Shown here piece after piece: positions 1-64,000 of a stretch of DNA of 64,000 bases; the first letter of the stretch is position 1; each line of letters begins with the position of its first letter. The notes under the pieces were generated by a model that was not told where the DNA came from, ran no database searches, and worked only from the letters and a program-made list of their open reading frames with translations. The translations under genes and the position numbers were made by a program. The DNA is from Colwellia sp. RSH04 (GTDB lineage: Bacteria > Pseudomonadota > Gammaproteobacteria > Enterobacterales > Alteromonadaceae): contig NZ_QXIO01000015.1 in NCBI RefSeq assembly GCF_003545765.1, forward strand, positions 1 to 64,000, written 5' to 3'.

Positions 1-672
1 TAACATAAAATATACTATTGATATCCAGCGCTATTAGCGCTTGGCCATTTGGAGAAAACTTCAAATCGAAGTAGTGATTTTGGTTATCAAAGTTAGTTAG
101 CTTTAAGCGCTTTTCTGTCACAACATCATAAAGCCATATTTGTTCACTGCCTGTAGCTTCACTTATATAAGCTACTGCTTTACCGTTTGGAGAAAATGCT
201 GGTAGCCTGTCACTAACACTAGCATTTGCAATAGTTTTGCTGTTCCCATTAATTAGATCTACAAGTTTAATATCTTTGTTATGCCTACCTGCAACATATA
301 AATAGTCCTTGCCGTTACTATGTCTGTAGGGTCTTACGATTTGTTCACTGGCAGAAAAAATAATTTCTTTTTCCTTACCTGATAAATCATAGCTAGCCAA
401 TTGATATGATGGGAAACCATCCATAAGGACCATTCTGTCTCCTTGATGAGACCATATTCCGCAGCAAATATAAGCATTTTGCTTGAACAGTAAATTAAGT
501 TTTTCACTATCTAAATCAAGAGAGTAAAACCCTACCCACTGCTTTTCATCAGGCGATGAAATGAGAAGCTTGTTTTTTGTTTGGTGGAGATCAAATTGAC
601 TATTTCCTGCAAGATGAACACTCGGCTGATTTAATCGTGTTTTTATTTTGTGTGTAAAGCACGAAAATCACC
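1..672 (-). pseudogene. beta-propeller (TolB/PD40-like) fragment, running off the window
   Basis: The minus strand is open from 672 to the window edge. It encodes repeats typical of TolB/PD40 propeller blades, including the blade motif PAFSPNGKAVAYIS and a second FSPNGQALIALD about 50 residues later. Such propellers are often the C-terminal half of CadC-like membrane regulators (winged helix, one membrane helix, propeller). I infer that origin from family knowledge; no DNA-binding domain is present. An in-frame TAG lies at 673-675 and no ATG, GTG or TTG starts the frame, so the 5' part looks lost, probably at a junction near 675-700. The C-terminus lies outside the window. Confidence 0.6.
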
Positions 673-786
673 CTAACCATTTAATAAGTTATTTTTTTGC
701 CAATGCCTAGGTTCTTTGAGCATTTAAATACAGTATTCAAATTTTATAGTCTGACTTATGATGTTAATTATCAAAAAAAGGAAAAT

Positions 787-1224
787 ATGAAACTTTTGAC
801 TCCCTTAAAGTCATATTGGTGGAAGTTACTAGCATTTCTATTTACCTCTTCGCCTTCTATAGCCTCAGAAAAAGTAAAAGTTAAAATTGCTGCCGTTGAT
901 TGGTGTCCTCAATTATGTCCAAGAGGGAACGTATCTGGTTATATAAATGAGATATTGTCATCAATATATCCTTCGGAGCTGTTTACTTTAGATATTGATT
1001 ACCTCCCTTGGTCACGAGCGATTAAGCTTGTAAATAAAGGTGATTACCAAATGTTGTTAGCTCCTACAAAAGAAGAAGCGCCTGATTTGAAATACCCTTT
1101 ATACCCTATCGGCATTCAACAAATGTGTTTCTTTACACTAACCGATTCTAATTGGAGTTATATAAATACCGACTCATTAAAAGGTTTAAGTGAACCAAGT
1201 AAACATATTGATTTTAATCTTTAA
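787..1224 (+). pseudogene. periplasmic solute-binding protein (family 3), 3'-truncated
   Basis: The ATG at 787 has an AAGGA ribosome site and opens a signal peptide ending near SIASEK. The mature part begins with AAVDWCPQLCP and runs through PWSRAIKL and GIQQMCFF. It is a paralogue of the 274-residue protein at 17142-17966, which has IDWCPQIC, PWSHAIKL and GIQKMCFF in the same order. Homology stops after about 135 residues, and the last residues do not match. The break lies just before GTTATGTG at 1238, which resembles an attC right end, so cassette insertion may have cut the gene. The paralogue is a family-3 extracellular solute-binding protein. This copy lacks the second lobe and is very unlikely to bind ligand. 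Confidence 0.7.
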
Positions 1225-1296
1225 ATAATAATATACTGTTATGTGCCTATTGTCTGAGGTCTAATCTAACAAAGGCAATATTATAATGAGGATCAT

Positions 1297-1713
1297 ATGA
1301 AAATTTTTGAATGGGATGACAATAGAAAAACGCTTTTATCGATGCTTTGGGTTTTTCTTACTGTTAACTATATTTTCTGCGATGTTTTTACTCTTCATCA
1401 TGCTGAATCACTGCAATCATTTTTAACGGGTGAAGCTGGGGGGATGAAAATAACAGAAGAGTTTCTTTTGTATTTTGCATTTATCATGCAAATTCCGATG
1501 ATTATGATTCTTCTTTCTAGATATTTAGTATATCGACCAAATAAATATCTAAATATCATCGCAGCAATCATAACCGGTACAATCCAAAGCGTTACACTCT
1601 ATATGGGGGGTACTCTGCACTACATTTTTTTTAGCATGATTGAGATAAGTGTCGCAGTATTAATAATTTACATCGCAGTTACTTGGAAGGAAAAAATTGT
1701 TTCCTCGCAATAG
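1297..1713 (+). CDS. four-helix membrane protein, DUF6326-like (integron cassette)
   Basis: This encodes 138 residues with about four hydrophobic segments. It opens with a cytoplasmic stretch and the phrase LSMLWVFLTVNYIFCDVF, which resembles DUF6326 membrane proteins; the match is from memory and the function is unknown. A GAGGATC ribosome site precedes the ATG. It is the sole gene between an attC-like end (GTTATGTG at 1238) and the attC at 1719, on the strand and at the spacing expected for a gene cassette. Expression would depend on an upstream promoter or one within the cassette. Confidence 0.65.
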   Translation: MKIFEWDDNRKTLLSMLWVFLTVNYIFCDVFTLHHAESLQSFLTGEAGGMKITEEFLLYFAFIMQIPMIMILLSRYLVYRPNKYLNIIAAIITGTIQSVTLYMGGTLHYIFFSMIEISVAVLIIYIAVTWKEKIVSSQ

Positions 1714-1718
1714 TCCAG

Positions 1719-1814
1719 CACATAACAAGTCACTCAAAAGGACAAAAAACAGTTGGTTTTTGCTCCTTCGTCGCTTATTTTAACCAACTATTTCTTGCCT
1801 CTTAGTGAGGCGTT
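1719..1814 (+). repeat. attC recombination site 1 of the left cassette array
   Basis: It begins CATAACAAGTCACTCAAAAGG a few bases after the preceding stop codon and ends CCTCTTAGTGAGGCGTT. Inside, an imperfect inverted pair (AGTTGGTTTTTG with TTTTAACCAACT) gives the folded arms of an attC. The organisation resembles Vibrio-type cassette repeats. The right core GTT (1812-1814) is separated from its usual following bases by the MITE at 1815-1960; the rest, GTTATATG, resumes at 1961. Confidence 0.8.
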
Positions 1815-1960
1815 GAGGCTGTATAATTACTCATTTTTAAGAAAAACAGCCTGTTTTATGGGTTCCAAATACATTACCTAATGCTTTAAAAACGCTTAGA
1901 GTTAATTACAGGAGCTCGTTTTTTAATTGAATTTGGCTGTTAGAGTTATTCTACAGTCTC
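1815..1960 (+). mobile_element. 146-bp MITE inserted at the attC core, copy 1
   Basis: The element starts GAGGCTGTATAATTACTC and ends GAGTTATTCTACAGTCTC, an 18-bp near-perfect terminal inverted repeat. It has no coding capacity. A second copy of the same length, nearly identical, lies at 56577-56722. The termini match those of the IS1182-family element at 57699-59559, so that element's transposase is the likely source of mobility. GTT occurs on both sides (1812-1814 and 1961-1963), consistent with target duplication at the attC right core. Confidence 0.85.
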
Positions 1961-2003
1961 GTTATATGCAATTCAGATTTATGAGTATTATTCAAAGGTT
2001 CGT

Positions 2004-2471
2004 ATGGAAAATTTAGTTGTCATTAGGGAAGCGAAAAAAAGTGATCACCCATTTATTTTTGAACTTTCACCTTACTTAGTTGAAGTTGCTCAGCTAGATT
2101 GGCATAGTGACGAAGCTATTCAAAAAATGCAAGATGATTACATTTCTAAAATGCTTGAAGAAACACCGAAACCAAACATCACCTTTATCGCTGAGATCAA
2201 TAATATTTCATTGGGTTTTATTCATGTACGAACACAAAAGGATGGAATTTCAGGTGAAACTTGTGGAACTATACCGCTTCTTGCCGTATCACCTAAATCG
2301 CAAGGTTTGGGCTTAGGTAAACTTTTAATTGAACACGGTGAAAAGTGGGCTAAAAACTTAGGCTGTAGGTTGTTACATCTAGAGGTCTTTGCAAATAATA
2401 AGAAAGCGGATAGCTTTTATCAAAATATAGGTTTTAAGCCTGAAACTGTTCATATGATAAAACCAATATAG
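2004..2471 (+). CDS. GNAT-family N-acetyltransferase (cassette)
   Basis: This encodes 155 residues with a GNAT fold. The acetyl-CoA-binding region is seen around residues 95-115 as LLAVSPKSQGLGLGKLLIEHGEKWA, with the Q/R-x-x-G-x-G/A pyrophosphate loop as QGLGLG. Beta-strand 5 and the closing helix follow (LHLEVFANNKKADSFYQNIGFKPE). The substrate cannot be read from sequence; acetyltransferases are common integron cargo and acetylate antibiotics, polyamines or protein N-termini. The gene fills the cassette between GTTATATG at 1961 and the attC at 2479. The start is the ATG after GGTTCGT and its ribosome site is weak. Confidence 0.85.
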   Translation: MENLVVIREAKKSDHPFIFELSPYLVEVAQLDWHSDEAIQKMQDDYISKMLEETPKPNITFIAEINNISLGFIHVRTQKDGISGETCGTIPLLAVSPKSQGLGLGKLLIEHGEKWAKNLGCRLLHLEVFANNKKADSFYQNIGFKPETVHMIKPI

Positions 2472-2478
2472 AGTAATT

Positions 2479-2572
2479 TGCATATAAGCATTTAAAGCGG
2501 GACTGCTAACAGTTTGCTCGGTTTCGCTTCGCTACACATTTTAGCAAACAATTATCAGCCCCTTAAATGGGC
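2479..2572 (+). repeat. attC site 2, split by an IS1111-type element
   Basis: The left part starts GCATATAAGCATTTAAAGCGGGACTG, contains complementary arms (CTAACAGTTTGCT with AGCAAACAATTATCAG) and ends GCCCCTTAAATGGGC. The expected right core GTTAGGC is missing here and is found at 3956-3962, beyond the insertion sequence. The element therefore entered between GGGC and GTTAGGC of one attC. The same arm sequence recurs in the attC at 57599. Confidence 0.8.
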
Positions 2573-3955
2573 TACATGGACTCCCCTTTGTCAAGCAATA
2601 GCATCTCTTACAACAAGAAGATCTGACAGCAGCTCTACATTCGGCGTTTATTAGCTTTGTTACGCTATCGCCCTGATGATTTGCGCTTGAGCAATGCCTC
2701 ATTCGTTAAACAGAGTCTTCTCTTTAGAGAAACTCTTCCCGATTAAACAGGCTTTCTTGCTCTCGGTCTGACCGTGTTATCGTCAATTGCTAATGCACAG
2801 ACTCGGTGGGGTTAACCGTTTGGTTTAACCTCTTACTTCATAAGAAATTATTTTACATAATCTACCTGATATTCTTTTTCTGAGTGTAACAGTGCCCAAA
2901 TTAGTCGGGCGTTTTTAGCCGCTAATGCGACCGTTGCTCGTTTAAAACCTCGTCGCTGTACAAGATCTTTTACCCAAAGGCTAGTGCGGTCAGTTTTATT
3001 TTTACAGTTAGCAATAACGGCTCTTGCACCATGAATGAGTGAGGTACGAATATGTTTCTCGCCTCGCTTGCTAATTCTGCCTAAGCGAGCAACCCCGCCA
3101 GTTGAGTACTACCTTGGTACTAAGCCTATCCATGCGGCAAAGGAACGACTACTGTCAAAATGTTTTGCATCATTGACGGTAGCAACGACAGCGGTTGCTG
3201 TGATTTCACCAATACCCGGAATACTCATTAAGCGTTTAGCGTCTTTCATTTTATTCGCTAGCGCGTATAGTTTTCTATCATATTTGAGTACTTCTTCATT
3301 CAAGGCTTTAATGCTTTGCCATAAATCATTGAGTAATTCACGAGCAAGGAAGGGTAAATTGTTTTCAGCATCTTCCAAAATACCTACAATGGCTTTTTGT
3401 GCAGGATAACGGCCTTTAGGCATGATAATGCCAAATTCGGCGAGTAGGCCTCGCAAACGGTTTATCCGTGCGGTTCTATCTTTGATAGCGCCTTGGCGAA
3501 TACGATGCAAACATAATACGGCTTGTTGCTCTTCGCTTTTGATACTGACAAAACGTGTCTTTGGTCTGGTGGCTGCTTCACAAATAGCTTCGGCATCATT
3601 GGCGTCATTCTTTTCGTTTTGACGATAAGGAATAACAAATTTAGATGCTATGATGCGAACATCATGGCCAAGTTTCTTGAATTCCCTTGCCCAGTAATGT
3701 GCTCCCGAGCATGCTTCCATGGCAATAATGCACTTTGGTAGCTTTGCTATTTCTGCTAACAGTTTGTTTCTTTTGACAGTTTTTCTTAATTTACACTTGC
3801 CATGTTGGTCAACACCATGAATACTAAAAACAAGTTTGGCTAAATCGATGCCAACGACTTTAATTAAGGACATATGGACTCTCCTTTATTGAATGTATTT
3901 AACACCTTTCAATATGGCACATAGATGCCGATTAGTAGGGGAGTCCATATCATTC
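2573..3955 (-). mobile_element. IS110-family element, IS1111 group, inserted in attC
   Basis: Subterminal inverted repeats ATGGACTCCCC (2576) and GGGGAGTCCAT (3938-3948) bracket a single transposase gene on the minus strand. No target duplication is visible, as is usual for this family. The element lies precisely between the arms and right core of an attC. This matches the described IS1111-attC group, which targets cassette sites. The exact ends are uncertain by a few bases. About 270 noncoding bases lie between the transposase stop and the left repeat. Confidence 0.85.
2848..3873 (-). pseudogene. IS1111-type transposase with one nonsense codon
   Basis: The protein begins MSLIKVVGIDLAKLVFSIHG, with the DEDD-type catalytic N-terminus of IS110-family transposases, and has the transposase_20 helix-hairpin region MSIPGIGEITATAVVA. 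At 3109-3111 a TAG replaces the Gln expected in the conserved phrase GLVPRQ-STGG. The same frame then continues without interruption as YSTGGVARLGRISKRGEK to a TAA at 2848-2850. A single C-to-T change explains the break. The whole frame would be 341 residues, normal for the group. The copy is probably inactive unless the amber codon is suppressed. Confidence 0.85.
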
Positions 3956-3969
3956 GTTAGGCAACTATC

Positions 3970-4479
3970 ATGATTTCCGAGCCAGATTGGTCACAACATG
4001 CGATAAGTTCGGCAATTTCGCCAAAGTTTTTACAACTTTTCGCATCAATAATTATGCAGCAGACTATCAATGAATATGAATTACAAATGTGTATAGCTAT
4101 GCTACTCAAGCTGGATTACGAAAAGGTTCAAATTCTTACAGCAGAGTTGTCATATCGTCAACTTATAGCATTATTGTCGTCGTCAATGCTGAAGCTAAGC
4201 GATTCAGAAAGTGAGAACTTTAAAGAGTTTAAATACGCATTAAAAAAGGTAGATGAATTCGAACAACTCAGAAATAATTTAGCGCACTCGATTTGGATGC
4301 ACTCTCCAGAAGGTATTGCTAAGCCGGGAGCAAAAAGAATGAAAACCACCTCAAAGAGAAAAGCAGGGTTAAAGCTTATTGAAGAGGAGTTTTCAGAAGA
4401 ACATATAGAACTGCAATGGAAAAAAGGTAACTTTTTCATTAAAGAGTTAAAGAAAAGAGTGGTAGCAGTAGTTGCCTAA
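3970..4479 (+). CDS. HEPN-like cassette protein of unknown function
   Basis: This encodes 169 mostly helical residues. Around residue 99 the segment EQLRNNLAHSIW contains R-x4-H, the motif shared by HEPN ribonucleases and related toxin or defence proteins. The match rests on that short motif and helical context only, so nuclease activity is an inference. The C-terminal third is lysine-rich. The gene begins eight bases after the attC right core GTTAGGC and its stop TAA lies inside the left core GCCTAAC of the next attC, so it occupies one complete cassette. No antitoxin-like partner sits beside it. Confidence 0.55.
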   Translation: MISEPDWSQHAISSAISPKFLQLFASIIMQQTINEYELQMCIAMLLKLDYEKVQILTAELSYRQLIALLSSSMLKLSDSESENFKEFKYALKKVDEFEQLRNNLAHSIWMHSPEGIAKPGAKRMKTTSKRKAGLKLIEEEFSEEHIELQWKKGNFFIKELKKRVVAVVA

Positions 4480-4538
4480 CACATATGAGCCTTATTCCCG
4501 TCAATAGGCAATAGGGTTTTATTTAGCTGCCGTTAGGC
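4474..4538 (+). repeat. attC site 3, short type with perfect outer cores
   Basis: The left core GCCTAAC (4474-4480) and right core GTTAGGC (4532-4538) are exact complements, as in classical 59-base elements, and enclose about 50 bases. The preceding gene ends within the left core. The inner arms are weaker than at the other sites. It is the last clear attC of the left array; after it come about 420 bases without a recognisable gene, leading into a decayed IS110 copy. Confidence 0.65.
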
Positions 4539-4962
4539 AGCTAATTGTTCAGTCAATTCACAAGTTCATCTACTTCGCTATGTCAATTAGCCATTAAACA
4601 ACGGTTTACGGCAAACACATATAGAGGCTCTCTTATTGTGATCTCATCACTGCCTACTCTGTCTATCCATAGGTTAAGTAGGGGCACTAGACATTTATCG
4701 GTTAACCTTACGCTGGTACTATTCAAGCATGATGACTCAGTGCCTTTGGGCGCAGTTCAGTTAGTTTAAGACTCAGTTAAGGTGTAAACGCGCTTGCTCA
4801 TTGCAACTTTTAACGTTAATGCGCACCAATGGCGAGTCTAATCAAGCGAAGTGGCTTGGACTACTCGGCATAATAATCATCAACTTTCAGTTAACGGACG
4901 CGATGATTAATCAGATGCTCTTACTCATCCAGTTAGGTGTTCAGCTCTCGCCATTGTGCGAC

Positions 4963-5992
4963 TTAACGGTTTAAAAACTTATCTTCATCAAAAACCTGCC
5001 TATCTCGAAGCATGAAGTAAACACAGCGACCAATTTTATAACGCTTTACCTTTACTCATGCGTTTTTGTAATTTAGCTAAATAGCGTTTAGCGTTGTCAT
5101 TACCGCGAAGATAAAGCACTGCGGCTTCACTAAAAGCCCATTTCAGATAACCATTACCAATTTTATTACCGCTAGTACCATAGGTTTTCCCAGCTGACTC
5201 TGCTTTGCATTTCACTAATCGTGAATAAGAGGCAAACTGTTGAACGGTGGGAAAACGGTTGATATCACCAATTTCATATAAAATGGTTAATGCTAAAGTT
5301 TGACCAATACCCGGGAATGTTCGGACGATATTGAGTAGTGCACCATAATGTTCTTTGGCTTTTCCTTCGATAAATGACTCAACATGCTTTAGCTCTCGGA
5401 TGTAGCAATCTAGGATGTTCATGTCGAGTGCTATCATCCGTTGTACAACAGGATCATCATAATAATGTCGCAGTCCGTCACGGGCACTGACATTTTTTAA
5501 ATTAAGTGATTGAGCGGGTAAGTTATATTGACTGTCTGTGTTAACAACGTGAGCTTTTAATTCACTTCCATGTCGCATAACGTAGGTGCGCCTTCTGAGT
5601 AAATCTCTGGTTGCACGAGTCTCTGCTGGGTAATTGTAGGCGAGTGGAAAATTTCCCCCACGCATTAGGCTAGCAATTTTATAGGAGTCTATCTTATCGT
5701 TTTTAGCTTTTCCGCCATGGATAGCCTTCATATAAAGCGCATGACCTAAAATAAACTCAACATTCATTTCACGACAAAAGTCACTGACCCAATACCAGCA
5801 ATGCATACACTCAACCCCAACCACCACCTGTCCAATATAGGGTTTGAGTAGCTTGTGTAACTGATGAGGATCGGCTTTTATTTTCTGATGAACGACTTTA
5901 TTACCATGTTCATCAAGTATGCAAACATATAAAAGTCGTGCATGTAGATCGATTCCGCAATAATATTTATGTAAAGTAGTATAGAATTTCAT
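4963..5992 (-). pseudogene. IS110-family transposase with a C-terminal frameshift
   Basis: It begins MKFYTTLHKYYCGIDLHARLL, with the IS110 catalytic domain (GIDLHAR, VVGVECMHCWYW, KNDKIDSYKIA) and the second domain (TFPGIGQTLALTILYEIGDI). The first frame ends at 5036 after SKGKAL. The expected tail KIGRCVYFMLRDRQVF continues immediately in another frame and stops at 4963-4965. A small deletion that changes the frame fits best. Flanking noncoding sequence (4539-4962, and roughly 5993-6120) probably belongs partly to the element, but I could not define its ends. The copy is likely inactive. Confidence 0.8.
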
Positions 5993-6975
5993 TGAGCTTT
6001 CTCCTTTTGGTTTGGTCGCCTTGAAGTTTAGCTCAGTGCTAGACTTCGGGGAGAAGGCTCAATTAGTATCAAGGCGCTGCTGTCGGACAAATTTGCTGCA
6101 GAGCGCGGCGTTATCGATACAAAAACTAATCTGAATTCAATTCTAGCCAGTAAGTGCAGATGTCCGCTTTGTGGCAAAAGTAGAATTTACAAATGCACTA
6201 ATATTGACGCTTGGTCTTTCTTGGTCATTTTACTCACCACCAAGTTAAATGAGTTACCGGTCATGCGTTCAATTTCACCTTAGGGAATTGAACCATCTAA
6301 AATAACGATATTTCATTGTGTTTTAAGCATATAACATTAATGCTACTGAAATAATTATGGGTAGAATTTCAGACCTTAGCGACTAGTCGTTCTTTAGGTC
6401 AATTGATAGCCCAGCCTGTGTTAAAACTCCCAAAGTAAAATTTTTATGCGACGCTACGTAAATTAATAGGTAGCTTTAAATCAAATGTAATACAGAATTT
6501 AATATAAAGAACATTTTTCGTTGGTTTTAACCAATTGCTCAAGTTTGAAATAGTTTTCACACAGCCTGAGCCAATAGCTGACGTTAGCTTTTGTGCACAT
6601 TTCATAAATAATGATCTGAAATTTTTAGTGTTTATCTAAGTCATCTCTATATCCCTGAGTTGAGCTAAACATTTCGACAGGTGAGTCAAATATCTTCGAC
6701 TTAGCTGATATTGATTAAATCGTTTTTTAGACTGACTTCATATAATCATATAATCATATAATCATATTGATGATTGATGATTGATGATTGATGATTGATG
6801 ATTGATACCCCCTTAGAATTAAAAACATGATCCTATTTATTTTATTGTCAGGCTTACTTGACAGTGTCATTATTTGTCGACATAATGTAATGGCAACCTT
6901 ACACTAAGTCAGGTTTTCAAGTCATCAATTCACTGGCCTCGCCAATTGCCGGGTTAGTATTTTTAGGAAAATATT
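5993..6975. other. non-coding stretch with IS110 flank and short tandem repeats
   Basis: No convincing gene is present. The left 100 bases are upstream sequence of the IS110 copy. GCGGCGTTATC at about 6110 resembles an attC right end, but I see no matching left core. The rest is A+T-rich with stop codons in all frames. The tandem repeats at 6739-6806 are listed separately. A possible promoter for the following pair is TTGACA near 6870 with TAATGT near 6893. Confidence 0.5.
6739..6806. repeat. two adjacent short tandem repeats
   Basis: Three copies of the 8-mer TATAATCA are followed directly by five to six copies of the 7-mer TGATGAT. There are no unique spacers, so it is not a CRISPR array. 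Such slippage-prone repeats upstream of a gene can vary in number. Here they lie about 170 bases upstream of the membrane protein/HTH pair, so an effect on expression is possible but unsupported. Confidence 0.9.
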
Positions 6976-7371
6976 ATGAAAATGTCTAAGCAAGAAGTTT
7001 TTTTCGTGAAACGTTTTATGTCCGCAATGTTTTTATTTCTCATCTTGATTGCAGTACAAACGTTTTCTATAGAATTGTTAGAACTGTCAACTTGGCAAAA
7101 AGTTATTTTCACTCTTCTACCAGTATTGCCACTAATATGGGCATTTCTAATTTATAGAGCTAAATATAGAGCGCTGGATGAATACATGAAAGCACTAACC
7201 GGAGAAGCGTTTTTATGGATGATTGGCCTTCTTTGTTTTTCATCATTTATTTACGGCATGTTAGCGATGAAATTCCCAATGCCTCCGGTAGAACTAGCAT
7301 TGGTAATGCCAATTGTATTTGGTGGTCACGTTCTGATACTGCAACTACTAATATGGAAAGATAATGAATAA
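6976..7371 (+). CDS. small four-helix membrane protein paired with an HTH regulator
   Basis: This encodes 131 residues with four predicted membrane helices (near 17-33, 45-62, 77-95 and 105-124) and short loops. I do not recognise a named family. It overlaps the next gene by eight bases, so the two are translationally coupled. Membrane protein plus small Xre-type regulator pairs are common in bacteria, and the regulator usually controls the pair. The start ATG at 6976 follows AGGAAA; an alternative ATG lies six bases on. Confidence 0.6.
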   Translation: MKMSKQEVFFVKRFMSAMFLFLILIAVQTFSIELLELSTWQKVIFTLLPVLPLIWAFLIYRAKYRALDEYMKALTGEAFLWMIGLLCFSSFIYGMLAMKFPMPPVELALVMPIVFGGHVLILQLLIWKDNE

Positions 7372-7582
7372 TCGAATTAAGGTATTACGCGCTGAACAAG
7401 ACTTGTCACAACAAAAACTTGCAGAAAGAATAGGAGTTTCTCGACAAGCTATTAATGCTGTAGAGAGGGGTAAACATGATCCTTCATTGCAGTTGGCATT
7501 TGATATCGCCAACCAGTTTAATAAGCGCATTGAAGAGGTTTTTTTCCCTGAGAAAAAATCAGAGTTTAAAGATAACGAATGA
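7364..7582 (+). CDS. Xre-family transcriptional regulator
   Basis: This encodes 72 residues with a Cro/CI helix-turn-helix covering almost the whole protein: LRAEQDLSQQKLAERIGVSRQAINAVERGKHDPSLQLAFDIA. The ending IEEVFFPE is typical of the short YozG/Xre-like regulators that accompany membrane proteins. It should bind DNA as a dimer. The overlap with the preceding membrane protein indicates one transcript. Its target, perhaps its own promoter, cannot be read directly. Confidence 0.85.
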   Translation: MNNRIKVLRAEQDLSQQKLAERIGVSRQAINAVERGKHDPSLQLAFDIANQFNKRIEEVFFPEKKSEFKDNE

Positions 7583-7608
7583 AATAGATAATTTAATTAG
7601 GAAGTATT

Positions 7609-7692
7609 ATGAGTTATAAATGTTGCATTAGTTTGTTATTAAGCATTACCCTTTATTCTGTGATTTGTGCGCCAAGCGGAAGCTATCTGTGA
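7609..7692 (+). pseudogene. truncated exported protein, signal peptide only
   Basis: A ribosome site (TAGGAAG) and ATG at 7609 open a 27-codon frame that reads as a signal peptide, MSYKCCISLLLSITLYSVICA, and stops six codons later. No continuation is seen in other frames. It is most likely the remaining 5' end of a secreted-protein gene lost by deletion, with an intact initiation region 27 bases after the regulator gene. A genuine leader peptide is less likely. Confidence 0.45.
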
Positions 7693-8014
7693 CGAAATTA
7701 GTACTTCCGCTTACACCAAAACCTGAAATTATTGACTGAGTGGAAAGTTAACTGCGTTCACAAACAAACAAACAATAAAATCTAATTGATTATTTGTCCG
7801 CTAACTTTGTTAACACGAACCAAAGAACATAAGAGTACTTAAATAATCATTTAAGGATTATTTAATATTGATAATATATTTGCCAAATTTTTATCAAATG
7901 ACATACTATTTTTTTAAATCATTTTTGTTTTTTATTTAAAGGATTAATATGAAAATAGAGGAATTTAAAAAGAAAGCTAAAGCACTAGGTTAAAGTAGTT
8001 TTGAAGGGGTTCCA

Positions 8015-8488
8015 ATGTTTAAAGGTGAGATTGTACCCAAAGGTAAACTAGCCTTCGATTTTAGTTATAATGTGCTCACAACTTGTTTTGATAGATTAGT
8101 TGATATAGAAAACACTTCTGGTTTATATCAAATATTTACTTTAGATGGTCTACCTCTCAAGGTTGGGATTGCTAAAAGTTTACGCAGCAGACTAAATCAA
8201 CATTTAAAATCCTCACAAAAAAGACTGAAATCTACTATTGACGGTGAAGTACTTGAACCAAGCCATCTTCAATCTACACAATCTATCTTAGCAAAGCATT
8301 TGTATTTCGATAGCTCACTAACAAATGACAACGATTTAAAAACAGAATGTGGAAGACGTAACTTTCTAATAAAAGAAACCTACTTGCTTATTACCTATAC
8401 GTGCGACAGAGAAGAAGCCAAACGTTTAGAAAAAATCGCTGAAAGTTCAGATATGTGGCGTTACAAAGGAATGGTAAAGATAATTTAA
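8015..8488 (+). CDS. GIY-YIG-like protein with an upstream in-frame stop
   Basis: This encodes 157 residues. The stretch GLYQIFTLDGLPLKVGIAKSLRSRLNQHL around 40-65 resembles the GIY-YIG core (GLY, then a Val/Ile-Gly pair, then an Arg-x-x-x-His helix), found in homing, UvrC-type and repair nucleases. A better-initiated start lies upstream: AAAGGA then ATG at 7949 in the same frame, interrupted by TAA at 7991-7993 after MKIEEFKKKAKALG. The original protein was therefore probably 179 residues. Translation from 8015 is plausible because GAAGGGG precedes it. The domain call is moderate. Confidence 0.55.
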   Translation: MFKGEIVPKGKLAFDFSYNVLTTCFDRLVDIENTSGLYQIFTLDGLPLKVGIAKSLRSRLNQHLKSSQKRLKSTIDGEVLEPSHLQSTQSILAKHLYFDSSLTNDNDLKTECGRRNFLIKETYLLITYTCDREEAKRLEKIAESSDMWRYKGMVKII

Positions 8489-8909
8489 ATCAGAGGTATA
8501 ACAATACTTTTACTTAATAAATTTATTTTATCATAGTGATTCATGTTTTGCGGATTCGGATACTAAAAAAGATCAAAAACTATGAATGTAATTGATTACA
8601 ATGTCGGAATACTTGCTGCTAGATAAAGCTAAGCTAACTTCAGCTTCCGTATCTTAGTTAACATCGAGCCAGTTAGAATTTGAATATTCTCCAGCTAGCC
8701 AAAAGCAGAAATTGCCGCTAAGACCCAAACAATCACTTTAACCCTGTTGATTCTAAGCAGGCTTATTGACCGTCATATTTGGCCTTGAATAACCTATTGT
8801 CGACACTTGATGCTCATTAAAGCTGAATATTTAATTATCAAAGCAACTGTAACTACATATTGTCGACAATATGTGTTTTAATAGCCTCACTTAGATATTG
8901 GAGGTAACT
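8489..8909. other. intergenic region with a 20-bp perfect palindrome
   Basis: There is no gene. ACATATTGTCGACAATATGT at 8855-8874 is a perfect 20-bp palindrome ending 35 bases before the PQ-loop gene start. A related half, ATTGTCGACA, lies at about 8797. The geometry suits a dimeric repressor or activator site. No regulator gene with an obvious claim to it is adjacent. Confidence 0.6.
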
Positions 8910-9602
8910 ATGAGTGTTTATGATTTTTTTGGAACTGTTAATACTGTTTTTATTTTTGTAAGTTTGTATGGTGTCTTGTCGCAAGTAAGAACTATTTGGC
9001 GTAGAAAGAAAGAAGAGGTAGGCACTGGTTCTACAGAGTTATTATCTATTAATCAGTTTACTGTTAGTTACTTAGCGTACTTTTCGTTTTTTATTTATGG
9101 TTACTCTATAGAGCCTTTTAATCATTATATTGTGTGGCCTCGTTTAATCGCAACATTACTGGTAGGCGTTATTTTGTATGAAATATGGCTTGATAGAAAA
9201 ACAAAGGAATCTACTTATGTTCTCCTAATTGCTTTATTTTCTTTGATATTAGGAATAGTGGGGCTGCTTTATGGTGATACATTTGTTGATGAAGGACGTA
9301 ATGTGTCGACAGCTATTATTCTCGTTATATCTCTATTAATCGCGCAAGGTTATTACCATCAAATAATGTTAATTATAAGATCTGGTGCTACAGGTGCAAT
9401 CGACTTAAAAATGAGTCAATTTATTTTTATGATGGATATTTCAACTATCGCTTTTGCTTTGAGTATGGGAATTGAAAGCGGCTGGCCACTAATGGTACTT
9501 GCTATAACGAGTGGTATAACAAAAATAATCATAATGTATTTGTTTAAATGGGTTAAGTTAAGCCCTGTGGCTATAGAACGTAGAAAAGAATACAACAGTT
9601 AA
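8910..9602 (+). CDS. PQ-loop / SemiSWEET-like membrane protein
   Basis: The start is ATG 8910, seven bases after GGAGGT, giving about 230 residues with six to seven membrane helices. Two similar halves are visible: the first helix with LYGVLSQVRTIWRRKKEEVGTGSTELLS, and later AQGYYHQIMLIIRSGATGAIDLKM. Each has a helix followed by Q-x(5-8)-K/R and a TG-(S/A) turn, the layout of PQ-loop repeats. Members of the superfamily move sugars or amino acids or act as receptors; the substrate here is unknown. A strong terminator follows directly. Confidence 0.65.
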   Translation: MSVYDFFGTVNTVFIFVSLYGVLSQVRTIWRRKKEEVGTGSTELLSINQFTVSYLAYFSFFIYGYSIEPFNHYIVWPRLIATLLVGVILYEIWLDRKTKESTYVLLIALFSLILGIVGLLYGDTFVDEGRNVSTAIILVISLLIAQGYYHQIMLIIRSGATGAIDLKMSQFIFMMDISTIAFALSMGIESGWPLMVLAITSGITKIIIMYLFKWVKLSPVAIERRKEYNS

Positions 9603-9620
9603 TATGATAAATCGTAATGA

Positions 9621-9660
9621 TTTACCGTGTGTTCATTTAATGAACACACGGTAAATTCTT
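9621..9660 (+). terminator. strong intrinsic terminator after the PQ-loop gene
   Basis: Perfect 15-bp arms TTTACCGTGTGTTCA (9621-9635) and TGAACACACGGTAAA (9641-9655) with a 5-base loop are followed by TTCTTTTTAT. The preceding bases are less A-rich, so it should work best for plus-strand transcripts ending at 9602, although it may also stop minus-strand readthrough. Confidence 0.9.
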
Positions 9661-9661
9661 T

Positions 9662-9822
9662 TTATAGGGGGTATTTTCCACCTGCAATGTCAATGAACGA
9701 GCCAGTGACATAAGAGGCTTCATCAGATAATAACCATACTATTGAGTTCGCAACTTCTTCGGGAGTTTCGCCACGTTGTAATAGTATTTGTGAACTTAAC
9801 CGAAGGCTAAGGTCAACTTTCA
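9662..9822 (-). pseudogene. C-terminal remnant of a short-chain dehydrogenase/reductase
   Basis: The minus strand encodes LQRGETPEEVANSIVWLLSDEASYVTGSFIDIAGGK, the unmistakable C-terminal end of classical SDR enzymes (R-x-G-x-PEEVA...VTG-x-x-x-x-DGG), followed by a stop at 9662-9664. The usual Asp-Gly-Gly is Ala-Gly-Gly here. About 200 upstream residues, with the nucleotide-binding and YxxxK regions, are absent. It is a deletion remnant without function. Confidence 0.85.
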
Positions 9823-10156
9823 TATCTTAACAGTCCATTCTGATGTCTTTTTTTTCGTTCAGAAAATGGTCGGTTTTGTCGTAAAAATGATCCTAAGTTA
9901 TATCTCGGAAAGAGGCACAAACCGAGATAAGAAAAATGTCCGATCTGTTCGCAAAATGGAAGTTTCCCGTGACTTAATCTATATTTCAGCTCCTAACCAA
10001 TAGCGGATATTGAACTTCTTTGTTACCAACGGCAGCTTAAAGCGAAAAGCGGAAGTTTACTCGAACACACTTTTGGACAAAAATGCGTTAGTACGAATAC
10101 GTGCTTTGTGCCAATAAGAGACGTTTTACTCCAAATCAAAACTCTAAAATAAAGCT
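9823..10156. other. non-coding region, nothing recognisable
   Basis: Stop codons break all frames. A short inverted pair, TATCTCGG and CCGAGATA (about 9901 and 9930), could form a weak hairpin. I see no further gene, repeat or promoter. Confidence 0.5.
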
Positions 10157-12451
10157 TTAAAGTTTAAGGTCTTTCAGTTTCAAATTAACTCGTTTCGCTA
10201 ATTTTTTTATGCTTTCTTGATGCTCCAGTAATACAGTAGTAAATTCAGCTTGATGCTGAATAGGCTTCAATAAGTGATCGTCTTGCAAAGTCCACCATTC
10301 TCGATCAAAGGTTTCAAGCCAGCCATGATTTAATGCCTTACGCAAATGCTCTGTAGCCTTGCTAGGTAGATTCAATTGGGCATTTACTTGAGCTAATGCC
10401 ATTTCTGCTTGTGCTTTGTCATGAACCTTATCCAAAAGAAGAAATTGCCCTACATTATTTAATACAACATTGGCATATTCTTGTTCATTCAACTTCAATT
10501 TGGTTGCGCCATAAAGTATCAACGCTAAATAGTTGTCAGTTGTCACGTCAACTACGCCGGCATTATGCCAATCTGGATAAAGGTGTAACAATGAAGTTTG
10601 GGCTTGCTCATACAGAGCTGCTCTATATTGCGCAATAGCTAAACTGTAATTGTACTTATAGCTATTTGGTCGAGTGTCACTTAGTTGCTTTAATAAGGAA
10701 ACTGCGTTAATTAGCTCACCTTTTAGGCCGTAATCTATTAGCTTTAGAGAGTTTTTAAAATGTTCGTGTTTTGATGCCATGCGAGCCAATATTTTATTGG
10801 CTTCTTTATCCTGCCCAATACTTAAGTACGAAAAAATAACCTGCTCACAATATTCGTCACTAGAGCAATATTCAAGCAGTTCGCTATTGTTTAAGTGCCA
10901 TTCAGCGATGGCTATAATTGCGTTTGCTGTGTTGCGAAATAAATGGGTGGATTCAATAATACTGGCATTTTTATCCGGCTCCAAAATTTGGGCTCTATTA
11001 AACAATTTTTGTGCTGTATCTAGTTTACCTCTGATTGCTAAATACTGGCTGTATATGATTTTTAGTGACGCAGAGAGTGGATTCAAAGCAATGGCATGCT
11101 CCATATGCTTAATGACTAACGCATCTTTTCCCATCTTATTTAGTAATGAACTGTACCAATGGTGAGTCGTTGCATTGTCTTCTAACGCTAAGGAACGTTC
11201 AAACTTTTCTTGTGCTTCATTCAAGATAGTTAAAGGGGCTTCGGCGTAACTTGCATTGAGAGTCAATAGCACCCCTTTAGTTGCAAGTGCAGTTGGCGAG
11301 TCTGGCTCTAAAGCTAATGCTTGCTCTATATGAGGAAGTCCTTTATTTACCGATTTTTTCGCACTCCAATTCGCGTAATAATGAAATTGGCTGTAAGTGA
11401 TGGCTAGTCCAACGTGTGCGTTCACGTAATAAGGCTCTAATTCGAGACTATGTTTAAAATAGGTCTCTGCCTTTGATAATGAGGTTGGCGTTCTTTGTCG
11501 CCAATGATATTGACCCATTAAGAACCATTCGTATGCTTGGCTGTCGACTTTCTTTTTAGTCGCAATTTGGGCCTGTGAGCTTGGCTGAATAGCTTGCCTA
11601 ATTTCACGGCTTATTTTATCCTGCAAACTGAATAAGTTTGATTTTTGACTGTCAAAACTTTTTGCCCAAAGCAATCGTCCATCAAATGTTCTAATTATTT
11701 GAACATTTACTCTTACTTGATCAGCTGATTTTTGGACGCTACCGTCTAATAAAGCTTCTACCTTAAGGGCGTTACCAATTATGGATGGGTCCCTATTTTC
11801 TCTGAAGTTGAAAGAAGACTCACGAGAAATTACCTTTAAAGGTTTTGATTGTGAAAGTTGGTTAATGATTGCGTCAGAAAGTCCCTCTGTAAAATGTACA
11901 TTGTCTTCATTATCATTTAGGTCTTCGAAGGGTAATACGGCAATTGAGCTAATAGCTACATAATTGTCATCCTCAGGCTCTTGATATATTCGAAAGAAAA
12001 TAACGAGAATAATGACGGCAATTAATAACAATAAGAGCGAACTTCCGATAAAATTAGGTTTACGATAGTTCGTTTGTAAATTAAGCGTATTTGAAGGCGC
12101 TTCTATTAGTTGCGTGTTTTCTACTAGTGGTTTTACGGCTGCAACTAAATAATAGCCAACATTAGGTATCGTTTTGATAAATGTTGGTTGGCGAGCGTTG
12201 TCTCCTAATGCTTTTCTAATTTTACTAATAGCTACTGATAATATCTCCTCATTGACAATACTCTCTTGCCAAACATGCTCAATAATTTGTTTTTTGGTTA
12301 CACTTTGCTCTGCATTTTGAATGAGAAATAAAAGCACTTGCATACTCTTATTATCAATTGACTTTTGTTCGTCAGTGTCTTGAAACGTATTAGTGATTGG
12401 ACAGACAATCCATCGTCCTAATTGATATTTTTGACTGTTTTGCAAAGACAT
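10157..12451 (-). CDS. CadC-like membrane transcription regulator with TPR sensor
   Basis: This encodes 764 residues. Residues 1-110 form an OmpR-type winged helix (VTKKQIIEHVWQESIVNEEILSVAISKIRKALGD, then TIPNVGYYLV). One membrane helix follows near 137-153. Next is a FlgO/TolB-N-like domain (IAVLPFEDL, EGLSDAIINQLSQ, VEALLDGSVQ, about 165-290), then a long series of TPR-like helix pairs to the end. This is the layout of one-component regulators that bind DNA from the membrane while a periplasmic domain senses a signal. It is transcribed divergently from the serine hydrolase at 12740, the most likely target. The 288-base gap between them would hold the control sites. Confidence 0.85.
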   Translation of the reverse strand: MSLQNSQKYQLGRWIVCPITNTFQDTDEQKSIDNKSMQVLLFLIQNAEQSVTKKQIIEHVWQESIVNEEILSVAISKIRKALGDNARQPTFIKTIPNVGYYLVAAVKPLVENTQLIEAPSNTLNLQTNYRKPNFIGSSLLLLLIAVIILVIFFRIYQEPEDDNYVAISSIAVLPFEDLNDNEDNVHFTEGLSDAIINQLSQSKPLKVISRESSFNFRENRDPSIIGNALKVEALLDGSVQKSADQVRVNVQIIRTFDGRLLWAKSFDSQKSNLFSLQDKISREIRQAIQPSSQAQIATKKKVDSQAYEWFLMGQYHWRQRTPTSLSKAETYFKHSLELEPYYVNAHVGLAITYSQFHYYANWSAKKSVNKGLPHIEQALALEPDSPTALATKGVLLTLNASYAEAPLTILNEAQEKFERSLALEDNATTHHWYSSLLNKMGKDALVIKHMEHAIALNPLSASLKIIYSQYLAIRGKLDTAQKLFNRAQILEPDKNASIIESTHLFRNTANAIIAIAEWHLNNSELLEYCSSDEYCEQVIFSYLSIGQDKEANKILARMASKHEHFKNSLKLIDYGLKGELINAVSLLKQLSDTRPNSYKYNYSLAIAQYRAALYEQAQTSLLHLYPDWHNAGVVDVTTDNYLALILYGATKLKLNEQEYANVVLNNVGQFLLLDKVHDKAQAEMALAQVNAQLNLPSKATEHLRKALNHGWLETFDREWWTLQDDHLLKPIQHQAEFTTVLLEHQESIKKLAKRVNLKLKDLKL

Positions 12452-12739
12452 ATCCGAAAAGTAATTTCTTCTGAAGTGTATTATAACTGAACAATGCTGA
12501 TTAACCTTTACTTTTTATCTTATGTAAACGACGCCTTGTCTTATTTCGATTTAAAAAATAAAGCCTAATAAATTCAGATCTTTAACGATTAATTTCAGAA
12601 CATTTAATATAATTTAAGTTGGATAAGGTGCAGTTCAAATATACCTTATGTGTACTTAATTTACGTTTTGGTAACGAGGATTTTAAGTCATTTATGACTG
12701 CCAAAACGAGAGACGATTTACTATTTAATAGGAGTTAAC

Positions 12740-13927
12740 ATGTTCGCAAATTATCGTACCAAGTTACTAACTGCATTGGTTCTACTTATTTCGTTTGAGG
12801 GGTTTTCAAAAGAAACTGAGCTTAAGGCACCAAGAGCCTCAGCAGAAGAGGTTAAAATAGACTTTTGGGACATGGCTCCACTAGAAAAGGCCTTTATCAA
12901 CATTGCACCAGAAAAGTTAACAGACAATTTAAAAGTAGGAAAACTAGGTATTGATGGAGGTAACAAACCCTCTATTTTAACGTTAGCTAAAGCGTTAGCT
13001 GAAAATAAGTATGGGAAATATGACAGTTTACTTATCAGCCACAAAGATAAATTATTGTTTGAGTCTTATTATAAGCGTGGACGAATCGATTTACCTCATT
13101 TCCAGTTTTCTGCCACCAAAGGATACACTAGTTTAATTATAGCTAGAGCCGTTCAATTAGGTTATATCACAATGGCTGACTTGAATAAGCCTTTGGTGAG
13201 TTTTTTCAAAGAACTAGATAACAATAAGTTGGCAGATGGTATAGAAAAAGTCACTTTACATCACGTGCTTTCAATGAATTCTGGCCTTAGATTTACTGAT
13301 GAACAACTTAAAGACTTTAGAGGAAACCGTGAGAAGTATTCAGGCGTTGCTGAAGTGCAAGCTTTTCTGGAATTCACTAAGCCAATAACCAAAGAGTCTC
13401 AGGTTTACAAATACCAAGCACCCGATCCCATTTTGGTAATGCACGTTTTAAACGCGGTTGTGCCAGGAACAGCTAAAGACTTTGTTGAGAAAGAGTTCTT
13501 AAACAAAATGGGGATATATAACTATAAGTGGAAGCTAGACCCTAAAGCACTTCCAAAGGCAGAAAGTGGCCTGAATTTAACCCCTCGTGACATGCTCAAA
13601 ATAGGAGAAATGGTTATCAATAAAGGGAGGTGGGAAAATGAGCAACTTATATCAGAAAACTATTTAATGGCTGCTTTTAAAGCAGTTACCAAGCCAACCC
13701 AAAGTTGGATACCAGAGAGTTTTAATTATGGCTATTTATGGTACCAGACTGATATCGCTTTAAATAATAAAAACTACAACGTTAATTTTGCTTGGGGAGC
13801 GGGTGGAAACCGAATAATTGTAGTTAATGAGCTTGATTTAGTAATAGTCGTTACCGGTCATGACGAAGAAGATGTCGTTTTTGAGCCGCTAATTAAAGCA
13901 ATATTGCCTGCATTCATTAAGAGCTAA
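12740..13927 (+). CDS. beta-lactamase-family serine hydrolase, exported
   Basis: This encodes 395 residues with a signal peptide ending near FEGFSKE. The SxxK nucleophile motif is Ser124-Ala-Thr-Lys127 in FQFSATKGYTS. A tyrosine motif lies near 218 (YKYQAPDP), and the third motif is a glycine-rich WGAGGNR near 349 instead of the usual HxG. The fold belongs to the class C beta-lactamase/D-alanyl-D-alanine peptidase/esterase group. Esterase or peptidase activity is more likely than antibiotic resistance, because the YxN and KTG motifs are not canonical. It has a good ribosome site (AGGAG) and faces the CadC-like gene, suggesting regulation by it. Confidence 0.8.
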   Translation: MFANYRTKLLTALVLLISFEGFSKETELKAPRASAEEVKIDFWDMAPLEKAFINIAPEKLTDNLKVGKLGIDGGNKPSILTLAKALAENKYGKYDSLLISHKDKLLFESYYKRGRIDLPHFQFSATKGYTSLIIARAVQLGYITMADLNKPLVSFFKELDNNKLADGIEKVTLHHVLSMNSGLRFTDEQLKDFRGNREKYSGVAEVQAFLEFTKPITKESQVYKYQAPDPILVMHVLNAVVPGTAKDFVEKEFLNKMGIYNYKWKLDPKALPKAESGLNLTPRDMLKIGEMVINKGRWENEQLISENYLMAAFKAVTKPTQSWIPESFNYGYLWYQTDIALNNKNYNVNFAWGAGGNRIIVVNELDLVIVVTGHDEEDVVFEPLIKAILPAFIKS

Positions 13928-14146
13928 AACTAAATGGCAGCTAACCAAGTATAGCTGTGGTTAGTTGCCTGCAATCAATTGTCAGAAAGAAATCAGATCA
14001 ATATCAGGTTTTTTTATGACTCATATTTCCCTTCCTTGCAAAAGTGGCAATAGATAGCTTTTCTATTGGGTGATATAACGAGTTTAAATTAAGGCTTTTA
14101 AGGAGTAACTAATGAAAAAGTATTAATTTCGACGGTATTTTTATAG

Positions 14147-14335
14147 TTACAGCATTCCAGCATACATTTGAATTTCCGATGTGCTATTGAATCGTCTACG
14201 GTTTCCCCCTATGCCTAATAGTAATCTAGACGCTAAAAACGGGCCAGTAACAAGTAAAGGTTTGTAAAGCTCTACGTCAGGAAAAGCATTAAACAACTCA
14301 CTAATTTCTCTATCAAAGACCTTAATAACCTTCAC
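14147..14335 (-). pseudogene. IS110-family transposase fragment
   Basis: The minus strand reads EISELFNAFPDVELYKPLLVTGPFLASRLLLGIGGNRRRFNSTSEIQMYAGM. This is the helix-hairpin and start of the transposase_20 domain of IS110-type transposases (compare GPVLA-RLL-x-x-G-DR-RF-x-x-x-E-x-Q-x-YxG). A stop follows at once and the rest of the gene is missing, so this is a relic. About 250 bases on either side (13928-14146 and 14336-14593) hold no gene. At 14112 an ATG with a good ribosome site runs only four codons, another cut gene start. Confidence 0.8.
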
Positions 14336-14593
14336 CGCAACAACTTAAAAGGCTATTCTAAAAATACTGATACTGCTTTTGAATTGCTACGCAAAAGGCG
14401 TCAGTTAGCAAAACTTTACATTAAAGACAGGCACTTGTATTACCTGAGTTTGGATATCAGAGGTATTCATGAAAATTGTTCAAATCATTTTTACATCAGA
14501 AAGTACTAGTTTTTAGCTATTGTACTTTTAAAGGTTGCGTTAGAATGACTAATAATCAGTTTGTAAACGGCCTAAACATAGGGGGTAAGTAGT

Positions 14594-15637
14594 TTGTCTA
14601 ACCAATTACTATTTTTTTTTAGTACATTAGGTGCATTTAATGGCCTGCTATTAACAGGATATATACTCTTTTCAAAACCAGCTAGCCTCGAACGTCACCT
14701 GCTAGCATTCCTTTTATTTGCTATCAGTATTCGTATATCTAAGTCTATTTGGTTTTATTTTGATCCTGGTGTCGGTAAGCAGTTTTTGCAACTTGGCTTA
14801 TCAGCTTGTTTCTTTGTTGGTCCACTATTGTACTTTTACATTGCGAGTGCTTTTGGGGTGCTCGATAAATTACGTATTAAGTGGTCATGGCATCTTGGAT
14901 CACTACTATTGCTTGCGGTAGGTATTGGAATTGTTTACCCCTATCAATTTAATCCAGAACTTTGGGGGATATTTTATCGTATTATAAACTATAGTTGGGC
15001 GCTCTATATTATCAGTGCAGCCTTTATAATGTTCCCTAAATTAGTCGTTTGGGTGGGTGATCAGGCGCAATTGTCATTAAAAGAAAAATTAGCAGTGAAT
15101 GTATTTTCCGGTACCGCACTGATATGGCTCGCCTATTTTACCGCTTCATATACCTCTTATATTGTTGGCGCTTTGTCGTTTACTTTTATTCTCTATTTAT
15201 CTGTTTTACATTGGCAAATAGCTAAACATAGTAAAAAAGAAGATTTACCCGTTAAAACCAATCCGTCCTATGTCGCTAATAAAATAGAGGAAAATAAAGC
15301 AGCTGGTTTAATACAAAAACTGACAAATTTAGTGCAGCAAGAGCGGCTCTATACCAATGCTAATTTGACGCTGCCGCAATTAGCAAAGAAATTACAACTG
15401 TCGGTACCGCAACTATCTCAGTTACTAAACGACAATATGAAAAAGTCATTCTCAGTCTTTATCAACGAGTTTCGAATTAATGAAGCAAAGCGGCTTTTAA
15501 TTGAGTCACCTAAGATGACGGTCGATGTTGTGGCTGAGGAATCAGGCTACAATTCACAATCAACTTTTTATACTGCCTTTAAACAATTTGAGCACACAAC
15601 TCCTGCAAAATACCGTCAAAGCCAGTTAAATAGTTAA
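14594..15637 (+). CDS. membrane-anchored AraC-family regulator
   Basis: This encodes 347 residues. The first about 210 form seven membrane helices. The AraC helix-turn-helix pair is at about 245-342: LTLPQLAKKLQLSVPQLSQLLND and VVAEESGYNSQSTFYTAFKQFEHTTPAKYRQ. Translation appears to start at TTG 14594, eight bases after GGGGGT; no in-frame ATG lies nearby. It presumably senses a signal in or at the membrane. The next gene, a DJ-1/NTF2 protein on the same strand about 110 bases downstream, is a natural target. Two other membrane AraC regulators of similar layout occur at 44863 and 49243. Confidence 0.85.
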   Translation: MSNQLLFFFSTLGAFNGLLLTGYILFSKPASLERHLLAFLLFAISIRISKSIWFYFDPGVGKQFLQLGLSACFFVGPLLYFYIASAFGVLDKLRIKWSWHLGSLLLLAVGIGIVYPYQFNPELWGIFYRIINYSWALYIISAAFIMFPKLVVWVGDQAQLSLKEKLAVNVFSGTALIWLAYFTASYTSYIVGALSFTFILYLSVLHWQIAKHSKKEDLPVKTNPSYVANKIEENKAAGLIQKLTNLVQQERLYTNANLTLPQLAKKLQLSVPQLSQLLNDNMKKSFSVFINEFRINEAKRLLIESPKMTVDVVAEESGYNSQSTFYTAFKQFEHTTPAKYRQSQLNS

Positions 15638-15745
15638 TATTATTTTCCTATATTATAATTTCGGTATTCGGAATTATTGTATTGCAATGTTTTTAAAAGC
15701 TTTTTCTCTTATCTTAGTGTTGTTCTAAAATATAGGAGAATAAGT

Positions 15746-16852
15746 ATGAAAGAACTACTATGTGCTTTTCTTGTACTCACGAGTTTGTGTGCACAAGGCC
15801 AAGAGCAAACAATAGAAAACATTACTAAAACATTACATCAATATATTCAAGGCACATCATCTAACGATCCCTCTTTGATAAAAAGTGCGTTTGCAGATGA
15901 TGCTCAGTTATTTCTTGATAAAAAAGGACAAGACCTTTGGCAAGTAAGTATTAATGAGTACGCGTCTTGGTTTAATAATAAAGGCCAGTCCAGTGGGCGA
16001 ATAGGAGAAGTGATATCGATTGATGTTGAGGACAATATCGCAACAGCCAAAGTCGAAATAGTGCAACCCACCAAAGGAAAGCGTTATATCGATATGTTTC
16101 TACTGAAAAAGCTATCGAATGGTTGGAAAGTTATCAGTAAAAGTGCGACGAGTGAAGAAGCCAATAATAGCGGTAAACGTATTTTATTTATCGTGTCTAA
16201 TGTCCACTTTCACGGTGATTCTACTTTGCCTACAGGAGTGAGCTTTTCAGAGATAGTTAAAGCTTATGATACCTTCAAAAAGGCTGGCTATACCGTTGAT
16301 TTTGTCAGCCCTAAAGGGGGAGCTATTCCGTTAGCTTATATTAATACCTCTGAAACTATTCATAAACAGTATTTATATAACAATGACTTTATGTATGCGA
16401 TAAAGCATACAAAAACGCCAAATCAGATAAAGCCTGAGAACTATCTGGCTGTTCATTATGTTGGTGGTGGAAATGCTATGTATGGCGTTTCCGAAAATCA
16501 AGACATTCAACATATCGCCATGACGATATATGAAAAACATAATGGCATTATTTCTTCCGTTTGCCATGGAACTGCAGGAATTGTTAACTTAAAAACTAAA
16601 GATGGAAAGTACTTAGTTGATGGTAAACGTATTTCGGGTTACCCAGATTCCTATGAAAATCAAACCAAAGCTTATTTTAAAGAATTTCCCTTTTTAATTC
16701 AGAAAACCATTGAGCGCCATGGTGGAAGTTTCCATTTCGCAAAACGAAATCAGCCCCATGTTGAGGTAGATGGACGAATTATCACAGGCCAAAACCATTT
16801 ATCTTCTCCTTTGGTGGCGGAAAAAATGGTAGAACTATTAAACCAATATTAA
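15746..16852 (+). CDS. exported NTF2-like/DJ-1 (PfpI) fusion protein
   Basis: The ATG at 15746 follows TAGGAG and a signal peptide ends near CAQGQ, giving 368 residues. Residues about 25-135 are a putative lumazine-binding NTF2-like domain (SFADDAQLFLDKKG type, W-K-V-I-S-K end). Residues about 145-365 are a DJ-1/PfpI domain with the nucleophile Cys273-His274 in SSVCHGTAG and the downstream loop KDGKYLVDGKRISGYPD. DJ-1 relatives act as glyoxalases, chaperones or amidases. The export signal and the fused NTF2 domain make a periplasmic small-molecule role more likely, but the substrate is unknown. It probably depends on the AraC regulator upstream. A terminator follows. Confidence 0.85.
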   Translation: MKELLCAFLVLTSLCAQGQEQTIENITKTLHQYIQGTSSNDPSLIKSAFADDAQLFLDKKGQDLWQVSINEYASWFNNKGQSSGRIGEVISIDVEDNIATAKVEIVQPTKGKRYIDMFLLKKLSNGWKVISKSATSEEANNSGKRILFIVSNVHFHGDSTLPTGVSFSEIVKAYDTFKKAGYTVDFVSPKGGAIPLAYINTSETIHKQYLYNNDFMYAIKHTKTPNQIKPENYLAVHYVGGGNAMYGVSENQDIQHIAMTIYEKHNGIISSVCHGTAGIVNLKTKDGKYLVDGKRISGYPDSYENQTKAYFKEFPFLIQKTIERHGGSFHFAKRNQPHVEVDGRIITGQNHLSSPLVAEKMVELLNQY

Positions 16853-16859
16853 TTAAATC

Positions 16860-16890
16860 GAAGCGAGCGGTTAGCTCGCTTCTTTCTTGT
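16860..16890 (+). terminator. intrinsic terminator after the DJ-1 gene
   Basis: Nine-base-pair arms GAAGCGAGC (16860-16868) and GCTCGCTTC (16874-16882) with a GGTTA loop are followed by TTTCTTGTT. It lies eight bases after the stop codon. Confidence 0.85.
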
Positions 16891-17141
16891 TAGACACGCC
16901 TTAGACGGTTCTTCAGTTGAGCTAAATTGTCGTGTACCATTTTTCTTACTGTATACGCCTATTCCCTTAGTGCAATATCATTCTATATTTCTTTTTTTAT
17001 TCATTTTAAATTAATTGTTATAAGGTTAGAAAGCTATGAAACCATCTTCAGAGGGAAAGGTTAAATTGAATTGTGCTTAAATTAGCGCGAGTTATTCATT
17101 CATTTATCGCACATTAATTTATTAATCAATCAAGGGATCTC

Positions 17142-17966
17142 ATGTACAAGAAGTATAATTATTTGTGTCAAACCTTTTGGGTTTTATTTTTGCTAACTTG
17201 TGCATATCAGATAAGAGCTGAGTCTACATATCAAATAGCAGAGATAGACTGGTGCCCACAAATTTGCTCCAATAATAATACTCAAAGTGGCTATGTGTCA
17301 GAAATTATCGAGCTGATTACTGCTGAAGTTCCAGGAAATTTTAAACGAATGGATTTTCCTTGGTCTCATGCAATAAAATTGGTTCATGAAGGCCGAGCTT
17401 TTGCTTTATCAGCTCCCGCCAAAAAAGAAGCGCCAGAGTTATTTTATCCTAATATTCCTGTAGGTATTCAAAAAATGTGCTTCTTTGTTAGAAAGGATTC
17501 TCAATGGTTTTATAAAGGTCCGTTATCATTAACAAACTTACAAATAGGTGTAGCGAAAGATGCATCTTTAGAAGAGTTAAATGGTTATATGCATGAGCAT
17601 CCGGAGCAGTTTCAGCTACAGCCTTATCATGGCAGGTTTTTAAAGCAGAACATCAATAAACTGATAAAAAGGCGTTATGACGCTTTTGTTTTTTCTATAA
17701 ATTCGACATTGCTTGAATTAAAGCGGCTTAATTTATTAGGCAAAATAAAGTCGGCCGGTTGTATATCTGAAGCGCCAGTATATGTTGCTTGTTCCTCAGC
17801 GGTTAATTATCTACAAACCGCCAAATATATATCTAAAAAATTTGATATTGAGATGCTTAAGTTAGCAGAATCTGGCCAACTCGATACTATTTTGAATAAA
17901 TACAATGCAGGCTTTACTGCAGCTGAACTCATCGATTATGGCAACATGAAGGTTGAAATTCATTAA
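17142..17966 (+). CDS. periplasmic solute-binding protein, family 3
   Basis: This encodes 274 residues with a signal peptide ending near QIRAES. It starts the mature part with AEIDWCPQICSNNN, has PWSHAIKLVHEGRA and FFVRKDSQW, and shows the two-lobed family-3 pattern (LQIGVAKDASLEELN, then RRYDAFVFSINSTLLEL). Such proteins bind amino acids or act as sensor domains. No ABC permease or ATPase is next to it, so it may be an orphan receptor. The truncated paralogue at 787-1224 shares the cysteine-bearing DWCPQ(I/L)C opening. The start ATG follows AAGGGATCTC. Confidence 0.8.
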   Translation: MYKKYNYLCQTFWVLFLLTCAYQIRAESTYQIAEIDWCPQICSNNNTQSGYVSEIIELITAEVPGNFKRMDFPWSHAIKLVHEGRAFALSAPAKKEAPELFYPNIPVGIQKMCFFVRKDSQWFYKGPLSLTNLQIGVAKDASLEELNGYMHEHPEQFQLQPYHGRFLKQNINKLIKRRYDAFVFSINSTLLELKRLNLLGKIKSAGCISEAPVYVACSSAVNYLQTAKYISKKFDIEMLKLAESGQLDTILNKYNAGFTAAELIDYGNMKVEIH

Positions 17967-18386
17967 TAGTAAAAAACTAGCACTTATCGACATTATCGCT
18001 TAATAGCTGGTAATGTGTATTTTATTACTTGTCATTTAACCGGACGGATCGCTAAACCTATTAAGATCAGAACATTATAGTGAAGTTTTTTGGTACACTG
18101 TTTAATTCACTATAGCCAACTCAACTTAATCAAATTTAGGTAATTCCAAGGATTAAATATCTTTATAGACGCTTGAGTGTTTTTTTAGACTCCCTAAACG
18201 GTTAGAGGTAAAGGAAATATGCTTTACATTCTACAACTGAAATAACGAGTTATTACTATCTGCGTACCCTTCCTAGTATTTGTTTTGATGGTTAGAACAA
18301 CATTTATTGCTACTACATTAAAGGGGCAGTTTAAATCAAGAGTGCTGTTTACAGTGAAAAAGTACATCACGTCTTAACAAATACCG
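17967..18386. other. non-coding region
   Basis: I see no gene, strong hairpin or repeat in these 420 bases. Possible promoter elements for the downstream hydrolase cannot be singled out. Confidence 0.5.
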
Positions 18387-19463
18387 ATGAGCTTACGCAA
18401 TGGTACATTCATTATGCTTTTCAAAAAATATAGATATATTCTTATGTCAAAATGGAAAAAAATTACACTTAAAGCACTAATTGCATTGTCACTGACGACT
18501 GTCAGTATTTATTATTTTTCCCCGTGGGAGTATGGTCTTTATTATTTAAAACCTATCCCTAATAGTATAGAAAAAGAAATACAGCAGGCTAATGATTATG
18601 GCCTAGTTGGCATGATTGTATACGTTGATGGTGCTAACAAAGTCTCGCAATTATATGCAAGCGGCTGGCACAATAGGGAACAAAAGCGACCAGCATATGG
18701 AAAGGCATTATTCAAAATAGCGAGTATAGCTAAACTATATGAGGCAAGCGCTGTGGCTAAGCTGACAGCAGCAAAGGTACTGAATTTAGATAATACGCTT
18801 GCAAGCTATTTGCCTGAGTTGTCATCTCGTATCGCTTATGCAGATAAAATAACATTACGAATGATGGTGCAGCATCGTAGCGGCATACCAAGTTTCACTG
18901 ACCAAGCAGGTTTTGATTGGGCTTCAGATTCATTGGATGGCATTAGATTAGTGTTAGATAAACCTGCGGACTTTTTGCCAGGCGAAGACTACGCGTATTC
19001 AAATACTAATTATCTCTTGTTGCAAAAAGTGATGACGAGAACATTAGGGTATGATTATACGGACTACATCAAAAATGAAATTTTAATACCTTTAGGCTTG
19101 CACGACACCTACTTTTCTATCCACGAAGCGCCAACTAATGAAATCATGAGCGGCTATTATGTCGGTTATAAGGAAGACTTCAAACATCTAGACCAAGGTT
19201 ATGTGGCTAGTGCGCATAACGTAGGAGTATTTCTGCGGGCTCTAAACAATGGGACTTTATTTACTGAGCAAGAAAGGCAAATATACAGTAGCATTTATGA
19301 ATACAACCATACTGGTTGGGTGTTGGGTTACTCCAGCATCGCCTGTTATCATAAAGACATCGATACTGTTGTTGTTCAACTTACCAATATTACGGGCAAC
19401 GATAAAGTCCTACTTACGCAAATTGTATATGCACGTATTATGAGTATTTTGCGTAATGAGTAA
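18387..19463 (+). CDS. beta-lactamase-family serine hydrolase, membrane-anchored
   Basis: This encodes up to 358 residues. One N-terminal membrane helix (about 25-45) is followed by the SxxK motif Ser113-Ile-Ala-Lys116 (FKIASIAKLYEAS), then QHRSGIPSFTD and a canonical YSN near residue 209 (YAYSNTNY). The third motif is not clear. The layout matches penicillin-binding-protein-like esterases and peptidases. The start is uncertain: ATG at 18387, 18417 or 18444, none with a good ribosome site. It is not obviously linked to the export operon downstream, which has its own promoter. Confidence 0.75.
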   Translation: MSLRNGTFIMLFKKYRYILMSKWKKITLKALIALSLTTVSIYYFSPWEYGLYYLKPIPNSIEKEIQQANDYGLVGMIVYVDGANKVSQLYASGWHNREQKRPAYGKALFKIASIAKLYEASAVAKLTAAKVLNLDNTLASYLPELSSRIAYADKITLRMMVQHRSGIPSFTDQAGFDWASDSLDGIRLVLDKPADFLPGEDYAYSNTNYLLLQKVMTRTLGYDYTDYIKNEILIPLGLHDTYFSIHEAPTNEIMSGYYVGYKEDFKHLDQGYVASAHNVGVFLRALNNGTLFTEQERQIYSSIYEYNHTGWVLGYSSIACYHKDIDTVVVQLTNITGNDKVLLTQIVYARIMSILRNE

Positions 19464-19549
19464 GCAAGTAGGAGAAGTTAGAGTCTACCGTTAGCTTTTC
19501 CTATGGCTATATTTGGGTTGATTACCTAATTAAAGTCTATTAAATACAA

Positions 19550-19607
19550 GTGTCCACTTCAGTTTTAATGGACAGTTTCGGACAAAAGCGCTGTCCGAAC
19601 GGACACT
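19550..19607 (+). promoter_or_regulatory. enhancer-like inverted repeats for the sigma-54 activator
   Basis: The core TGTCCGAACGGACA (19592-19605) is an inverted repeat TGTCCG/CGGACA with a 2-base spacer. A second pair, TGTCC (19551) and GGACA (19570), and a further CGGACA (19580) lie just upstream. They sit about 60-120 bases upstream of the -24 element, the usual position for binding sites of NtrC-type activators. The activator encoded at 24346 is the likely ligand. Confidence 0.75.
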
Positions 19608-19667
19608 TGCTTAAATTTTTGGAATATAAATCCTTTTAAATACAGTTGGTTAAAATAAAGTTGAACT

Positions 19668-19683
19668 TGGCATCATAGCTGCT
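19668..19683 (+). promoter_or_regulatory. sigma-54 (-24/-12) promoter of the export operon
   Basis: TGGCATCATAGCTGCT matches the consensus TGGCAC-N5-TTGC(A/T), with the invariant GG and GC at the correct 12-base spacing. The transcript would start near 19694, about 26 bases before the first gene at 19720. The downstream operon encodes a sigma-54-dependent activator, which supports the call. Confidence 0.8.
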
Positions 19684-19719
19684 CTATAACGATTAAGAAT
19701 CAGTTTAGAGAATAAATTT

Positions 19720-20991
19720 ATGATTGAAGGAACACAAAGCCAAGATGAAAGTATTAATGTGGTTAAAAAGGCTATGCCTAAACAGCTTATTGTTATTATC
19801 GTCGTTTTAGCTTTCATTACATACGCTACGCTGCCCTCTATAAAACAATGGTACTCTTCTACCCCCTCCGTTGAGAGTAATACTATAACGTTATCTCCTG
19901 TGATACGCGCTGACCTTATAAGAGATGTATCAGTTTCAGGGAAAGCTGTCGCCGCAAATGCACCACAACTTTATAGCACTGAAGTAGGGAAAATTACTTT
20001 AATAGCTCGACCGGGAGAGGCTGTTGAAAAAGGTCAAGTTGTCGCACAACTGATTAGCCCTGAACTTGATGCGCTGATAAAACAGCAAGAGTCGACTTTG
20101 GACCAGCTAACGATCAACGCTAACAGAGGTGGCTTGGAGGACAAAGAGGCTCAACTTGACTTAGAAAGTAATATGAACAATGCGCAGTCACTGTTAAACG
20201 TGGCTAAGCGTGAAAGGCAGCGTGCTGAAATAGCCTATGAAAAAGAAATTATTAGTGAAGTCGATTGGCTAAAAAGCCAAGATGCTTTGCTTGACGCAGA
20301 ACGTTTCTATCAGCATGCGACAAAGCGAGTTGAATTGGCCAAGGAACGTCTAACATTTGAAAAACAGCATCGTCAATTTTTAGTCCAGAAACAGCAACTA
20401 ATTTTGGACGAACTAATGCGTCGTCATGAGGCATTAGAGATCAAAGCACCTGTAACTGGTGTTGTTGGTAACTGGTTAGTTGCACAAAAAAATTCAATTG
20501 TAGCGAATACCGCAATCATGACGATTGTCGACTTATCAGAATATGAAGCCGAACTCAGTGTTCCAGAATTTTACGCTGATGAATTAGGTTTAGGTCTAAA
20601 CGTTGCCATGAAGATTTCGGGTGTTGAAGTCAGTGGTGAAATTATTGCAATTTCACCCGAAATTAAAGGTAATCAAGTGAAGGTTAGGGCCAAGCTAACA
20701 TCACAAACTAGTATTCAATTGAGACAAAATCAACGAATTAATGCCCGTATTGAGTTTGAAACTAAACCTAATGTTTTGATGGTTAAACGTGGACCATTTA
20801 TTGGCTCATTAGCTGGAAAATTTGCTTTCAAAAAAATTGATGAGAATACAGCGGAAAAAGTTGCTATTGCTACAGGCGTGAGCAACGTTGATTACATTGA
20901 ACTAATCCAAGGCGTTATCGAAGGTGATCAAATTATCACTTCCGACTACCAAGACTTTAACAATGCTGAACAAATAAATATTACAGACTAA
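19720..20991 (+). CDS. periplasmic membrane-fusion protein of an ABC exporter (HlyD/MacA-like)
   Basis: This encodes 423 residues. One membrane helix lies at about 20-40. Next comes a biotinyl-lipoyl half (VISPELDALIKQQESTLDQL), a long coiled coil at about 125-235 with many Gln, Glu and Arg, the second lipoyl half (IKAPVTGVVGNWLVAQKNSIV) and beta-barrel domains. It should span the periplasm, connecting inner-membrane permeases to an outer-membrane channel that is not encoded here. It is the first gene of the operon, 26 bases after the predicted sigma-54 start. Confidence 0.9.
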   Translation: MIEGTQSQDESINVVKKAMPKQLIVIIVVLAFITYATLPSIKQWYSSTPSVESNTITLSPVIRADLIRDVSVSGKAVAANAPQLYSTEVGKITLIARPGEAVEKGQVVAQLISPELDALIKQQESTLDQLTINANRGGLEDKEAQLDLESNMNNAQSLLNVAKRERQRAEIAYEKEIISEVDWLKSQDALLDAERFYQHATKRVELAKERLTFEKQHRQFLVQKQQLILDELMRRHEALEIKAPVTGVVGNWLVAQKNSIVANTAIMTIVDLSEYEAELSVPEFYADELGLGLNVAMKISGVEVSGEIIAISPEIKGNQVKVRAKLTSQTSIQLRQNQRINARIEFETKPNVLMVKRGPFIGSLAGKFAFKKIDENTAEKVAIATGVSNVDYIELIQGVIEGDQIITSDYQDFNNAEQINITD

Positions 20992-21063
20992 CTTCGTCCA
21001 ATTTATAAAAATTATATAGCCTAAGTTTTTACTGTGGGCTCAAAGGAATAAAGGAATAAATTT

Positions 21064-21798
21064 ATGTTAATTATGAACAATGTTTCACGTATCTACCGTA
21101 GCGACACCATTCAAACACACGCGTTACGGGATTTTTCATTGGAAGTTAAAGCCGGTGAGTTTGTTGCAGTTACTGGCCCCTCAGGATCAGGCAAGTCAAC
21201 ATTCCTTAATGTTGCAGGCCTACTAGATAGCTTCGATCAAGGCGAATATAAACTCGATGGAGTGAGTGTTCATGGTCTACAAGATGATGAATTATCGAGG
21301 CTGAGAAATGAAAAAATAGGCTTTATTTTTCAAAGTTATAATTTGATTCCGGACTATAGTATTTTCGACAATATTGATATGCCGCTCCGTTATCGCGGTT
21401 TTAATGCTGCAGAGAGAAAGAGACGTGTAGATCATGCTTTAGAAAAAGTAGGTTTAGCTTCGCGTGCGGATTACTTACCTAGCCAACTATCTGGTGGGCA
21501 ACAACAACGCGTGGCCATAGCAAGAGCTTTGGCTGGTGAACCTAAAATACTATTAGCCGATGAGCCTACCGGTAACTTAGATTCGCTGATGGCACGCCAA
21601 GTAATGGAGCTATTACATAACCTTAATCAAGAAGGCACTACAATTATTATGGTGACACATGATCCCGATCAGGCACGAGAAGTAAGCCGAAATATTCAAA
21701 TAATTGATGGTCAAATTTCTGATTTTAAAATTTACGCCCCTTTACATTCAGATGTTCCAAAAGATAACACAAATGTTAAGGAGGTATTAGATGTTTAG
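21064..21798 (+). CDS. ABC transporter ATPase (MacB/LolD type)
   Basis: This encodes 244 residues with every expected motif: Walker [10 protein letters not shown] (about 39-47), Q-loop [17 protein letters not shown], signature LSGGQQQR (about 141-148), Walker [14 protein letters not shown] and switch histidine in VTHD. It is of the type that powers MacB, LolCDE and FtsX-like permeases. It overlaps the next gene by eight bases. It should form the cytoplasmic motor for the two permeases that follow. Confidence 0.95.
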
Positions 21799-23074
21799 TT
21801 ACAACCTTAAGTTGGCGTTGCTTAGTTTTAAGCGCGCTCCATCTTTATACTTTTTGGTGCTACTAACATTATCAATTGGTGTTGGTTTGCTCTGTGCAAA
21901 TTTAGCATTAGTTAACTCAATGGCTGGCGATCCTATTCCAGAAAAAAGCGACCAATTATTTCATGTCAGTATGAATACGTGGCCAAATGATACACCGCAA
22001 GCTGAGCCATTTCATATCTTGCGATATCGTGAAGCAATGAAAATCATGGCTTCGGATATTCCTAAAAATGCTACGGTTTTTTATGCATCTAATGTTTACG
22101 CTAGAGATTCACAATCAAAGAGTTTACAGCGTTTTGATTCAGCTGTTAGGGCTACTACTCCTGGCTTTTTCGCCTTAACCAAAGCCCCTTTTGCTTACGG
22201 TAATGGTTTTGCTAAAAGCTCGGGCATGGAAGTGGTTATTGGCGATGAATTGAACAAAAAAATATTTGCGGGAAAGAACAGTGTCGGTCAAACACTTGAA
22301 CTTGACGGCGAGTTACTCACTATCGTTGGTGTATTAAAACCTTGGTCTCTCAGACCGTTGTTTTATCACGCTACAGAAGGTCGGGCGTTTAACTTAACTG
22401 ATGATATTTATGCGCCACTAGAAACAGCGATTGATTTAGGTTGGTCAATTCATGCGAGAAGTGCTTCCACCGTTAGGTACAAAGGCGTTCAATATACCCG
22501 AGACCGAGACGTGTTCTACCTTCAGGCATGGGTAGAATTAGAAAATAAAAACCAACAGCAAGCTTTTCAACAGTATTTAGACGCTTATAGCCAAACACTG
22601 AAAGATGCAGGTGAGCATCCGCTTGATATTCGTAATGAATTGCGTGATGTCAATGCATGGCTATTGGAGCAAAAAATCGTCGACCAAAAAGTATTGGCTT
22701 TTACCTTAGCGTCAATATTGTTTTTATGTGTATGTGTGTTTAACGCCAGTAGTTTACTGTTATCACGTTTTCATTCAGCCAAATTTGAATTTGGCTTGCG
22801 TCGAGCGGTTGGTGCAAGTAACAAACAGATGTTAATGCAAGGTCTTACTGAAAGTGTCTTATTAGGGGCGATTGCAGGTTTAATATCCTTGATACTAAGT
22901 TGGTTGTTTTTAAAACTTTCAACTGAGTTTTTACCTGATTTGGCTAACATTGCTGTGCTTGACAGTAAACTTTTAGTGTTAGGTATGTTATTAGCACTGA
23001 TTACTTCAGTATCAAGTGCTTTATATCCGTTGTATCGAGCGAGTCGCTACACCATCTCAGCCGAACTTAAATAA
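21791..23074 (+). CDS. FtsX-type permease, subunit 1
   Basis: This encodes 427 residues. One N-terminal membrane helix, a large periplasmic MacB-PCD-like domain (about 45-280) and three C-terminal helices form the FtsX fold, with FEFGLRRAVGASNKQMLMQGLTESVLLG matching the conserved FtsX entry segment. It overlaps the ATPase gene and is followed by a second permease, so the transporter is probably a heterodimer of permeases. MacB-type systems export peptides, antibiotics or lipids by a mechanotransmission cycle. Confidence 0.9.
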   Translation: MFSYNLKLALLSFKRAPSLYFLVLLTLSIGVGLLCANLALVNSMAGDPIPEKSDQLFHVSMNTWPNDTPQAEPFHILRYREAMKIMASDIPKNATVFYASNVYARDSQSKSLQRFDSAVRATTPGFFALTKAPFAYGNGFAKSSGMEVVIGDELNKKIFAGKNSVGQTLELDGELLTIVGVLKPWSLRPLFYHATEGRAFNLTDDIYAPLETAIDLGWSIHARSASTVRYKGVQYTRDRDVFYLQAWVELENKNQQQAFQQYLDAYSQTLKDAGEHPLDIRNELRDVNAWLLEQKIVDQKVLAFTLASILFLCVCVFNASSLLLSRFHSAKFEFGLRRAVGASNKQMLMQGLTESVLLGAIAGLISLILSWLFLKLSTEFLPDLANIAVLDSKLLVLGMLLALITSVSSALYPLYRASRYTISAELK

Positions 23075-23108
23075 TCAAAACATTAGGGTAATACCACAAG
23101 GAAAACTC

Positions 23109-24323
23109 ATGAACATTAAAGCACTATTTAAGTCCTTATTGTTGCGAAAATTTACAACAGGACTGTTAATTCTACAATTAGCAATAACGTTAGGCTTGCT
23201 AGTTAACAGCACTATTTTAGCATTCGATACCAGCGAAAAAGTATCACAGTCGACCGGACTTGATACCGATAATATTCTGGTGATGTCGACTCACCCAACC
23301 TCAGGTAACTATCGAGATCTCGATTATTTCCGCTCAATTGTTACCGAAGATATGGCAAAGCTGAAACTGTTATCAGGCGTAAATAGCGTATCAGTTACCA
23401 ATCAATTACCAATTGCATCTCGCGGTATGCTCAGCAATATGTATGATTTAGATAACCCTGAGCAAGAAAGAACCGATAAATATTTACAGGACGTAAAATA
23501 CATTTTAGCTCAAGAAGATTTAATGGATGCGATGGGACTGTCGTTAATTGAAGGGCGATTTCTTAATAAAAGTGATCAGTTAGATTTCGGGAGTGATGAA
23601 ACGCGCAATGTTGTTATTACAGAATCATTGAAAAAAGCGCTTTATGGGGATAAGTCTGCAATCGGGCAAGAAACTAATAATGGATTCATTGTCGGTGTGA
23701 TTAAAGATATTATTCTCGACCCAACAATCCCTGAAAACAAACAATATGGTATGTTTATTAACACCGTCATGGAATATATTTTTGCAGGCCGTTATTACGT
23801 CATCAATGTAGAGCCGGGACAAATGGACAATGTTCGTAGCAAAGTGAGCGATACTATTTTAGCTGTTCAACCTGAACGAGATATTTTCGGTATATTCACG
23901 ATGACAGAGCACTTAAAGCAATTTTATAGAGATGACCAAGGTTTGGCTGATTTATTTATGTTGCTGTGCGGCTTAATGCTTTTTGTTACGGCAATTAGTA
24001 GTTATGCTTATTCACAGTTCCATATTTCAAGACAGAAGAAATATATTGGCATTCGCCGAGCGTTAGGTGCGCGTAAAAAAGATATTTTGCTGTATGTGTT
24101 AACCGAAAATTGGTTAGTTTATGGTATCGGATGTTTACTCGGTATACTGGTCGCTTTTGGTTTTAATATTATGCTAAGTCAACATGTTGCTTTGAGTAAA
24201 CCTGATACATTATTATTTTTGTTTGCTATTGGTATCGTTTTTATTTCTGGTACAGTAGCGACGTGGTTACCGGCAAATAGTACCAGTAATATATCTCCCG
24301 TTGTTGCAACAAAAACAGTATAA
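23109..24323 (+). CDS. FtsX-type permease, subunit 2
   Basis: The start ATG 23109 follows AAGGA. The 404-residue product has the same layout as the preceding permease: first helix at about 15-37, periplasmic domain, and the FtsX motif KKYIGIRRALGARKKDILLYVLTENWLV before the final helices. The two subunits differ clearly in sequence, so they are ancient paralogues and not a recent duplication. It lies 34 bases downstream of subunit 1. Confidence 0.9.
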   Translation: MNIKALFKSLLLRKFTTGLLILQLAITLGLLVNSTILAFDTSEKVSQSTGLDTDNILVMSTHPTSGNYRDLDYFRSIVTEDMAKLKLLSGVNSVSVTNQLPIASRGMLSNMYDLDNPEQERTDKYLQDVKYILAQEDLMDAMGLSLIEGRFLNKSDQLDFGSDETRNVVITESLKKALYGDKSAIGQETNNGFIVGVIKDIILDPTIPENKQYGMFINTVMEYIFAGRYYVINVEPGQMDNVRSKVSDTILAVQPERDIFGIFTMTEHLKQFYRDDQGLADLFMLLCGLMLFVTAISSYAYSQFHISRQKKYIGIRRALGARKKDILLYVLTENWLVYGIGCLLGILVAFGFNIMLSQHVALSKPDTLLFLFAIGIVFISGTVATWLPANSTSNISPVVATKTV

Positions 24324-24345
24324 CAACAGCTTGACAAGGAACGAT

Positions 24346-25638
24346 ATGATCCAAGTTTTAGTGATTGATGACAACCCAGATATTTTAGAAGCGCTTGATT
24401 TATTGCTTAGCTTACATGGCTACAAAGTACAAAAAGCGATCAATAGAAAGGAAGCCGTGTTGGCGGCTTCACGATATCGCATAGATCTTGTGATTCAAGA
24501 CATGAACTTTGATCATGGCATCACGTCTGGAAGTGAAGGTAAGTCACTTTTTAAGGAATTAAAAGCACTAAAACCGAATGTACCAATAATACTAATCACT
24601 GCATGGACGCAGTTAGAGACAGCAATAGAATTGGTTAAATTAGGCGCGACTGATTATTTACAAAAACCATGGGATGATAGCAAACTGCTAAAGTTGGTTG
24701 CTGAACACACGAATAAAAATAGTGAACAACTAGATAGCTCAAGTAAGCAGCCTCCAGACTCGATGATTTATCACAGTGAGGAAATGCACGCATTAATGGC
24801 TGATGCAAAAAAAGTTGCTTCATCAGATGTAAACGTCTTGATTACTGGCGCAAATGGTTCTGGTAAGGAAAAGTTAGCTGACTATGTTCATCAGCACTCA
24901 TCGCGTCAAACGGCTCCTTTTATCAAAGTTAATATGGGCGCTTTGCCTCACGAACTGATGGAAGCTGAGCTATTCGGGGCAGAAAAAGGAGCTTTTACCG
25001 GAGCGAACCAATCAAGAGAAGGTCGATTTGAGGCGGCAGATGGTGGTACGTTATTTCTTGATGAAATAGGTAACTTGTCTCTGACGGGCCAAATGAAGTT
25101 GTTACGCGTATTACAAACAGGTGAATTCGAGCGTTTAGGTTCTAACCAAACGATAAAAGTGGATGTGCGTGTGCTAAGCGCAACTAACGCTGATTTAACC
25201 AAAGCAGTAACACAAGGAAGCTTTCGCGAAGATTTATACTATCGCCTTAACGTGATTGAATTACATTTGCCTACTTTAAATGCGCGTAAAGCAGACATAA
25301 TCCCATTGGCAATGCATTTCATTGGCAGCGAATATTCATTGAGTGATGAAGCGAAACAATTCTTAATGTCACATTCATGGCAAGGTAACGTGCGCGAACT
25401 TGAAAATGCCTGTAAACGAGCCATGGTGTTTGCTTCAGATAATCACATTACAGAAAGTAGCTTTGATCATTCACCAAAAAATAATCCGACACTTAATGAG
25501 CAACAACGTATAGAAGCCGCATTGACTAAACATGCTGGCGTAATAAAACATGCAGCGAATGAGTTAGGTTTAAGCAGACAAGCACTGTACCGACGTATTG
25601 ATAAATATCAAATAGATGTAGAAGCACTATGCAAATAG
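24346..25638 (+). CDS. sigma-54-dependent response regulator (NtrC family)
   Basis: The start ATG 24346 follows AAGGA, giving 430 residues. The receiver domain has the phosphoacceptor Asp52 (VIQDMNF) and acidic pocket IDD. The AAA+ domain has Walker A GANGSGKE (168-175), the sigma-54 contact loop GAFTGA (215-220) and Walker B GGTLFLDEIG. A Fis-type helix-turn-helix ends the protein (HAANELGLSRQALYRRI). It is encoded with its cognate kinase and the transporter behind a sigma-54 promoter, so positive autoregulation through the repeats at 19550-19607 is likely. Confidence 0.95.
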   Translation: MIQVLVIDDNPDILEALDLLLSLHGYKVQKAINRKEAVLAASRYRIDLVIQDMNFDHGITSGSEGKSLFKELKALKPNVPIILITAWTQLETAIELVKLGATDYLQKPWDDSKLLKLVAEHTNKNSEQLDSSSKQPPDSMIYHSEEMHALMADAKKVASSDVNVLITGANGSGKEKLADYVHQHSSRQTAPFIKVNMGALPHELMEAELFGAEKGAFTGANQSREGRFEAADGGTLFLDEIGNLSLTGQMKLLRVLQTGEFERLGSNQTIKVDVRVLSATNADLTKAVTQGSFREDLYYRLNVIELHLPTLNARKADIIPLAMHFIGSEYSLSDEAKQFLMSHSWQGNVRELENACKRAMVFASDNHITESSFDHSPKNNPTLNEQQRIEAALTKHAGVIKHAANELGLSRQALYRRIDKYQIDVEALCK

Positions 25639-26957
25639 TAAAATTGTTACTGCTTAATGTTCTTTTTCTCGTCAGTTATATGCTTTTACTCCCGCTGCAT
25701 ATTGGCTTGTTTGCATGTAATAGTATCTTGATTATTGTACTTGCTGTGATGTATTTGAAGCGAGAAAAACAACAGAAAACACGAACCTTTCAAGCGTTAC
25801 TTGATGGTTTAAGAAATTTACAAGATGGTGATTTTTCTTTCAGCCTGACAGAAAATCATCAGCAATATAATGATGAACAACAACACCAACTGATCACTCT
25901 GTTTAATCAAGTCACTGAAAAGCTGCGTGAAGAAAAACAATCGTTATACCAACGAGAGTTGTTATTAGATAAAGTTGTCAATGCCTCTGATGTGGTTACT
26001 GTGCTAGTTAATCATAGAGGTACTATAATTTTTGCTAATCTGGCTGCTCAACAGTTTTTAGAGTCAAGTATGCTACTTGGTAAATTATGGATACAAGTGC
26101 TTGAACAGCAAATGCCTGATTTATTGCAACATAACGATAAACATAACGGCATTATACAACTACTCATAAAAGAAGAACTTGATGGTGTTAACCGTTCGGC
26201 TGACGCCGTTAATGATAAAACAGAGCAAAGTTGGCATTTGTCTCGCCATCAATTGAAACTGCACGCATCAAGCCATGAACTTATCTTACTCAAGCCAATT
26301 ACTAAAGAGCTTCATCAGCAAGAGTTGCAAACATGGAAAAAAATCATAAAAGTTATTAATCATGAACTTAATAACTCGATTGCGCCAATTAGCTCGATGT
26401 GTCATAGCGGACTTGTGTTAGCAGATAGATTGAATGAGCCACAATTAAATAGGGTGTTTAATACGATTTCAGGTCGTATTAAAAAATTGTCTGAATTTAT
26501 TCAAAGTTATAGTCAATTGGCGCGACTTTCTATTCCTCAAAAAACAAACTTCAATATCGTAAAAACCATCGAACAATTTAAAGAAGCTTATCAACTGGAA
26601 ATAATATCTTCGAAGCCATCTATTGAAATCAATGCTGACGAAGGGCAAGTTGAACAACTTCTGATCAATGTATTTAAAAACGCCAAAGAGCTCTCTCCTA
26701 ATAAGCCTATCCAAGTAAATTTGAGTATCGATGAGTCTGCACTACACATTAATATTCGTGATCAAGGACCAGGTATGGCTTTAGATGTGATGAAGAAAGC
26801 ATTTTTACCTTATTACTCCACTAAAAAAGAGGGGAGCGGCATAGGGTTAAGCATCTGTCGCGAAGTTATTGATGCGCATCACGGAAAGATAGCATTAAAC
26901 AATCACCCTGAAGGTGGCCTGCAAGTAATGCTTAGCTTACCATTAGCGAAAGAATAG
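25629..26957 (+). CDS. sensor histidine kinase partner of the NtrC-like regulator
   Basis: This encodes 442 residues. Two N-terminal membrane helices (about 4-42) have almost no periplasmic loop. A PAS-like domain follows (about 115-165, VVTVLVNHRGTIIFANLAAQQFLE). The H-box has His245 in VINHELNNS, then comes the ATPase with N-box VFKNAKELS, DQGPGMA and GSGIGLSICREVI. It overlaps the regulator gene by ten bases. With so little periplasmic sequence, it may sense a membrane-borne or transporter-borne signal. Similar kinases accompany ABC exporters in many marine bacteria (family knowledge). Confidence 0.9.
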   Translation: MQIVKLLLLNVLFLVSYMLLLPLHIGLFACNSILIIVLAVMYLKREKQQKTRTFQALLDGLRNLQDGDFSFSLTENHQQYNDEQQHQLITLFNQVTEKLREEKQSLYQRELLLDKVVNASDVVTVLVNHRGTIIFANLAAQQFLESSMLLGKLWIQVLEQQMPDLLQHNDKHNGIIQLLIKEELDGVNRSADAVNDKTEQSWHLSRHQLKLHASSHELILLKPITKELHQQELQTWKKIIKVINHELNNSIAPISSMCHSGLVLADRLNEPQLNRVFNTISGRIKKLSEFIQSYSQLARLSIPQKTNFNIVKTIEQFKEAYQLEIISSKPSIEINADEGQVEQLLINVFKNAKELSPNKPIQVNLSIDESALHINIRDQGPGMALDVMKKAFLPYYSTKKEGSGIGLSICREVIDAHHGKIALNNHPEGGLQVMLSLPLAKE

Positions 26958-27377
26958 TCGATTTATCAACTCTGGTTTAATTCCCTATATTCACTATTAT
27001 TTGAATCAAAATCTTTATGTGTACAAGAATACTATTGTCCGATTTTTAGGTTAAGTAGATCATTAAACACAATTTCCAGTCGATATTATGTTCTAAAAAT
27101 GTCGAAATATTTAAAATTAAAATGGTAGTTATCGTCTCATAATTTACATTACTCAATGCCTGATAAAGCTTTTCTGTTGGCAAATACCAGAAGAAGGGGA
27201 CGAAGGGCATTGAGAACAGAGTTATCTGATAGTCTAAGAGGCAAAAATTCTCCCTTGAAAGGCAAAAACTTGCCATAATTATATTTTTTTTCAATTGCTT
27301 GATATAAAACTGCTGCTTTCAGTTTTGGTCTATTATTTGCTAATAGCTTGTAGGTTTACAAATATCTTATAGTGACG
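26958..27377. other. non-coding region between the export operon and two unknown genes
   Basis: No convincing gene is present. GGCAAAAACTTGCC near 27262 is a small inverted repeat. The region probably contains the promoter of 27378, but I see no clear sigma-70 or sigma-54 consensus. Confidence 0.45.
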
Positions 27378-27863
27378 ATGACTTCAATTTCTTTCAATTC
27401 ATATAGCAATATTAATTTCTCTAGTAGTAATAAAGAGATAGTGGCTTATACGACGACAAATAAAGAACAAACGTTAAGTAATAATGACTACCAAGATAAA
27501 GTTTCTATATCAATACAAGCTCGTGAACAAGCCGATATGGAGAAGCAAGTAACATTAAATAAAGATGAAGGTAATCTGTATACACTAAAGTATGGCGATT
27601 TAAATGCTTATGACAACATGACCATGCTTGAAAAAGCTCGTCAGGTTATTTTGGACAAACGAATGGGGCTTGATAGAGAGAAAATTGAAGAAATAAACGA
27701 CAAAATGGAAGCCATCATAAATGATGAAAGTATTCCAGATGATATCAAAGATAAACTATTAGAAAACTTATCAAAAGAAAAAGAAGCTGAATATAAAAAA
27801 GCTGCCGAACGAACGGAAGAACAAGAAAAGTCAAAAGTTAGAGATAGAACAGTTGAAACTTAA
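27378..27863 (+). CDS. hydrophilic, charge-rich protein of unknown function
   Basis: The start is ATG 27378 (a GTG lies two codons earlier), giving about 161 residues. The first 45 are Ser/Asn/Thr-rich and probably disordered. The rest is strongly charged and helical, with a predicted coiled coil from about 85 to the end (REKIEEINDKMEAIINDESIPDDIKDKL then KEAEYKKAAERTEEQEK). It has no signal peptide or membrane helix. It is followed 73 bases later by another unknown gene, and both have a Ser/Thr/Asn-rich N-terminus. I do not recognise the family. Confidence 0.6.
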   Translation: MTSISFNSYSNINFSSSNKEIVAYTTTNKEQTLSNNDYQDKVSISIQAREQADMEKQVTLNKDEGNLYTLKYGDLNAYDNMTMLEKARQVILDKRMGLDREKIEEINDKMEAIINDESIPDDIKDKLLENLSKEKEAEYKKAAERTEEQEKSKVRDRTVET

Positions 27864-27936
27864 CAATAAAATTTCAACTTACATTCAGCCACATTATCAA
27901 TTTTTATCATTCATTAAAATAAATGAGTAAGTAACT

Positions 27937-28662
27937 ATGTATATAACAAGTGATACAAACTTAGCTAATCAAAGTTTATTAGAAACAAATAAAACCTCGG
28001 TAAACCGTTCAAACGGTGCTACGTTTGAGGATTATATGGAAGCTATTCAATCGACAGGGTCAAAAAAAGATAGCGGCATTGATGAAGCCTCTAATAAAGC
28101 TACTGTGGCGATGGATACCAACAAAGGCTCATTAAAACTTAACCTTGATGACTATTTTACCCGTAAACCATCTTCAGAAACGCCAGTTAACTTAATGGAT
28201 GTTCCGTTATTATTACCATCTGCACATAATGTTGATACGTTAGCTAAATATTCAGAGCAAAAAATTAAAGACTTAATGCAACAATATGACATCCCTAAAC
28301 CGCCAGCTACAATTGAGTTTGATCAACAAGGGCAGTTAGTTTTACCTCTGGATTATGCTTACACTAATCAACTCAAGCATGCTTTTAATGAAAATCCTCA
28401 AGTTGAGGAAGCGTTAAGAACAACCGGAGCGCTTGCCAGCCATTATGCAGGTATAATGGAAGGACAACCTTTTAGGGATGAAATGTCAACCGCTAGAACA
28501 CAAGCAGATCGGGACAGAATTGTAGAAAAATATAGCTACTTATTCGATGATAATCGTCCGCCTATCCACATAGTATTTTCTTTTCTTGATGATGGCAGCA
28601 TGCTTGTGGGGGGAAGAGGTGGCTCAGCAAACAGTAATACAATGGTAAAAGTTTCATCTTAA
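27937..28662 (+). CDS. protein of unknown function with a disordered N-terminus
   Basis: This encodes 241 residues. Residues 1-85 are polar and low-complexity. A compact region follows (PLLLPSAHNVDTLAKYSEQKIKDLM, then PATIEFDQQGQLVLPLDYAY, EALRTTGALASHYAGIMEG, and a C-terminal strand-rich end with a GGRGGSANS turn). It has no signal peptide or membrane segment. It lies just downstream of 27378 on the same strand and probably shares its transcript. The family is not recognised. Confidence 0.6.
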   Translation: MYITSDTNLANQSLLETNKTSVNRSNGATFEDYMEAIQSTGSKKDSGIDEASNKATVAMDTNKGSLKLNLDDYFTRKPSSETPVNLMDVPLLLPSAHNVDTLAKYSEQKIKDLMQQYDIPKPPATIEFDQQGQLVLPLDYAYTNQLKHAFNENPQVEEALRTTGALASHYAGIMEGQPFRDEMSTARTQADRDRIVEKYSYLFDDNRPPIHIVFSFLDDGSMLVGGRGGSANSNTMVKVSS

Positions 28663-28698
28663 GTCTATTGTGGTTATGTAAGGCTGTATTGCGACGTT

Positions 28699-29406
28699 CT
28701 ACTTTTTAACTTTAATACTTTTACGAATTGCTGTGAGAGACTTTATAACAAATTCAAGCAGTTCAATTGAGTCATTCAAATCATTTTTCAGGTTTGTGCG
28801 AATAATGCTCATTGCCACATAAAGCTCTCTTGGGTCTTGCTCTACTAAATCAGAATCAAAAGTAATTTTATTTCCTTCAATAGGTTTTATGTATTTCGCC
28901 ATAACAGGAAAGGTATTGCTTCGTAGCAGGTTTCTGATCTCGTTGATTTGTGAAATAGCCATTCTCTTTTGCCAAACATTACCTAAGTTATCTCTTATTT
29001 CAGTCGATTCGATAAGCCGCATATAACCAGTGTCTTTTAATTCTTCAAAAGTACCTAAAAAAACCGAAAAATTGCCTGTTATCGAGGAACCTTGAAGCGC
29101 ATCAAAGACTTTCTGGTAGTCATCGTCGTTGCGTTTGTCTTTAGTCAAAATGGTTAAGCCAAAAGCTAGCTTCTCTAATGAGGATTCAATTCGTTGAATA
29201 TTGTCCACTAGCGCTTCATGGCTTTTTGTGAAATCGTTCTCCAGTCGCTCTAGATATTGTAATTCTAATGATCGATTCTCTCGATTTATTTGCCATTCAT
29301 TGACCTGCAAACTCAGATAAACACCAAGCACCAGTAAGCAAAATTCTAACAAGAATGAGCCATAGTTTTTATTCAAAATGTATTGCCTGAGTCGAGTAAA
29401 TAGCAT
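28699..29406 (-). CDS. DUF6090-like single-helix membrane protein
   Basis: This encodes 235 residues. A membrane helix at about 17-35 (FLLEFCLLVLGVYLSLQVNEW) is followed by a long helical region with heptad character (ENRSLELQYLERLENDFTKSHEALVDNIQRIESS). The opening resembles DUF6090 proteins, which share the pattern of one helix then Q-x-N-x-W. The function is unknown. It is convergent with the preceding gene and 24 bases from a DUF2306 fragment on the same strand. Confidence 0.6.
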   Translation of the reverse strand: MLFTRLRQYILNKNYGSFLLEFCLLVLGVYLSLQVNEWQINRENRSLELQYLERLENDFTKSHEALVDNIQRIESSLEKLAFGLTILTKDKRNDDDYQKVFDALQGSSITGNFSVFLGTFEELKDTGYMRLIESTEIRDNLGNVWQKRMAISQINEIRNLLRSNTFPVMAKYIKPIEGNKITFDSDLVEQDPRELYVAMSIIRTNLKNDLNDSIELLEFVIKSLTAIRKSIKVKK

Positions 29407-29430
29407 GTCTAAAGCTCTTTGAACAGTGTG

Positions 29431-29772
29431 TTAAAATGCTGTCGTTGTTCTGAGTATCCACATCATTGTACTAGCGGAGTATACACCCAACGTAGTAAGT
29501 AAAGCGAGTAACGTTACTCCGATTGCTCCAAATAAAGTCGGTAGTGATGACCTGCATCTTTCTGCCCTGAATGCTAATTCAGCAATAGCCATAGGGGGTA
29601 AACAAGAGGAAAATGAAATGGCGATATCAGCAGGCCCATCAATAAATCTAGTATTGCCAAGCCCACCTTGATTGATCATGAACCAAGCCATTAAATATAA
29701 ACTAACGCTCCAAACCCTGTTGATTAATATAAATGTGTGAACGGCTAAACGGCGGTGTAACTTAACGTTTTT
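29431..29772 (-). pseudogene. C-terminal fragment of a DUF2306-like membrane protein
   Basis: The minus strand is open from a TAA at 29773-29775 to the stop at 29431. It reads VKLHRRLAVHTFILINRVWSVSLYLMAWFMINQGGLG, then a further helix pair. The phrases LHRR, FxLxNxVW and INQGG resemble the second half of DUF2306 membrane proteins. No start codon fits the beginning and the first helices are missing. It is a 5'-truncated relic. Confidence 0.6.
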
Positions 29773-29944
29773 TTATATGTAGCTGTGCGCCAAACGAGTA
29801 TCGAAAAGCAATGTTTCAGTGAGTTAAGCTTTTGCGAGAAAGTTTAAATGGAATCAACAGGCTACCTGTTTAATGAAACTCTCCGAAATATCGAATAACT
29901 AGGCGAGCGATCGAAAGATACTTTTCCACACGTTTGACTATTCA

Positions 29945-30200
29945 AATTTTTCCTTAAACTCACAAAAATCTTCAATAATACATGAGCAGCATTAAGACTT
30001 ACGGGCAATGCAGGTGGAACGGTCGTGCAGAATTAGCCAATGGTGCAAGTCTACTTTAAATTTTTTTGGCTCGACTTTTATTAGCTTTCTTCAACTTTTT
30101 CAATCGTTCACCCCATGGCGAGCTTAATCCGATTAGACACGCGAATATGTGGGTGTCTACCGCTATAGTCGGCCAGCAAAAATATAATAAAGCTAGATAA
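29945..30200 (-). pseudogene. nth: nth 3'-end fragment, copy 1 (decayed)
   Basis: The minus strand shows, across several frameshifts, endonuclease III C-terminal phrases: WPTIAVDTHIF, then FKVDLHHWLILH and a degenerate CIIEDFCEFKE. Only about the last 90 codons are represented. It has more lesions than the other copies, including loss of one cluster cysteine codon. It lies between the DUF2306 relic and the ECF operon. It is one of five fragments with the same orientation and nearly the same ends. Confidence 0.85.
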
Positions 30201-30368
30201 AGTGCTTGGTTTACTTCCTGTATGGTTTTCGACTTAAAGTGCTTTTGGTGATAACAAGGAAAATAGGTACTTTAATGATGGGGAACAAGTTAATTACAAA
30301 AAATTTTATCCAATGTGACACAATCGTGTTTTATTACCGACTAATTAAATATCTAACCAATTGGCAAT

Positions 30369-30857
30369 ATGCAGATACAGATGCGTAAAGAATTTGAACA
30401 AATGATTATCAACAACCAAGGGCGCATACGTTATATCGCGTCTCGATATAGTCATGACGGAGAGTTTGACGACATGTATCAAGAAATATTGTTGCAGCTT
30501 TGGAGAAGTTTTGAGTCGTTTAATGGCGAGTCGAAACAAGAAACTTGGGTTTTTAAAGTAGCACTGAATACGGCCTGCACATTTGTACGGGCAGCGGTGA
30601 AGCAAAAAGAGATTAAACAGTCTCCATTACACCAATCAATGCAAGAGCTTCAGCCTACGCAGGAAAGCTGCCAAGCAGATATTCTTAACCGCTTTATGGA
30701 TGGGCTAAATGATACAGATGCGAGCTTGCTAATGATGTACTTAGATGGTTTATCTTCGGATGACAGCGCCACAGTGCTTGGTATTAGTTCCAATGCCGTT
30801 AGGTCGCGTATTAAGCGCATTAAAAATGAATTTGAAACCAATTACATAGGAGATTGA
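30369..30857 (+). CDS. ECF-type RNA polymerase sigma factor
   Basis: This encodes 162 residues. Region 2 includes DDMYQEILLQLWRSFESFNGESKQETWVFKVALNTA, and region 4 is LMMYLDGLSSDDSATVLGISSNAVRSRIKRIK. These are the two core regions of group 4 (ECF) sigma factors. The stop is one base before the start of the next gene, a membrane protein that may act as its anti-sigma factor. The third gene is a serine hydrolase. The start could also be the ATG 12 bases downstream. Confidence 0.9.
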   Translation: MQIQMRKEFEQMIINNQGRIRYIASRYSHDGEFDDMYQEILLQLWRSFESFNGESKQETWVFKVALNTACTFVRAAVKQKEIKQSPLHQSMQELQPTQESCQADILNRFMDGLNDTDASLLMMYLDGLSSDDSATVLGISSNAVRSRIKRIKNEFETNYIGD

Positions 30858-30858
30858 T

Positions 30859-31455
30859 GTGAAGCTAGATGATTTAAAGCAAGACTGGCAACAAGCCATT
30901 GAAACCGAATCAACTCCTGATAATTTAACTGAGGTGATAGACATGATTGAGCAACAAACCACTAAGATTGATAAAGAGATTAAACGTCGCGATTTTCTCG
31001 AAATTGGAATCGCAGTATTTCTTATCCCAGTTTGGATATGGGGTTTATTAAATTCGGCAAGCACGATGCAAAGCATTGGTTTAATCATTGCGATTGTCGC
31101 TTGCATGTACATACCCTATCGACTGATATCTGCGAAAAAAGTAGACGCCAAGAAAAGCGGTAGTGTTAAGGACTTTTTAGTCCAAGAAAAACAAAAGATT
31201 CAGCAACAAAAGCAAATGTTGGAGTCGGTTGTATGGTGGTACATAACTCCGCTGACGGCGGCAATTTTACTCATCACGTTAGGGGCAAAGGTGAACGAAC
31301 AAGGTATTCCTCAAATATCGTCGGGCATGTATTGGTATTACGCTTGTGTTGGTTTGCTGGTTGTAGGTGTGTACTTCTTAAATAAACGCGCTGCCAAAAA
31401 TAAGTTTGCCCCATTGCTAAATAACATTGAGCAACGATTGGCAGAAATGAGCTAA
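30859..31455 (+). CDS. membrane protein, possible anti-sigma partner
   Basis: This encodes 198 residues with a cytoplasmic N-terminal helix region (about 1-45, LKQDWQQAIETESTPDNLTEVIDMIEQQT), two helices at about 50-90, a coiled linker (VQEKQKIQQQKQMLESV) and two more helices. Its start lies one base after the sigma-factor stop. The position and the charged N-terminal part before the membrane suggest regulation of the ECF factor, but there is no canonical zinc anti-sigma motif, so this is an inference. Confidence 0.6.
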   Translation: MKLDDLKQDWQQAIETESTPDNLTEVIDMIEQQTTKIDKEIKRRDFLEIGIAVFLIPVWIWGLLNSASTMQSIGLIIAIVACMYIPYRLISAKKVDAKKSGSVKDFLVQEKQKIQQQKQMLESVVWWYITPLTAAILLITLGAKVNEQGIPQISSGMYWYYACVGLLVVGVYFLNKRAAKNKFAPLLNNIEQRLAEMS

Positions 31456-31582
31456 CTCACCACAGACAGCCCTTACGTCTCTAACCTCCCTTATTTACCC
31501 CCCTTTTAAGGGTGCTTTAAGCGACTTGTTGAGCAAGTTGCTTCGGGCAAATACGGCCAAAATTTACTAAGGAATTTCGACC

Positions 31583-32992
31583 ATGAACAACAAAAAAACA
31601 AACAGCAAACAACAAAGTAATAAGAAAGCTTCTTCTTCGGCGATTATTGTCGTCTTGATCACATTAATGATTGCGATAGCCTCTGGTAACTCACAAGCAG
31701 CTGCAGCAAGTGCCGAACTGGAAAAGGTGCTTAAACACAAAGTAGAAACTGAAAAACTGAGTGTTGGGGTCGCCGTTGCCATCATCGAAAGCGGTCAAGT
31801 GAGCTTTATTAACGTTGGCGTTGCAAACAAGGAAATGGTTCAAAAAATCGACCAGAACACCTTGTTTGAAATTGGCTCTGTTAGCAAAGTAATGACATCT
31901 ACAGCACTTGCGACCTTTGTCGACGAAGGAAAGTTAAAACTGTCCGAACTCGTTCAAAACTACTTGCCTAAGTCAGTCAGATTGCCAATGAAAAATGACA
32001 AAGCCATCACTTTTGAGTCTTTGGCAAACCACCGTTCGGGTTTGCCTAGACTTCCAAGCAATATGCCGTTTGGCGACCCGTTAAACCCTTATGTCGATTA
32101 CACGACAGAAATGATGTACGAGTTTCTTAATCAATACACCTTGCCTCGTGAGGTAGGTGAATCACCGGAATACTCAAACCTTGCAGTTGGTTTATTGGGA
32201 CACACACTCGCTAAAATTGATAATATGAATTACGAACAAATGTTGATGCAACGCGTTCTAAAACCATTAAAGATGAACGATACCTTTGTTGACGTGCCTA
32301 AATCTGCGCTGACAAGAAGAAGCAAAGGGCACAACGGAAATCTTGAGACTACCGACTATTGGCAACTACCAGCAATGGCTGGCGCAGGTGCTGTTGTTTC
32401 AGATGTTTCTGACATGGCACTTTTTTTAAAAGCCAATATGCAACAAAACGAGTTAGCGTCGGCAATCAAATTGACCCACCAGCCTACAGCCGAATTTGGA
32501 AATTCACATACTAAAGTGGGGTTAGGGTGGATCATCCAAGGTACAGCAGATGGTGATGTTTATATGCACAATGGTCAAACAGGTGGATTCGCTTCGTTTA
32601 TTGGCTTTAATCCTACTTTGCATAAAGGCATCGTAATTTTATCGAACACTTCTATATTGATGGATGAAATAGGGTACAGTTATTTGACGAATTCTTTGGC
32701 ATCTTTAAAGCTAACGACTCCTGTAAAAGTGGCTGAAGTAGAGTTAGCAAAATTGATTGGGAGGTATGAACTGGTACCTGGTTTTATATTGTCGATAACT
32801 CACGATGAGAATAAGTTATTTGTCCAAGGTACAGGACAACCAAGGTTGCCTCTAACCGCTAACTCAATCAACGAGTTTGTTAATAACGCAGTAAAAGCGA
32901 GGATACAGTTTGAGCTTGATGCAGATGGTATAGCAACGTCACTTACTATGTATCAAGGTGGTCAAACACTACCTGGCAAGAAGCTGAAATAG
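31583..32992 (+). CDS. beta-lactamase-family serine hydrolase, exported
   Basis: This encodes 469 residues. The lysine-rich N-terminus and helix at about 18-40 act as a signal or anchor. The SxxK motif is Ser99-Val-Ser-Lys102 (FEIGSVSKVMTS), the tyrosine motif is YSN (PEYSNLAVG) and the third motif is HNGQTGGF. The last about 110 residues form an extra lipocalin-like beta domain often found on these hydrolases. This resembles AmpC-like/D-alanyl-D-alanine esterases; the substrate is unknown. It follows the ECF sigma and membrane genes by 127 bases and may belong to that regulon. Confidence 0.85.
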   Translation: MNNKKTNSKQQSNKKASSSAIIVVLITLMIAIASGNSQAAAASAELEKVLKHKVETEKLSVGVAVAIIESGQVSFINVGVANKEMVQKIDQNTLFEIGSVSKVMTSTALATFVDEGKLKLSELVQNYLPKSVRLPMKNDKAITFESLANHRSGLPRLPSNMPFGDPLNPYVDYTTEMMYEFLNQYTLPREVGESPEYSNLAVGLLGHTLAKIDNMNYEQMLMQRVLKPLKMNDTFVDVPKSALTRRSKGHNGNLETTDYWQLPAMAGAGAVVSDVSDMALFLKANMQQNELASAIKLTHQPTAEFGNSHTKVGLGWIIQGTADGDVYMHNGQTGGFASFIGFNPTLHKGIVILSNTSILMDEIGYSYLTNSLASLKLTTPVKVAEVELAKLIGRYELVPGFILSITHDENKLFVQGTGQPRLPLTANSINEFVNNAVKARIQFELDADGIATSLTMYQGGQTLPGKKLK

Positions 32993-33054
32993 AAAGATAT
33001 TTATTTGCTGCTCAGAACTCTTCATTTTGCGCCTTTTTACAAGGCGTTTCTTTC

Positions 33055-33320
33055 TTACTCGGTTTTATCCTTGAACTCACACAAGTCTTCAATAATACAC
33101 GACCCACATTTTTGCTTACGAGCTGTACATGCATAGCGGCCGTGCAAAATGAGCCAGTGATGCACATCAACTTTAAATCCAGCTGTTATCACTTCTAGAA
33201 GCTTTTGCTCTACTAGATCAACGTTTTTGCCCATGGCGAAATTAGTGCGGTTTGATACGCGATCGATATGGGTGTCCACCGCTATAGCCGGCCAGCTAAA
33301 AGATAGCAAAAGTAGATTGT
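33055..33320 (-). pseudogene. nth: nth 3'-end fragment, copy 2 (best preserved)
   Basis: An unbroken frame reads SWPAIAVDTHIDRVSNRTNFAMGKNVDLVEQ, then FKVDVHHWLILHGRYACTARKQKCGSCIIEDLCEFKDKTE and a stop at 33055. This is the endonuclease III C-terminus with all four cysteines of the 4Fe-4S cluster. The catalytic helix-hairpin-helix and lysine lie in the missing first about 125 residues; the Asp of VDTH is present. It cannot be an active glycosylase. The 5' boundary is close to those of copies 1, 3 and 4. Confidence 0.9.
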
Positions 33321-33426
33321 GAAATGCTCGTGTTTGGTGGTTTTAAATGAACTCCAGTTACTCATATTCACCCAATCGAATTATTTTAGCAATAGGACTT
33401 TGTGCAATCATTAACATGGCTTGGCA

Positions 33427-34353
33427 TCAATCGATTGGATAAACAATAAAGTGGTCTGTAACCACCCGTGATGGTGACTTTCTGCTCTGCATAATTTCAT
33501 TTAGCAGGCTAAGGTCTTTAACGGACATAGGTAGCGCTGCTTCTTCTGGCTGATAGGTCGTTGCCATTTCATAATCTTGTCCTGCCGTATTCTTCATTTC
33601 AATATGCGTACCCATTAGTGCCGATATGACATTATTTTGCGCAAAATCAGTTAGCCGAGCTATGCTATTACGGAATGCTTCCCAGTCTTTCACATACAAG
33701 CGACCCGGATAAAGACTATCGCCTGTAAGAAGCCACTTGGTTTCACTGTCATATACTGCTATTGTATCTGATTTGTGTCCTGGTAGTGCAATAATAGTGA
33801 GATTGCGATTCCCTAATTCAACATTAGCGTGAACGTTCGGCCATTTCTCGTCGTGCAATCTAAATGCTTGTTGGACCGACTCCAAGTTCGGCTTGATCAG
33901 CAATACATCAGGTTGATTTAGAAACTGACTATCACCTGCAATGTGATCTCCGTGCCCATGTGAATGAGCAACTAACCAAGATAAATTGTCGTAAATCGGC
34001 CTTCTTCGTTCAGCCAACTTATTGACGATGGATTCAATGGTTCGAAACAATGGAAATGTAACTGGATCTGATGTCGCTCCAGTATCGAGTACAAAAACCT
34101 TGTTTTTACCGAATAATAGGTAAATAAAGGGGGCTTCGTAGTGGCTACATTTGCTTTGCCTGAGTATATAGGTTGTATCTGAAAACTGATAAACTTCTAT
34201 GGACGGATCACTATTACTCTCACAAATTGGTGAACCGTGAATCCAAGTGTGTTGTGAAAGTTTAGCCATTCGTTTATCAAAATCGCTCTCTCTTGCTAAT
34301 GAATTGTCCGAAGAAAATAAAGCAATTGAAAGCAGTACAAGTATTAGCTTCAT
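33427..34353 (-). CDS. MBL-fold metallo-hydrolase, exported
   Basis: This encodes 308 residues with a signal peptide ending near NSLARES. The metal motif HxHxDH is His132-Gly-His134-Gly-Asp136-His137 in AHSHGHGDHIAGD. The further ligands are His in LPGHKSDT and Asp in LLTGDSLYPG. The enzyme should bind two zinc or iron ions and hydrolyse a small ester, thioester or lactam; the substrate is not evident. Its start overlaps the end of the upstream gene (34350) by four bases, so the two are co-translated. Confidence 0.85.
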   Translation of the reverse strand: MKLILVLLSIALFSSDNSLARESDFDKRMAKLSQHTWIHGSPICESNSDPSIEVYQFSDTTYILRQSKCSHYEAPFIYLLFGKNKVFVLDTGATSDPVTFPLFRTIESIVNKLAERRRPIYDNLSWLVAHSHGHGDHIAGDSQFLNQPDVLLIKPNLESVQQAFRLHDEKWPNVHANVELGNRNLTIIALPGHKSDTIAVYDSETKWLLTGDSLYPGRLYVKDWEAFRNSIARLTDFAQNNVISALMGTHIEMKNTAGQDYEMATTYQPEEAALPMSVKDLSLLNEIMQSRKSPSRVVTDHFIVYPID

Positions 34354-35066
34354 TTGGCAAAATCCCTTATTTCAAAGTACAACACTTCCATCGACTGACA
34401 TTGCTTTATTTTAGAATACAACGTGCCAATGTCAGGCACTGATTCGGACTGATTCACTAAGTTATTAGCAAGGCATTGATGACCAAACACGATTGCGTCA
34501 AACGATGGCGCAGTTTGAATAAGATGGATAAGCAGTTGCTTGTTATCTGGTCCTGTATCCAAAACATGCCACTCTATTGGATTTGGTTTTCCAGCGGTAC
34601 GCAAAGTTGTTAGTGGCCGCTTGTATATTTGACGGACAAATGTGAAGTTTTTGTCCTTCAGCCATTTCTCACCACCTCGCTCAAAGTGACCAAGGTAAAA
34701 CTGAGTTTCTATCTCAAAAGATTGACCGTCGATAAGTGTGTTTAAGTCAAACGTTGCTGGCAGCAGCGTTATCATGTTTTCCGCATAGTGCGCGTGTGTC
34801 GTTTTATTTGTTTGCGTTAAGTGTTCCAGCAATTGCTGCCGATGTGTACTTTCTACTTCATAAACAAGTTGGTAATCGTGAGGCGCTTGATATAAAGGTA
34901 AGTGACTGGCAAAGAGACGCTTGCCATTAGTAAACAACACCATGCCATGAAAACCTACTCGTGTATGTTTTTTATGTAGGTCATGTTTATTAAGGGAAGT
35001 TTGTGCATCTAAAGTCATGCTTGTTAATATTAACAATGTGAAAAGGATGTACGTTATGTTTTTCAT
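34350..35066 (-). CDS. exported protein of unknown function, coupled to the MBL hydrolase
   Basis: The start is ATG 35066, which opens a signal peptide (MKNITYILFTLLILTSMTLDAQ); an upstream ATG at 35099 would precede it with 11 extra residues and hide the signal. The mature part has FHGMVLFTNGKRLFASHLPLYQAPHDYQLVYEVE, a conserved-looking segment rich in His and Tyr, and later NPIEWHVLDTGPD. I do not recognise a named family. It lies between the oxidoreductase and MBL genes in an overlapping three-gene unit. Confidence 0.6.
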   Translation of the reverse strand: MKNITYILFTLLILTSMTLDAQTSLNKHDLHKKHTRVGFHGMVLFTNGKRLFASHLPLYQAPHDYQLVYEVESTHRQQLLEHLTQTNKTTHAHYAENMITLLPATFDLNTLIDGQSFEIETQFYLGHFERGGEKWLKDKNFTFVRQIYKRPLTTLRTAGKPNPIEWHVLDTGPDNKQLLIHLIQTAPSFDAIVFGHQCLANNLVNQSESVPDIGTLYSKIKQCQSMEVLYFEIRDFAK

Positions 35067-35088
35067 GGCTGGTACACTTAATACGTTA

Positions 35089-36033
35089 TTATACAACACG
35101 AACTATTGCCTTTCCGATGTTTTGCCCTTCAAATAATCCAGCCAATGTATCGGGCAGATATTCAAAACCGCAGACTTCTGTGGACTTGAACTCTATTTCA
35201 CCCGCTTTGACCCAAGGGGCAACATGCTCGATCATTTCTGCCATGCGGTGAGTAAAATCACGTGCCAATATTCCATGCACAGAAACTCGTTTATACAAAA
35301 GCTGATGTAAAAAGCGAGGGCCCACTTCTGGGGTATCCAGACCGCCGTTGTATTGTGAAATTTGGCCGCAAATAACAACACGTGCCCTCAGATTCAGACT
35401 GGTCAACGCTGCATCTGTTATCATGCCTCCGACATTATCAAAATACACGTCGACACCCAATGTTTTTAACCATTCACATTTTTCTTCAGATCCCGCAATA
35501 CCGACCACACGGCATCCAGCTTTTATAGCAAACTGAGTTACGAGCGAGCCAACGGCGCCTGCGGCACCAGATACGAGTACAGTTTCACCGGGTTTGGGTT
35601 TGCCAGCCTCCATTAATCCAAACCACGCAGTTCTGCCTGGCATACCCAAGATCCCCAGTGCAGTTTTTATATCTGCTTGCTCGGGATCGAGAGTTTGTAA
35701 TTCATTGCCGTGCACAACAGCATGAGTTTGCCAGCCAATATATCCGGTTACCCAGTCTCCGGGTTGGAAGTTGTCATTGTTTGATTCAAGTACTTTAGCT
35801 ACAACCACAGCACCCTGCACAGTGTTTAAAGGGTGAGGTGGTTCCCATGAGTGTGTTGCTGCTTGCTGGATCCGCATGTAAGGGTCAACAGAAATGTATT
35901 CAGATTTTATCAGTACCTCATTTTTGGACAATTGGGGACTAAAATCAGACTCTCTGAGTTCATAGTGCTCTCTGCCTACAAATTCATTAGGTCGTTTTAC
36001 GTAAAACCATTGCTTCAACTGATAACTGCACAT
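35089..36033 (-). CDS. NADP-dependent MDR oxidoreductase with an internal deletion
   Basis: The start is ATG 36033, eight bases after AGAGGTG, giving 314 residues. It belongs to the zinc-free medium-chain reductases of the PTGR/CurA type: PYMRIQQ, a GxxGxxG-type dinucleotide loop GAAGAVGSLVTQFA, and VYFDNVGG. Between EWLKTLGVD and VYFDNVGG about 20-25 residues normally present in the nucleotide-binding domain are missing in frame; relatives have 330-345 residues. The lost part follows the adenine-ribose phosphate pocket, so activity is doubtful. It is divergent from the LysR gene at 36144, its probable regulator. Confidence 0.8.
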   Translation of the reverse strand: MCSYQLKQWFYVKRPNEFVGREHYELRESDFSPQLSKNEVLIKSEYISVDPYMRIQQAATHSWEPPHPLNTVQGAVVVAKVLESNNDNFQPGDWVTGYIGWQTHAVVHGNELQTLDPEQADIKTALGILGMPGRTAWFGLMEAGKPKPGETVLVSGAAGAVGSLVTQFAIKAGCRVVGIAGSEEKCEWLKTLGVDVYFDNVGGMITDAALTSLNLRARVVICGQISQYNGGLDTPEVGPRFLHQLLYKRVSVHGILARDFTHRMAEMIEHVAPWVKAGEIEFKSTEVCGFEYLPDTLAGLFEGQNIGKAIVRVV

Positions 36034-36143
36034 TTCTATCGCACCTCTTGTATTTAATGTGCGAAATTGTTGCATGTAACTTATGTCCTGATAAGTTATA
36101 GTTTTTCCATTTATGATTCCAATTTGGAAATAAAGAGTTGAAA

Positions 36144-37040
36144 ATGGATACCGAAGATTTAAAGAAATTTCTAATTGTTGCTGAGACATCAAATTTACAA
36201 ACAGCATCTGAACAGCTCAACATTACAGCAGGAGCGCTTTCAAAAACTATTAAGCGCATCGAAACCAAGCTCAACATACGACTTTTTGACAGGATTGGCC
36301 GAAACATTCGGCTCAATCAACACGGTGAGAAATTCCGACACTATGCATCACATTTGGTGCATGAAGCAGAGCAGGCTATTAGTGAGTTTAGTGGCGATAG
36401 GAATAAAACATTGGTGAAGATGGCCGGGCCTTCGTTATTACTACAGCACTATATTCCCAAACTTACCCTTGGGTTAAACAAAGAACATTATGATTACAGT
36501 TTAGAGTCGGTTTGGGAAGGCCGTGCCATTGCGCAGGTAAATACGGGGCAGGCACATTTAGCTTTGGTAACTAGGTTTGCACTAGAAGAAAGTTCCCACA
36601 GTGAGGACCTTTCGAGCATTCACCTTGGTACTTCTAAGTTTAAAGTCGTGGCAGCAGTTCAGCACCCTTTACTCAAACGCTTTCCCGATGGAGAGGTCAC
36701 TGTTGATCAGTTGCGTGAATTCGGTTTTGCTTGTCCGAGTGTATCGCCCTTTTGTGGTATCAAAAGAGGCATTGGCTCAGACGGCTGGCGCGACGATAAA
36801 GTTCCTCGTACTATCAGCTATCGGTGTTCCGAGTTTAGTGTGCTTATGTCTCTGGTTAACAATGGGGTTGCACTTGCGTATGTGCCAGACTTTGTTGCCC
36901 GTAATGCAGGTTTAGTGATTATCGATGTGGTGGGGTGTGATCACATGTGTGAAGAGCAAATAGAATTGATCTATAAACCAAGCCTAGCAGATGGTTGGTT
37001 ACACCGGTTTACAGGTTCTATCGCGATTGACGAGCAATAA
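36144..37040 (+). CDS. LysR-family transcriptional regulator
   Basis: This encodes 298 residues. The N-terminal winged helix is LKKFLIVAETSNLQTASEQLNITAGALSKTIKRIETKLNIRLFDR, and the effector domain runs from about 90. The start ATG 36144 follows AAAGAG; a TTG six bases upstream is possible. It is divergent from the reductase at 35089-36033, with 110 bases between, the normal arrangement for a LysR regulator and its target. The stop lies only six bases from the end of nth fragment 3. Confidence 0.9.
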   Translation: MDTEDLKKFLIVAETSNLQTASEQLNITAGALSKTIKRIETKLNIRLFDRIGRNIRLNQHGEKFRHYASHLVHEAEQAISEFSGDRNKTLVKMAGPSLLLQHYIPKLTLGLNKEHYDYSLESVWEGRAIAQVNTGQAHLALVTRFALEESSHSEDLSSIHLGTSKFKVVAAVQHPLLKRFPDGEVTVDQLREFGFACPSVSPFCGIKRGIGSDGWRDDKVPRTISYRCSEFSVLMSLVNNGVALAYVPDFVARNAGLVIIDVVGCDHMCEEQIELIYKPSLADGWLHRFTGSIAIDEQ

Positions 37041-37046
37041 GTAGGG

Positions 37047-37311
37047 TTATTCAGTCTTTTCTTTAAATTCACGCAAGTCTACACTTATACAACTACCATA
37101 CTTTGGCTTCCTTGCTGTGCATACATAACGACCGTGAAGGATAAGCCAATGGTGAACACCCACTTTAAACTCTTTAGGCACTATTTTTTAGAGCTTTTTT
37201 CTACTTCAAAAACGTTCTTACCCATGGCAAATTTAGTGTGGTTTGATTGGCGATCGATATGGGTGTCCACGGCTATTGTCGGTCAGCCAAAAGATAAATA
37301 AAGTAGATTTG
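37047..37311 (-). pseudogene. nth: nth 3'-end fragment, copy 3
   Basis: The minus strand ends EFKEKTE-stop at 37047 and reads backwards through FKVGVHHWLILHGRYVCTARKPK to IAVDTHIDRQSNHTKFAMGKNV, with one frame break near EVEK and a TGA in place of the Trp codon before the IAVDTH segment. A cysteine codon of the cluster has become Tyr (KYGSC). The similarity ends at the same upstream point as copies 1, 2 and 4. Confidence 0.9.
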
Positions 37312-37500
37312 CAAAACTAAATAAGTGTTACACATCAACTATGGAGTAATAAACATTTGAGTGTATTTTTCTTATAGATACTGATGGATATTTAAATCCA
37401 ATAAAGTGGAATGATTACTGTAAGCGTCCGGGCAAAAACACATTCTTCTAACTAATTTTCCATCGTAAAGTTGCTCCAAGTTAATTGATAGGAGCAACAT

Positions 37501-37812
37501 ATGATCCGTAAAACATTTGATGATTGGAAAACCTTGGTTGAAAAACAAATAGCCAGCGGTTTGTCTGTGCCTCAGTTTTGTAACCAGCATAACTTAAACC
37601 CTAAGTATTTTTATGCTCGAAAATCGAAGGTTGTTCATGCAACGGAGCATACGGGGTTTATTCAGGCCCAAGTTATTACCCAACAATCAACACGCCTTGA
37701 AACGATGCCTGCGCAAAACATTACACTCATCACCGATTCGGGAAAATTGTCACTCCCTAGGGACACATCAGCTCAGTTTATTGTTGAATTACTTAGTGGC
37801 TTAGCTTCATGA
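37501..37812 (+). CDS. tnpA: IS66 accessory protein TnpA
   Basis: This encodes 103 residues with an N-terminal helix-turn-helix (WKTLVEKQIASGLSVPQFCNQHNLNPKYFYARKSK). It is the first IS66 gene, needed with TnpB for transposition in the family. Its stop overlaps the next start (ATGA), indicating translational coupling. Confidence 0.9.
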   Translation: MIRKTFDDWKTLVEKQIASGLSVPQFCNQHNLNPKYFYARKSKVVHATEHTGFIQAQVITQQSTRLETMPAQNITLITDSGKLSLPRDTSAQFIVELLSGLAS

Positions 37813-38159
37813 AGATGTTTTCTTCAGTACCAGCGGTGTTTCTTTATCGTGACTTTGTCGATTTTAGAAAGTCGATAAACGGTTTAGCGACCATCGTTGA
37901 GCAACAAATGGAACGCTCGCCTTTATCCGGCAGTGTCTTTGTGTTTTGCAATAAAGGCCGCGACAAACTGAAAGTATTGTACTGGGATAACACCGGTTTT
38001 GCCTTGTGGTATAAACGTCTGGAAAAAGACAAATTCAAGTGGCCAACAACCTTGAATAGACAATCGATGAACTTACCCGAGCAACAACTGCATTGGCTAT
38101 TTGACGGCTTTGATGTGCTTGGCCATCAAGCCATTAGCTATCAATCGGTCGCCTTATAA
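37809..38159 (+). CDS. tnpB: IS66 accessory protein TnpB
   Basis: This encodes 116 residues with the conserved IS66 Orf2 phrases VFLYRDFVDFRKSINGLA, VFVFCNKGRDKLKVLYWD and LWYKRLEKDKFKWP. The length is normal. It follows tnpA with a four-base overlap. Confidence 0.95.
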   Translation: MKMFSSVPAVFLYRDFVDFRKSINGLATIVEQQMERSPLSGSVFVFCNKGRDKLKVLYWDNTGFALWYKRLEKDKFKWPTTLNRQSMNLPEQQLHWLFDGFDVLGHQAISYQSVAL

Positions 38160-38245
38160 CGGGTGATCATAAGCAGCATTTATCGATCACCAAATAATCT
38201 AAGTCAGACCAACAAGTTAGCCAATATTTTTGATAAAATAACGGC

Positions 38246-39727
38246 ATGATTGAAGATGTTAACTCGCTACCGGATGATCCGGCCTTATTGAAAAAATTGC
38301 TTGCTAAGCAAGCAGCTCGACTGATGTTTTTAGAGGAGCAATTTCGCCTTGCCCAGCAGCAACGCTTTGGCGCGAGCAGTGAAAATCATCCAGCACAGGG
38401 AGATTTATTTAATGAAGCCGAAGCTGAGCTTGATGTTGTTGAAGAAGCGCGTGAGCCGCCGGTCACCACAGCAAAGAAAAAGCCCGTTCGAAAAAAACTG
38501 CCCGCAGACTTACAGCGTGAAACTAGCATTCATGATATTGAAGACAAAACCTGTGGATGCTGTGGTCATGAATTACATCAGATGGGCGATGAGCGCAGCG
38601 AAAAATTGGAGTTCATTCCAGCTCAAGTCAAAGTGATTGAACATGTACGCTTAAAGTACAGTTGTCGTACGTGTGAAAAGAAAGGCACGTCAACTCAGAT
38701 AAAAATAGCCTCTGTACCACCAAGTCCTATTCCCAAAGGGATCGCAACCGCAACATTGCTCAGTCAAATCATCACCAGTAAATATCAGTATGCACTACCA
38801 CTTTACCGCCAAGAGAGCCTATTTAAGCAATATGGCATTGAGCTGAGCCGTAAAACCATGGCGGACTGGGTGATGAAAAGTGCGGATTTATTCAAACCGC
38901 TTTATGCACGATTGCAGACTATATTATTGCAACAAGGCGTTATTCAAGCGGATGAAACGACGCTGAAAGTGATTAATGAAGATAAAGTAAAAAGCTATAT
39001 GTGGCTGTATTGCACAGGGACAGATTCGCCGAATAAAAGTGATACCCCAAATATTGTTTTGTACGACTACCAAGCTGGTAGGGCTGGGCAGTGCGCGGTT
39101 GATTATCTCGATGGTTTTACGGGATACCTGCAAGTGGATGGTTATGCCGGTTATGAAAAAACATCAGCCACCCTTGTGGGTTGTTGGGCGCATGCACGCC
39201 GCAAATTTATCGAGGCACAAACCGCGCAAGCCAAAGGTAAAATAGGCAAAGCCGATATGGCGCTCAGCATGATACAAAAGCTATACCGGATAGAAATCAG
39301 CCTTAAAGATAAAGACGCCAGTGAAAAGTATCAGCTACGTCAGGTAAAGGCTAAAGCGCAGCTTGAACAGTTTTATAAGTGGATAGAAAAAGCCAACGTA
39401 CCACCGAAAAGTGCGCTAGGAAAAGCCATACAATATTGTATAAACCAATGGCATAAACTGACCCGCTACGTTGAAGATGGCAACCTAGCCATTGATAATA
39501 ATCGTGCAGAGCGCGCGGTAAAGCCCTTCGTAATTGGCCGAAAAAACTGGTTGTTCTCAAACACAGCTAATGGCGCGCGCGCCAGTGCAATGCTGTACTC
39601 GTTAATTGAAACCGCGAAGGCTAATGGCTTAACGCCATTTGACTATATTGCTCATTGTCTTGAGCAGCTAAGCCATGAACAAACGGATGTAAAAAAACTA
39701 CTTCCTTGGAATATTAAACTTAGCTAA
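38246..39727 (+). CDS. tnpC: IS66 transposase TnpC
   Basis: This encodes 493 residues. The N-terminal coiled region (LKKLLAKQAARLMFLEEQFRLAQQQRFGASSE) is followed by a four-cysteine zinc motif (CGCCGH then CRTC) and the DDE domain: Asp in VIQADETTLKV, Asp in LQVDGYAGY and Glu in DNNRAERAVKPF. The length and motifs are complete, so the enzyme should be active. Confidence 0.95.
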   Translation: MIEDVNSLPDDPALLKKLLAKQAARLMFLEEQFRLAQQQRFGASSENHPAQGDLFNEAEAELDVVEEAREPPVTTAKKKPVRKKLPADLQRETSIHDIEDKTCGCCGHELHQMGDERSEKLEFIPAQVKVIEHVRLKYSCRTCEKKGTSTQIKIASVPPSPIPKGIATATLLSQIITSKYQYALPLYRQESLFKQYGIELSRKTMADWVMKSADLFKPLYARLQTILLQQGVIQADETTLKVINEDKVKSYMWLYCTGTDSPNKSDTPNIVLYDYQAGRAGQCAVDYLDGFTGYLQVDGYAGYEKTSATLVGCWAHARRKFIEAQTAQAKGKIGKADMALSMIQKLYRIEISLKDKDASEKYQLRQVKAKAQLEQFYKWIEKANVPPKSALGKAIQYCINQWHKLTRYVEDGNLAIDNNRAERAVKPFVIGRKNWLFSNTANGARASAMLYSLIETAKANGLTPFDYIAHCLEQLSHEQTDVKKLLPWNIKLS

Positions 39728-39778
39728 GTGTCGATTGCCGGACGCTTACTGATTACTCATAATCTATCCATAGGTTTT

Positions 39779-40417
39779 TTATAAACGTAAGAATAAAGTT
39801 GCTGTTTTTAAATCATGTAACCATAAATCTTTAATGACAGGTGTTATTGAGAGAATCAGAAGGAGCGCCATAATCATGTTAACTCTTTTAATATATTTAC
39901 TACGGGTAAAATGTTTTTTTAAAAAGGCCCCAAAAAACACCCAAATACCAACACATATTGGTCCCGCTATCAAAAATGTAGAGGTAAGCAGCAGTATTTG
40001 ACTAATGTATGAATTGCCAACTGTAGTATATGTTGACACTGCACTTACGCATATTATCCATGCTTTTGCATTTACCCATTGAAGTAGTAGGCCTTTAGAA
40101 AAACTTAATGGTTTATCGTATTTGAAATTTTTGTTCCCCTCCCCACTGTTGGCTACGACAAACGCTAAATAGAGTAAATAAACGATACCGATAATTTTTA
40201 TGCAAATTGTCAGTTGAGGGAACAAAGAAAATACTTGTCCAAATCCAAGACCAACGATAAACAGCATAATGGAAAAGCCGATGCTAATTCCCCATAACAA
40301 AGGCAAACTCTTTCTTGCGCCAAAACTAACAGCAGAAGCCATTGCCATAATAGTATTTGGTCCAGGTGTAACAGATGCAGAGATTGAAAAGATAACCACG
40401 GAGATTAAATATTCCAT
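39779..40417 (-). CDS. LysE-family amino-acid exporter
   Basis: This encodes 212 residues with six helices. The N-terminal signature is SASVTPGPNTIMAMASAVSFGARKSLPLLWGISIGF, characteristic of the LysE/RhtB group. It should export an amino acid or homoserine derivative across the inner membrane. It lies 29 bases from the IS66 end; that insertion separated it from whatever preceded it on the other side. Confidence 0.9.
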   Translation of the reverse strand: MEYLISVVIFSISASVTPGPNTIMAMASAVSFGARKSLPLLWGISIGFSIMLFIVGLGFGQVFSLFPQLTICIKIIGIVYLLYLAFVVANSGEGNKNFKYDKPLSFSKGLLLQWVNAKAWIICVSAVSTYTTVGNSYISQILLLTSTFLIAGPICVGIWVFFGAFLKKHFTRSKYIKRVNMIMALLLILSITPVIKDLWLHDLKTATLFLRL

Positions 40418-40476
40418 AAAAGCTTCTATTAGTCCTATATTATCAATTACATGTTATATCTGAGGTTAGAAACGGG

Positions 40477-41178
40477 TTAGGTGATTTTTCCATCACTAAC
40501 ATAATAAGCGATGAGGCCTAGGGAGTTGATCAATCCATGAGCAATGATCAATGGGAATAATTTTCGACCACAATATAGATATACCAATGCGAAAATTACA
40601 GCCACAATGCCAGTGCTAATAATCCCTGGTATACCTTGGGATATATGAAGCATGCCGAAAATAGTAGCGTGAACTAGAACCGCTGAAATGACACCGGCTT
40701 TTCTTTCTCCAAATAACGACATCAGGCTATTCAATAAAAAACCGCGCATTAATAGCTCCTCACCTATCGCTGCACCAATCCAAATTACAACCAGCAAATA
40801 TATAGCTAAATACAAAGGATTACCTAATAAGAACTCAAACCTATCAGTAGAGCTTTTGGGGATAGTGACATCAAGGGCACTTGAGATAATTGGTACCACC
40901 GTAGCCATAAATATTAGCACTAGCACCACGACTAGAATTGAAATGCCTATAGATTTGAACCAATTTTTTCCATCAGAAGGTAAGTTAAAGCCGCGGCTTT
41001 TCCACGTGATGTTTTGTTTCTTCATAAAGAACGTTGCGACAAATATTCCACACCACATAGCGATTGAACCCGCACCAATAGCACCTAATCTGTCAGCGAT
41101 GTCTTTAACGAGTAACATTGCGCCTAATACAACAACCACTTCAAAAATTGTTTGTTGTTTCGAAGTTAATTTTATCAT
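40477..41178 (-). CDS. CPBP-family intramembrane metalloprotease-like protein
   Basis: This encodes 233 residues with about eight helices. The Abi/CPBP motifs are GEELLMRGFLLN (EExxxR) and the downstream histidine in TIFGMLHIS. Family members cleave membrane substrates or process peptides and some protect producers from bacteriocins; no substrate is evident. Two more family members occur at 42482 and 56757. Confidence 0.85.
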   Translation of the reverse strand: MIKLTSKQQTIFEVVVVLGAMLLVKDIADRLGAIGAGSIAMWCGIFVATFFMKKQNITWKSRGFNLPSDGKNWFKSIGISILVVVLVLIFMATVVPIISSALDVTIPKSSTDRFEFLLGNPLYLAIYLLVVIWIGAAIGEELLMRGFLLNSLMSLFGERKAGVISAVLVHATIFGMLHISQGIPGIISTGIVAVIFALVYLYCGRKLFPLIIAHGLINSLGLIAYYVSDGKIT

Positions 41179-41316
41179 TATTTAATTTTTCCTAATATTG
41201 CCGAGTTTTAGCTTTTCGATGGTATTTTATTGGCCTATTAAAATAATGGTTTTGTCTTTATTTTTTAAATGATAATATTTCATTTATTTATTAATAAAAG
41301 AGATAAATAGTTTCCT

Positions 41317-42249
41317 ATGGCATTACATCCATCAACGTTAACTTGTCTTCAAGTGTTTAGCGCAATAGTTGAAGAAGGAGGTTTCAGTAAAGCATCCAAG
41401 CGATTAGGTTTGACGCAAAGTGCAGTAAGTCATCGAATAAAGCAATTGGAAGAAATCACAGGTGTAAGTCTTATTAATAGAACAACAAGATATATGAAAG
41501 TGACAGATGTTGGCCAACGTTTATATAATCAGTCTCGATTAAATCTAGTTGAACTAGAGCGAACATTATCCAGTCTGAAGAGCATATCTGAGGCTCCGTT
41601 AAGTTTAACCACTATATCGTCATTAGCGACCAAGTGGTTGTTACCTAAACTCAGTGAGTACAACCAAAAACACCCTAATCAGCCATTATCGGTACTGACT
41701 GACGACAAAATTATCGACTTAGATTATGAAGGCATCGATGCCGCAATACGACTAACCGATATTAACGACCCTACTCTGCATATGTCCTTTATTTGTGATG
41801 AATGGGTTTTTCCTGTAGCAAGTAATGCTATAGCTAAAGATGAAAATATTATTGCTCATCCAAAGCAGTTATTCGATTTTCCTTGGCTACTAGATGTTAT
41901 AGCTGAAAAAGGAAGTGATGAAAGCTCTTGGAAAGGTTGGCTCAGCAACCAAGCACTTAGTTTTCCTGATAATCATAAAAAGCAAAGCTTTAACCGATCT
42001 GACATTGCACTTCAGGCTGCGGCGGCGGGGCAAGGGGTTGCCATCGCTAGAGCGAGTTTAGTTGAAACAGATATGCTGGAAATGAAACTTTTTAAACAAG
42101 TAGGACGTGCAGTAAAGATGAAATATTCATATTATTTTGTATGTTCTCATGAAAAGGCAGATCATCCTGTGATAGTCAACCTGAGAGATTGGATATCAAA
42201 AGAACTAAAGGCATCTGTTAGCAGAGTTAAGCAGCAACTTATTTATTAA
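41317..42249 (+). CDS. LysR-family transcriptional regulator (GcvA-like)
   Basis: This encodes 310 residues. The winged helix is LTCLQVFSAIVEEGGFSKASKRLGLTQSAVSHRIKQLEEITGVSLINR, and the effector domain resembles GcvA/AmpR types (GIDAAIRL, AAAGQGVAIARASLVE). It is divergent from the CPBP gene at 40477, with 138 bases between, so control of that gene is a reasonable inference. The start ATG has only a weak ribosome site. Confidence 0.9.
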   Translation: MALHPSTLTCLQVFSAIVEEGGFSKASKRLGLTQSAVSHRIKQLEEITGVSLINRTTRYMKVTDVGQRLYNQSRLNLVELERTLSSLKSISEAPLSLTTISSLATKWLLPKLSEYNQKHPNQPLSVLTDDKIIDLDYEGIDAAIRLTDINDPTLHMSFICDEWVFPVASNAIAKDENIIAHPKQLFDFPWLLDVIAEKGSDESSWKGWLSNQALSFPDNHKKQSFNRSDIALQAAAAGQGVAIARASLVETDMLEMKLFKQVGRAVKMKYSYYFVCSHEKADHPVIVNLRDWISKELKASVSRVKQQLIY

Positions 42250-42481
42250 AAACATTGCACGTGAACTAAAGTGTCTAATGAACTAGGGGGAGGTAATTGG
42301 CATGAGTGTAAATGAGATAGCATTTAATCGTCAAATAAGTTGGCATTATAACTTAATTAAAGTTAACTTGTGCTTAGGCTGATATTTGAAATAAAAGGGT
42401 TTCCCCAAAAGATCCCTGATGAAAACACTTAAGAATATGAGGCTTGTCGATTACTAACAAAAATAAATACTTTAAATATCT

Positions 42482-43186
42482 ATGTCATTTATTCTACAAA
42501 TAGTCCTAGCACTTCTCATTTTATCTTGGTTATCCATTTATTTAGCTGAAAAACGTAATATTTTTCGAATTTGGATAACTCCCGTTAAACAACGATTGAA
42601 TGAATTTTATTTCGGGTTCGTGTTAATGGGAACACTTAGCCTGTTGACTCAGCTTTTATTTACTCTTATTCATGGCACTAATTGGACAATTTCTGATGAG
42701 CTGACAATCAGTAAATTCTTATATTCAAGCGCTTATGATTTTAGCTCAGTAGTCTTTGAAGAATTATTGTTTCGCGGTGTTTTACTCTACCTTTTGATTG
42801 CATACTTAAATGAGCACAAGGCTATAGCTATTTCTGCAATAGCATTTGGTATTTATCATTGGTTTACCTATGGCATTTGGGGCAATCTCTTAGGAATGAC
42901 TCTCGTAATCATCACAACAGGGTTTATGGGATACGTTTTTGCCAAAGCTTACAGTAAAACTAACTCAGTCATGCTCCCAATAGGGCTGCACATTGGCTGG
43001 AATTGGATTAATAATAGCGTATTTTCAAATGGCCCCAATGGGAATGTATTTTTATTACCAAATCAAACTTTCGCGATGGAAGGATATATAGGCCTTTTTT
43101 CATTTCTGTGGTTTTTAATTATTCCAGCAACGGTTTTGTTCTTATTAAACATGAATGTACTGGGCGCATTTAGGTCAAAAATTTAA
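42482..43186 (+). CDS. CPBP-family intramembrane metalloprotease-like protein
   Basis: This encodes 234 residues with seven to eight helices. The motifs are VFEELLFRGVLLYLL (EExxxR), FGIYHWFTYG (HxxxN-like) and IGLHIGWNW. It differs from its neighbour at 40477, so it is not a recent duplicate. The 230 bases before it hold no gene. Its stop is about 140 bases from nth fragment 4. Confidence 0.85.
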   Translation: MSFILQIVLALLILSWLSIYLAEKRNIFRIWITPVKQRLNEFYFGFVLMGTLSLLTQLLFTLIHGTNWTISDELTISKFLYSSAYDFSSVVFEELLFRGVLLYLLIAYLNEHKAIAISAIAFGIYHWFTYGIWGNLLGMTLVIITTGFMGYVFAKAYSKTNSVMLPIGLHIGWNWINNSVFSNGPNGNVFLLPNQTFAMEGYIGLFSFLWFLIIPATVLFLLNMNVLGAFRSKI

Positions 43187-43327
43187 TTTAATACAGCAAG
43201 GTGACTTCACAATAATAAGTGTTTCAATACAATAAAATAAAAACTATAACTTGAGCTTTCAAACTAATGCCCACAGTCAAAGCGCTGGCTTTCAAACTTC
43301 CGTTGAGCGCTCAAAACAAACCTACGA

Positions 43328-43492
43328 CTAGTCTGTTTTCTCTTTAAACTCTGCTAGTACCACTTTCATCAGCTTTTGTTCTACCTCAACCACGTTTTTA
43401 CCCATGGCAAGCTTAGTATGATTGGAAATACGGTAAATATGCGTATCTACGGCGATGGTAGGCCAGCCAAATGATGAGAAAAGTAGATATTG
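43328..43492 (-). pseudogene. nth: nth 3'-end fragment, copy 4 (internally deleted, frame open)
   Basis: It reads SSFGWPTIAVDTHIYRISNHTKLAMGKNVVEVEQ, continues KLMKVVLA and then joins directly to EFKEKTD-stop. The iron-sulphur loop of about 35 residues is deleted exactly in frame. Most differences from copies 2 and 3 are at third codon positions. The 5' boundary matches that of copies 1-3. Confidence 0.9.
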
Positions 43493-43961
43493 TAGGTGTT
43501 ATTAATGTATCGTTTGTGCAGTGCCATAATTTGACTGTGACTATGACTATTGCATCTGTGTCGATTCAGTGAGTTCAAGCGGTTTTTCGCACTCAAAATT
43601 CAATTAAGATTCATTTTGTTTATGATATTTAAAATCTTGACTAGCGTCTATGGATGTTAACTTGCCTATCAGTAAAAGGCAAAATACATCTATGGGTCGA
43701 TCAAATTTTGGTGTATTTCTGTGTAGTCTTAGATTACCCATAAGTCATCCCATAAGATATAACCTAAACGCCCTAATTCCATTGTAACAATAAAGGGATG
43801 CAGAAACACTTTACGTCATAAGAACAAGTACCCCAAAAATAGTATATTTTTAAGTTTATGGAATATTATTGTACGTCGAATTTCGAATTCGACGCATAAA
43901 TACCTTTCTTATCTGCCAATATACGGCTTTTACTGTGTATTGTAGTATTAAGGGATCACAT
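43493..43961. other. non-coding region after nth fragment 4
   Basis: I see no gene or strong terminator. CGTCGAATTTCGAATTCGACG at 43874-43894 is an inverted repeat 70 bases upstream of the next start and may be a regulator site. The rest is featureless. Confidence 0.5.
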
Positions 43962-44663
43962 ATGAATTTAAATACTAAAGGCAGATTGGCAGGCATTTTA
44001 TATTTGCTACTCGTAATAACAGGCATATTCAACTTGAAGTATGTACCAACTGAATTAATAGTTTGGAGCGATGCAGCTTTAACGCTGAGCAATATCTCAT
44101 CATCGGAGTTTCTTTATCGATCAGGTATTGTTGCCGGAATTCTAAGTTATGTTATTTATCTATTATTACCGCTCATTTTTTTCGATATTTTTAAAGATGT
44201 CAATCGACGCCTCGCGTTATTAATGGTTGCCTTTTCTGTAGTAAGCGTTCCTATTTCTCTATTTAACATGGTGGATAAAGTAAATGTTTTAACTTTACTA
44301 AGTGACGCTAATTTTTTGAGTTCGTTAAGTACCGAACAAATTCAAACGAAAGTCATGCTTTTACTTAGATCCTATAACAATGGAATATCTGTCGTTCAAA
44401 TTTTCTGGGGGTTATGGTTATTCCCCTTAGGATATTTAATTTTTAAATCTGCGTACATCCCAAAACTTTTGGGTGTTTTACTTATGTTTGGATGCTTTGG
44501 TTATTTGACTCTATTTTTCCAGCATTTTCTCTTTCCTGAGGTTGAACTCCCAGCATTTGTTTCATTGCCTGCTTCTTTAGGCGAACTTGGTACTTGTTTG
44601 TGGCTTTTAATCATGGGGATAACAGATCGTTCTGTTCAACCAAGGTCTCAAATTCTGAAATAA
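43962..44663 (+). CDS. DUF4386 family membrane protein
   Basis: The ATG at 43962 is preceded by AAGGGATC, giving 233 residues with six helices. It begins MNLNTKGRLAGILYLLLVITGIFNLKYVP and has the family feature QIFWGLWLFPLGYLIFKS near the fifth helix. DUF4386 proteins have no established function. An upstream in-frame extension exists but lacks the ribosome site. Confidence 0.85.
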   Translation: MNLNTKGRLAGILYLLLVITGIFNLKYVPTELIVWSDAALTLSNISSSEFLYRSGIVAGILSYVIYLLLPLIFFDIFKDVNRRLALLMVAFSVVSVPISLFNMVDKVNVLTLLSDANFLSSLSTEQIQTKVMLLLRSYNNGISVVQIFWGLWLFPLGYLIFKSAYIPKLLGVLLMFGCFGYLTLFFQHFLFPEVELPAFVSLPASLGELGTCLWLLIMGITDRSVQPRSQILK

Positions 44664-44862
44664 ATTCACTAGCAGTTTTCATGTTAAACTTGATGGATTG
44701 CTGAAAACAATATTATAATTAAATTAAGCTGAAATTGGAGATGCACAATCCTTTGCTAAAACTGGCTTTTAGATTGGGTTGTTCTTAATTGAGGGGGCTA
44801 TTTTTGAGTCAACTCTATGAAAGTCTGGCTTTTCTTTCAACAGCTATTGATTGAATAAGCTA

Positions 44863-45909
44863 TTAAATTTCCAACTGTTGCTTACGATACTGACCGGGTG
44901 TAAAGCCAGTAAACTCTTTAAATGCTCGTGTGAATGGAGCGGCGGAAGCAAAACCACTTTCAATTCCAACGACAAGTACAGGCCAGTCAACTTTATCAGG
45001 TGCAATCAATATGGTTTTAGCATGTTCAATACGCATTTGGTTTACGTAGTGGTTAAAGTTTTTAGCATTAAAATGGTTGAGCATTACAGATCGGATACGA
45101 TATTCGGGGACGTTCAATTCACGAGCGATGTCAGCAACTCGTAAACTCGATTCCAAATAACGTTTTTCATCAACCAGAATCGTGTGGATTTTTTGGGCAA
45201 GTTCGGGTTCCTCTTGTGCAGAGGGGGCTGTGTTCTGTTCTTTTTGATCAAGTTGCTGTTGGCGGAAGAGAATTAATCCATGAGTACTGATTAGCATGAC
45301 TAAAAATGCGAAAGCCGATAGCCAGTCTCGCCCAGCGTCAGCTAATAGAGTAGTTGGAAGTGACGCTCCTATTAACATCACGCTGATAACGCAAAAAATG
45401 AATGAGGATAGGTAAATAGAAGCTATTTTCCGTTGTATTGAAGTTGTACTATGTAAAACTCTATAACCTTCCCAGAAAATAAGAATGAGCATGCCAGGAT
45501 ACAATATTGCAATTATTTCAGTTAAAACGTCTGATAGCACCGGTAGCCAAACTGAATTGACTAACCATGTTTTTTTAGAAAAGAGTAAAAGATGATGTAA
45601 TATCAAGCATGCTGAAAGTAAGCCTACCAAAAGCAGGTGATGCTTATTAATAGGATTGTTTTTTCGAAAAAATGAACGCGCAAATAACCAGTATCCACTA
45701 GAAATGCCAACCCCCAATAGGCCTATTAAATGGTGATAAGGATCCCAATAGTGACTGGTTGCTTTATGTACAAGATACATGGAGGTGGATGCACAAAAAA
45801 TCGCAAACATGAAGTGCAACAGATGCCTTTCTTTTAGGCGAAAATGAAAGATGGCTAATGTAAGACTTAGCAAGACTATAATTAATTGGGCTAGATGTAA
45901 CAGTTCCAA
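44863..45909 (-). CDS. membrane-anchored AraC-family regulator
   Basis: This encodes 348 residues. Seven helices occupy the first about 215, and the AraC domain lies at about 245-345 (LRVADIARELNVPEYRIRSVMLNHFNAKNFNHYVNQMRIEHAKTIL, then GIESGFASAAPFTRAFKEFTGFTPGQYRK). It is divergent from the small membrane protein at 46074, with about 165 bases between, the probable target. The layout matches the regulators at 14594 and 49243. Confidence 0.85.
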   Translation of the reverse strand: MELLHLAQLIIVLLSLTLAIFHFRLKERHLLHFMFAIFCASTSMYLVHKATSHYWDPYHHLIGLLGVGISSGYWLFARSFFRKNNPINKHHLLLVGLLSACLILHHLLLFSKKTWLVNSVWLPVLSDVLTEIIAILYPGMLILIFWEGYRVLHSTTSIQRKIASIYLSSFIFCVISVMLIGASLPTTLLADAGRDWLSAFAFLVMLISTHGLILFRQQQLDQKEQNTAPSAQEEPELAQKIHTILVDEKRYLESSLRVADIARELNVPEYRIRSVMLNHFNAKNFNHYVNQMRIEHAKTILIAPDKVDWPVLVVGIESGFASAAPFTRAFKEFTGFTPGQYRKQQLEI

Positions 45910-46073
45910 CTTTTACTCCCTTTGTTTCTGACGCTATTTTACAGTAACTCAGTTCTTTTTCTATAATCTTCTTGTTTTTGTTCATTTTCGTGTATCGATT
46001 TTGAAATTTGATGCTCCTTAAGCCCCTAGACATGCGAGTATTGAAGCGAAATTTGAACAATAAGGTTATTGCT

Positions 46074-46586
46074 ATGAACAGTAAATCGGTCACAAATAAC
46101 GACAGTGTTATTGCAAGTGAAAGTATTAATAACGAAGACAATTTAACGCAAAATAACGCGCCATTAGTACCACTATGGCAAACTTGGGGACTTCGAGTAT
46201 TTTTTGCGGGATTAGTGTTTGTCATTGGTAAATGGCAGTTGATGTCTATTTTACAGGGGCCTTTTGAGTGGACATCATGGCGAGGTGTGGGGCATTCACT
46301 TTTATTTACACTTGCTTTATTGGCTATCGGCGGCATGTTTCGCCCAATAGCGTTTCTACCTATTATGCTATTTGAAATCGTTTGGAAAGTAGTTTGGTTG
46401 GCTGCTGTCGCACTGCCACTATGGATGGCAGGTGAGCCAATTCCGGGTGTTGTAAGTGTAAAAGGATCGCTAATCGGGGTTGGTTTAATCATTATTTGTG
46501 TCCCTTGGAAATACGTTTGGTGGAGATATTTTTCACAACCTATTGAGCCATGGAGACGCAAAAAACAGGTGAGTAATAAAAAGTAA
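46074..46586 (+). CDS. four-helix membrane protein of unknown function
   Basis: The start is ATG 46074, giving 170 residues. A polar N-terminus of about 35 residues is followed by four helices (about 42-60, 75-92, 97-120 and 130-150) and the ending WWRYFSQPIEPWRRKK. I do not recognise the family; the loop length and Trp-rich helices are consistent with a DoxX-sized integral protein. It is divergent from the AraC gene at 44863. Confidence 0.6.
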   Translation: MNSKSVTNNDSVIASESINNEDNLTQNNAPLVPLWQTWGLRVFFAGLVFVIGKWQLMSILQGPFEWTSWRGVGHSLLFTLALLAIGGMFRPIAFLPIMLFEIVWKVVWLAAVALPLWMAGEPIPGVVSVKGSLIGVGLIIICVPWKYVWWRYFSQPIEPWRRKKQVSNKK

Positions 46587-46759
46587 AAATTAAACAGTGA
46601 TTAAGGCTGAGTAGGAGAGTCCATTGTTGTCAAGTGGATTACTTACTTTGTCCGCCCCCCCTTAGAGTGAAGTTCGCTTATTGCTTGAAGTAGCATAACG
46701 AAAATATAATGCCTTAAATCCGTCTATTGTTGTTCCAACAACTCTGAACGGACTTAAGG

Positions 46760-46900
46760 CTGCTCTGTTTTATCCTTGAACTCACACAAGTCTTTAATAA
46801 TACATCACCACAGCGTGGTTTACGTGCAACACAAGTATAGCGACCGTGAAGAATAAGCCAGTGGTGTACGTCTACTTTAAATTTTTTTGGCACGATTTTT
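46760..46900 (-). pseudogene. nth: nth 3'-end fragment, copy 5 (shortest)
   Basis: The minus strand carries FKVDVHHWLILHGRYTCVARKPRCG, then a frameshift and a degraded CIIEDLCEFKDKTE. Unlike copies 1-4 it lacks the IAVDTHI region. Upstream of FKVDVHHW the frame runs through KKIVPKK into a fragment of an unrelated sensor protein (46901-47225). Confidence 0.85.
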
Positions 46901-47225
46901 TTGTATAGGGACATACTTATATCTGCTGGTACATAGAACATTGCGTCTATTTTTCCGACTTGCTCTAAATTTGGTGAACCGTTACTACCTAAATAATAAC
47001 CATTAAAATATACCGAACCTGCTGCCTTGCCCGAAATATAGACACTATGAGGTTTTGTGTTTTTTTACGTACTTTCAGGAACATTAACCGTCATCTTTAT
47101 CCAAAAAGCGGTATTTTGAGGATCTATTTGTGCTGCGTTTATTGTTTTACAATCTGGCTCCATAAAACTAGGCATTTCACTTGAAGGTGAAGTTATAGGA
47201 CAGATTATAACTGGGTCGATTTAAT
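46901..47225 (-). pseudogene. fragment of a sensor-protein extracellular domain
   Basis: The minus strand reads FWIKMTVNVPEST, a stop, then KPHSVYISGKAAGSVYFNGYYLGSNGSPNLEQVGKIDAMFYVPADI. The phrase with ISG-x-A-x-G-SVYFNG-x-x-LG-x-NG followed by GK-x-D is typical of galactose-binding-like ligand domains at the N-terminus of some marine sensor kinases or cyclases; this is recognition from memory. Start and end are missing, and it is joined in frame to nth copy 5. Confidence 0.55.
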
Positions 47226-47475
47226 AGACACGCAGAGACTGCGAAAAACTGTATCCTGAATACATGTACAGGATGAAACAGAGTTGAGATAGAAGAATAC
47301 CTATAGTTATGGCAAATACTTTATTAAAAATTAATCACTCTTGCCCAACCGTATATTGATTATTTTAGACCGTTAAACGAAATAGAATGAAAATAACACG
47401 CCGTTCATAGAATTTTACGTGTGCTTATTGTCAGCCTAGATAACAATGGCGACATTGAAACTTGAAGGAAGAGAC

Positions 47476-47590
47476 ATGAATATTAAAAAGCTCACTATTT
47501 ATTTGATGTCGTTAATAACAACATTAATTTCATTTAGTACAATCGCAGCCAAGAGCTTTGGCGATGAAAAAGAAATTCAATTTAAAGTGG
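47476..47590 (+). pseudogene. truncated exported protein (signal peptide)
   Basis: The ATG at 47476 follows GGAAGAG and opens a signal peptide, MNIKKLTIYLMSLITTLISFSTIAA. After about 38 residues the reading runs into an IS91-type fragment and the frame continues only as that fragment's wrong frame. It is the 5' remnant of an exported-protein gene cut by an element. The 250 bases upstream hold no gene. Confidence 0.5.
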
Positions 47591-47599
47591 TCATCCAGA

Positions 47600-47735
47600 G
47601 CGGCGTCACGACGATTTTACCGTTCAGCGCGACTTCGATTCTGGGTCATAGCGCACTACACACGTGTTCTTTGACCCTATCGATTTCATTGGCAAACTAG
47701 CTGTTCTCATTCCGCCGCCAAGACTATACATTGCT
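47600..47735 (+). pseudogene. IS91/ISCR-type transposase fragment
   Basis: One plus-strand frame reads THVFFDPIDFIGKLAVLIPPPRLY, matching the C-terminal motif of Y2 (rolling-circle) IS91-family transposases (DPL-x-FI-x-x-LA-x-L-x-P-x-PR). The catalytic tyrosines and N-terminus are absent. It is a short relic that truncates the exported-protein gene on its left. Confidence 0.65.
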
Positions 47736-47749
47736 GACCTTATTCATCT

Positions 47750-48232
47750 TTACCTCAGAGAAAGCATACTCAAAAGCTTTGAAATCGACACTAATTCGCC
47801 TTCGCTCCAATGTGCAAAAATTTGGTCACATTTTTGCGATACTGTCAGATGTGCATTGTTAAAAATCTCCATACCAGAGTCAGTTAGTTTTACCAAACTG
47901 ACTCTGGCATCTTTGAGATTACTCTGTTTAACAATTAAGCCTGATTTTTCCATTGGAAGAAGAATTCTAGTTATACCTGATGCTGATTTACCTAACGAAT
48001 CAGCAAGATCAATTCTTCTCACGGTATATTCGTGTGCATTCGATAAGTCATTGAGCACCATATACTCCGTTAGACCAATTCCGTGTATTGCTCCAAGGGT
48101 GCCGTCTAGCTTCTTAGAGAGCAACGAGTTTGCCGTATTAATTGATAACAACAGACTTACTCTGTGTTCGTTTATTTCCATAGTGTTATTTTCCGTAGTG
48201 ACTTTTGCAAGTGGTCTCTTAATATTTTCCAT
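47750..48232 (-). CDS. MarR-family transcriptional regulator
   Basis: This encodes 160 residues with a MarR winged helix: YTVRRIDLADSLGKSASGITRILLPMEKSGLIVKQSNLKDARVSLVKLTDSG. The wing carries the usual DxR. It is divergent from the P-loop kinase at 48321, and the 88-base gap contains a near-perfect 52-bp palindrome starting six bases from its own start codon. It should repress both genes as a dimer and release on ligand binding. Confidence 0.9.
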   Translation of the reverse strand: MENIKRPLAKVTTENNTMEINEHRVSLLLSINTANSLLSKKLDGTLGAIHGIGLTEYMVLNDLSNAHEYTVRRIDLADSLGKSASGITRILLPMEKSGLIVKQSNLKDARVSLVKLTDSGMEIFNNAHLTVSQKCDQIFAHWSEGELVSISKLLSMLSLR

Positions 48233-48238
48233 CAGAAA

Positions 48239-48290
48239 GCATTATACTTCCACAATGCTTGATATATCAAGTATTGTGGAAGTATAATGC
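48239..48290. promoter_or_regulatory. 52-bp operator palindrome between MarR and kinase genes
   Basis: The arms start GCATTATACTTCCACAAT and are mirrored by ATTGTGGAAGTATAATGC, 26 bases each with one mismatch. It occupies most of the divergent intergenic region and includes TATAAT-like elements on both strands, so a bound repressor would block both promoters. It is unusually long for a MarR site, possibly binding two dimers. Confidence 0.9.
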
Positions 48291-48320
48291 TTGAATGTAA
48301 AGGATACTGAAAAGACCTAA

Positions 48321-48821
48321 ATGAAAATTATCTTAATTACCGGACCAATAGCCGCCGGAAAAACAACTTATGCGATCCGGCTAGCAAGTGAGCTTAGCGC
48401 AATACGGTTTTCTATTGATGCCTGGATGACTACCTTATTCAGCGAAGATAACCTTGAAAACGATTTTTTGGCAATCATGGCTAGAGTCGACAGGTGTCAT
48501 AATCAAATATGGAGCGTTGCGCTGCAGGCGCTAGATAAAAATCTGAGCGTTATATTGGATTTGGGGTTTACTACCGTTGAACAACGTTCAAAATTTATAA
48601 ACTTAGCTTTGTCACTTGGCATAACACCTGAGCTTCACTATCTGCAACTTTCGCCAAAGGCAAGGTGGCAAAGGGTTGTGCAGCGAAATAACGATAAACA
48701 TCCAGACGTGTTCTTTTTTGAAATATCTCAAGAAATGTTTGATTTTATGGAGCCAAAGTTTGAACCGCCTATTCTGACTGAGTGTGACAATTTTAAAATC
48801 ATTGATGCAAGCAGCTGTTAA
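48321..48821 (+). CDS. AAA_33-type P-loop kinase
   Basis: This encodes 166 residues. The Walker A motif is GPIAAGKTTYA (7-17), followed by FSIDAW and a second acidic strand LSVILDLGF; the lid contains RWQRVVQRN. It resembles small-molecule kinases of the chloramphenicol phosphotransferase/AAA_33 group. A toxin-like zeta role is less likely because no antitoxin is adjacent. Control by the MarR regulator suggests a response to a small molecule, perhaps its substrate. Confidence 0.75.
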   Translation: MKIILITGPIAAGKTTYAIRLASELSAIRFSIDAWMTTLFSEDNLENDFLAIMARVDRCHNQIWSVALQALDKNLSVILDLGFTTVEQRSKFINLALSLGITPELHYLQLSPKARWQRVVQRNNDKHPDVFFFEISQEMFDFMEPKFEPPILTECDNFKIIDASSC

Positions 48822-48829
48822 TTTTTACA

Positions 48830-49100
48830 ATTCACTGTTTGAAAAAGCCAAGCCATTACAATTACTGGAAACAGACCGTATGACTTTTTGGTAATTCGAC
48901 CACTTTGATGAAGAAGAAGCGACCAATGGTAATGACACTATTATTGGCTTTGATGTCGGCTCAGCTGAGGCTGCAAAACAGTTCTGTAACAAGCTATTGC
49001 CTTAGATGGCACTTGTGAAGGAGAGCTGAGTCAAAAGGTCCGCGCTTCACAGGATATGTGAGAGGTTTAGATAATAATAAATTGTGCTTTTTGTATAAAA
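48830..49100 (+). pseudogene. VOC (glyoxalase-fold) pseudogene
   Basis: Plus-strand frames give YNSLFEKAKPLQLLETDRMTFW, a stop, then NDTIIGFDVGSAEAAKQF and degraded downstream phrases. They align with the intact protein at 53768-54124 (YDSLFEQTELNKVLTTERMTFW, then GTMIGLNVGSSEEVKRL). Several stops and frameshifts are present and the N-terminus is missing. It is a decayed relative, diverged too far to be a recent copy. Confidence 0.8.
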
Positions 49101-49242
49101 TTCAACAACTATAAAGGAGTACGCTTTGGTGGGCCCCGAACTAAATGATTAAAAAACCGTTTACTTAATTGAGCTTTCAGTATTTATAAAAGATTACTGA
49201 ATTGCTATTATTTTTTATATATTTTATCCCGAATTATTAACC

Positions 49243-50508
49243 ATGCCGCCAATTATCAATTTCAACTCTCTTCTGTTATTCCTTGCTGCTGGGCAGGGAG
49301 TAATATTTGCTATTTTGCTATATTTTCGCAGCAAAAAAAGTAGAGAAATTAACATTCACTTATCTATTATATTAATTGCTTTTAGTATTGAGGTTTTTCA
49401 AAAGTTTTTAATAGACACCAACTATATATTTCAATTTCCGCTATTGGTAGGTGCTAACCTCCCATTTGATGCTTGTATTGGTATCGCGCTTTATTGGTAT
49501 GTAAGACAATTGACTCACCCTGAAAGAAATAATCACCAGCAAACTGTATTTAAGCATTACGCTATATTCTTTCTCTGTTTCACCTTATCCATTCCATATT
49601 GGTTGATGGACTTCGATGCCAAACTTGCGTTAATGGAAAATGGCGTAATCTCCACACAATGGTCAAACATGGTTTTTTATAGTTTGGGTGCTCAAACATT
49701 TATTAAAATTATCAGTTTCTCTGCCTATGTCTTTCTAAGTATCAAAATGCTAGTCGCACATAAAAAGCGTGTTAAGAACGTATTCTCATATCGAGAACGT
49801 GTCACATTAATTTGGCTAACAAACATGTTATGGCTATTCTTATTTGGCTTAGTTAAAGGCGTGTTGGGGTTAGTTTTCTTTCAAGAATCGGAAGACGCGA
49901 CGTCCATGATGGGCTTTATGGAGTATTTTTCGGTTGTTGTGATTTTTTATATCGGCATCATGGGCATGATGCAACCTAGAATATATCGACGTACTGAACG
50001 TTCTTACATCAATGAATTAAAAGCTAATGAAATAAATAATGAGTCAGCATCGCTGTCTAACAACCCCAAAAATATATTAACAACAGAAAGCAAAGCCGTC
50101 TCGACACCGTCAAAAAATAAGTACCTTAAATCAGCGCTTTCTAATGATGATATGACGCGAATTGCTAAAAAACTTGATTCATTAATGCTTACTACGCCCA
50201 TGTATTTAGATGCCAATTTAAGTATGCCTCAGTTAGCGGATGCATTATCGGTTTCTCCCAACTATTTATCGCAAACACTAAGTTTTATATATGAGATGAG
50301 CTTTTTTGATTTCATTAATATTCAGCGAATTGATTTTGCTAAAAAACAATTACTTGACCCGGCACTCAGTCAAAAAAGTGTTGTTGAAGTAGCGATAGAC
50401 TCAGCCTTTAATTCACGGTCTGCTTTTTATTCAGCGTTTAAAAAACACGTAGGTAAGACACCACTCCAATATAAAAAGCTCCATAAAAACGCTTTGTCCG
50501 CCAATTAG
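49243..50508 (+). CDS. membrane-anchored AraC-family regulator
   Basis: This encodes 421 residues. Seven helices fill the first about 245, then comes a polar linker and a C-terminal AraC domain (MPQLADALSVSPNYLSQTLSFIYEMSFFDFINIQRIDFAKKQLL, then AIDSAFNSRSAFYSAFKKHVGKTPLQYKK). It is one of three regulators of this layout here. It is followed by a hairpin at 50542 and then an outer-membrane protein gene, which may be its target. Confidence 0.85.
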   Translation: MPPIINFNSLLLFLAAGQGVIFAILLYFRSKKSREINIHLSIILIAFSIEVFQKFLIDTNYIFQFPLLVGANLPFDACIGIALYWYVRQLTHPERNNHQQTVFKHYAIFFLCFTLSIPYWLMDFDAKLALMENGVISTQWSNMVFYSLGAQTFIKIISFSAYVFLSIKMLVAHKKRVKNVFSYRERVTLIWLTNMLWLFLFGLVKGVLGLVFFQESEDATSMMGFMEYFSVVVIFYIGIMGMMQPRIYRRTERSYINELKANEINNESASLSNNPKNILTTESKAVSTPSKNKYLKSALSNDDMTRIAKKLDSLMLTTPMYLDANLSMPQLADALSVSPNYLSQTLSFIYEMSFFDFINIQRIDFAKKQLLDPALSQKSVVEVAIDSAFNSRSAFYSAFKKHVGKTPLQYKKLHKNALSAN

Positions 50509-50541
50509 TAAGAAGGTGCTTTATTCTGTAGACAGTATTCT

Positions 50542-50569
50542 ATTGTCCTTTCCTGAAGGAAAAGACAAT
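50542..50569 (+). terminator. possible hairpin terminator after the AraC gene
   Basis: The arms ATTGTCCTTTCC and GGAAAAGACAAT pair over 12 bases with one mismatch and a TGAA loop. There is no strong T run afterwards, so termination may be weak; an mRNA-stability hairpin is an alternative. Confidence 0.5.
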
Positions 50570-50607
50570 AATTCGTGAAGAAATAACTTAGTAAAATTAG
50601 TTAGGTA

Positions 50608-51342
50608 GTGAGTTTTAGCTGTAGTGGGTGGCTGTACTTGTCCTCACCTGCTTATCAATACACCTTCATTTTATTTTTTATACATAATGTTTTTAGACTT
50701 AAGCGTGTGAGGTTCAAATACTTCAGTATTTTATATTTACCTCAATCAGATTTAGCTAGGAAAATTATTAATTTTAAAAGATTAATCACTACCTCTGTTA
50801 CAACTTCATTGTTAGTAATACTGCCAAACTCATTTGTTCACGCTGACGACAGTTGGAGCAATAGAGTATCAATTTTGTTTGGTCAGAAACATTTACAAAA
50901 GGATATTTTCGATGAGAAAAAACACTCAGCTTTTGGTATTGGATTTGATATAAAAAAGCAAGATTGGCCTGTAAGTATCGCCATTGATTTAGTTGGTTCT
51001 GGCAAAGAAACCAATAATGCCAACGGTGGATCAGATGTCGCTACAGGAGAACTACACCTTGGTATACGAAAGCATTGGTTATTTAATAATATCGAACCTT
51101 ATATTGGCGGCGGGGCAAACCTTTCAGTGACCGAAATCACCAATTTTAGTGGTGATAGCATCGGAAAACAAGACGATGATGGGATAGCTTATTGGGTATC
51201 AACAGGTATAAGTTGGAAGTTTGATAATAACATCGTAGTTGGTGCTGATATTCGATACAGTGACGCAAAAGCGGAATTGTTTAATTCTGCTATCAAAACG
51301 AGTGGTGTGTATTCTATGGTTACCGTTGGTTATCAGTTTTAG
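50608..51342 (+). CDS. outer-membrane beta-barrel protein
   Basis: The open frame has a cleavable signal (LITTSVTTSLLVILPNSFVHADD) followed by about 170 residues of alternating strands. It contains the phrase EPYIGGGANLS found in OmpA-like/YfaZ-type barrels and the terminal strand YSMVTVGYQF, whose final Phe directs assembly. No ATG precedes the signal in frame; starts at GTG 50608 or a later GTG would leave a long extension. The real start is unresolved, perhaps a rare codon or a 5' mutation. It lies 100 bases downstream of an AraC gene. Confidence 0.7.
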   Translation: MSFSCSGWLYLSSPAYQYTFILFFIHNVFRLKRVRFKYFSILYLPQSDLARKIINFKRLITTSVTTSLLVILPNSFVHADDSWSNRVSILFGQKHLQKDIFDEKKHSAFGIGFDIKKQDWPVSIAIDLVGSGKETNNANGGSDVATGELHLGIRKHWLFNNIEPYIGGGANLSVTEITNFSGDSIGKQDDDGIAYWVSTGISWKFDNNIVVGADIRYSDAKAELFNSAIKTSGVYSMVTVGYQF

Positions 51343-51684
51343 TAAATAAACGGACTGTTACAGTTTTTCAATTCTGGAACCTTTATTAGTAAATGTAGGT
51401 TTTTCTCATAACGAGGAAAAGCGTTGAACTAATCTTTGGTGTTGCAAGTATTAATAACTGATTCCGTAAATGTGAATGTGGTGATGTATGGCTAGAGAGA
51501 GAATTAAAAGTAAGTATTTCTCAAACAGAGGTTTTTTGGCTAAAAGAGCGCTTGATTTCACTTTTATATGGCTCGCAATATCATTCAATAACTTTTCAAA
51601 TAAATGCTCTACGTTTGTCACCTGCTATTAATGATTACCGAGATTATTAATCCCGGTAGTAATACATCTTTATAGGGAAATGAT
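51343..51684. other. intergenic region with an unidentified gene remnant
   Basis: Between 51485 and 51652 one frame reads DVWLERELKVSISQTEVFWLKERLISLLYGSQYHSITFQI up to a stop. It looks like the C-terminal end of a lost gene, but I cannot name the family. The rest is non-coding. Confidence 0.35.
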
Positions 51685-52584
51685 ATGGGTATAAAAACAA
51701 GAATATTTGAACTGTTTGTTGGGTGGGGGCGCTTTCGAGCTAAACTTATGCGCAAAAGCCTTACAACTGATGAAGGAGAAATAGCTTATTTGGAAGGTGG
51801 TAATGGCCACTCTTTAGTTCTATTACATGGTTTTGGTGCTGATAAAGACAGCTGGAACCTGCTGGCTAAAAATCTTACTTGTCATTTTCATGTCATTGCT
51901 ATCGATATACCTGGATTTGGCGAAAGTTTTAGCCCTGTCGTTGGATTTGATATTGACAAGCAGGTTGTTAGGGTGGCTGCTTTTTTAAAACAAAAAAATA
52001 TACGTAATTTCACTGTGCTAGGAAACTCTTATGGTGGTTACATTTCGGCTATATTAACATCACGTTTTCCTGATATTATTAAAAACTGTATATTAATAAG
52101 CCCACTGGGTATCGAAAGTGCGCCCTTGACGACTATGTTTAAAGATGTGGTTAATGGTGCTTCTTCTCTATTATTGCCAACAAACCTAAACGAATTTAGG
52201 CGTCTGCTAAATAAATGCTTTTATAAAGCACCATTTATTCCTGAATTTGCTGAAAAGGAAATGTTAGAACGTAATCTTTCAAGAAGCAGCTTGCATCATA
52301 AATTATTCTACCAGACGCATTTGATAATTAATGGGCAACTGAATTTCGATTATGCATTGGAGGGGCTTCTTAATGAGATAACAATACCCATTCATGTGAT
52401 TTGGGGGGATAGTGATGCGGTTTTATCTGATGAAGGTTTGGAAGTACTATTAGGTTTAGATAATAAATTCATTACCTTAGAGCGTCTAGAAAATGTAGGC
52501 CATTTGCCTCAATTTGAAGTACCTAACTATTTGTCGGATTTGGTTATAGACACAGTTCAAAGTATCACAATTTCCCGAATTTAA
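51685..52584 (+). CDS. alpha/beta-hydrolase
   Basis: This encodes 299 residues. The oxyanion-hole segment is LLHGFGADKDSW, the nucleophile elbow is GNSYGG with Ser115, the acid is in WGDSDAVLS and the histidine in VGHLPQFE. It lies between lipases and the MhpC-type C-C hydrolases. No signal peptide is seen. The start ATG follows TAGGGAAATG. The neighbours do not indicate the substrate. Confidence 0.9.
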   Translation: MGIKTRIFELFVGWGRFRAKLMRKSLTTDEGEIAYLEGGNGHSLVLLHGFGADKDSWNLLAKNLTCHFHVIAIDIPGFGESFSPVVGFDIDKQVVRVAAFLKQKNIRNFTVLGNSYGGYISAILTSRFPDIIKNCILISPLGIESAPLTTMFKDVVNGASSLLLPTNLNEFRRLLNKCFYKAPFIPEFAEKEMLERNLSRSSLHHKLFYQTHLIINGQLNFDYALEGLLNEITIPIHVIWGDSDAVLSDEGLEVLLGLDNKFITLERLENVGHLPQFEVPNYLSDLVIDTVQSITISRI

Positions 52585-52737
52585 ATGGAAAACAGTGTAG
52601 CTTAAAAATACAATAGACAGCGTTCAGTTGCGGTTTCATTAAGTTAATCAGGTTGAGACTAAGCATTAAATGTTAACTATAACTCCCTAGGGGATCGTGG
52701 GATTTGTATTAAGGGTGCTACTAAGATCTTAAGTCAT

Positions 52738-52790
52738 TGCAATATTGTTCTATTTTTAAATAAGTAGAAATGGGACTATTACTATTAAAT
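52738..52790 (+). repeat. 53-bp dispersed repeat, copy 1
   Basis: TTGCAATATTGTTCTATTT, then AAATAAGTAGAAATGGGA and an ATTAC stretch, recur at 56161-56213 with a few changes. Both copies have the same orientation and lie upstream of a cassette-like run. I do not recognise it as a known element. Confidence 0.75.
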
Positions 52791-52841
52791 ATCACTCTGC
52801 AATAAAAATATAATAAGACTTTAAACTAGGATAAATAACAG

Positions 52842-52893
52842 TTGTCAAATTTTAACCAATATATTTTTTGCCTCTTAACGAGTAGTAAGGCTC
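52842..52893 (+). repeat. degenerate attC right half
   Basis: TTTTAACCAATATATTTTTTGCCTCTTAACGAG parallels the right half of the attC at 1719 (TTTTAACCAACTATTTCTTGCCTCTTAGTGAGG). The right core GTT is degraded. It lies 17 bases upstream of the lipoprotein start, where a cassette boundary would be expected. Confidence 0.5.
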
Positions 52894-52909
52894 ATAGGAA
52901 CTATCGGAC

Positions 52910-53569
52910 ATGAACCATTATTTGAAATTATTGTTAATAAGTTTTATATCTGTATTAATCTTAAGTTGTACTGCATTTACTAATGAAGAAAATAGCGTTT
53001 GGGATAAAGCTTATAACAGCAGAACAAATCAGAGATTCATTCCTGTTGAACTTTTTACCGGAGCAAAATGGGATGGTAAACATGAATTAACCTTAAAGAA
53101 GGTTTCTACTGCAGCTTGTGCATCTTCTGGTGGCAAGCAATGCGAAAATTATTACATCACAGGCCCGTATAAAACTAAACAAAATAACACCAAAATTGAA
53201 TGGGCTGACAATGAAGTTCCCTATTATCGAAGAACATTTAGTACTAGGGGAATGGGAGAGGTTGAATCATTTTTTACCATTAATAATTCTAAAGATGGAT
53301 TGGTAAGAATTTACGATAAACGAAAACAGTGGGGTGCCAGAAATTATAGTGGACTTGGGAGCAAATTCCCACTTGGTTACTGGAAGCAAGGAGAGGTGCG
53401 TATCTATGAGTCACGCAATCCAATAAAAATTGAAATCATAGAGCTTAATGGGTCTGATAATTGCCTTACATTTCGATGGGTAAAAGGTAAAGGTGAACGT
53501 AAAAATATGGATAATAATTACACTTTTTGTCCTGAACGCGGCTTTACAAAAATCATTCACAATAATTAG
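52910..53569 (+). CDS. lipoprotein of unknown function, probable cassette
   Basis: This encodes 219 residues with lipobox LILSC at about 16-20, so it is anchored in a membrane after cleavage at Cys20. The mature part has four more cysteines (AACASSGGKQC and, later, NCLTF and TFC) that could form disulphides, and many Tyr and Trp residues. I do not recognise the family. It is flanked by an attC relic on the left and an attC-like site at 53618, so it is probably an integron cassette. Confidence 0.6.
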   Translation: MNHYLKLLLISFISVLILSCTAFTNEENSVWDKAYNSRTNQRFIPVELFTGAKWDGKHELTLKKVSTAACASSGGKQCENYYITGPYKTKQNNTKIEWADNEVPYYRRTFSTRGMGEVESFFTINNSKDGLVRIYDKRKQWGARNYSGLGSKFPLGYWKQGEVRIYESRNPIKIEIIELNGSDNCLTFRWVKGKGERKNMDNNYTFCPERGFTKIIHNN

Positions 53570-53617
53570 TTTATTGATTTAAAAAAGCGTGAACCAATAT
53601 AAACTCTGTTACAAGAG

Positions 53618-53731
53618 CATTACAAGAGCATTACAAGTTGCCAAAGTTCGCCACAAAAACGCACTGGGACAAATACTTACGGGGCTTCGCCAAACAACAT
53701 CCGTATTTTCCGCTTGGCAAAAACGTTATGC
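53618..53731 (+). repeat. attC-like site with imperfect left core
   Basis: GCATTAC (53618) and GTTATGC (53725-53731) are near complements as left and right cores. Inside them TTGCCAA and TTGGCAA form the second pair, and a longer variable loop lies between. The extra base in the left core weakens it. The arrangement, between two genes on the same strand, fits an attC. Confidence 0.6.
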
Positions 53732-53767
53732 TTCATCAAATTCAACTATCATTTGAGGTATTAAATA

Positions 53768-54124
53768 ATGAAATTAGATTATTGTGTTTTCGGCACAAAT
53801 AACATGGAAGAATCGATTGAATTTTATGATTCGCTATTCGAACAAACTGAATTAAATAAAGTTTTAACAACCGAAAGAATGACGTTCTGGCAGTGTGAGA
53901 ACTTTGCATTCGCAATTGCAAAACCATTTAATGGTGAGTCTGCTAGTAATGGCAACGGAACCATGATTGGTTTAAATGTTGGCTCTTCTGAAGAAGTAAA
54001 AAGACTTCATAGTAAGGCTTTAGCATTAGGCGGTACTTGTGAGGGAGAGCCCGGTCAACGAGGCCCTAAGTATTCAGCATATGTAAGAGATTTGGATAAA
54101 AATAAAATTGTTTTTTCTGTTTAA
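53768..54124 (+). CDS. VOC/glyoxalase-fold protein, probable cassette
   Basis: This encodes 118 residues: one VOC module with strand-helix openings MKLDYCVFGTNNMEESIEFYDSLF and the closing AYVRDLDKNKIVFSV. A single module must dimerise to make a metal site, and relatives include fosfomycin and bleomycin resistance proteins and many unknowns; the substrate here cannot be assigned. A decayed relative lies at 48830-49100. It follows an attC-like site by 36 bases, with a GAGGT ribosome site. Confidence 0.8.
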   Translation: MKLDYCVFGTNNMEESIEFYDSLFEQTELNKVLTTERMTFWQCENFAFAIAKPFNGESASNGNGTMIGLNVGSSEEVKRLHSKALALGGTCEGEPGQRGPKYSAYVRDLDKNKIVFSV

Positions 54125-54187
54125 AAACATAAATATTAGAGGCAGCAGCGCCCCTTGGGGATTATGCCGATGAGAATCCAGTTAGAT
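54121..54187 (+). repeat. possible attC relic between VOC and YdeI genes
   Basis: A hairpin around GGCAGCAGCGCCCCTTGGGG and TTATGCC, followed by CAGTTAGATGCC, gives a right core GTTAGAT of the expected form. The left core is not recognisable. It is supported mainly by position between two same-strand genes. Confidence 0.35.
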
Positions 54188-54758
54188 GCCTGAGCCAGAT
54201 CCATTTAAAATTATGTCATTTGAAACACCTAAAGCTCTCAGTGAGTGGCTTAAGATAAACCACGCATCTGAAAGTGAACTGTGGGTGAAGATATTTAAGA
54301 AAAAAACAGGGATTCAAAGTGTTACTTGGAATGATGTAGTGATTGAGATTTTATGCTGGGGTTGGATTGACGGAATAAAAAAGTCAATTGATGATCAAGC
54401 CTATCTGCAGCGTATAACTCCGAGAACTTTACGAAGTAACTGGTCGAAAAGGAATACAGAGCATGTTGAACGTTTGATAAGCGAAGACCGGATGAAGGAA
54501 GCTGGGCTAGTGCATGTTCGTGCGGCGAAATCAGATGGACGTTGGGAAAACGCCTATGCGGTGAGTGAAATGGAAGTACCCGCAGATTTTTTAGCCGCAC
54601 TGGAAGGTAATCTAAATGCAAAGCAGTTTTTTGAAACACTTAATAAGTCAAGCCGTTATGCTATAGCATACGGATTGATAAGTGCCAAAAAATCAGAAAC
54701 CAGAGAAAAAAGGTTTAAAAAATTTATGGATATGCTTGTTAATGAACAAAAGCCTTAA
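54186..54758 (+). CDS. YdeI/OmpD-associated family protein
   Basis: This encodes 190 residues. It opens with FETPKALSEWLKINHASESELWVKIFKKKTG, then WNDVVIEILCWGWIDGIKKSIDD, TPRTLRSNWSKRNTEHVERL and a C-terminal domain ending SAKKSETREKRFKKFMDML. These are the hallmarks of the YdeI (OmdA) family, linked to bacteriocin tolerance in some bacteria, mechanism uncertain. It is probably carried as a cassette. A second ATG nine codons in is an alternative start. Confidence 0.85.
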   Translation: MPEPDPFKIMSFETPKALSEWLKINHASESELWVKIFKKKTGIQSVTWNDVVIEILCWGWIDGIKKSIDDQAYLQRITPRTLRSNWSKRNTEHVERLISEDRMKEAGLVHVRAAKSDGRWENAYAVSEMEVPADFLAALEGNLNAKQFFETLNKSSRYAIAYGLISAKKSETREKRFKKFMDMLVNEQKP

Positions 54759-54886
54759 TCGGTGAGATTCGATATAACAAGTGATTATTGCGTCTTATTG
54801 GAAAGTATCATGGCTGCACAATTTAGCAACACACAGATTAACCATGTAATAATCTAGATTCGATAAAAAAGTCTTATAATTATTAT

Positions 54887-55006
54887 ATGAAAAACCGTTT
54901 TCAGCTGTGGGTTCAATGGGGGAATCAATTTAGAAATAACTTTAGCAAAATAGCTTATAGTCTAATGTCCGAAGATGATCTAAACAGTCTTTATAACGAA
55001 ATTTGA
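54887..55006 (+). CDS. possible 39-residue small protein
   Basis: A 40-codon frame from ATG 54887 encodes MKNRFQLWVQWGNQFRNNF, then SKIAYSLMSEDDLNSLYNEI. It has plausible composition but no good ribosome site or recognised relatives. It lies in a 287-base gap between two convergent genes. It may be chance. Confidence 0.25.
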   Translation: MKNRFQLWVQWGNQFRNNFSKIAYSLMSEDDLNSLYNEI

Positions 55007-55045
55007 ATACTTATAGCCTAGTTTAAATAGGCACTATTTTAAGGT

Positions 55046-55843
55046 TTATACACTTTTTACTAGTTTTATCCATTGACTAGGTGTAATTCCTACAAAACGT
55101 TTAAAGAAACGTGTGAAGTGACTTTGATCCGCGTATTTACATTCAAAAGCTACTTCAGCAATTGGGCATTGATTGCTCAATAATTCTTTCGCTTTAACAA
55201 TACGACAAGCATGGATATAGCTAAATAAGCTCACACCAAAAAGCAGTTTGAAATTACGAGATAACGACCACTTGTCAACTTTACATTTGGCGGATAGATC
55301 TTCTAAATTGAAATTTAAAAACATATTATCAGCAATGCAATTTCGAGCATGAATTAATGACTTAACAAGCTCATAACTGAATTTTTTTCTATTTTTCAAT
55401 GCAGTATTTAATCCATTTAACAAGTTCAGAAGTAATTCCTCGTAATGAACCTTGTTAATTTCAGATTCAATGTTAGAAAATAAAAACTTGCTAATTGCTG
55501 CTGTGAACCTTTTTGTAACAATCAGGTTTTCGATGTCTGGAATTAATTGATCTTTAGAATAGCGATACATCTCTACTGTATCTATATAATGAAAATAAAC
55601 AATTGAATTCAAATCATTCATCGTTTCAAATGAATATATTTCTCCTGCCGGAATAAGTATTGAATCGCCAGAATTGACTATGTGGCTTCTTTCTCGATAT
55701 CTAATATTAAATTGACCTTCAGCAATAAAGGCTAAGGTATGGAACTCTCTTTGATGGGGGGTGAATTTAGCCATCAAAAACTGTGCTTTATATCTTCTTG
55801 TAGTAAAAGGCTTTATCCAGCTTGCCCTATCATTAAATATCAT
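55046..55843 (-). CDS. AraC-family regulator with cupin-type sensor domain
   Basis: This encodes 265 residues. The N-terminal cupin half (about 20-100, FIAEGQFNIRYRERSHIVNSGDSILIPAGEIYSFE) is followed by a linker and the AraC domain at about 165-262 (LEDLSAKCKVDKWSLSRNFKLLFGVSLFSYIHACRIVKAKELL, then ECKYADQSHFTRFFKRFVGITPSQW). This resembles regulators of LysE-type exporter genes and sugar genes; no target lies adjacent on the other side. Confidence 0.9.
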   Translation of the reverse strand: MIFNDRASWIKPFTTRRYKAQFLMAKFTPHQREFHTLAFIAEGQFNIRYRERSHIVNSGDSILIPAGEIYSFETMNDLNSIVYFHYIDTVEMYRYSKDQLIPDIENLIVTKRFTAAISKFLFSNIESEINKVHYEELLLNLLNGLNTALKNRKKFSYELVKSLIHARNCIADNMFLNFNLEDLSAKCKVDKWSLSRNFKLLFGVSLFSYIHACRIVKAKELLSNQCPIAEVAFECKYADQSHFTRFFKRFVGITPSQWIKLVKSV

Positions 55844-56516
55844 AATCTTACAACTTCGCTAATATATTTTGATAGTAACAAAACCTCTTCACCATCAACA
55901 AATGAATCTTAGTTTATAGCAACAGTATCTATATTATTAGTACCAAAAACCAAGTAATTCATTTTCACATCTAGTCCTCATAATCGGGTTTATTAATGTA
56001 AACCTACTTTGGAGTCACATGCGTGATAACCGAATATGAGAGTCTCATGGGGGGGATTTTTATCTATTACCTAAAAAAATCAAATAAAAGTTTAGAAATA
56101 AACAGGCGAGGACAATTTGAGCAGTCCATATTGAGATAATAAGGAACTAAGGTGAGGTGTTTGCAATATCGTTCTATTTATTAAATAAGTAAAAATGGGA
56201 TAATTACCACTTAGACGAAAAACAGGTAATAATCTTTCTATCATTTCATTTTTAGTTTAACAACATGTAGTTAGTAAGAGTGTTCTTAAATATTGTATTT
56301 ACCGTATAGAAATTAACGTGAAAAAATCATTACTTGTTTTATTATGATTAAGTTGACGTTTTTAATGCCTCGTTTGGGTTTGTTAAAAGGAAAGATAGGT
56401 TCAGTACCCATGGATAGTTATAGATAATTAGATTGGCTAAGAGTAGGTTTAATCTTAGCTGTTTTCATGCCATTTTATTTGGCAGGTTACATGTTTAGTC
56501 TAAAACTCGTTTGTTG
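55844..56516. other. non-coding region with the second 53-bp repeat
   Basis: There is no intact gene. The repeat 56161-56213 matches 52738-52790. Between about 56430 and 56520 a frame DWLRVGLILAVFMPFYLAGYMFSL reads as one membrane helix, probably a remnant of a membrane protein cut at the attC that follows. Confidence 0.5.
56161..56213 (+). repeat. 53-bp dispersed repeat, copy 2
   Basis: TTGCAATATCGTTCTATTTA, then TTAAATAAGTAAAAATGGGA and ATTACCACTTA match the copy at 52738-52790. It lies 355 bases upstream of the second cassette array. Confidence 0.75.
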
Positions 56517-56576
56517 GATGTTTGCTGCTTTGTTGTTTATTTTAGCCAACAATTATTGGCCTCTTAGTGGGGCGTT
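56517..56576 (+). repeat. attC right part, first site of the right array
   Basis: GTTGGATGTTTGCTGC, then TTTATTTTAGCCAACAATTATTGGCCTC and TTAGTGGGGCGTT closely parallel the attC at 60047. The left core is lost. GTT (56574-56576) is followed by the MITE and the site resumes with GTTATG at 56723. Confidence 0.75.
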
Positions 56577-56722
56577 GAGGCTGTAGAATTACTCATTTTT
56601 AAGAAAAACAGCCTGTTTTATGGGTTCCAAATGCATTACCTAATGCTTTAAAAACGCTTAGAGTTAATTACAGGAGCTCGTTTTTTAATTGAATTTGGTT
56701 GTTAGAGTTATTCTACAGTCTC
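56577..56722 (+). mobile_element. 146-bp MITE inserted at the attC core, copy 2
   Basis: It is nearly identical over its 146 bases to the copy at 1815-1960, with ends GAGGCTGTAGAATTACTC and GAGTTATTCTACAGTCTC. It is flanked by GTT on both sides and inserted at the same base of a different attC, in the same orientation. Confidence 0.9.
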
Positions 56723-56756
56723 GTTATGTTTTTAATTTAGTCAATCAGAGGTCATA

Positions 56757-57605
56757 TTGAAAAATTCTAAAGACACCATTTTAACGTTATCAACTTTTTT
56801 TATATTAGTTGTAGCTTTTTATCTTTTAGGGTATTGGTTAATTTATCGAATGGGCCAAGCGACACCACTAATGTTGTCAGTTGGCGCTGCTACATTGGTT
56901 ACTTGCCTTTTAAGAAAGCGAAAATTATCGAGCCTAGGTTGGCACTGGGGCGAATGGAAACATCAACGAACAAGCTATCTTTTGCCACTTATTATTGCGC
57001 TTCTCTCTTATCTAATTATATGGGCGTGTGGTTTCGGTGAACTTTATAATGTTGATTTTCTGTCTAAGCAAAAAGAAAGCTATAACTTAGTTCATTGGAA
57101 CGATCTTGCTATATTTCTTTTTCATTTCGGATTGATTGCGACGATTAGTTTTATCGTCTCATTACCGTCTATTTTGGGCGAAGAGATTGGTTGGCGAGGC
57201 TTTCTAGTACCAGAACTTGCTAAAACGATGTCTTTTACTGGTGTTGGATTAGTAAGTGGATTTCTCTGGGCATTATTTCACTGGCCTCTAATTATTTTAG
57301 GGTTATACGGAAATGACGTAACACCATTATATTACCAGCTGTTTGTGTTTTCCGTTTTTATCACTGCTACAGGGGTAATAATGGCTTATTTTCGTATGAA
57401 AACTAATAGCCTTTGGCCTGCAGTTATTTATCATGCTAGTTCGAATATATTTATCCAAAAGTTATTCACACCTATAACAATAACAAACACAAACTCTGCT
57501 TGGTATATAGATGAATTTGGAGCTGTCATAGCAATTGTAGCAACTTGTGTGGCTTTATACTTTTTAATAAAAGGTAATGCTGAATTTAAATTTGTCAGAA
57601 CATAA
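56757..57605 (+). CDS. CPBP-family intramembrane metalloprotease-like protein (cassette)
   Basis: This encodes 282 residues with eight helices. The motifs are SILGEEIGWRGFLVPEL (EExxxR) and WALFHWPLIILG (HxxxN-like), plus YHASSN near the end with the second His. The start is TTG 56757, eight bases after GAGGT. It fills a cassette between the MITE-interrupted attC on the left and the attC at 57599, which begins at its stop codon. Its role is unknown; some members confer bacteriocin self-immunity. Confidence 0.85.
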   Translation: MKNSKDTILTLSTFFILVVAFYLLGYWLIYRMGQATPLMLSVGAATLVTCLLRKRKLSSLGWHWGEWKHQRTSYLLPLIIALLSYLIIWACGFGELYNVDFLSKQKESYNLVHWNDLAIFLFHFGLIATISFIVSLPSILGEEIGWRGFLVPELAKTMSFTGVGLVSGFLWALFHWPLIILGLYGNDVTPLYYQLFVFSVFITATGVIMAYFRMKTNSLWPAVIYHASSNIFIQKLFTPITITNTNSAWYIDEFGAVIAIVATCVALYFLIKGNAEFKFVRT

Positions 57606-57698
57606 CCAGCACATCAAGTACGGGACTGCTAACTGTTTGCTCGGTCCAGCATCTATTCACATTTTAGCAAACAATTATCATCCTCTTATTAGGGCGTT
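57599..57698 (+). repeat. attC site interrupted by the IS1182-family element
   Basis: It starts AACATAACCAGCACATCAAG at the stop codon of the preceding gene and has arms GGGACTGCTAACTGTTTGCT and AGCAAACAATTATCATCC, then CTCTTATTAGGGCGTT. GTT (57696-57698) is followed by the element and recurs as GTTAGAT at 59560. The arms match the attC at 2479. Confidence 0.85.
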
Positions 57699-59559
57699 GA
57701 GGCTGTAGAATTTCTCCAAAAAAGACGTTTTCACGTCTTTTTTATATTTGACGGAATTGTTTGTTTTTTAACCTTGAATTGAGTTTTCGTCTGTGATCTA
57801 ATAGATATTATTCACCGACAGTAAAATGTTATGGCGAACTATAAACCTGATTTATCTTGTCAAAGTAAGTTCATTCCCATTGATTTTTCACAGCAAATAA
57901 TCCCCGGTACTTTTGAATATGCACTTGCGCATGTTGTTGATAATCATCTTGATTTATCAGGCTTTGAACAGTGGTATCAAAGCGATAAAGGCGGCGCAGC
58001 CGCCTATTCTCCGTCAGTGATGTTAAAGATTATTCTCTTTGGTTATTCTCGCGGCTTTATCAGTAGTCGCCGTATTGCCAATGCGTGTGAAACCAACATT
58101 ACCTTCATGAGTTTGTCGGGCGATGCTCAGCCACATTACACGTCTATTGCCGCATTTGTCGCGCGAATGAAAGACCAAATTGAACCGATATTCACTCAAA
58201 TATTACTGATATGTGATAAAGAGGGTCTCATTGGCCGCCATATGTTTGCTATCGATGGTTGCAAGATAAAATCCAATGCGAGTAAGGAATATAGTGGGAC
58301 GTTTGATGAATTAACACGCAAAGAAAAGAAGCTACGCAAGGCTAGCCAGCGTATTTTAGCAAAGCATCAAGCACAAGATAGCTTGAGCGATGATGAAGTC
58401 AGTCATGACTTAAAGCAAAAAGCGAAGCTTGATAACAGCGCCACTAAAATCAGTGAGTTCTTAGCCACTCACCAAGAAAAAACAGGCAGCACTGGAAAGC
58501 CTGTTAAAAGTAACGTTACCGATAACGACAGTGCTAAAATGACCACGAGCAAAGGTACTATTCAAGGCTACAACGGCATTGCGATTAATGATGATAAACA
58601 TCAAATCATTCTTCAAGCGCAAACATGGGGCAGTGTTGGTGAGCAGCAAACGTTAAAACCTGCAATAGAACAACTCAACAATCAATTGAGCAAACTCGGT
58701 ACGCCAAATGCGTTTGAAGCGGCAAAATTTACGGCAGACAGTGGCTTTCACAGTGAAGCTAATCTGAAATACATGGCGACAACAGGGTTAGACAGTTACA
58801 TGGCTGATACGCAATTTAGAAGCCGAAACCCACTCTTTAAAACCAGTGAAACCTATCATACAGCGCAAGAAAAACGGCGATTAAAGCGTAGTAAAGGCAA
58901 GCCGCGACAATTTACACAAGACGACTTTAACTTTGACCCCGTGAGTAATCACTGTATTTGTCCTGCGGGCAAAACGCTTTGGCGACAAAGTACAAGTATC
59001 ATCACCCAAGGTAAAAGCTACGTCCGATTCACGGGTTATTTAAAAGACTGCCGGTTTTGTCCACTGCAAAAGCAATGTATGCGAAAGCTGCCCAAATCAA
59101 CCGGCCGACAAGTCCAGTTCTTAACGAATCGGGTACAAAATGTCAGTCACAGTGACCGAATGAAGGTAAAAATAGACAGCCCCATTGGACGACGGCAGTA
59201 TAGTAAAAGGTTAGGCGCAATCGAACCGGTATTTGGCAATATCACGGTCAATAAAGGCATGAATAAATTCACTTTGCGTGGACAAGATAAAGTGAATACC
59301 CAATGGAAAATGTATTGTCTTGTTCATAATATTGAAAAGTTAAGAAACAATCTGCATTAGGGGCTAAAAGCCCAACATCACACAAAAAACCAGCATCAAA
59401 ACAACATAAACCACTTAATCAACACCCTTAATAAACGTTTAACGATGCAAAAATAAAAATCGTCCAAAAACGTAAACGTTTTTGATTGTTAAAAGAAAAT
59501 AATCCAGTTAGAGTATTTTGATTAAAAAGAATATAAAAAACGAGTAATTCTACAGGCTC
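57699..59559 (+). mobile_element. IS1182-family element inserted at the attC core
   Basis: The left end GAGGCTGTAGAATTTCTC and right end (reverse complement) GAGCCTGTAGAATTACTC form 18-bp terminal repeats with two mismatches. GTT (or CGTT) is present on both sides. It has one intact transposase gene. The ends match those of the two MITEs at 1815 and 56577, and all three elements occupy the same attC position. Confidence 0.9.
57831..59360 (+). CDS. IS1182-family DDE transposase
   Basis: This encodes 509 residues. The N-terminal DUF772-type domain (GAAAYSPSVMLKIILFGYSRGFISSRRIANACETNITFMSLSG) is followed by FAIDGCKIKSNASKEY with the first Asp, TADSGFHSE with the second, and the C-terminal RLGAIEPVFGNITVNKGMNKFTLRG with the Glu. 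A CxxC-type cluster lies near 395-430 (CICPAGK, CRFCPLQKQC). The length is typical and the frame uninterrupted, so it is probably active and could also mobilise the MITEs. Confidence 0.95.
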   Translation: MANYKPDLSCQSKFIPIDFSQQIIPGTFEYALAHVVDNHLDLSGFEQWYQSDKGGAAAYSPSVMLKIILFGYSRGFISSRRIANACETNITFMSLSGDAQPHYTSIAAFVARMKDQIEPIFTQILLICDKEGLIGRHMFAIDGCKIKSNASKEYSGTFDELTRKEKKLRKASQRILAKHQAQDSLSDDEVSHDLKQKAKLDNSATKISEFLATHQEKTGSTGKPVKSNVTDNDSAKMTTSKGTIQGYNGIAINDDKHQIILQAQTWGSVGEQQTLKPAIEQLNNQLSKLGTPNAFEAAKFTADSGFHSEANLKYMATTGLDSYMADTQFRSRNPLFKTSETYHTAQEKRRLKRSKGKPRQFTQDDFNFDPVSNHCICPAGKTLWRQSTSIITQGKSYVRFTGYLKDCRFCPLQKQCMRKLPKSTGRQVQFLTNRVQNVSHSDRMKVKIDSPIGRRQYSKRLGAIEPVFGNITVNKGMNKFTLRGQDKVNTQWKMYCLVHNIEKLRNNLH

Positions 59560-59587
59560 GTTAGATTTTCACACAGGATTGATGTAA

Positions 59588-60052
59588 ATGTTTAATAAAA
59601 TAATAATTCTTATATCTATTGCTTTGCTTCTTTTCGGTTGCAATGCAACAGGGCCAAAGTTTACACAACTTGAAAGCTTGGATACTAACAAAACTAATGT
59701 TTATATTTATCGCCCGTGGGCAATGTTAGACGGTGCTGCCGCTCCAACAATTCAAGTTGATGGGAAAGATCGCTTTGAACTTAGTAATGGAGGCTACGAA
59801 GTTATTACTTTATCTCCTGGTACTCATAAACTTACAGTTAAAAAAGGCGCGTTTATGTCTAACTGGCGTGCTGAGGAAATGAATATTGAATATAAATTTG
59901 AAGCTAATAGAAACTATTTTGTCCGTCTATCAGCTGAGTTACAAGATGCCGGTGTATACGGCAATGTAATATCGGTCTCTGGTAGCTACGGCTTTGGATT
60001 AATCAAAGAGTCGTTTGCAAAGAATGAACTTAAAGAAGTAAATAAAAACTAA
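59588..60052 (+). CDS. DUF2846-like lipoprotein (cassette)
   Basis: This encodes 154 residues with lipobox LLFGC (Cys near 18). The mature part is beta-rich: TNVYIYRPWAMLDGAAAPTIQVDGKDRFELSNGGYEVITLSPGTHKLTVKK, then a membrane-proximal strand region ending in a basic tail. The pattern resembles DUF2846 envelope lipoproteins, whose function is unknown. It starts 26 bases after the attC right core and ends inside the next attC, a complete cassette. Confidence 0.75.
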   Translation: MFNKIIILISIALLLFGCNATGPKFTQLESLDTNKTNVYIYRPWAMLDGAAAPTIQVDGKDRFELSNGGYEVITLSPGTHKLTVKKGAFMSNWRAEEMNIEYKFEANRNYFVRLSAELQDAGVYGNVISVSGSYGFGLIKESFAKNELKEVNKN

Positions 60053-60142
60053 CAAATCACTCAACAAAGGACAATGAAGTTGGCTGTTTGCACCTGCGTC
60101 GTTTATTTTAGCCAACAATTATTGGCCTCATAGTGGGGTGTT
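60047..60142 (+). repeat. attC site interrupted by an IS110/IS1111-type element
   Basis: It starts AACTAACAAATCACTCAAC at the stop codon of the lipoprotein gene, has arms AGTTGGCTGTTTG and TTTTAGCCAACAATTATTGG, and ends CCTCATAGTGGGGTGTT. After the insertion sequence TATGTC resumes at 61708, so the original right end was probably TGTTATGTC. Confidence 0.8.
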
Positions 60143-61707
60143 GGTATGACTCCCACTGTCAAGTTAAACGCACTGATCCTTGCCTAACTTTTTAAGCCAT
60201 AATTATTTTAGCTCGAATTAGAGCGAGTTAATACATAGGATGAAGCAAGTAATGTCGTCGGTTATCTTGCTGATATTCGTTGGTTATTACTATTTCTAGT
60301 AACAGAGCAGACCTTACTTATTTCGTCGTGGCAGCTGTCTTCAGTCTATGTTCGTGGTTCAATGCAGCGTTAGCTGCATTGCCATCCTAACGCCGTCGGT
60401 GGTTGTGCCACACCCGATGCTTGATCCCATGCATTAACTCTAATTCGTTTATCATGCGGTACTCTTGCCAATCTAAGTTTTTTATTCACTGGCGTAAGCA
60501 CCACTTCTCTTGCAATAGCCCATATGTACGCAATCATTTCTCGGGCAATGGCGGTAACAACCAGATTGTAGTGTTTCCCTTTGGCTATCATTTTTTTTAT
60601 AGCGTTTGCAGAGCCTAACCTGTGCTTTCCACGCAATATCAATAATGTCCTTTGGTAAGCCTTCTTGTCGTTTTTGCATATCTGTTGATATATTTTCCGC
60701 ATACCGATAAGTGTGTGCACCTTCCACAAGAAGGCGTCTTGCTCGGCCATTTCCGCATTTTGTGATGGCGCCAATATGGCGTTTGCCACCACTCGAGTGT
60801 TCACTGGGTACAAGACCGAGATAACTCATTAATTTACGGGGATGGTCGAAGCGTGATAAATCACCAAGCTCAGCAACAACACCGGTGGCGACTAATAATC
60901 GAACGCCACGCATAGCTTGTATTGCTTTAATAACGGGATAATAACGCCACTGGTGAACGTGGTGTGTTAGTTCATTATCTAGCCGTTCAAGTCGGCTTAT
61001 TCGTTCGGTAATTGTGTGTAAAAATTCTTGTAAGACGATGTGCTGAGCGGGGTGTGGCAACACAAGCTCAGTGAGCCAACGTAAATGTTTTTGTGACCAA
61101 TTCGCAGTGCCTTTGTAATTAATATTATTGCGAAGCAGCAGCGCCTTTAATTGATATTTGGCATCTTTTAAATCCTTCATGGCTACTTCGCGTGCACGAG
61201 ATAAATCGCGTACAGCTTCATCTTCAGGCTCGGGAACATAGATAGGTGTTAAATCTTCAGACTTAAGTAATTTAGCAAGCTTAAGGGCATCACGTTTATC
61301 GGTTTTAATTTTCTCACCAGGTTTTTTAGGAATAAGAGAGGGCGCCACCACGTAACAGCAATGGCCAAGGCTGGTAATTAATCGGTAAATCCAATAACCA
61401 CAAGGGCCTGCTTCATAAACAAAATGAAGTGTTGCGCCAGGGTATTTCGATTCGAACTGACGAACAAGCTTCTGAACGGCCACTTTGGAAGACGAAACTC
61501 GGCCAAGATGAACAGGTTGCGCACCTCTATGTTCCTCAATATAGGCGACTTCATTGAATTCTTTATGTGTATCAAGACCGATAAAAAGTATGCTATGTTT
61601 ATTCATGTTAGCCTCTGCTGTTTAGTTAATTGACAAACTAATTATGGCTCTGGCTTTGAATTAAGCTAACCCACGAAAAGCGGAGGCTAACACCGTGTGG
61701 GAGTCAT
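60143..61707 (-). mobile_element. IS110-family element inserted at an attC
   Basis: Subterminal inverted repeats ATGACTCCCAC (60146-60156) and GTGGGAGTCAT (61697-61707) bracket one transposase gene on the minus strand. There is no clear target duplication. It has the same insertion logic as the element at 2573 but quite different sequence, so two lineages of this group have entered cassette sites here. Confidence 0.85.
60370..61606 (-). pseudogene. IS110-family transposase with a frameshift in a T run
   Basis: The N-terminal frame starts MNKHSILFIGLDTHKEFNEVAY with the IS110 catalytic segments TDKRDALKLAKLLK and, later, MRGVRLLVATGVVAELGDLSRF and YLGLVPSEHSSGGKRH. Near 60590-60597 a run of eight T (plus strand) marks a frame change: the first frame continues as noise, and the second carries the expected KMIAKGKHYNLVVTAIAREMIAYIWAIAREV and a long basic tail to 60370. 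It is a one-base slip, either a real lesion or a sequencing error. Confidence 0.85.
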
Positions 61708-61922
61708 TATGTCTATGTGCAAAGCGCTCAAGGAACAAGAAGTTTACGGTTATAGCACTCAAGTCTAATCGTGACCTCGCTTTCTTAAATGAACTATTTG
61801 AAAGTGGTGATTTTAAACCTTTACTCGACGTGGCGTACAATTTCACTGAGTACAATGTGCGTCAAGCTTTTCTACGATTAAGCGAGGCTACTAATACTGG
61901 GAAGATCGTCATTTACAAATAA
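61708..61922 (+). pseudogene. C-terminal fragment of an MDR alcohol dehydrogenase (cassette relic)
   Basis: It reads SNRDLAFLNELFESGDFKPLLDVAYNFTEYNVRQAFLRLSEATNTGKIVIYK. This is the C-terminus of NAD(P)-dependent medium-chain dehydrogenases (NDLAFLKELIESG-x-x-x-PVID...EAxRxLxxGxxxGKVVI). About 260 N-terminal residues are missing. The piece sits between the interrupted attC and an attC relic, as if a cassette had captured or kept only the gene end. Confidence 0.75.
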
Positions 61923-61992
61923 CAATTAATTGTATGTTTAGTGGTCAACTAGTTTTAGCCAATCATTATCAACTCCTTAACAGGGCATTAAA
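61923..61992 (+). repeat. degenerate attC, end of the right array
   Basis: GGTCAACTAGTTTTAGCCAATCATTATCAACTCC, then TTAACAGGGCATTA parallels the right half of the attC at 60047. The core GTT has become ATT. It follows the dehydrogenase fragment directly. The next 100 bases hold nothing else. Confidence 0.55.
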
Positions 61993-62091
61993 ACCTTTAA
62001 AGATTTATCTCACTTTGGGGCGATTTCGCCATAGAGTATTTATTCTAAATAAATAATTTTAGTTAAAAACTCAAATGGCGCTTCAAAAACT

Positions 62092-62655
62092 TTATGTTTC
62101 AGTTCCTTCTGAAATTGATAGGGCATCCTCAATTTCAACGCCTAAGTATTCAATCGTACTTTGTAGTTTTGAATGACCAAGAAGTAACTGTATAGCTCTT
62201 AAATTTTTTGTTTTGGCGTAAATTAATGATGCTTTAGTACGCTTGAGTGAGTGTGTTCCATACTGAGTTATATCTAGCCCTAGTTTTAACACCCAATTCT
62301 TTACTAAATTGGCATAGTAGTGATAGCAAATATGGCGTCCTGATTTTCTTGGGCTAGGAAATAGGAAGTCTGGTGAAGATAAATTTTTCAAGTATATCCA
62401 CTGGCTCAAACATTGTTGAGTTTTAGGTGTTATCTCAAATTGAACTTCTTTGTGAGTTTTTTGCTGTTCTATCATCGCTCGAGATTGAACTAATGAAGCA
62501 GATGATATGTCACGAACTTTCAAATTTATCAAGTCACAAGCTCTAAGTTTACTATCGATAGCCAAATTAAATAAAACCAATTGTTCAAGCTTATTTTCAA
62601 TTTCAAGTCGTATTCTAATGCGCCAAATTTCTTCAAGTTTAACTAGCGAAGCGTA
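62092..62655 (-). pseudogene. small tyrosine recombinase, 5' end cut by IS200
   Basis: The frame contains the catalytic Arg region FNLAIDSKLRACDLINLKVRDI, then YGTHSLKRTKASLIYAKTKNLRAIQLLLGHSKLQSTIEYLGVEIEDAL with the second Arg/Lys box, His and the nucleophile Tyr in EYLG. These match a family of about 200-residue stand-alone integrases. The usual HSLRRT is HSLKRT here. The N-terminus runs into the IS200 left end near 62656, so the first about 30 residues and the start are lost. It lacks the length and insertion of integron integrases. Confidence 0.75.
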
Positions 62656-63195
62656 AATCTCGGGGGCTTGCCCCCGTGCTGGATAGTGTATACTGGGGGA
62701 ACCCCAGTAAATGCTATACTGCTCATGGAAACTCAAAGAAATACACATCATGTTTATCGATTAATGTATCACTTTGTTTGGATACCTAAATATCGTCATA
62801 AAGTCTTTCATGAGCCTTATCGTGCAACGATGAAGGCGGTAATTCAAAAAGTTGGATATGATTACGATATTGATATTGTTGAACTGGAAATTCCAGAAGA
62901 TCATATTCATATGGTAATCAGGGGAATACCTAAACAATCACCAAGTGATGTAATGCAGATAATTAAAAGTATTACAGCTCGTGAATTTTTCAGGATTTAT
63001 CCTGAAATTAAAAAGAAATACTTTTGGGGTGGTAAGTTGTGGACTCAAAGTTACTTTGTTGAAACGATTGGAAATGCAACTGAAGAAGTTATTAGAAAAT
63101 ATGTTCAAGATCAGCTGCTCGAATTAGATCGTAAAGAAATTAATTCAGACCAGCTGGACTTGTTTTAAAACTCGGTCGCTTGCGGCCGAGATTTT
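62656..63195 (+). mobile_element. IS200-type element
   Basis: The left-end hairpins CGGGGGC-TT-GCCCCCG (62661-62676) and TACTGGGG-GAA-CCCCAGTA (62691-62709) and the right-end hairpin CTCGGTCGC-TT-GCGGCCGAG (63171-63190) bracket a single Y1 transposase gene. There are no inverted repeats or duplications, as expected for this single-strand transposing family. It interrupts the tyrosine recombinase on its left. Confidence 0.8.
62725..63168 (+). CDS. tnpA: IS200/IS605-family Y1 transposase TnpA
   Basis: The start ATG 62725 gives 147 residues. It opens THHVYRLMYHFVWIPKYRHKVF, has the HUH motif in DHIHMVI (about 64-66) and a C-terminal helix with the candidate nucleophile Tyr in EEVIRKYVQDQ. The length is standard for the single-gene IS200 group. 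No tnpB is present. Confidence 0.95.
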   Translation: METQRNTHHVYRLMYHFVWIPKYRHKVFHEPYRATMKAVIQKVGYDYDIDIVELEIPEDHIHMVIRGIPKQSPSDVMQIIKSITAREFFRIYPEIKKKYFWGGKLWTQSYFVETIGNATEEVIRKYVQDQLLELDRKEINSDQLDLF

Positions 63196-63871
63196 TATAT
63201 GCTTTCTTTTGACCAACACGTTTACCTTTATTCCAAGCTGTCATGATTAAATCACTATTAGTGATATTGAACTAATAGTTAAGGTGAAAAGGTAATTTAT
63301 AACCAATATCGTATGATAAAGCTTTACTTCCTAATTCTCTGTCATAAAAACGGCTTAGTTGAAACTTATTAAATTGATCCTTCTAAGATCACTAAATGTC
63401 ACAATTTAAAAGCTACCAACAAAACAAAGTTAGAAATACCCGACAATGTAACTTAAAGATATATATAGTAAAAATAATGATTAAACTTTAATTAAATAAT
63501 ATCAATTAAGGTAAGTTAATGATGGCTTATGTCACGTTTTTTTGTGACTTAATTGTTTTGTCGATTGAAGTTACCCTAAGGTCAAAAAGTGCATATATAT
63601 GCACTTTTAACTAAATTTATGCAAGGTAATAAAAGGGCAAAACGAGATGAAATGTCTCACTGAGGTCACAAATGGCTTTTTTGTTGTTTTTGTGAAATTA
63701 GTGATGGATAAGAAAAACTAAAATAAATTGATAACAAGTTTGTTATTAGGTTAAGCGATGTATGAATTTTTTCCGAGACATAAATTTATGTCACGTTGCC
63801 CTAAGTTATAGAAATTAAGACTTCTCTATAAAAACAACGAAAATAGGTTATTGATTTACAAGGAATAAAAG
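63196..63871. other. non-coding region before tRNA-fMet
   Basis: I see no gene. The region is A+T-rich with stops in all frames. TGCATATATATGCA near 63592 is a 14-base palindrome inside AAAAGTGCATATATATGCACTTTT, a perfect 24-bp palindrome (63586-63609), which could be a terminator or protein site. Confidence 0.5.
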
Positions 63872-63948
<77 letters not shown>

Positions 63949-64000
63949 ACAGGATATGTTGTACTTTTGGTATAAATTACACATATTAAAACTAATATAA

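Follow-up and report, generated by a model that had tools for sequence, protein, structure and literature searches.

The 3' end of the endonuclease III gene (nth) recurs along a contig of Colwellia sp. RSH04, each time beside a different group of genes, which raises the question of what placed these gene ends there. We analysed a window of 64,000 nucleotides (NZ_QXIO01000015.1, positions 1 to 64,000), together with the rest of this genome and related genomes.

Fragments of nth in the window and its genome

Profile search and DNA alignment to the intact gene identified five nth 3' fragments of up to 82 codons in the window, all on the minus strand (Table 1). An earlier sequence-only reading of this DNA had described such pieces in a single orientation, as we find, and had put their length at about 90 codons; the complete piece has 82. 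Its claim that four pieces begin at nearly the same codon can be sharpened, as four of the five begin exactly at nth nucleotide 388, TTTGGCTGG (codons 130-132). Fragment 5 starts at nucleotide 509, is missing the first 120 nt and the junction, and on reading of the sequence has apparently lost the stop codon as well.

Table 1. Features of the nth array, in order along the window
Feature	Position	Strand	Description	Match or basis
nth 3' fragment 1	29938..30181	-	decayed; nt 388 to stop	71% to intact nth; profile match 29989-30102
Conserved arm of ECF/hydrolase module	30182..30198	-	putative attP-left half-site; site at 30197	17/20 matches to nth-encoded arm
Module	30198..33054		ECF sigma factor, membrane protein, beta-lactamase-family serine hydrolase	Pfam
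nth 3' fragment 2	33055..33300	-	complete, 82 codons; start nt 388	78% to intact nth
Conserved arm	33301..33317	-		16/20 matches to nth-encoded arm
Module	33318..37046		metallo-beta-lactamase-fold protein, second ORF, zinc-type reductase, LysR-like regulator	ORFs; Pfam for first and third
nth 3' fragment 3	37047..37291	-	start nt 388	76% to intact nth
Conserved arm	37292..37308	-		17/20 matches to nth-encoded arm
Module	37309..43327		LysE exporter, two CPBP/Rce1-like proteins, LysR-like regulator	ORFs and Pfam
nth 3' fragment 4	43328..43471	-	start nt 388; internal deletion, middle gone	72% to intact nth over aligned part
Conserved arm	43472..43488	-		15/20 matches to nth-encoded arm
Module	43489..46759		DUF4386 protein, AraC-type regulator, small membrane ORF	ORFs; Pfam for DUF4386
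nth 3' fragment 5	46760..46901	-	5' truncated (nt 509 on), without arm	86% to intact nth over 46763-46901

The gene modules reported between the pieces are present, and the LysE/CPBP module additionally holds an insertion-sequence-like trio of ORFs (37501-39727), which we take to be IS66-like. The ECF/hydrolase module is shared with Pseudoalteromonas sp. 3D05 (L223; 92.4% over 2841 aligned positions), and positions 40357-41574 of the LysE/CPBP module are 88.8% identical to the same strain.

Profile search of the window's genome placed the intact nth on a different contig from the array (C4:38004-38576, minus). Two further fragments lie outside the window, at C4:34458-34661 and C11:15886-16095, both minus, and a more distant full-length relative lies at C1:338465-338986.

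A shared junction and recombinase islands at nth

A conserved arm, ATCTACYTTNATTATC, directly precedes the nt-388 start of the fragments and is absent from intact nth; the consensus over 45 junctions is TTATCTTTTGGCTGG. The junction pattern has three matches in the window, against 0.12 expected. Among 394 genomes of the order, 17 matched a longer pattern, with a reversed control at zero in each, and an nth 3' end lies next to 24 of 26 order-wide sites. A shorter and less strict pattern lacked specificity, matching 39/39 genomes of the genus with similar control counts in most. The same junction occurs in Litorilituus, Colwellia, Thalassotalea, Pseudoalteromonas, Alteromonas, Glaciecola and Shewanella. 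Unrelated modules end at the same arm, with nothing conserved ahead of it. A second arm type also exists.

Tandem nth-bounded modules, which the sequence-only reading had proposed looking for in related genomes, were indeed present: in 15 loci fragments lie downstream of intact nth, without exception on its strand. The last fragment adjoins gloA, the ancestral neighbour of nth, in several genomes, and in three Shewanella-family genomes it has a native-type end and the intact nth a different 3' tail. These patterns, together with the recombinase islands at the same point described below, bear out the suggestion of serial integration at nth. The modules between fragments (~0.7-7 kb) carry no recombinase gene, and some are common to different genera. 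In one shared pair, module identity is 98% across the 213 nt that precede codon 129 and 74% beyond it. At the left edges of shared modules, no more than about 45-70 bp of the nth tail remains. Two genomes carry one module in opposite orientations, and nth fragments of a single genome can be 93% alike.

Whether the intact gene borders an island with an integrase was a further question of that reading. In the window's genome the gene was located, apart from the array and with no close large serine recombinase (LSR); four other genomes (G319, G401, G512, G691) have an island of 9.7-65 kb between intact nth and its displaced end, with an LSR gene at most 100 bp from the displaced-end junction; Glaciecola pallidula and the Shewanella-family G401 are among the carriers of an LSR island. 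The LSR proteins of G401 and G319 score well above the cut-off for PF00239 and 0.5-1.6 bits below that for the zinc ribbon PF13408; those of G512 and G691 were assigned by similarity. All four bounded islands have a hybrid (type II) nth, restored in frame. Close LSR homologues stand beside a displaced nth end in five of six cases, and more distant LSR loci in none of 34. The one close homologue in G461 is not located at nth.

When the island ends are rejoined, they form a palindromic attP, with a dyad of 16-18 of 24 pairs and the same centre in all four islands; this position ranks first of 1280 windows in each, and the attB, attL and attR dyads reach 8-14 of 24 pairs at best. The right half of attP is read in frame within nth as LKDNEGRYF, immediately before Asp138, and within the window's genus this scar marks 31 of the 36 nth loci. 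Junctions of attR type are present; those of attL type were seen only in type II genes of the genus and at LSR islands.

The window's genome has no LSR at E 1e-40 and one 188-aa resolvase, outside the window. A profile scan of 605 ORFs from 22 array loci matched only the LSR of G319 and the small tyrosine recombinase outside the window array. This candidate (62092-62751 of the window) has its sole close relative among the ORFs examined in G028, and neither was seen at nth. On viral contigs, an LSR scan gave 51 pattern stretches, none confirmed, and 23 stretches had the junction pattern, none with an nth match; plasmids gave one distant LSR record. The C-terminal part of Nth is matched by 12 phage and 63 plasmid records, and the one inspected, Shewanella baltica pSbal01, has an intact nth, with no fragment found. 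A search of solved structures gave no match.

Proposed mechanism and competing explanations

Based on these comparisons, the array probably represents the scars of serial, site-specific LSR insertion into nth at TTTGGCTGG, resembling staphylococcal SCC elements, and an LSR is the likely enzyme of the nth insertions. The shared junction, the LSR islands, the palindrome and the displaced native ends support this model. An incoming element would bring the palindromic attP; because its right half would already continue in frame into a spare nth 3' end, nth would remain intact after integration, now with the element's 3' end and the additional residues LKDNEGRYF. The host's own 3' end would be displaced downstream, beside the element's left arm ATCTACYTTNATTATC. 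The window's small modules may be LSR-less passengers that such an LSR mobilised in trans, or islands that have decayed, and the window array would be a relic whose LSR is no longer in the genome.

Repeated insertion would depend on gene conversion in which the displaced native copy overwrites the hybrid nth; this may reset the target site and so allow a tandem array. This reset is needed because the intact nth in array genomes is of native type. The run of identical sequence expected from it is clear in three of 11 comparisons (G270, G068, G120) and absent in G184 and the window's genome (G000). Besides the required reset, we counted against LSR insertion the lack of a close LSR in the window's genome and of any LSR in the modules apart from the G319 gene, the separation of array and intact nth, the 45-70 bp left-edge tails, the inverted module, the G461 LSR and the second arm type.

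Homologous recombination alone could account for several of these features. Given one initial junction of arm and nth end, natural transformation and unequal exchange between the 245-bp ends would have dispersed modules with nth ends on both sides, and the arm would be left over from one old event; the mosaic nth ends, the module matches extending 45-70 bp into the nth tail and the likeness of up to 93% between fragments of one genome all fit. Yet right module edges fall to background exactly at arm/TTTGG, the same arm bounds unrelated modules that have no conserved sequence ahead of it, and LSR islands occupy the identical point with the same arm, so we regard this explanation as unlikely. 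Movement of the modules by an integron integrase (IntI) is far less credible still: the modules are cassette-sized and 16 of the 17 genomes that have the junction pattern also have IntI, but it is equally frequent in the family (31/35) and present in 169/394 genomes of the order, the junction has no GTT core, and G339 has the junction without IntI. Decayed fragments of unequal length might suggest random segmental duplication of the nth end. Against this stand the common start at nt 388 in four of five window pieces and their one orientation; the start nucleotide and arm are common to many genera, and gloA stands by the last fragment in several genomes. The common start already contradicts random duplication, to which we give almost no credence.

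Within the LSR model, a bolder version is conceivable, on balance slightly less probable than its absence: nth may be a self-renewing gene-capture site, at which an LSR inserts LSR-less modules in trans and creates a hybrid Nth with an attP-encoded peptide by the active site. Gene conversion would erase the peptide and restore attB, and modules would therefore stack like integron cassettes; in most members of the window's genus the peptide would instead have become a lasting part of Nth.

Relation to known elements and significance

A literature search, covering mainly the main texts of open-access papers, found no published report of nth as an integration site. Since the likely agent is a recombinase of known class, the system would be a new form of island insertion and not new chemistry. 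As in LSR genomic islands and integrative mobilisable elements that restore the target 3' end, the LSR gene lies by one att site, attP is palindromic, the target stays in frame, and the cargo includes relaxase and restriction-modification genes. Unlike in those islands, the crossover lies 82 codons before the gene end, so that each insertion exchanges 40% of the gene, the attP arm is incorporated into the protein, and most insertions in nth arrays have no recombinase; the window array has no recombinase gene of its own.

If the model is true, this would be a site-specific island system in several families of marine Gammaproteobacteria, in which each insertion replaces roughly 40% of a DNA-repair gene that is nearly universal and displaced gene ends form a readable record of earlier insertions. 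The attP arm as Nth protein sequence (31/36 genus loci) would then clearly exemplify how a recombination site can become coding sequence. These bacteria could gain an integration tool in the LSR with its att sites, and where recombinase-less gene modules come from can be tested on the arrays.

Cis-mobilisable elements (CIMEs) are att-flanked modules without their own recombinase, and the nth modules resemble them in lacking a recombinase and in their attR-type junctions. They differ in that the left end in the arrays is a native-type nth and not attL, and their mobilisation is putative. Integron junctions (attC/attI) have a GTT core, which is lacking from the nth-array consensus TTATCTTTTGGCTGG. 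Integron cassettes likewise form arrays of small modules with a repeated element between them, common to several genera; junction and target are different, the nth modules are multi-gene and in both orientations, and the candidate enzyme is of another class.

SCC elements and composite islands at staphylococcal orfX/rlmH are tandem elements at one site in one gene, which is kept intact, with recombinase-less pseudo-SCC among them (PMC6243372). The nth arrays are alike in their single in-gene site, tandem and recombinase-less elements and intact target. In contrast to SCC elements, which insert at the end of rlmH/orfX, insertion here is in nth, a different gene in a different phylum, and every junction has a long displaced gene end.

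nth 3' fragments and the junction arm

A profile search of the 4.15-Mb Colwellia sp. RSH04 genome (71 contigs) for nth, the endonuclease III gene, found one intact gene on contig C4, one distant full-length relative, and 3' fragments in the window (five), on C4 (one) and on C11 (one). The window contig, C7, is not joined to the intact gene on C4. The sequence-only reading had described five nth 3' ends in a single orientation, and the search confirmed this, all five lying on the minus strand. Alignment to the intact gene likewise upheld a common upstream start for four of the five, placing it at exactly nt 388, where the C4 and C11 fragments also start. The nth-end pieces are present as described, but a complete piece comprises the last 82 codons rather than about 90.

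Positions and sizes of nth copies, arm variants and islands
Feature	Location or size	Strand	Detail
Intact nth	C4:38004-38576	minus	nth profile search of RSH04
nth 3' fragment	29938-30181	minus	starts at nth nt 388 (alignment to intact gene)
nth 3' fragment	33055-33300	minus	starts at nth nt 388 (alignment to intact gene)
nth 3' fragment	37047-37291	minus	starts at nth nt 388 (alignment to intact gene)
nth 3' fragment	43328-43471	minus	starts at nth nt 388 (alignment to intact gene)
nth 3' fragment	46760-46901	minus	starts at nth nt 509 (alignment to intact gene)
Second arm type	L287:15050-15100		genome G128
Second arm type	L127:11613 and 13960		
Second arm type	L128:8162		
G401 island	9.7 kb		bounded by intact nth and displaced end
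G512 island	11.3 kb		bounded by intact nth and displaced end
G691 island	37 kb		bounded by intact nth and displaced end
G319 island	65 kb		intact nth and displaced end on same strand

Fragments that keep their 5' end carry, upstream of nt 388, sequence absent from intact nth. Over 45 aligned junction sites, chosen by likeness to a first consensus, this arm reads A-TCTAC-YTTN-A-TTATC followed by TTTTGGCTGGCC, with little conservation upstream of it. Of the order's 394 genomes, 17 (from 13 of its 114 genera) contain TCTACTTTNNTTATCTTTTGGNTGGCC with up to three mismatches, and the reversed control gave no match; 24 of 26 sites adjoin an nth 3' end, the exceptions being a site in G314 and one of the two that G068 has. 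A shorter, looser pattern lacked specificity. A degenerate pattern marked 20 stretches in contigs of named genomes, from Litorilituus, Thalassotalea, Colwellia, Pseudoalteromonas, Paraglaciecola, Aliiglaciecola, Alteromonas, Aestuariibacter, Glaciecola and Shewanella. A second arm type (...TTATCAAC(T/G)GCGATAATRC... ahead of TTTGG), found at that point of nth too, perhaps represents another lineage of large serine recombinase (LSR). In some cassette ends an additional box, GGCACAATTCAGAAGTT or a similar sequence, lies about 20 bp ahead of the arm (L131:3020-4052, L129:80-120, L124:9800-9840).

Displaced native ends and shared modules

Our locus comparison covered 51 intact nth genes and 42 fragment starts, some of them weak or degenerate. 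Fifteen loci have an intact nth with at least one fragment downstream on the same strand, and none has opposite-strand fragments; modules between fragments span about 0.7-7 kb. In seven loci gloA starts 48-83 bp past the intact nth end, and nth-gloA is the ancestral gene order. In genomes with an array or island, the last fragment can occupy this position instead, lying 36 bp from gloA in G028, 37 bp in G003 and Glaciecola pallidula (G319), 56 bp in G036 (a weak match), 11 bp in G512 and 36 bp in G128 (a truncated fragment); the distance is 497 bp in G270 and 595 bp in Shewanella aestuarii (G184), with more DNA between in other loci. Nth ends in KIYPDE or KIYPEE in cassette-less Shewanella; the last fragment ends in KVYPDE in G270, KIYPED in G184 and KVYPDE in G068, while the intact gene ends in DKTE in all three. 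The displaced end is thus native to the lineage, and the tail of the intact gene is a different one.

Window module 30198-33054 is 92.4% identical to a module of Pseudoalteromonas sp. 3D05 (L223), and 40357-41574 matches that contig at 88.8% identity; further modules are shared between Litorilituus, Thalassotalea, the Shewanella family and other families. At the right edge a match can stop at the arm: identity between loci L044 and L117 is 98.1% across the 213 nt that precede codon 129 and 74.1% in the nth end that follows, and the right edges of window/L223 and Thalassotalea algicola (G271)/L122 are similar. The L126/L210 match stops short of the arm. Left-edge matches start inside nth, 45-70 bp from its end, in two pairs, and otherwise at its stop codon; the remainder of the nth end is 72-77% identical in three pairs. 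A module of ogt, isocitrate-lyase-like and LysR genes, 92% identical between L044:13461-15863 and L119:7367-9787 (two genera), has opposite orientations relative to nth at these two loci, which counts against a simple rule. Outside the array, window 15356-16828 and 56767-57544 show 67.9-68.5% DNA identity to nth-array module genes in T. algicola (L118), L044, L121 and L128. The cassette region may extend beyond the five-fragment stretch.

Recombinases at the nth insertion point

The integron integrase IntI was rejected as the recombinase: present in 16 of 17 junction genomes, it is yet equally frequent in the family (31 of 35) and also occurs in 169 of 394 genomes of the order, so that its presence does not discriminate junction genomes. 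Relatives of the L058 tyrosine recombinase occur on the nth stretch of nine genus members (L053, L055, L056, L057, L064, L072, L074, L078, L079); they are of integron-integrase type where read, and in L055 lie beyond gloA/yaeQ-type genes. Profiles of twelve tyrosine recombinases and the LSR gave only two matches among 605 ORFs of 22 array loci, namely the G319 LSR and a small tyrosine recombinase at 62092-62751 of the window, outside the array. The latter lies close to the end of the contig, beside a transposase-like ORF, and has a close relative in G028 (L182). A resolvase-domain search matched 11 of 18 array genomes, the match in G319 being its LSR.

The frame of the 561-aa G319 LSR opens 26 bp from the arm, after which come the nth end and gloA. 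Close relatives occur in G401, G560, G691, G512 and G461, and a search at E 1e-40 detected LSRs in 12 of 395 family genomes in all. For five of the six close proteins, a displaced nth end lies no more than 100 bp away (G560 and G691, with identical scores, are possibly one insertion). The G461 LSR has no nth end adjoining it or in the surrounding 15 kb, nor was one found in 34 loci (about 3-5 kb each) with more distant LSRs. Four islands are bounded, G560 being left out since the stretch covered did not include its intact nth. RSH04 yielded no close LSR at E 1e-40. A Mob_Pre relaxase is encoded in the G401 and G512 islands, a type III methylase in G401, and type I restriction-modification genes in G319. 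G128 has a 13.6-kb island of hybrid type in which an LSR was not found.

Crossover, hybrid nth and a model of integration

The intact nth of the four bounded islands encodes AFGWLKDN(E/D)GRYF-x-AVDTH, where native (type I) genes encode AFGWPTIAVDTH; the KDNEGR codons are the reverse complement of the junction arm. When the outer island halves are rejoined, the resulting attP has 16-18 of 24 bases paired around TTTGGCT/GG in all four islands, and in each its true position outranks every other of 1280 gene windows; attB, attL and attR reach 8-14 paired bases at their best centre. Because arm and nth are unlike up to TTTGG, and the two nth types diverge just after CTGG, crossover falls within TTTGGCTGG, at codons 130-132, six residues ahead of Asp138, a catalytic residue of Nth. 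Forty-seven junctions, chosen by likeness to the junction consensus and not to the nth-encoded arm, match the latter at a mean of 17.0 of 20 positions (14-19; reversed control, 8.2), and the window's four arms at 15-17 of 20. Among 36 intact-nth loci of the window's genus, 31 are hybrid (type II); 28 of these match the arm at 15 or more of 20 positions, and the remaining three were read in the wrong register. Six of the genus hybrid loci have gloA less than 100 bp after nth and no island left, and such a gene is a domesticated scar. At L047 (G013), positions 5697-7091, an nth 5' half precedes another, distant Nth-like frame and a type II 3' fragment.

Sequence comparison supports a model with one nth insertion point, where native ends are displaced, an LSR clade is found, and a palindromic attP is split into nth-coding and arm halves. 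Serial integration at nth leaving 3'-end remnants, as originally proposed, is supported by the 15 same-strand loci, the displaced native tails and the LSR clade at the same point. We did not find nth as an integration site in the open-access literature searched, and a word search of the main text of one LSR survey (PMC10083194) returned neither 'nth' nor 'endonuclease III'.

Modules that lack an LSR may have been inserted by such an enzyme in trans or may be decayed islands. Given that intact nth is native-type in cassette genomes, some process must remove the attP arm; gene conversion from a displaced nth copy would achieve this and re-create attB. Intact and displaced ends were compared in 11 cases: in three, a long stretch of identity ends in a drop (G270, 162 bp, then 59-67%; G068, 216 bp, then 74%; G120, 135 bp), and in the other eight the identical runs are shorter, or absent as in G184 and RSH04. 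Homologous recombination certainly plays a part too, and modules may spread by it.
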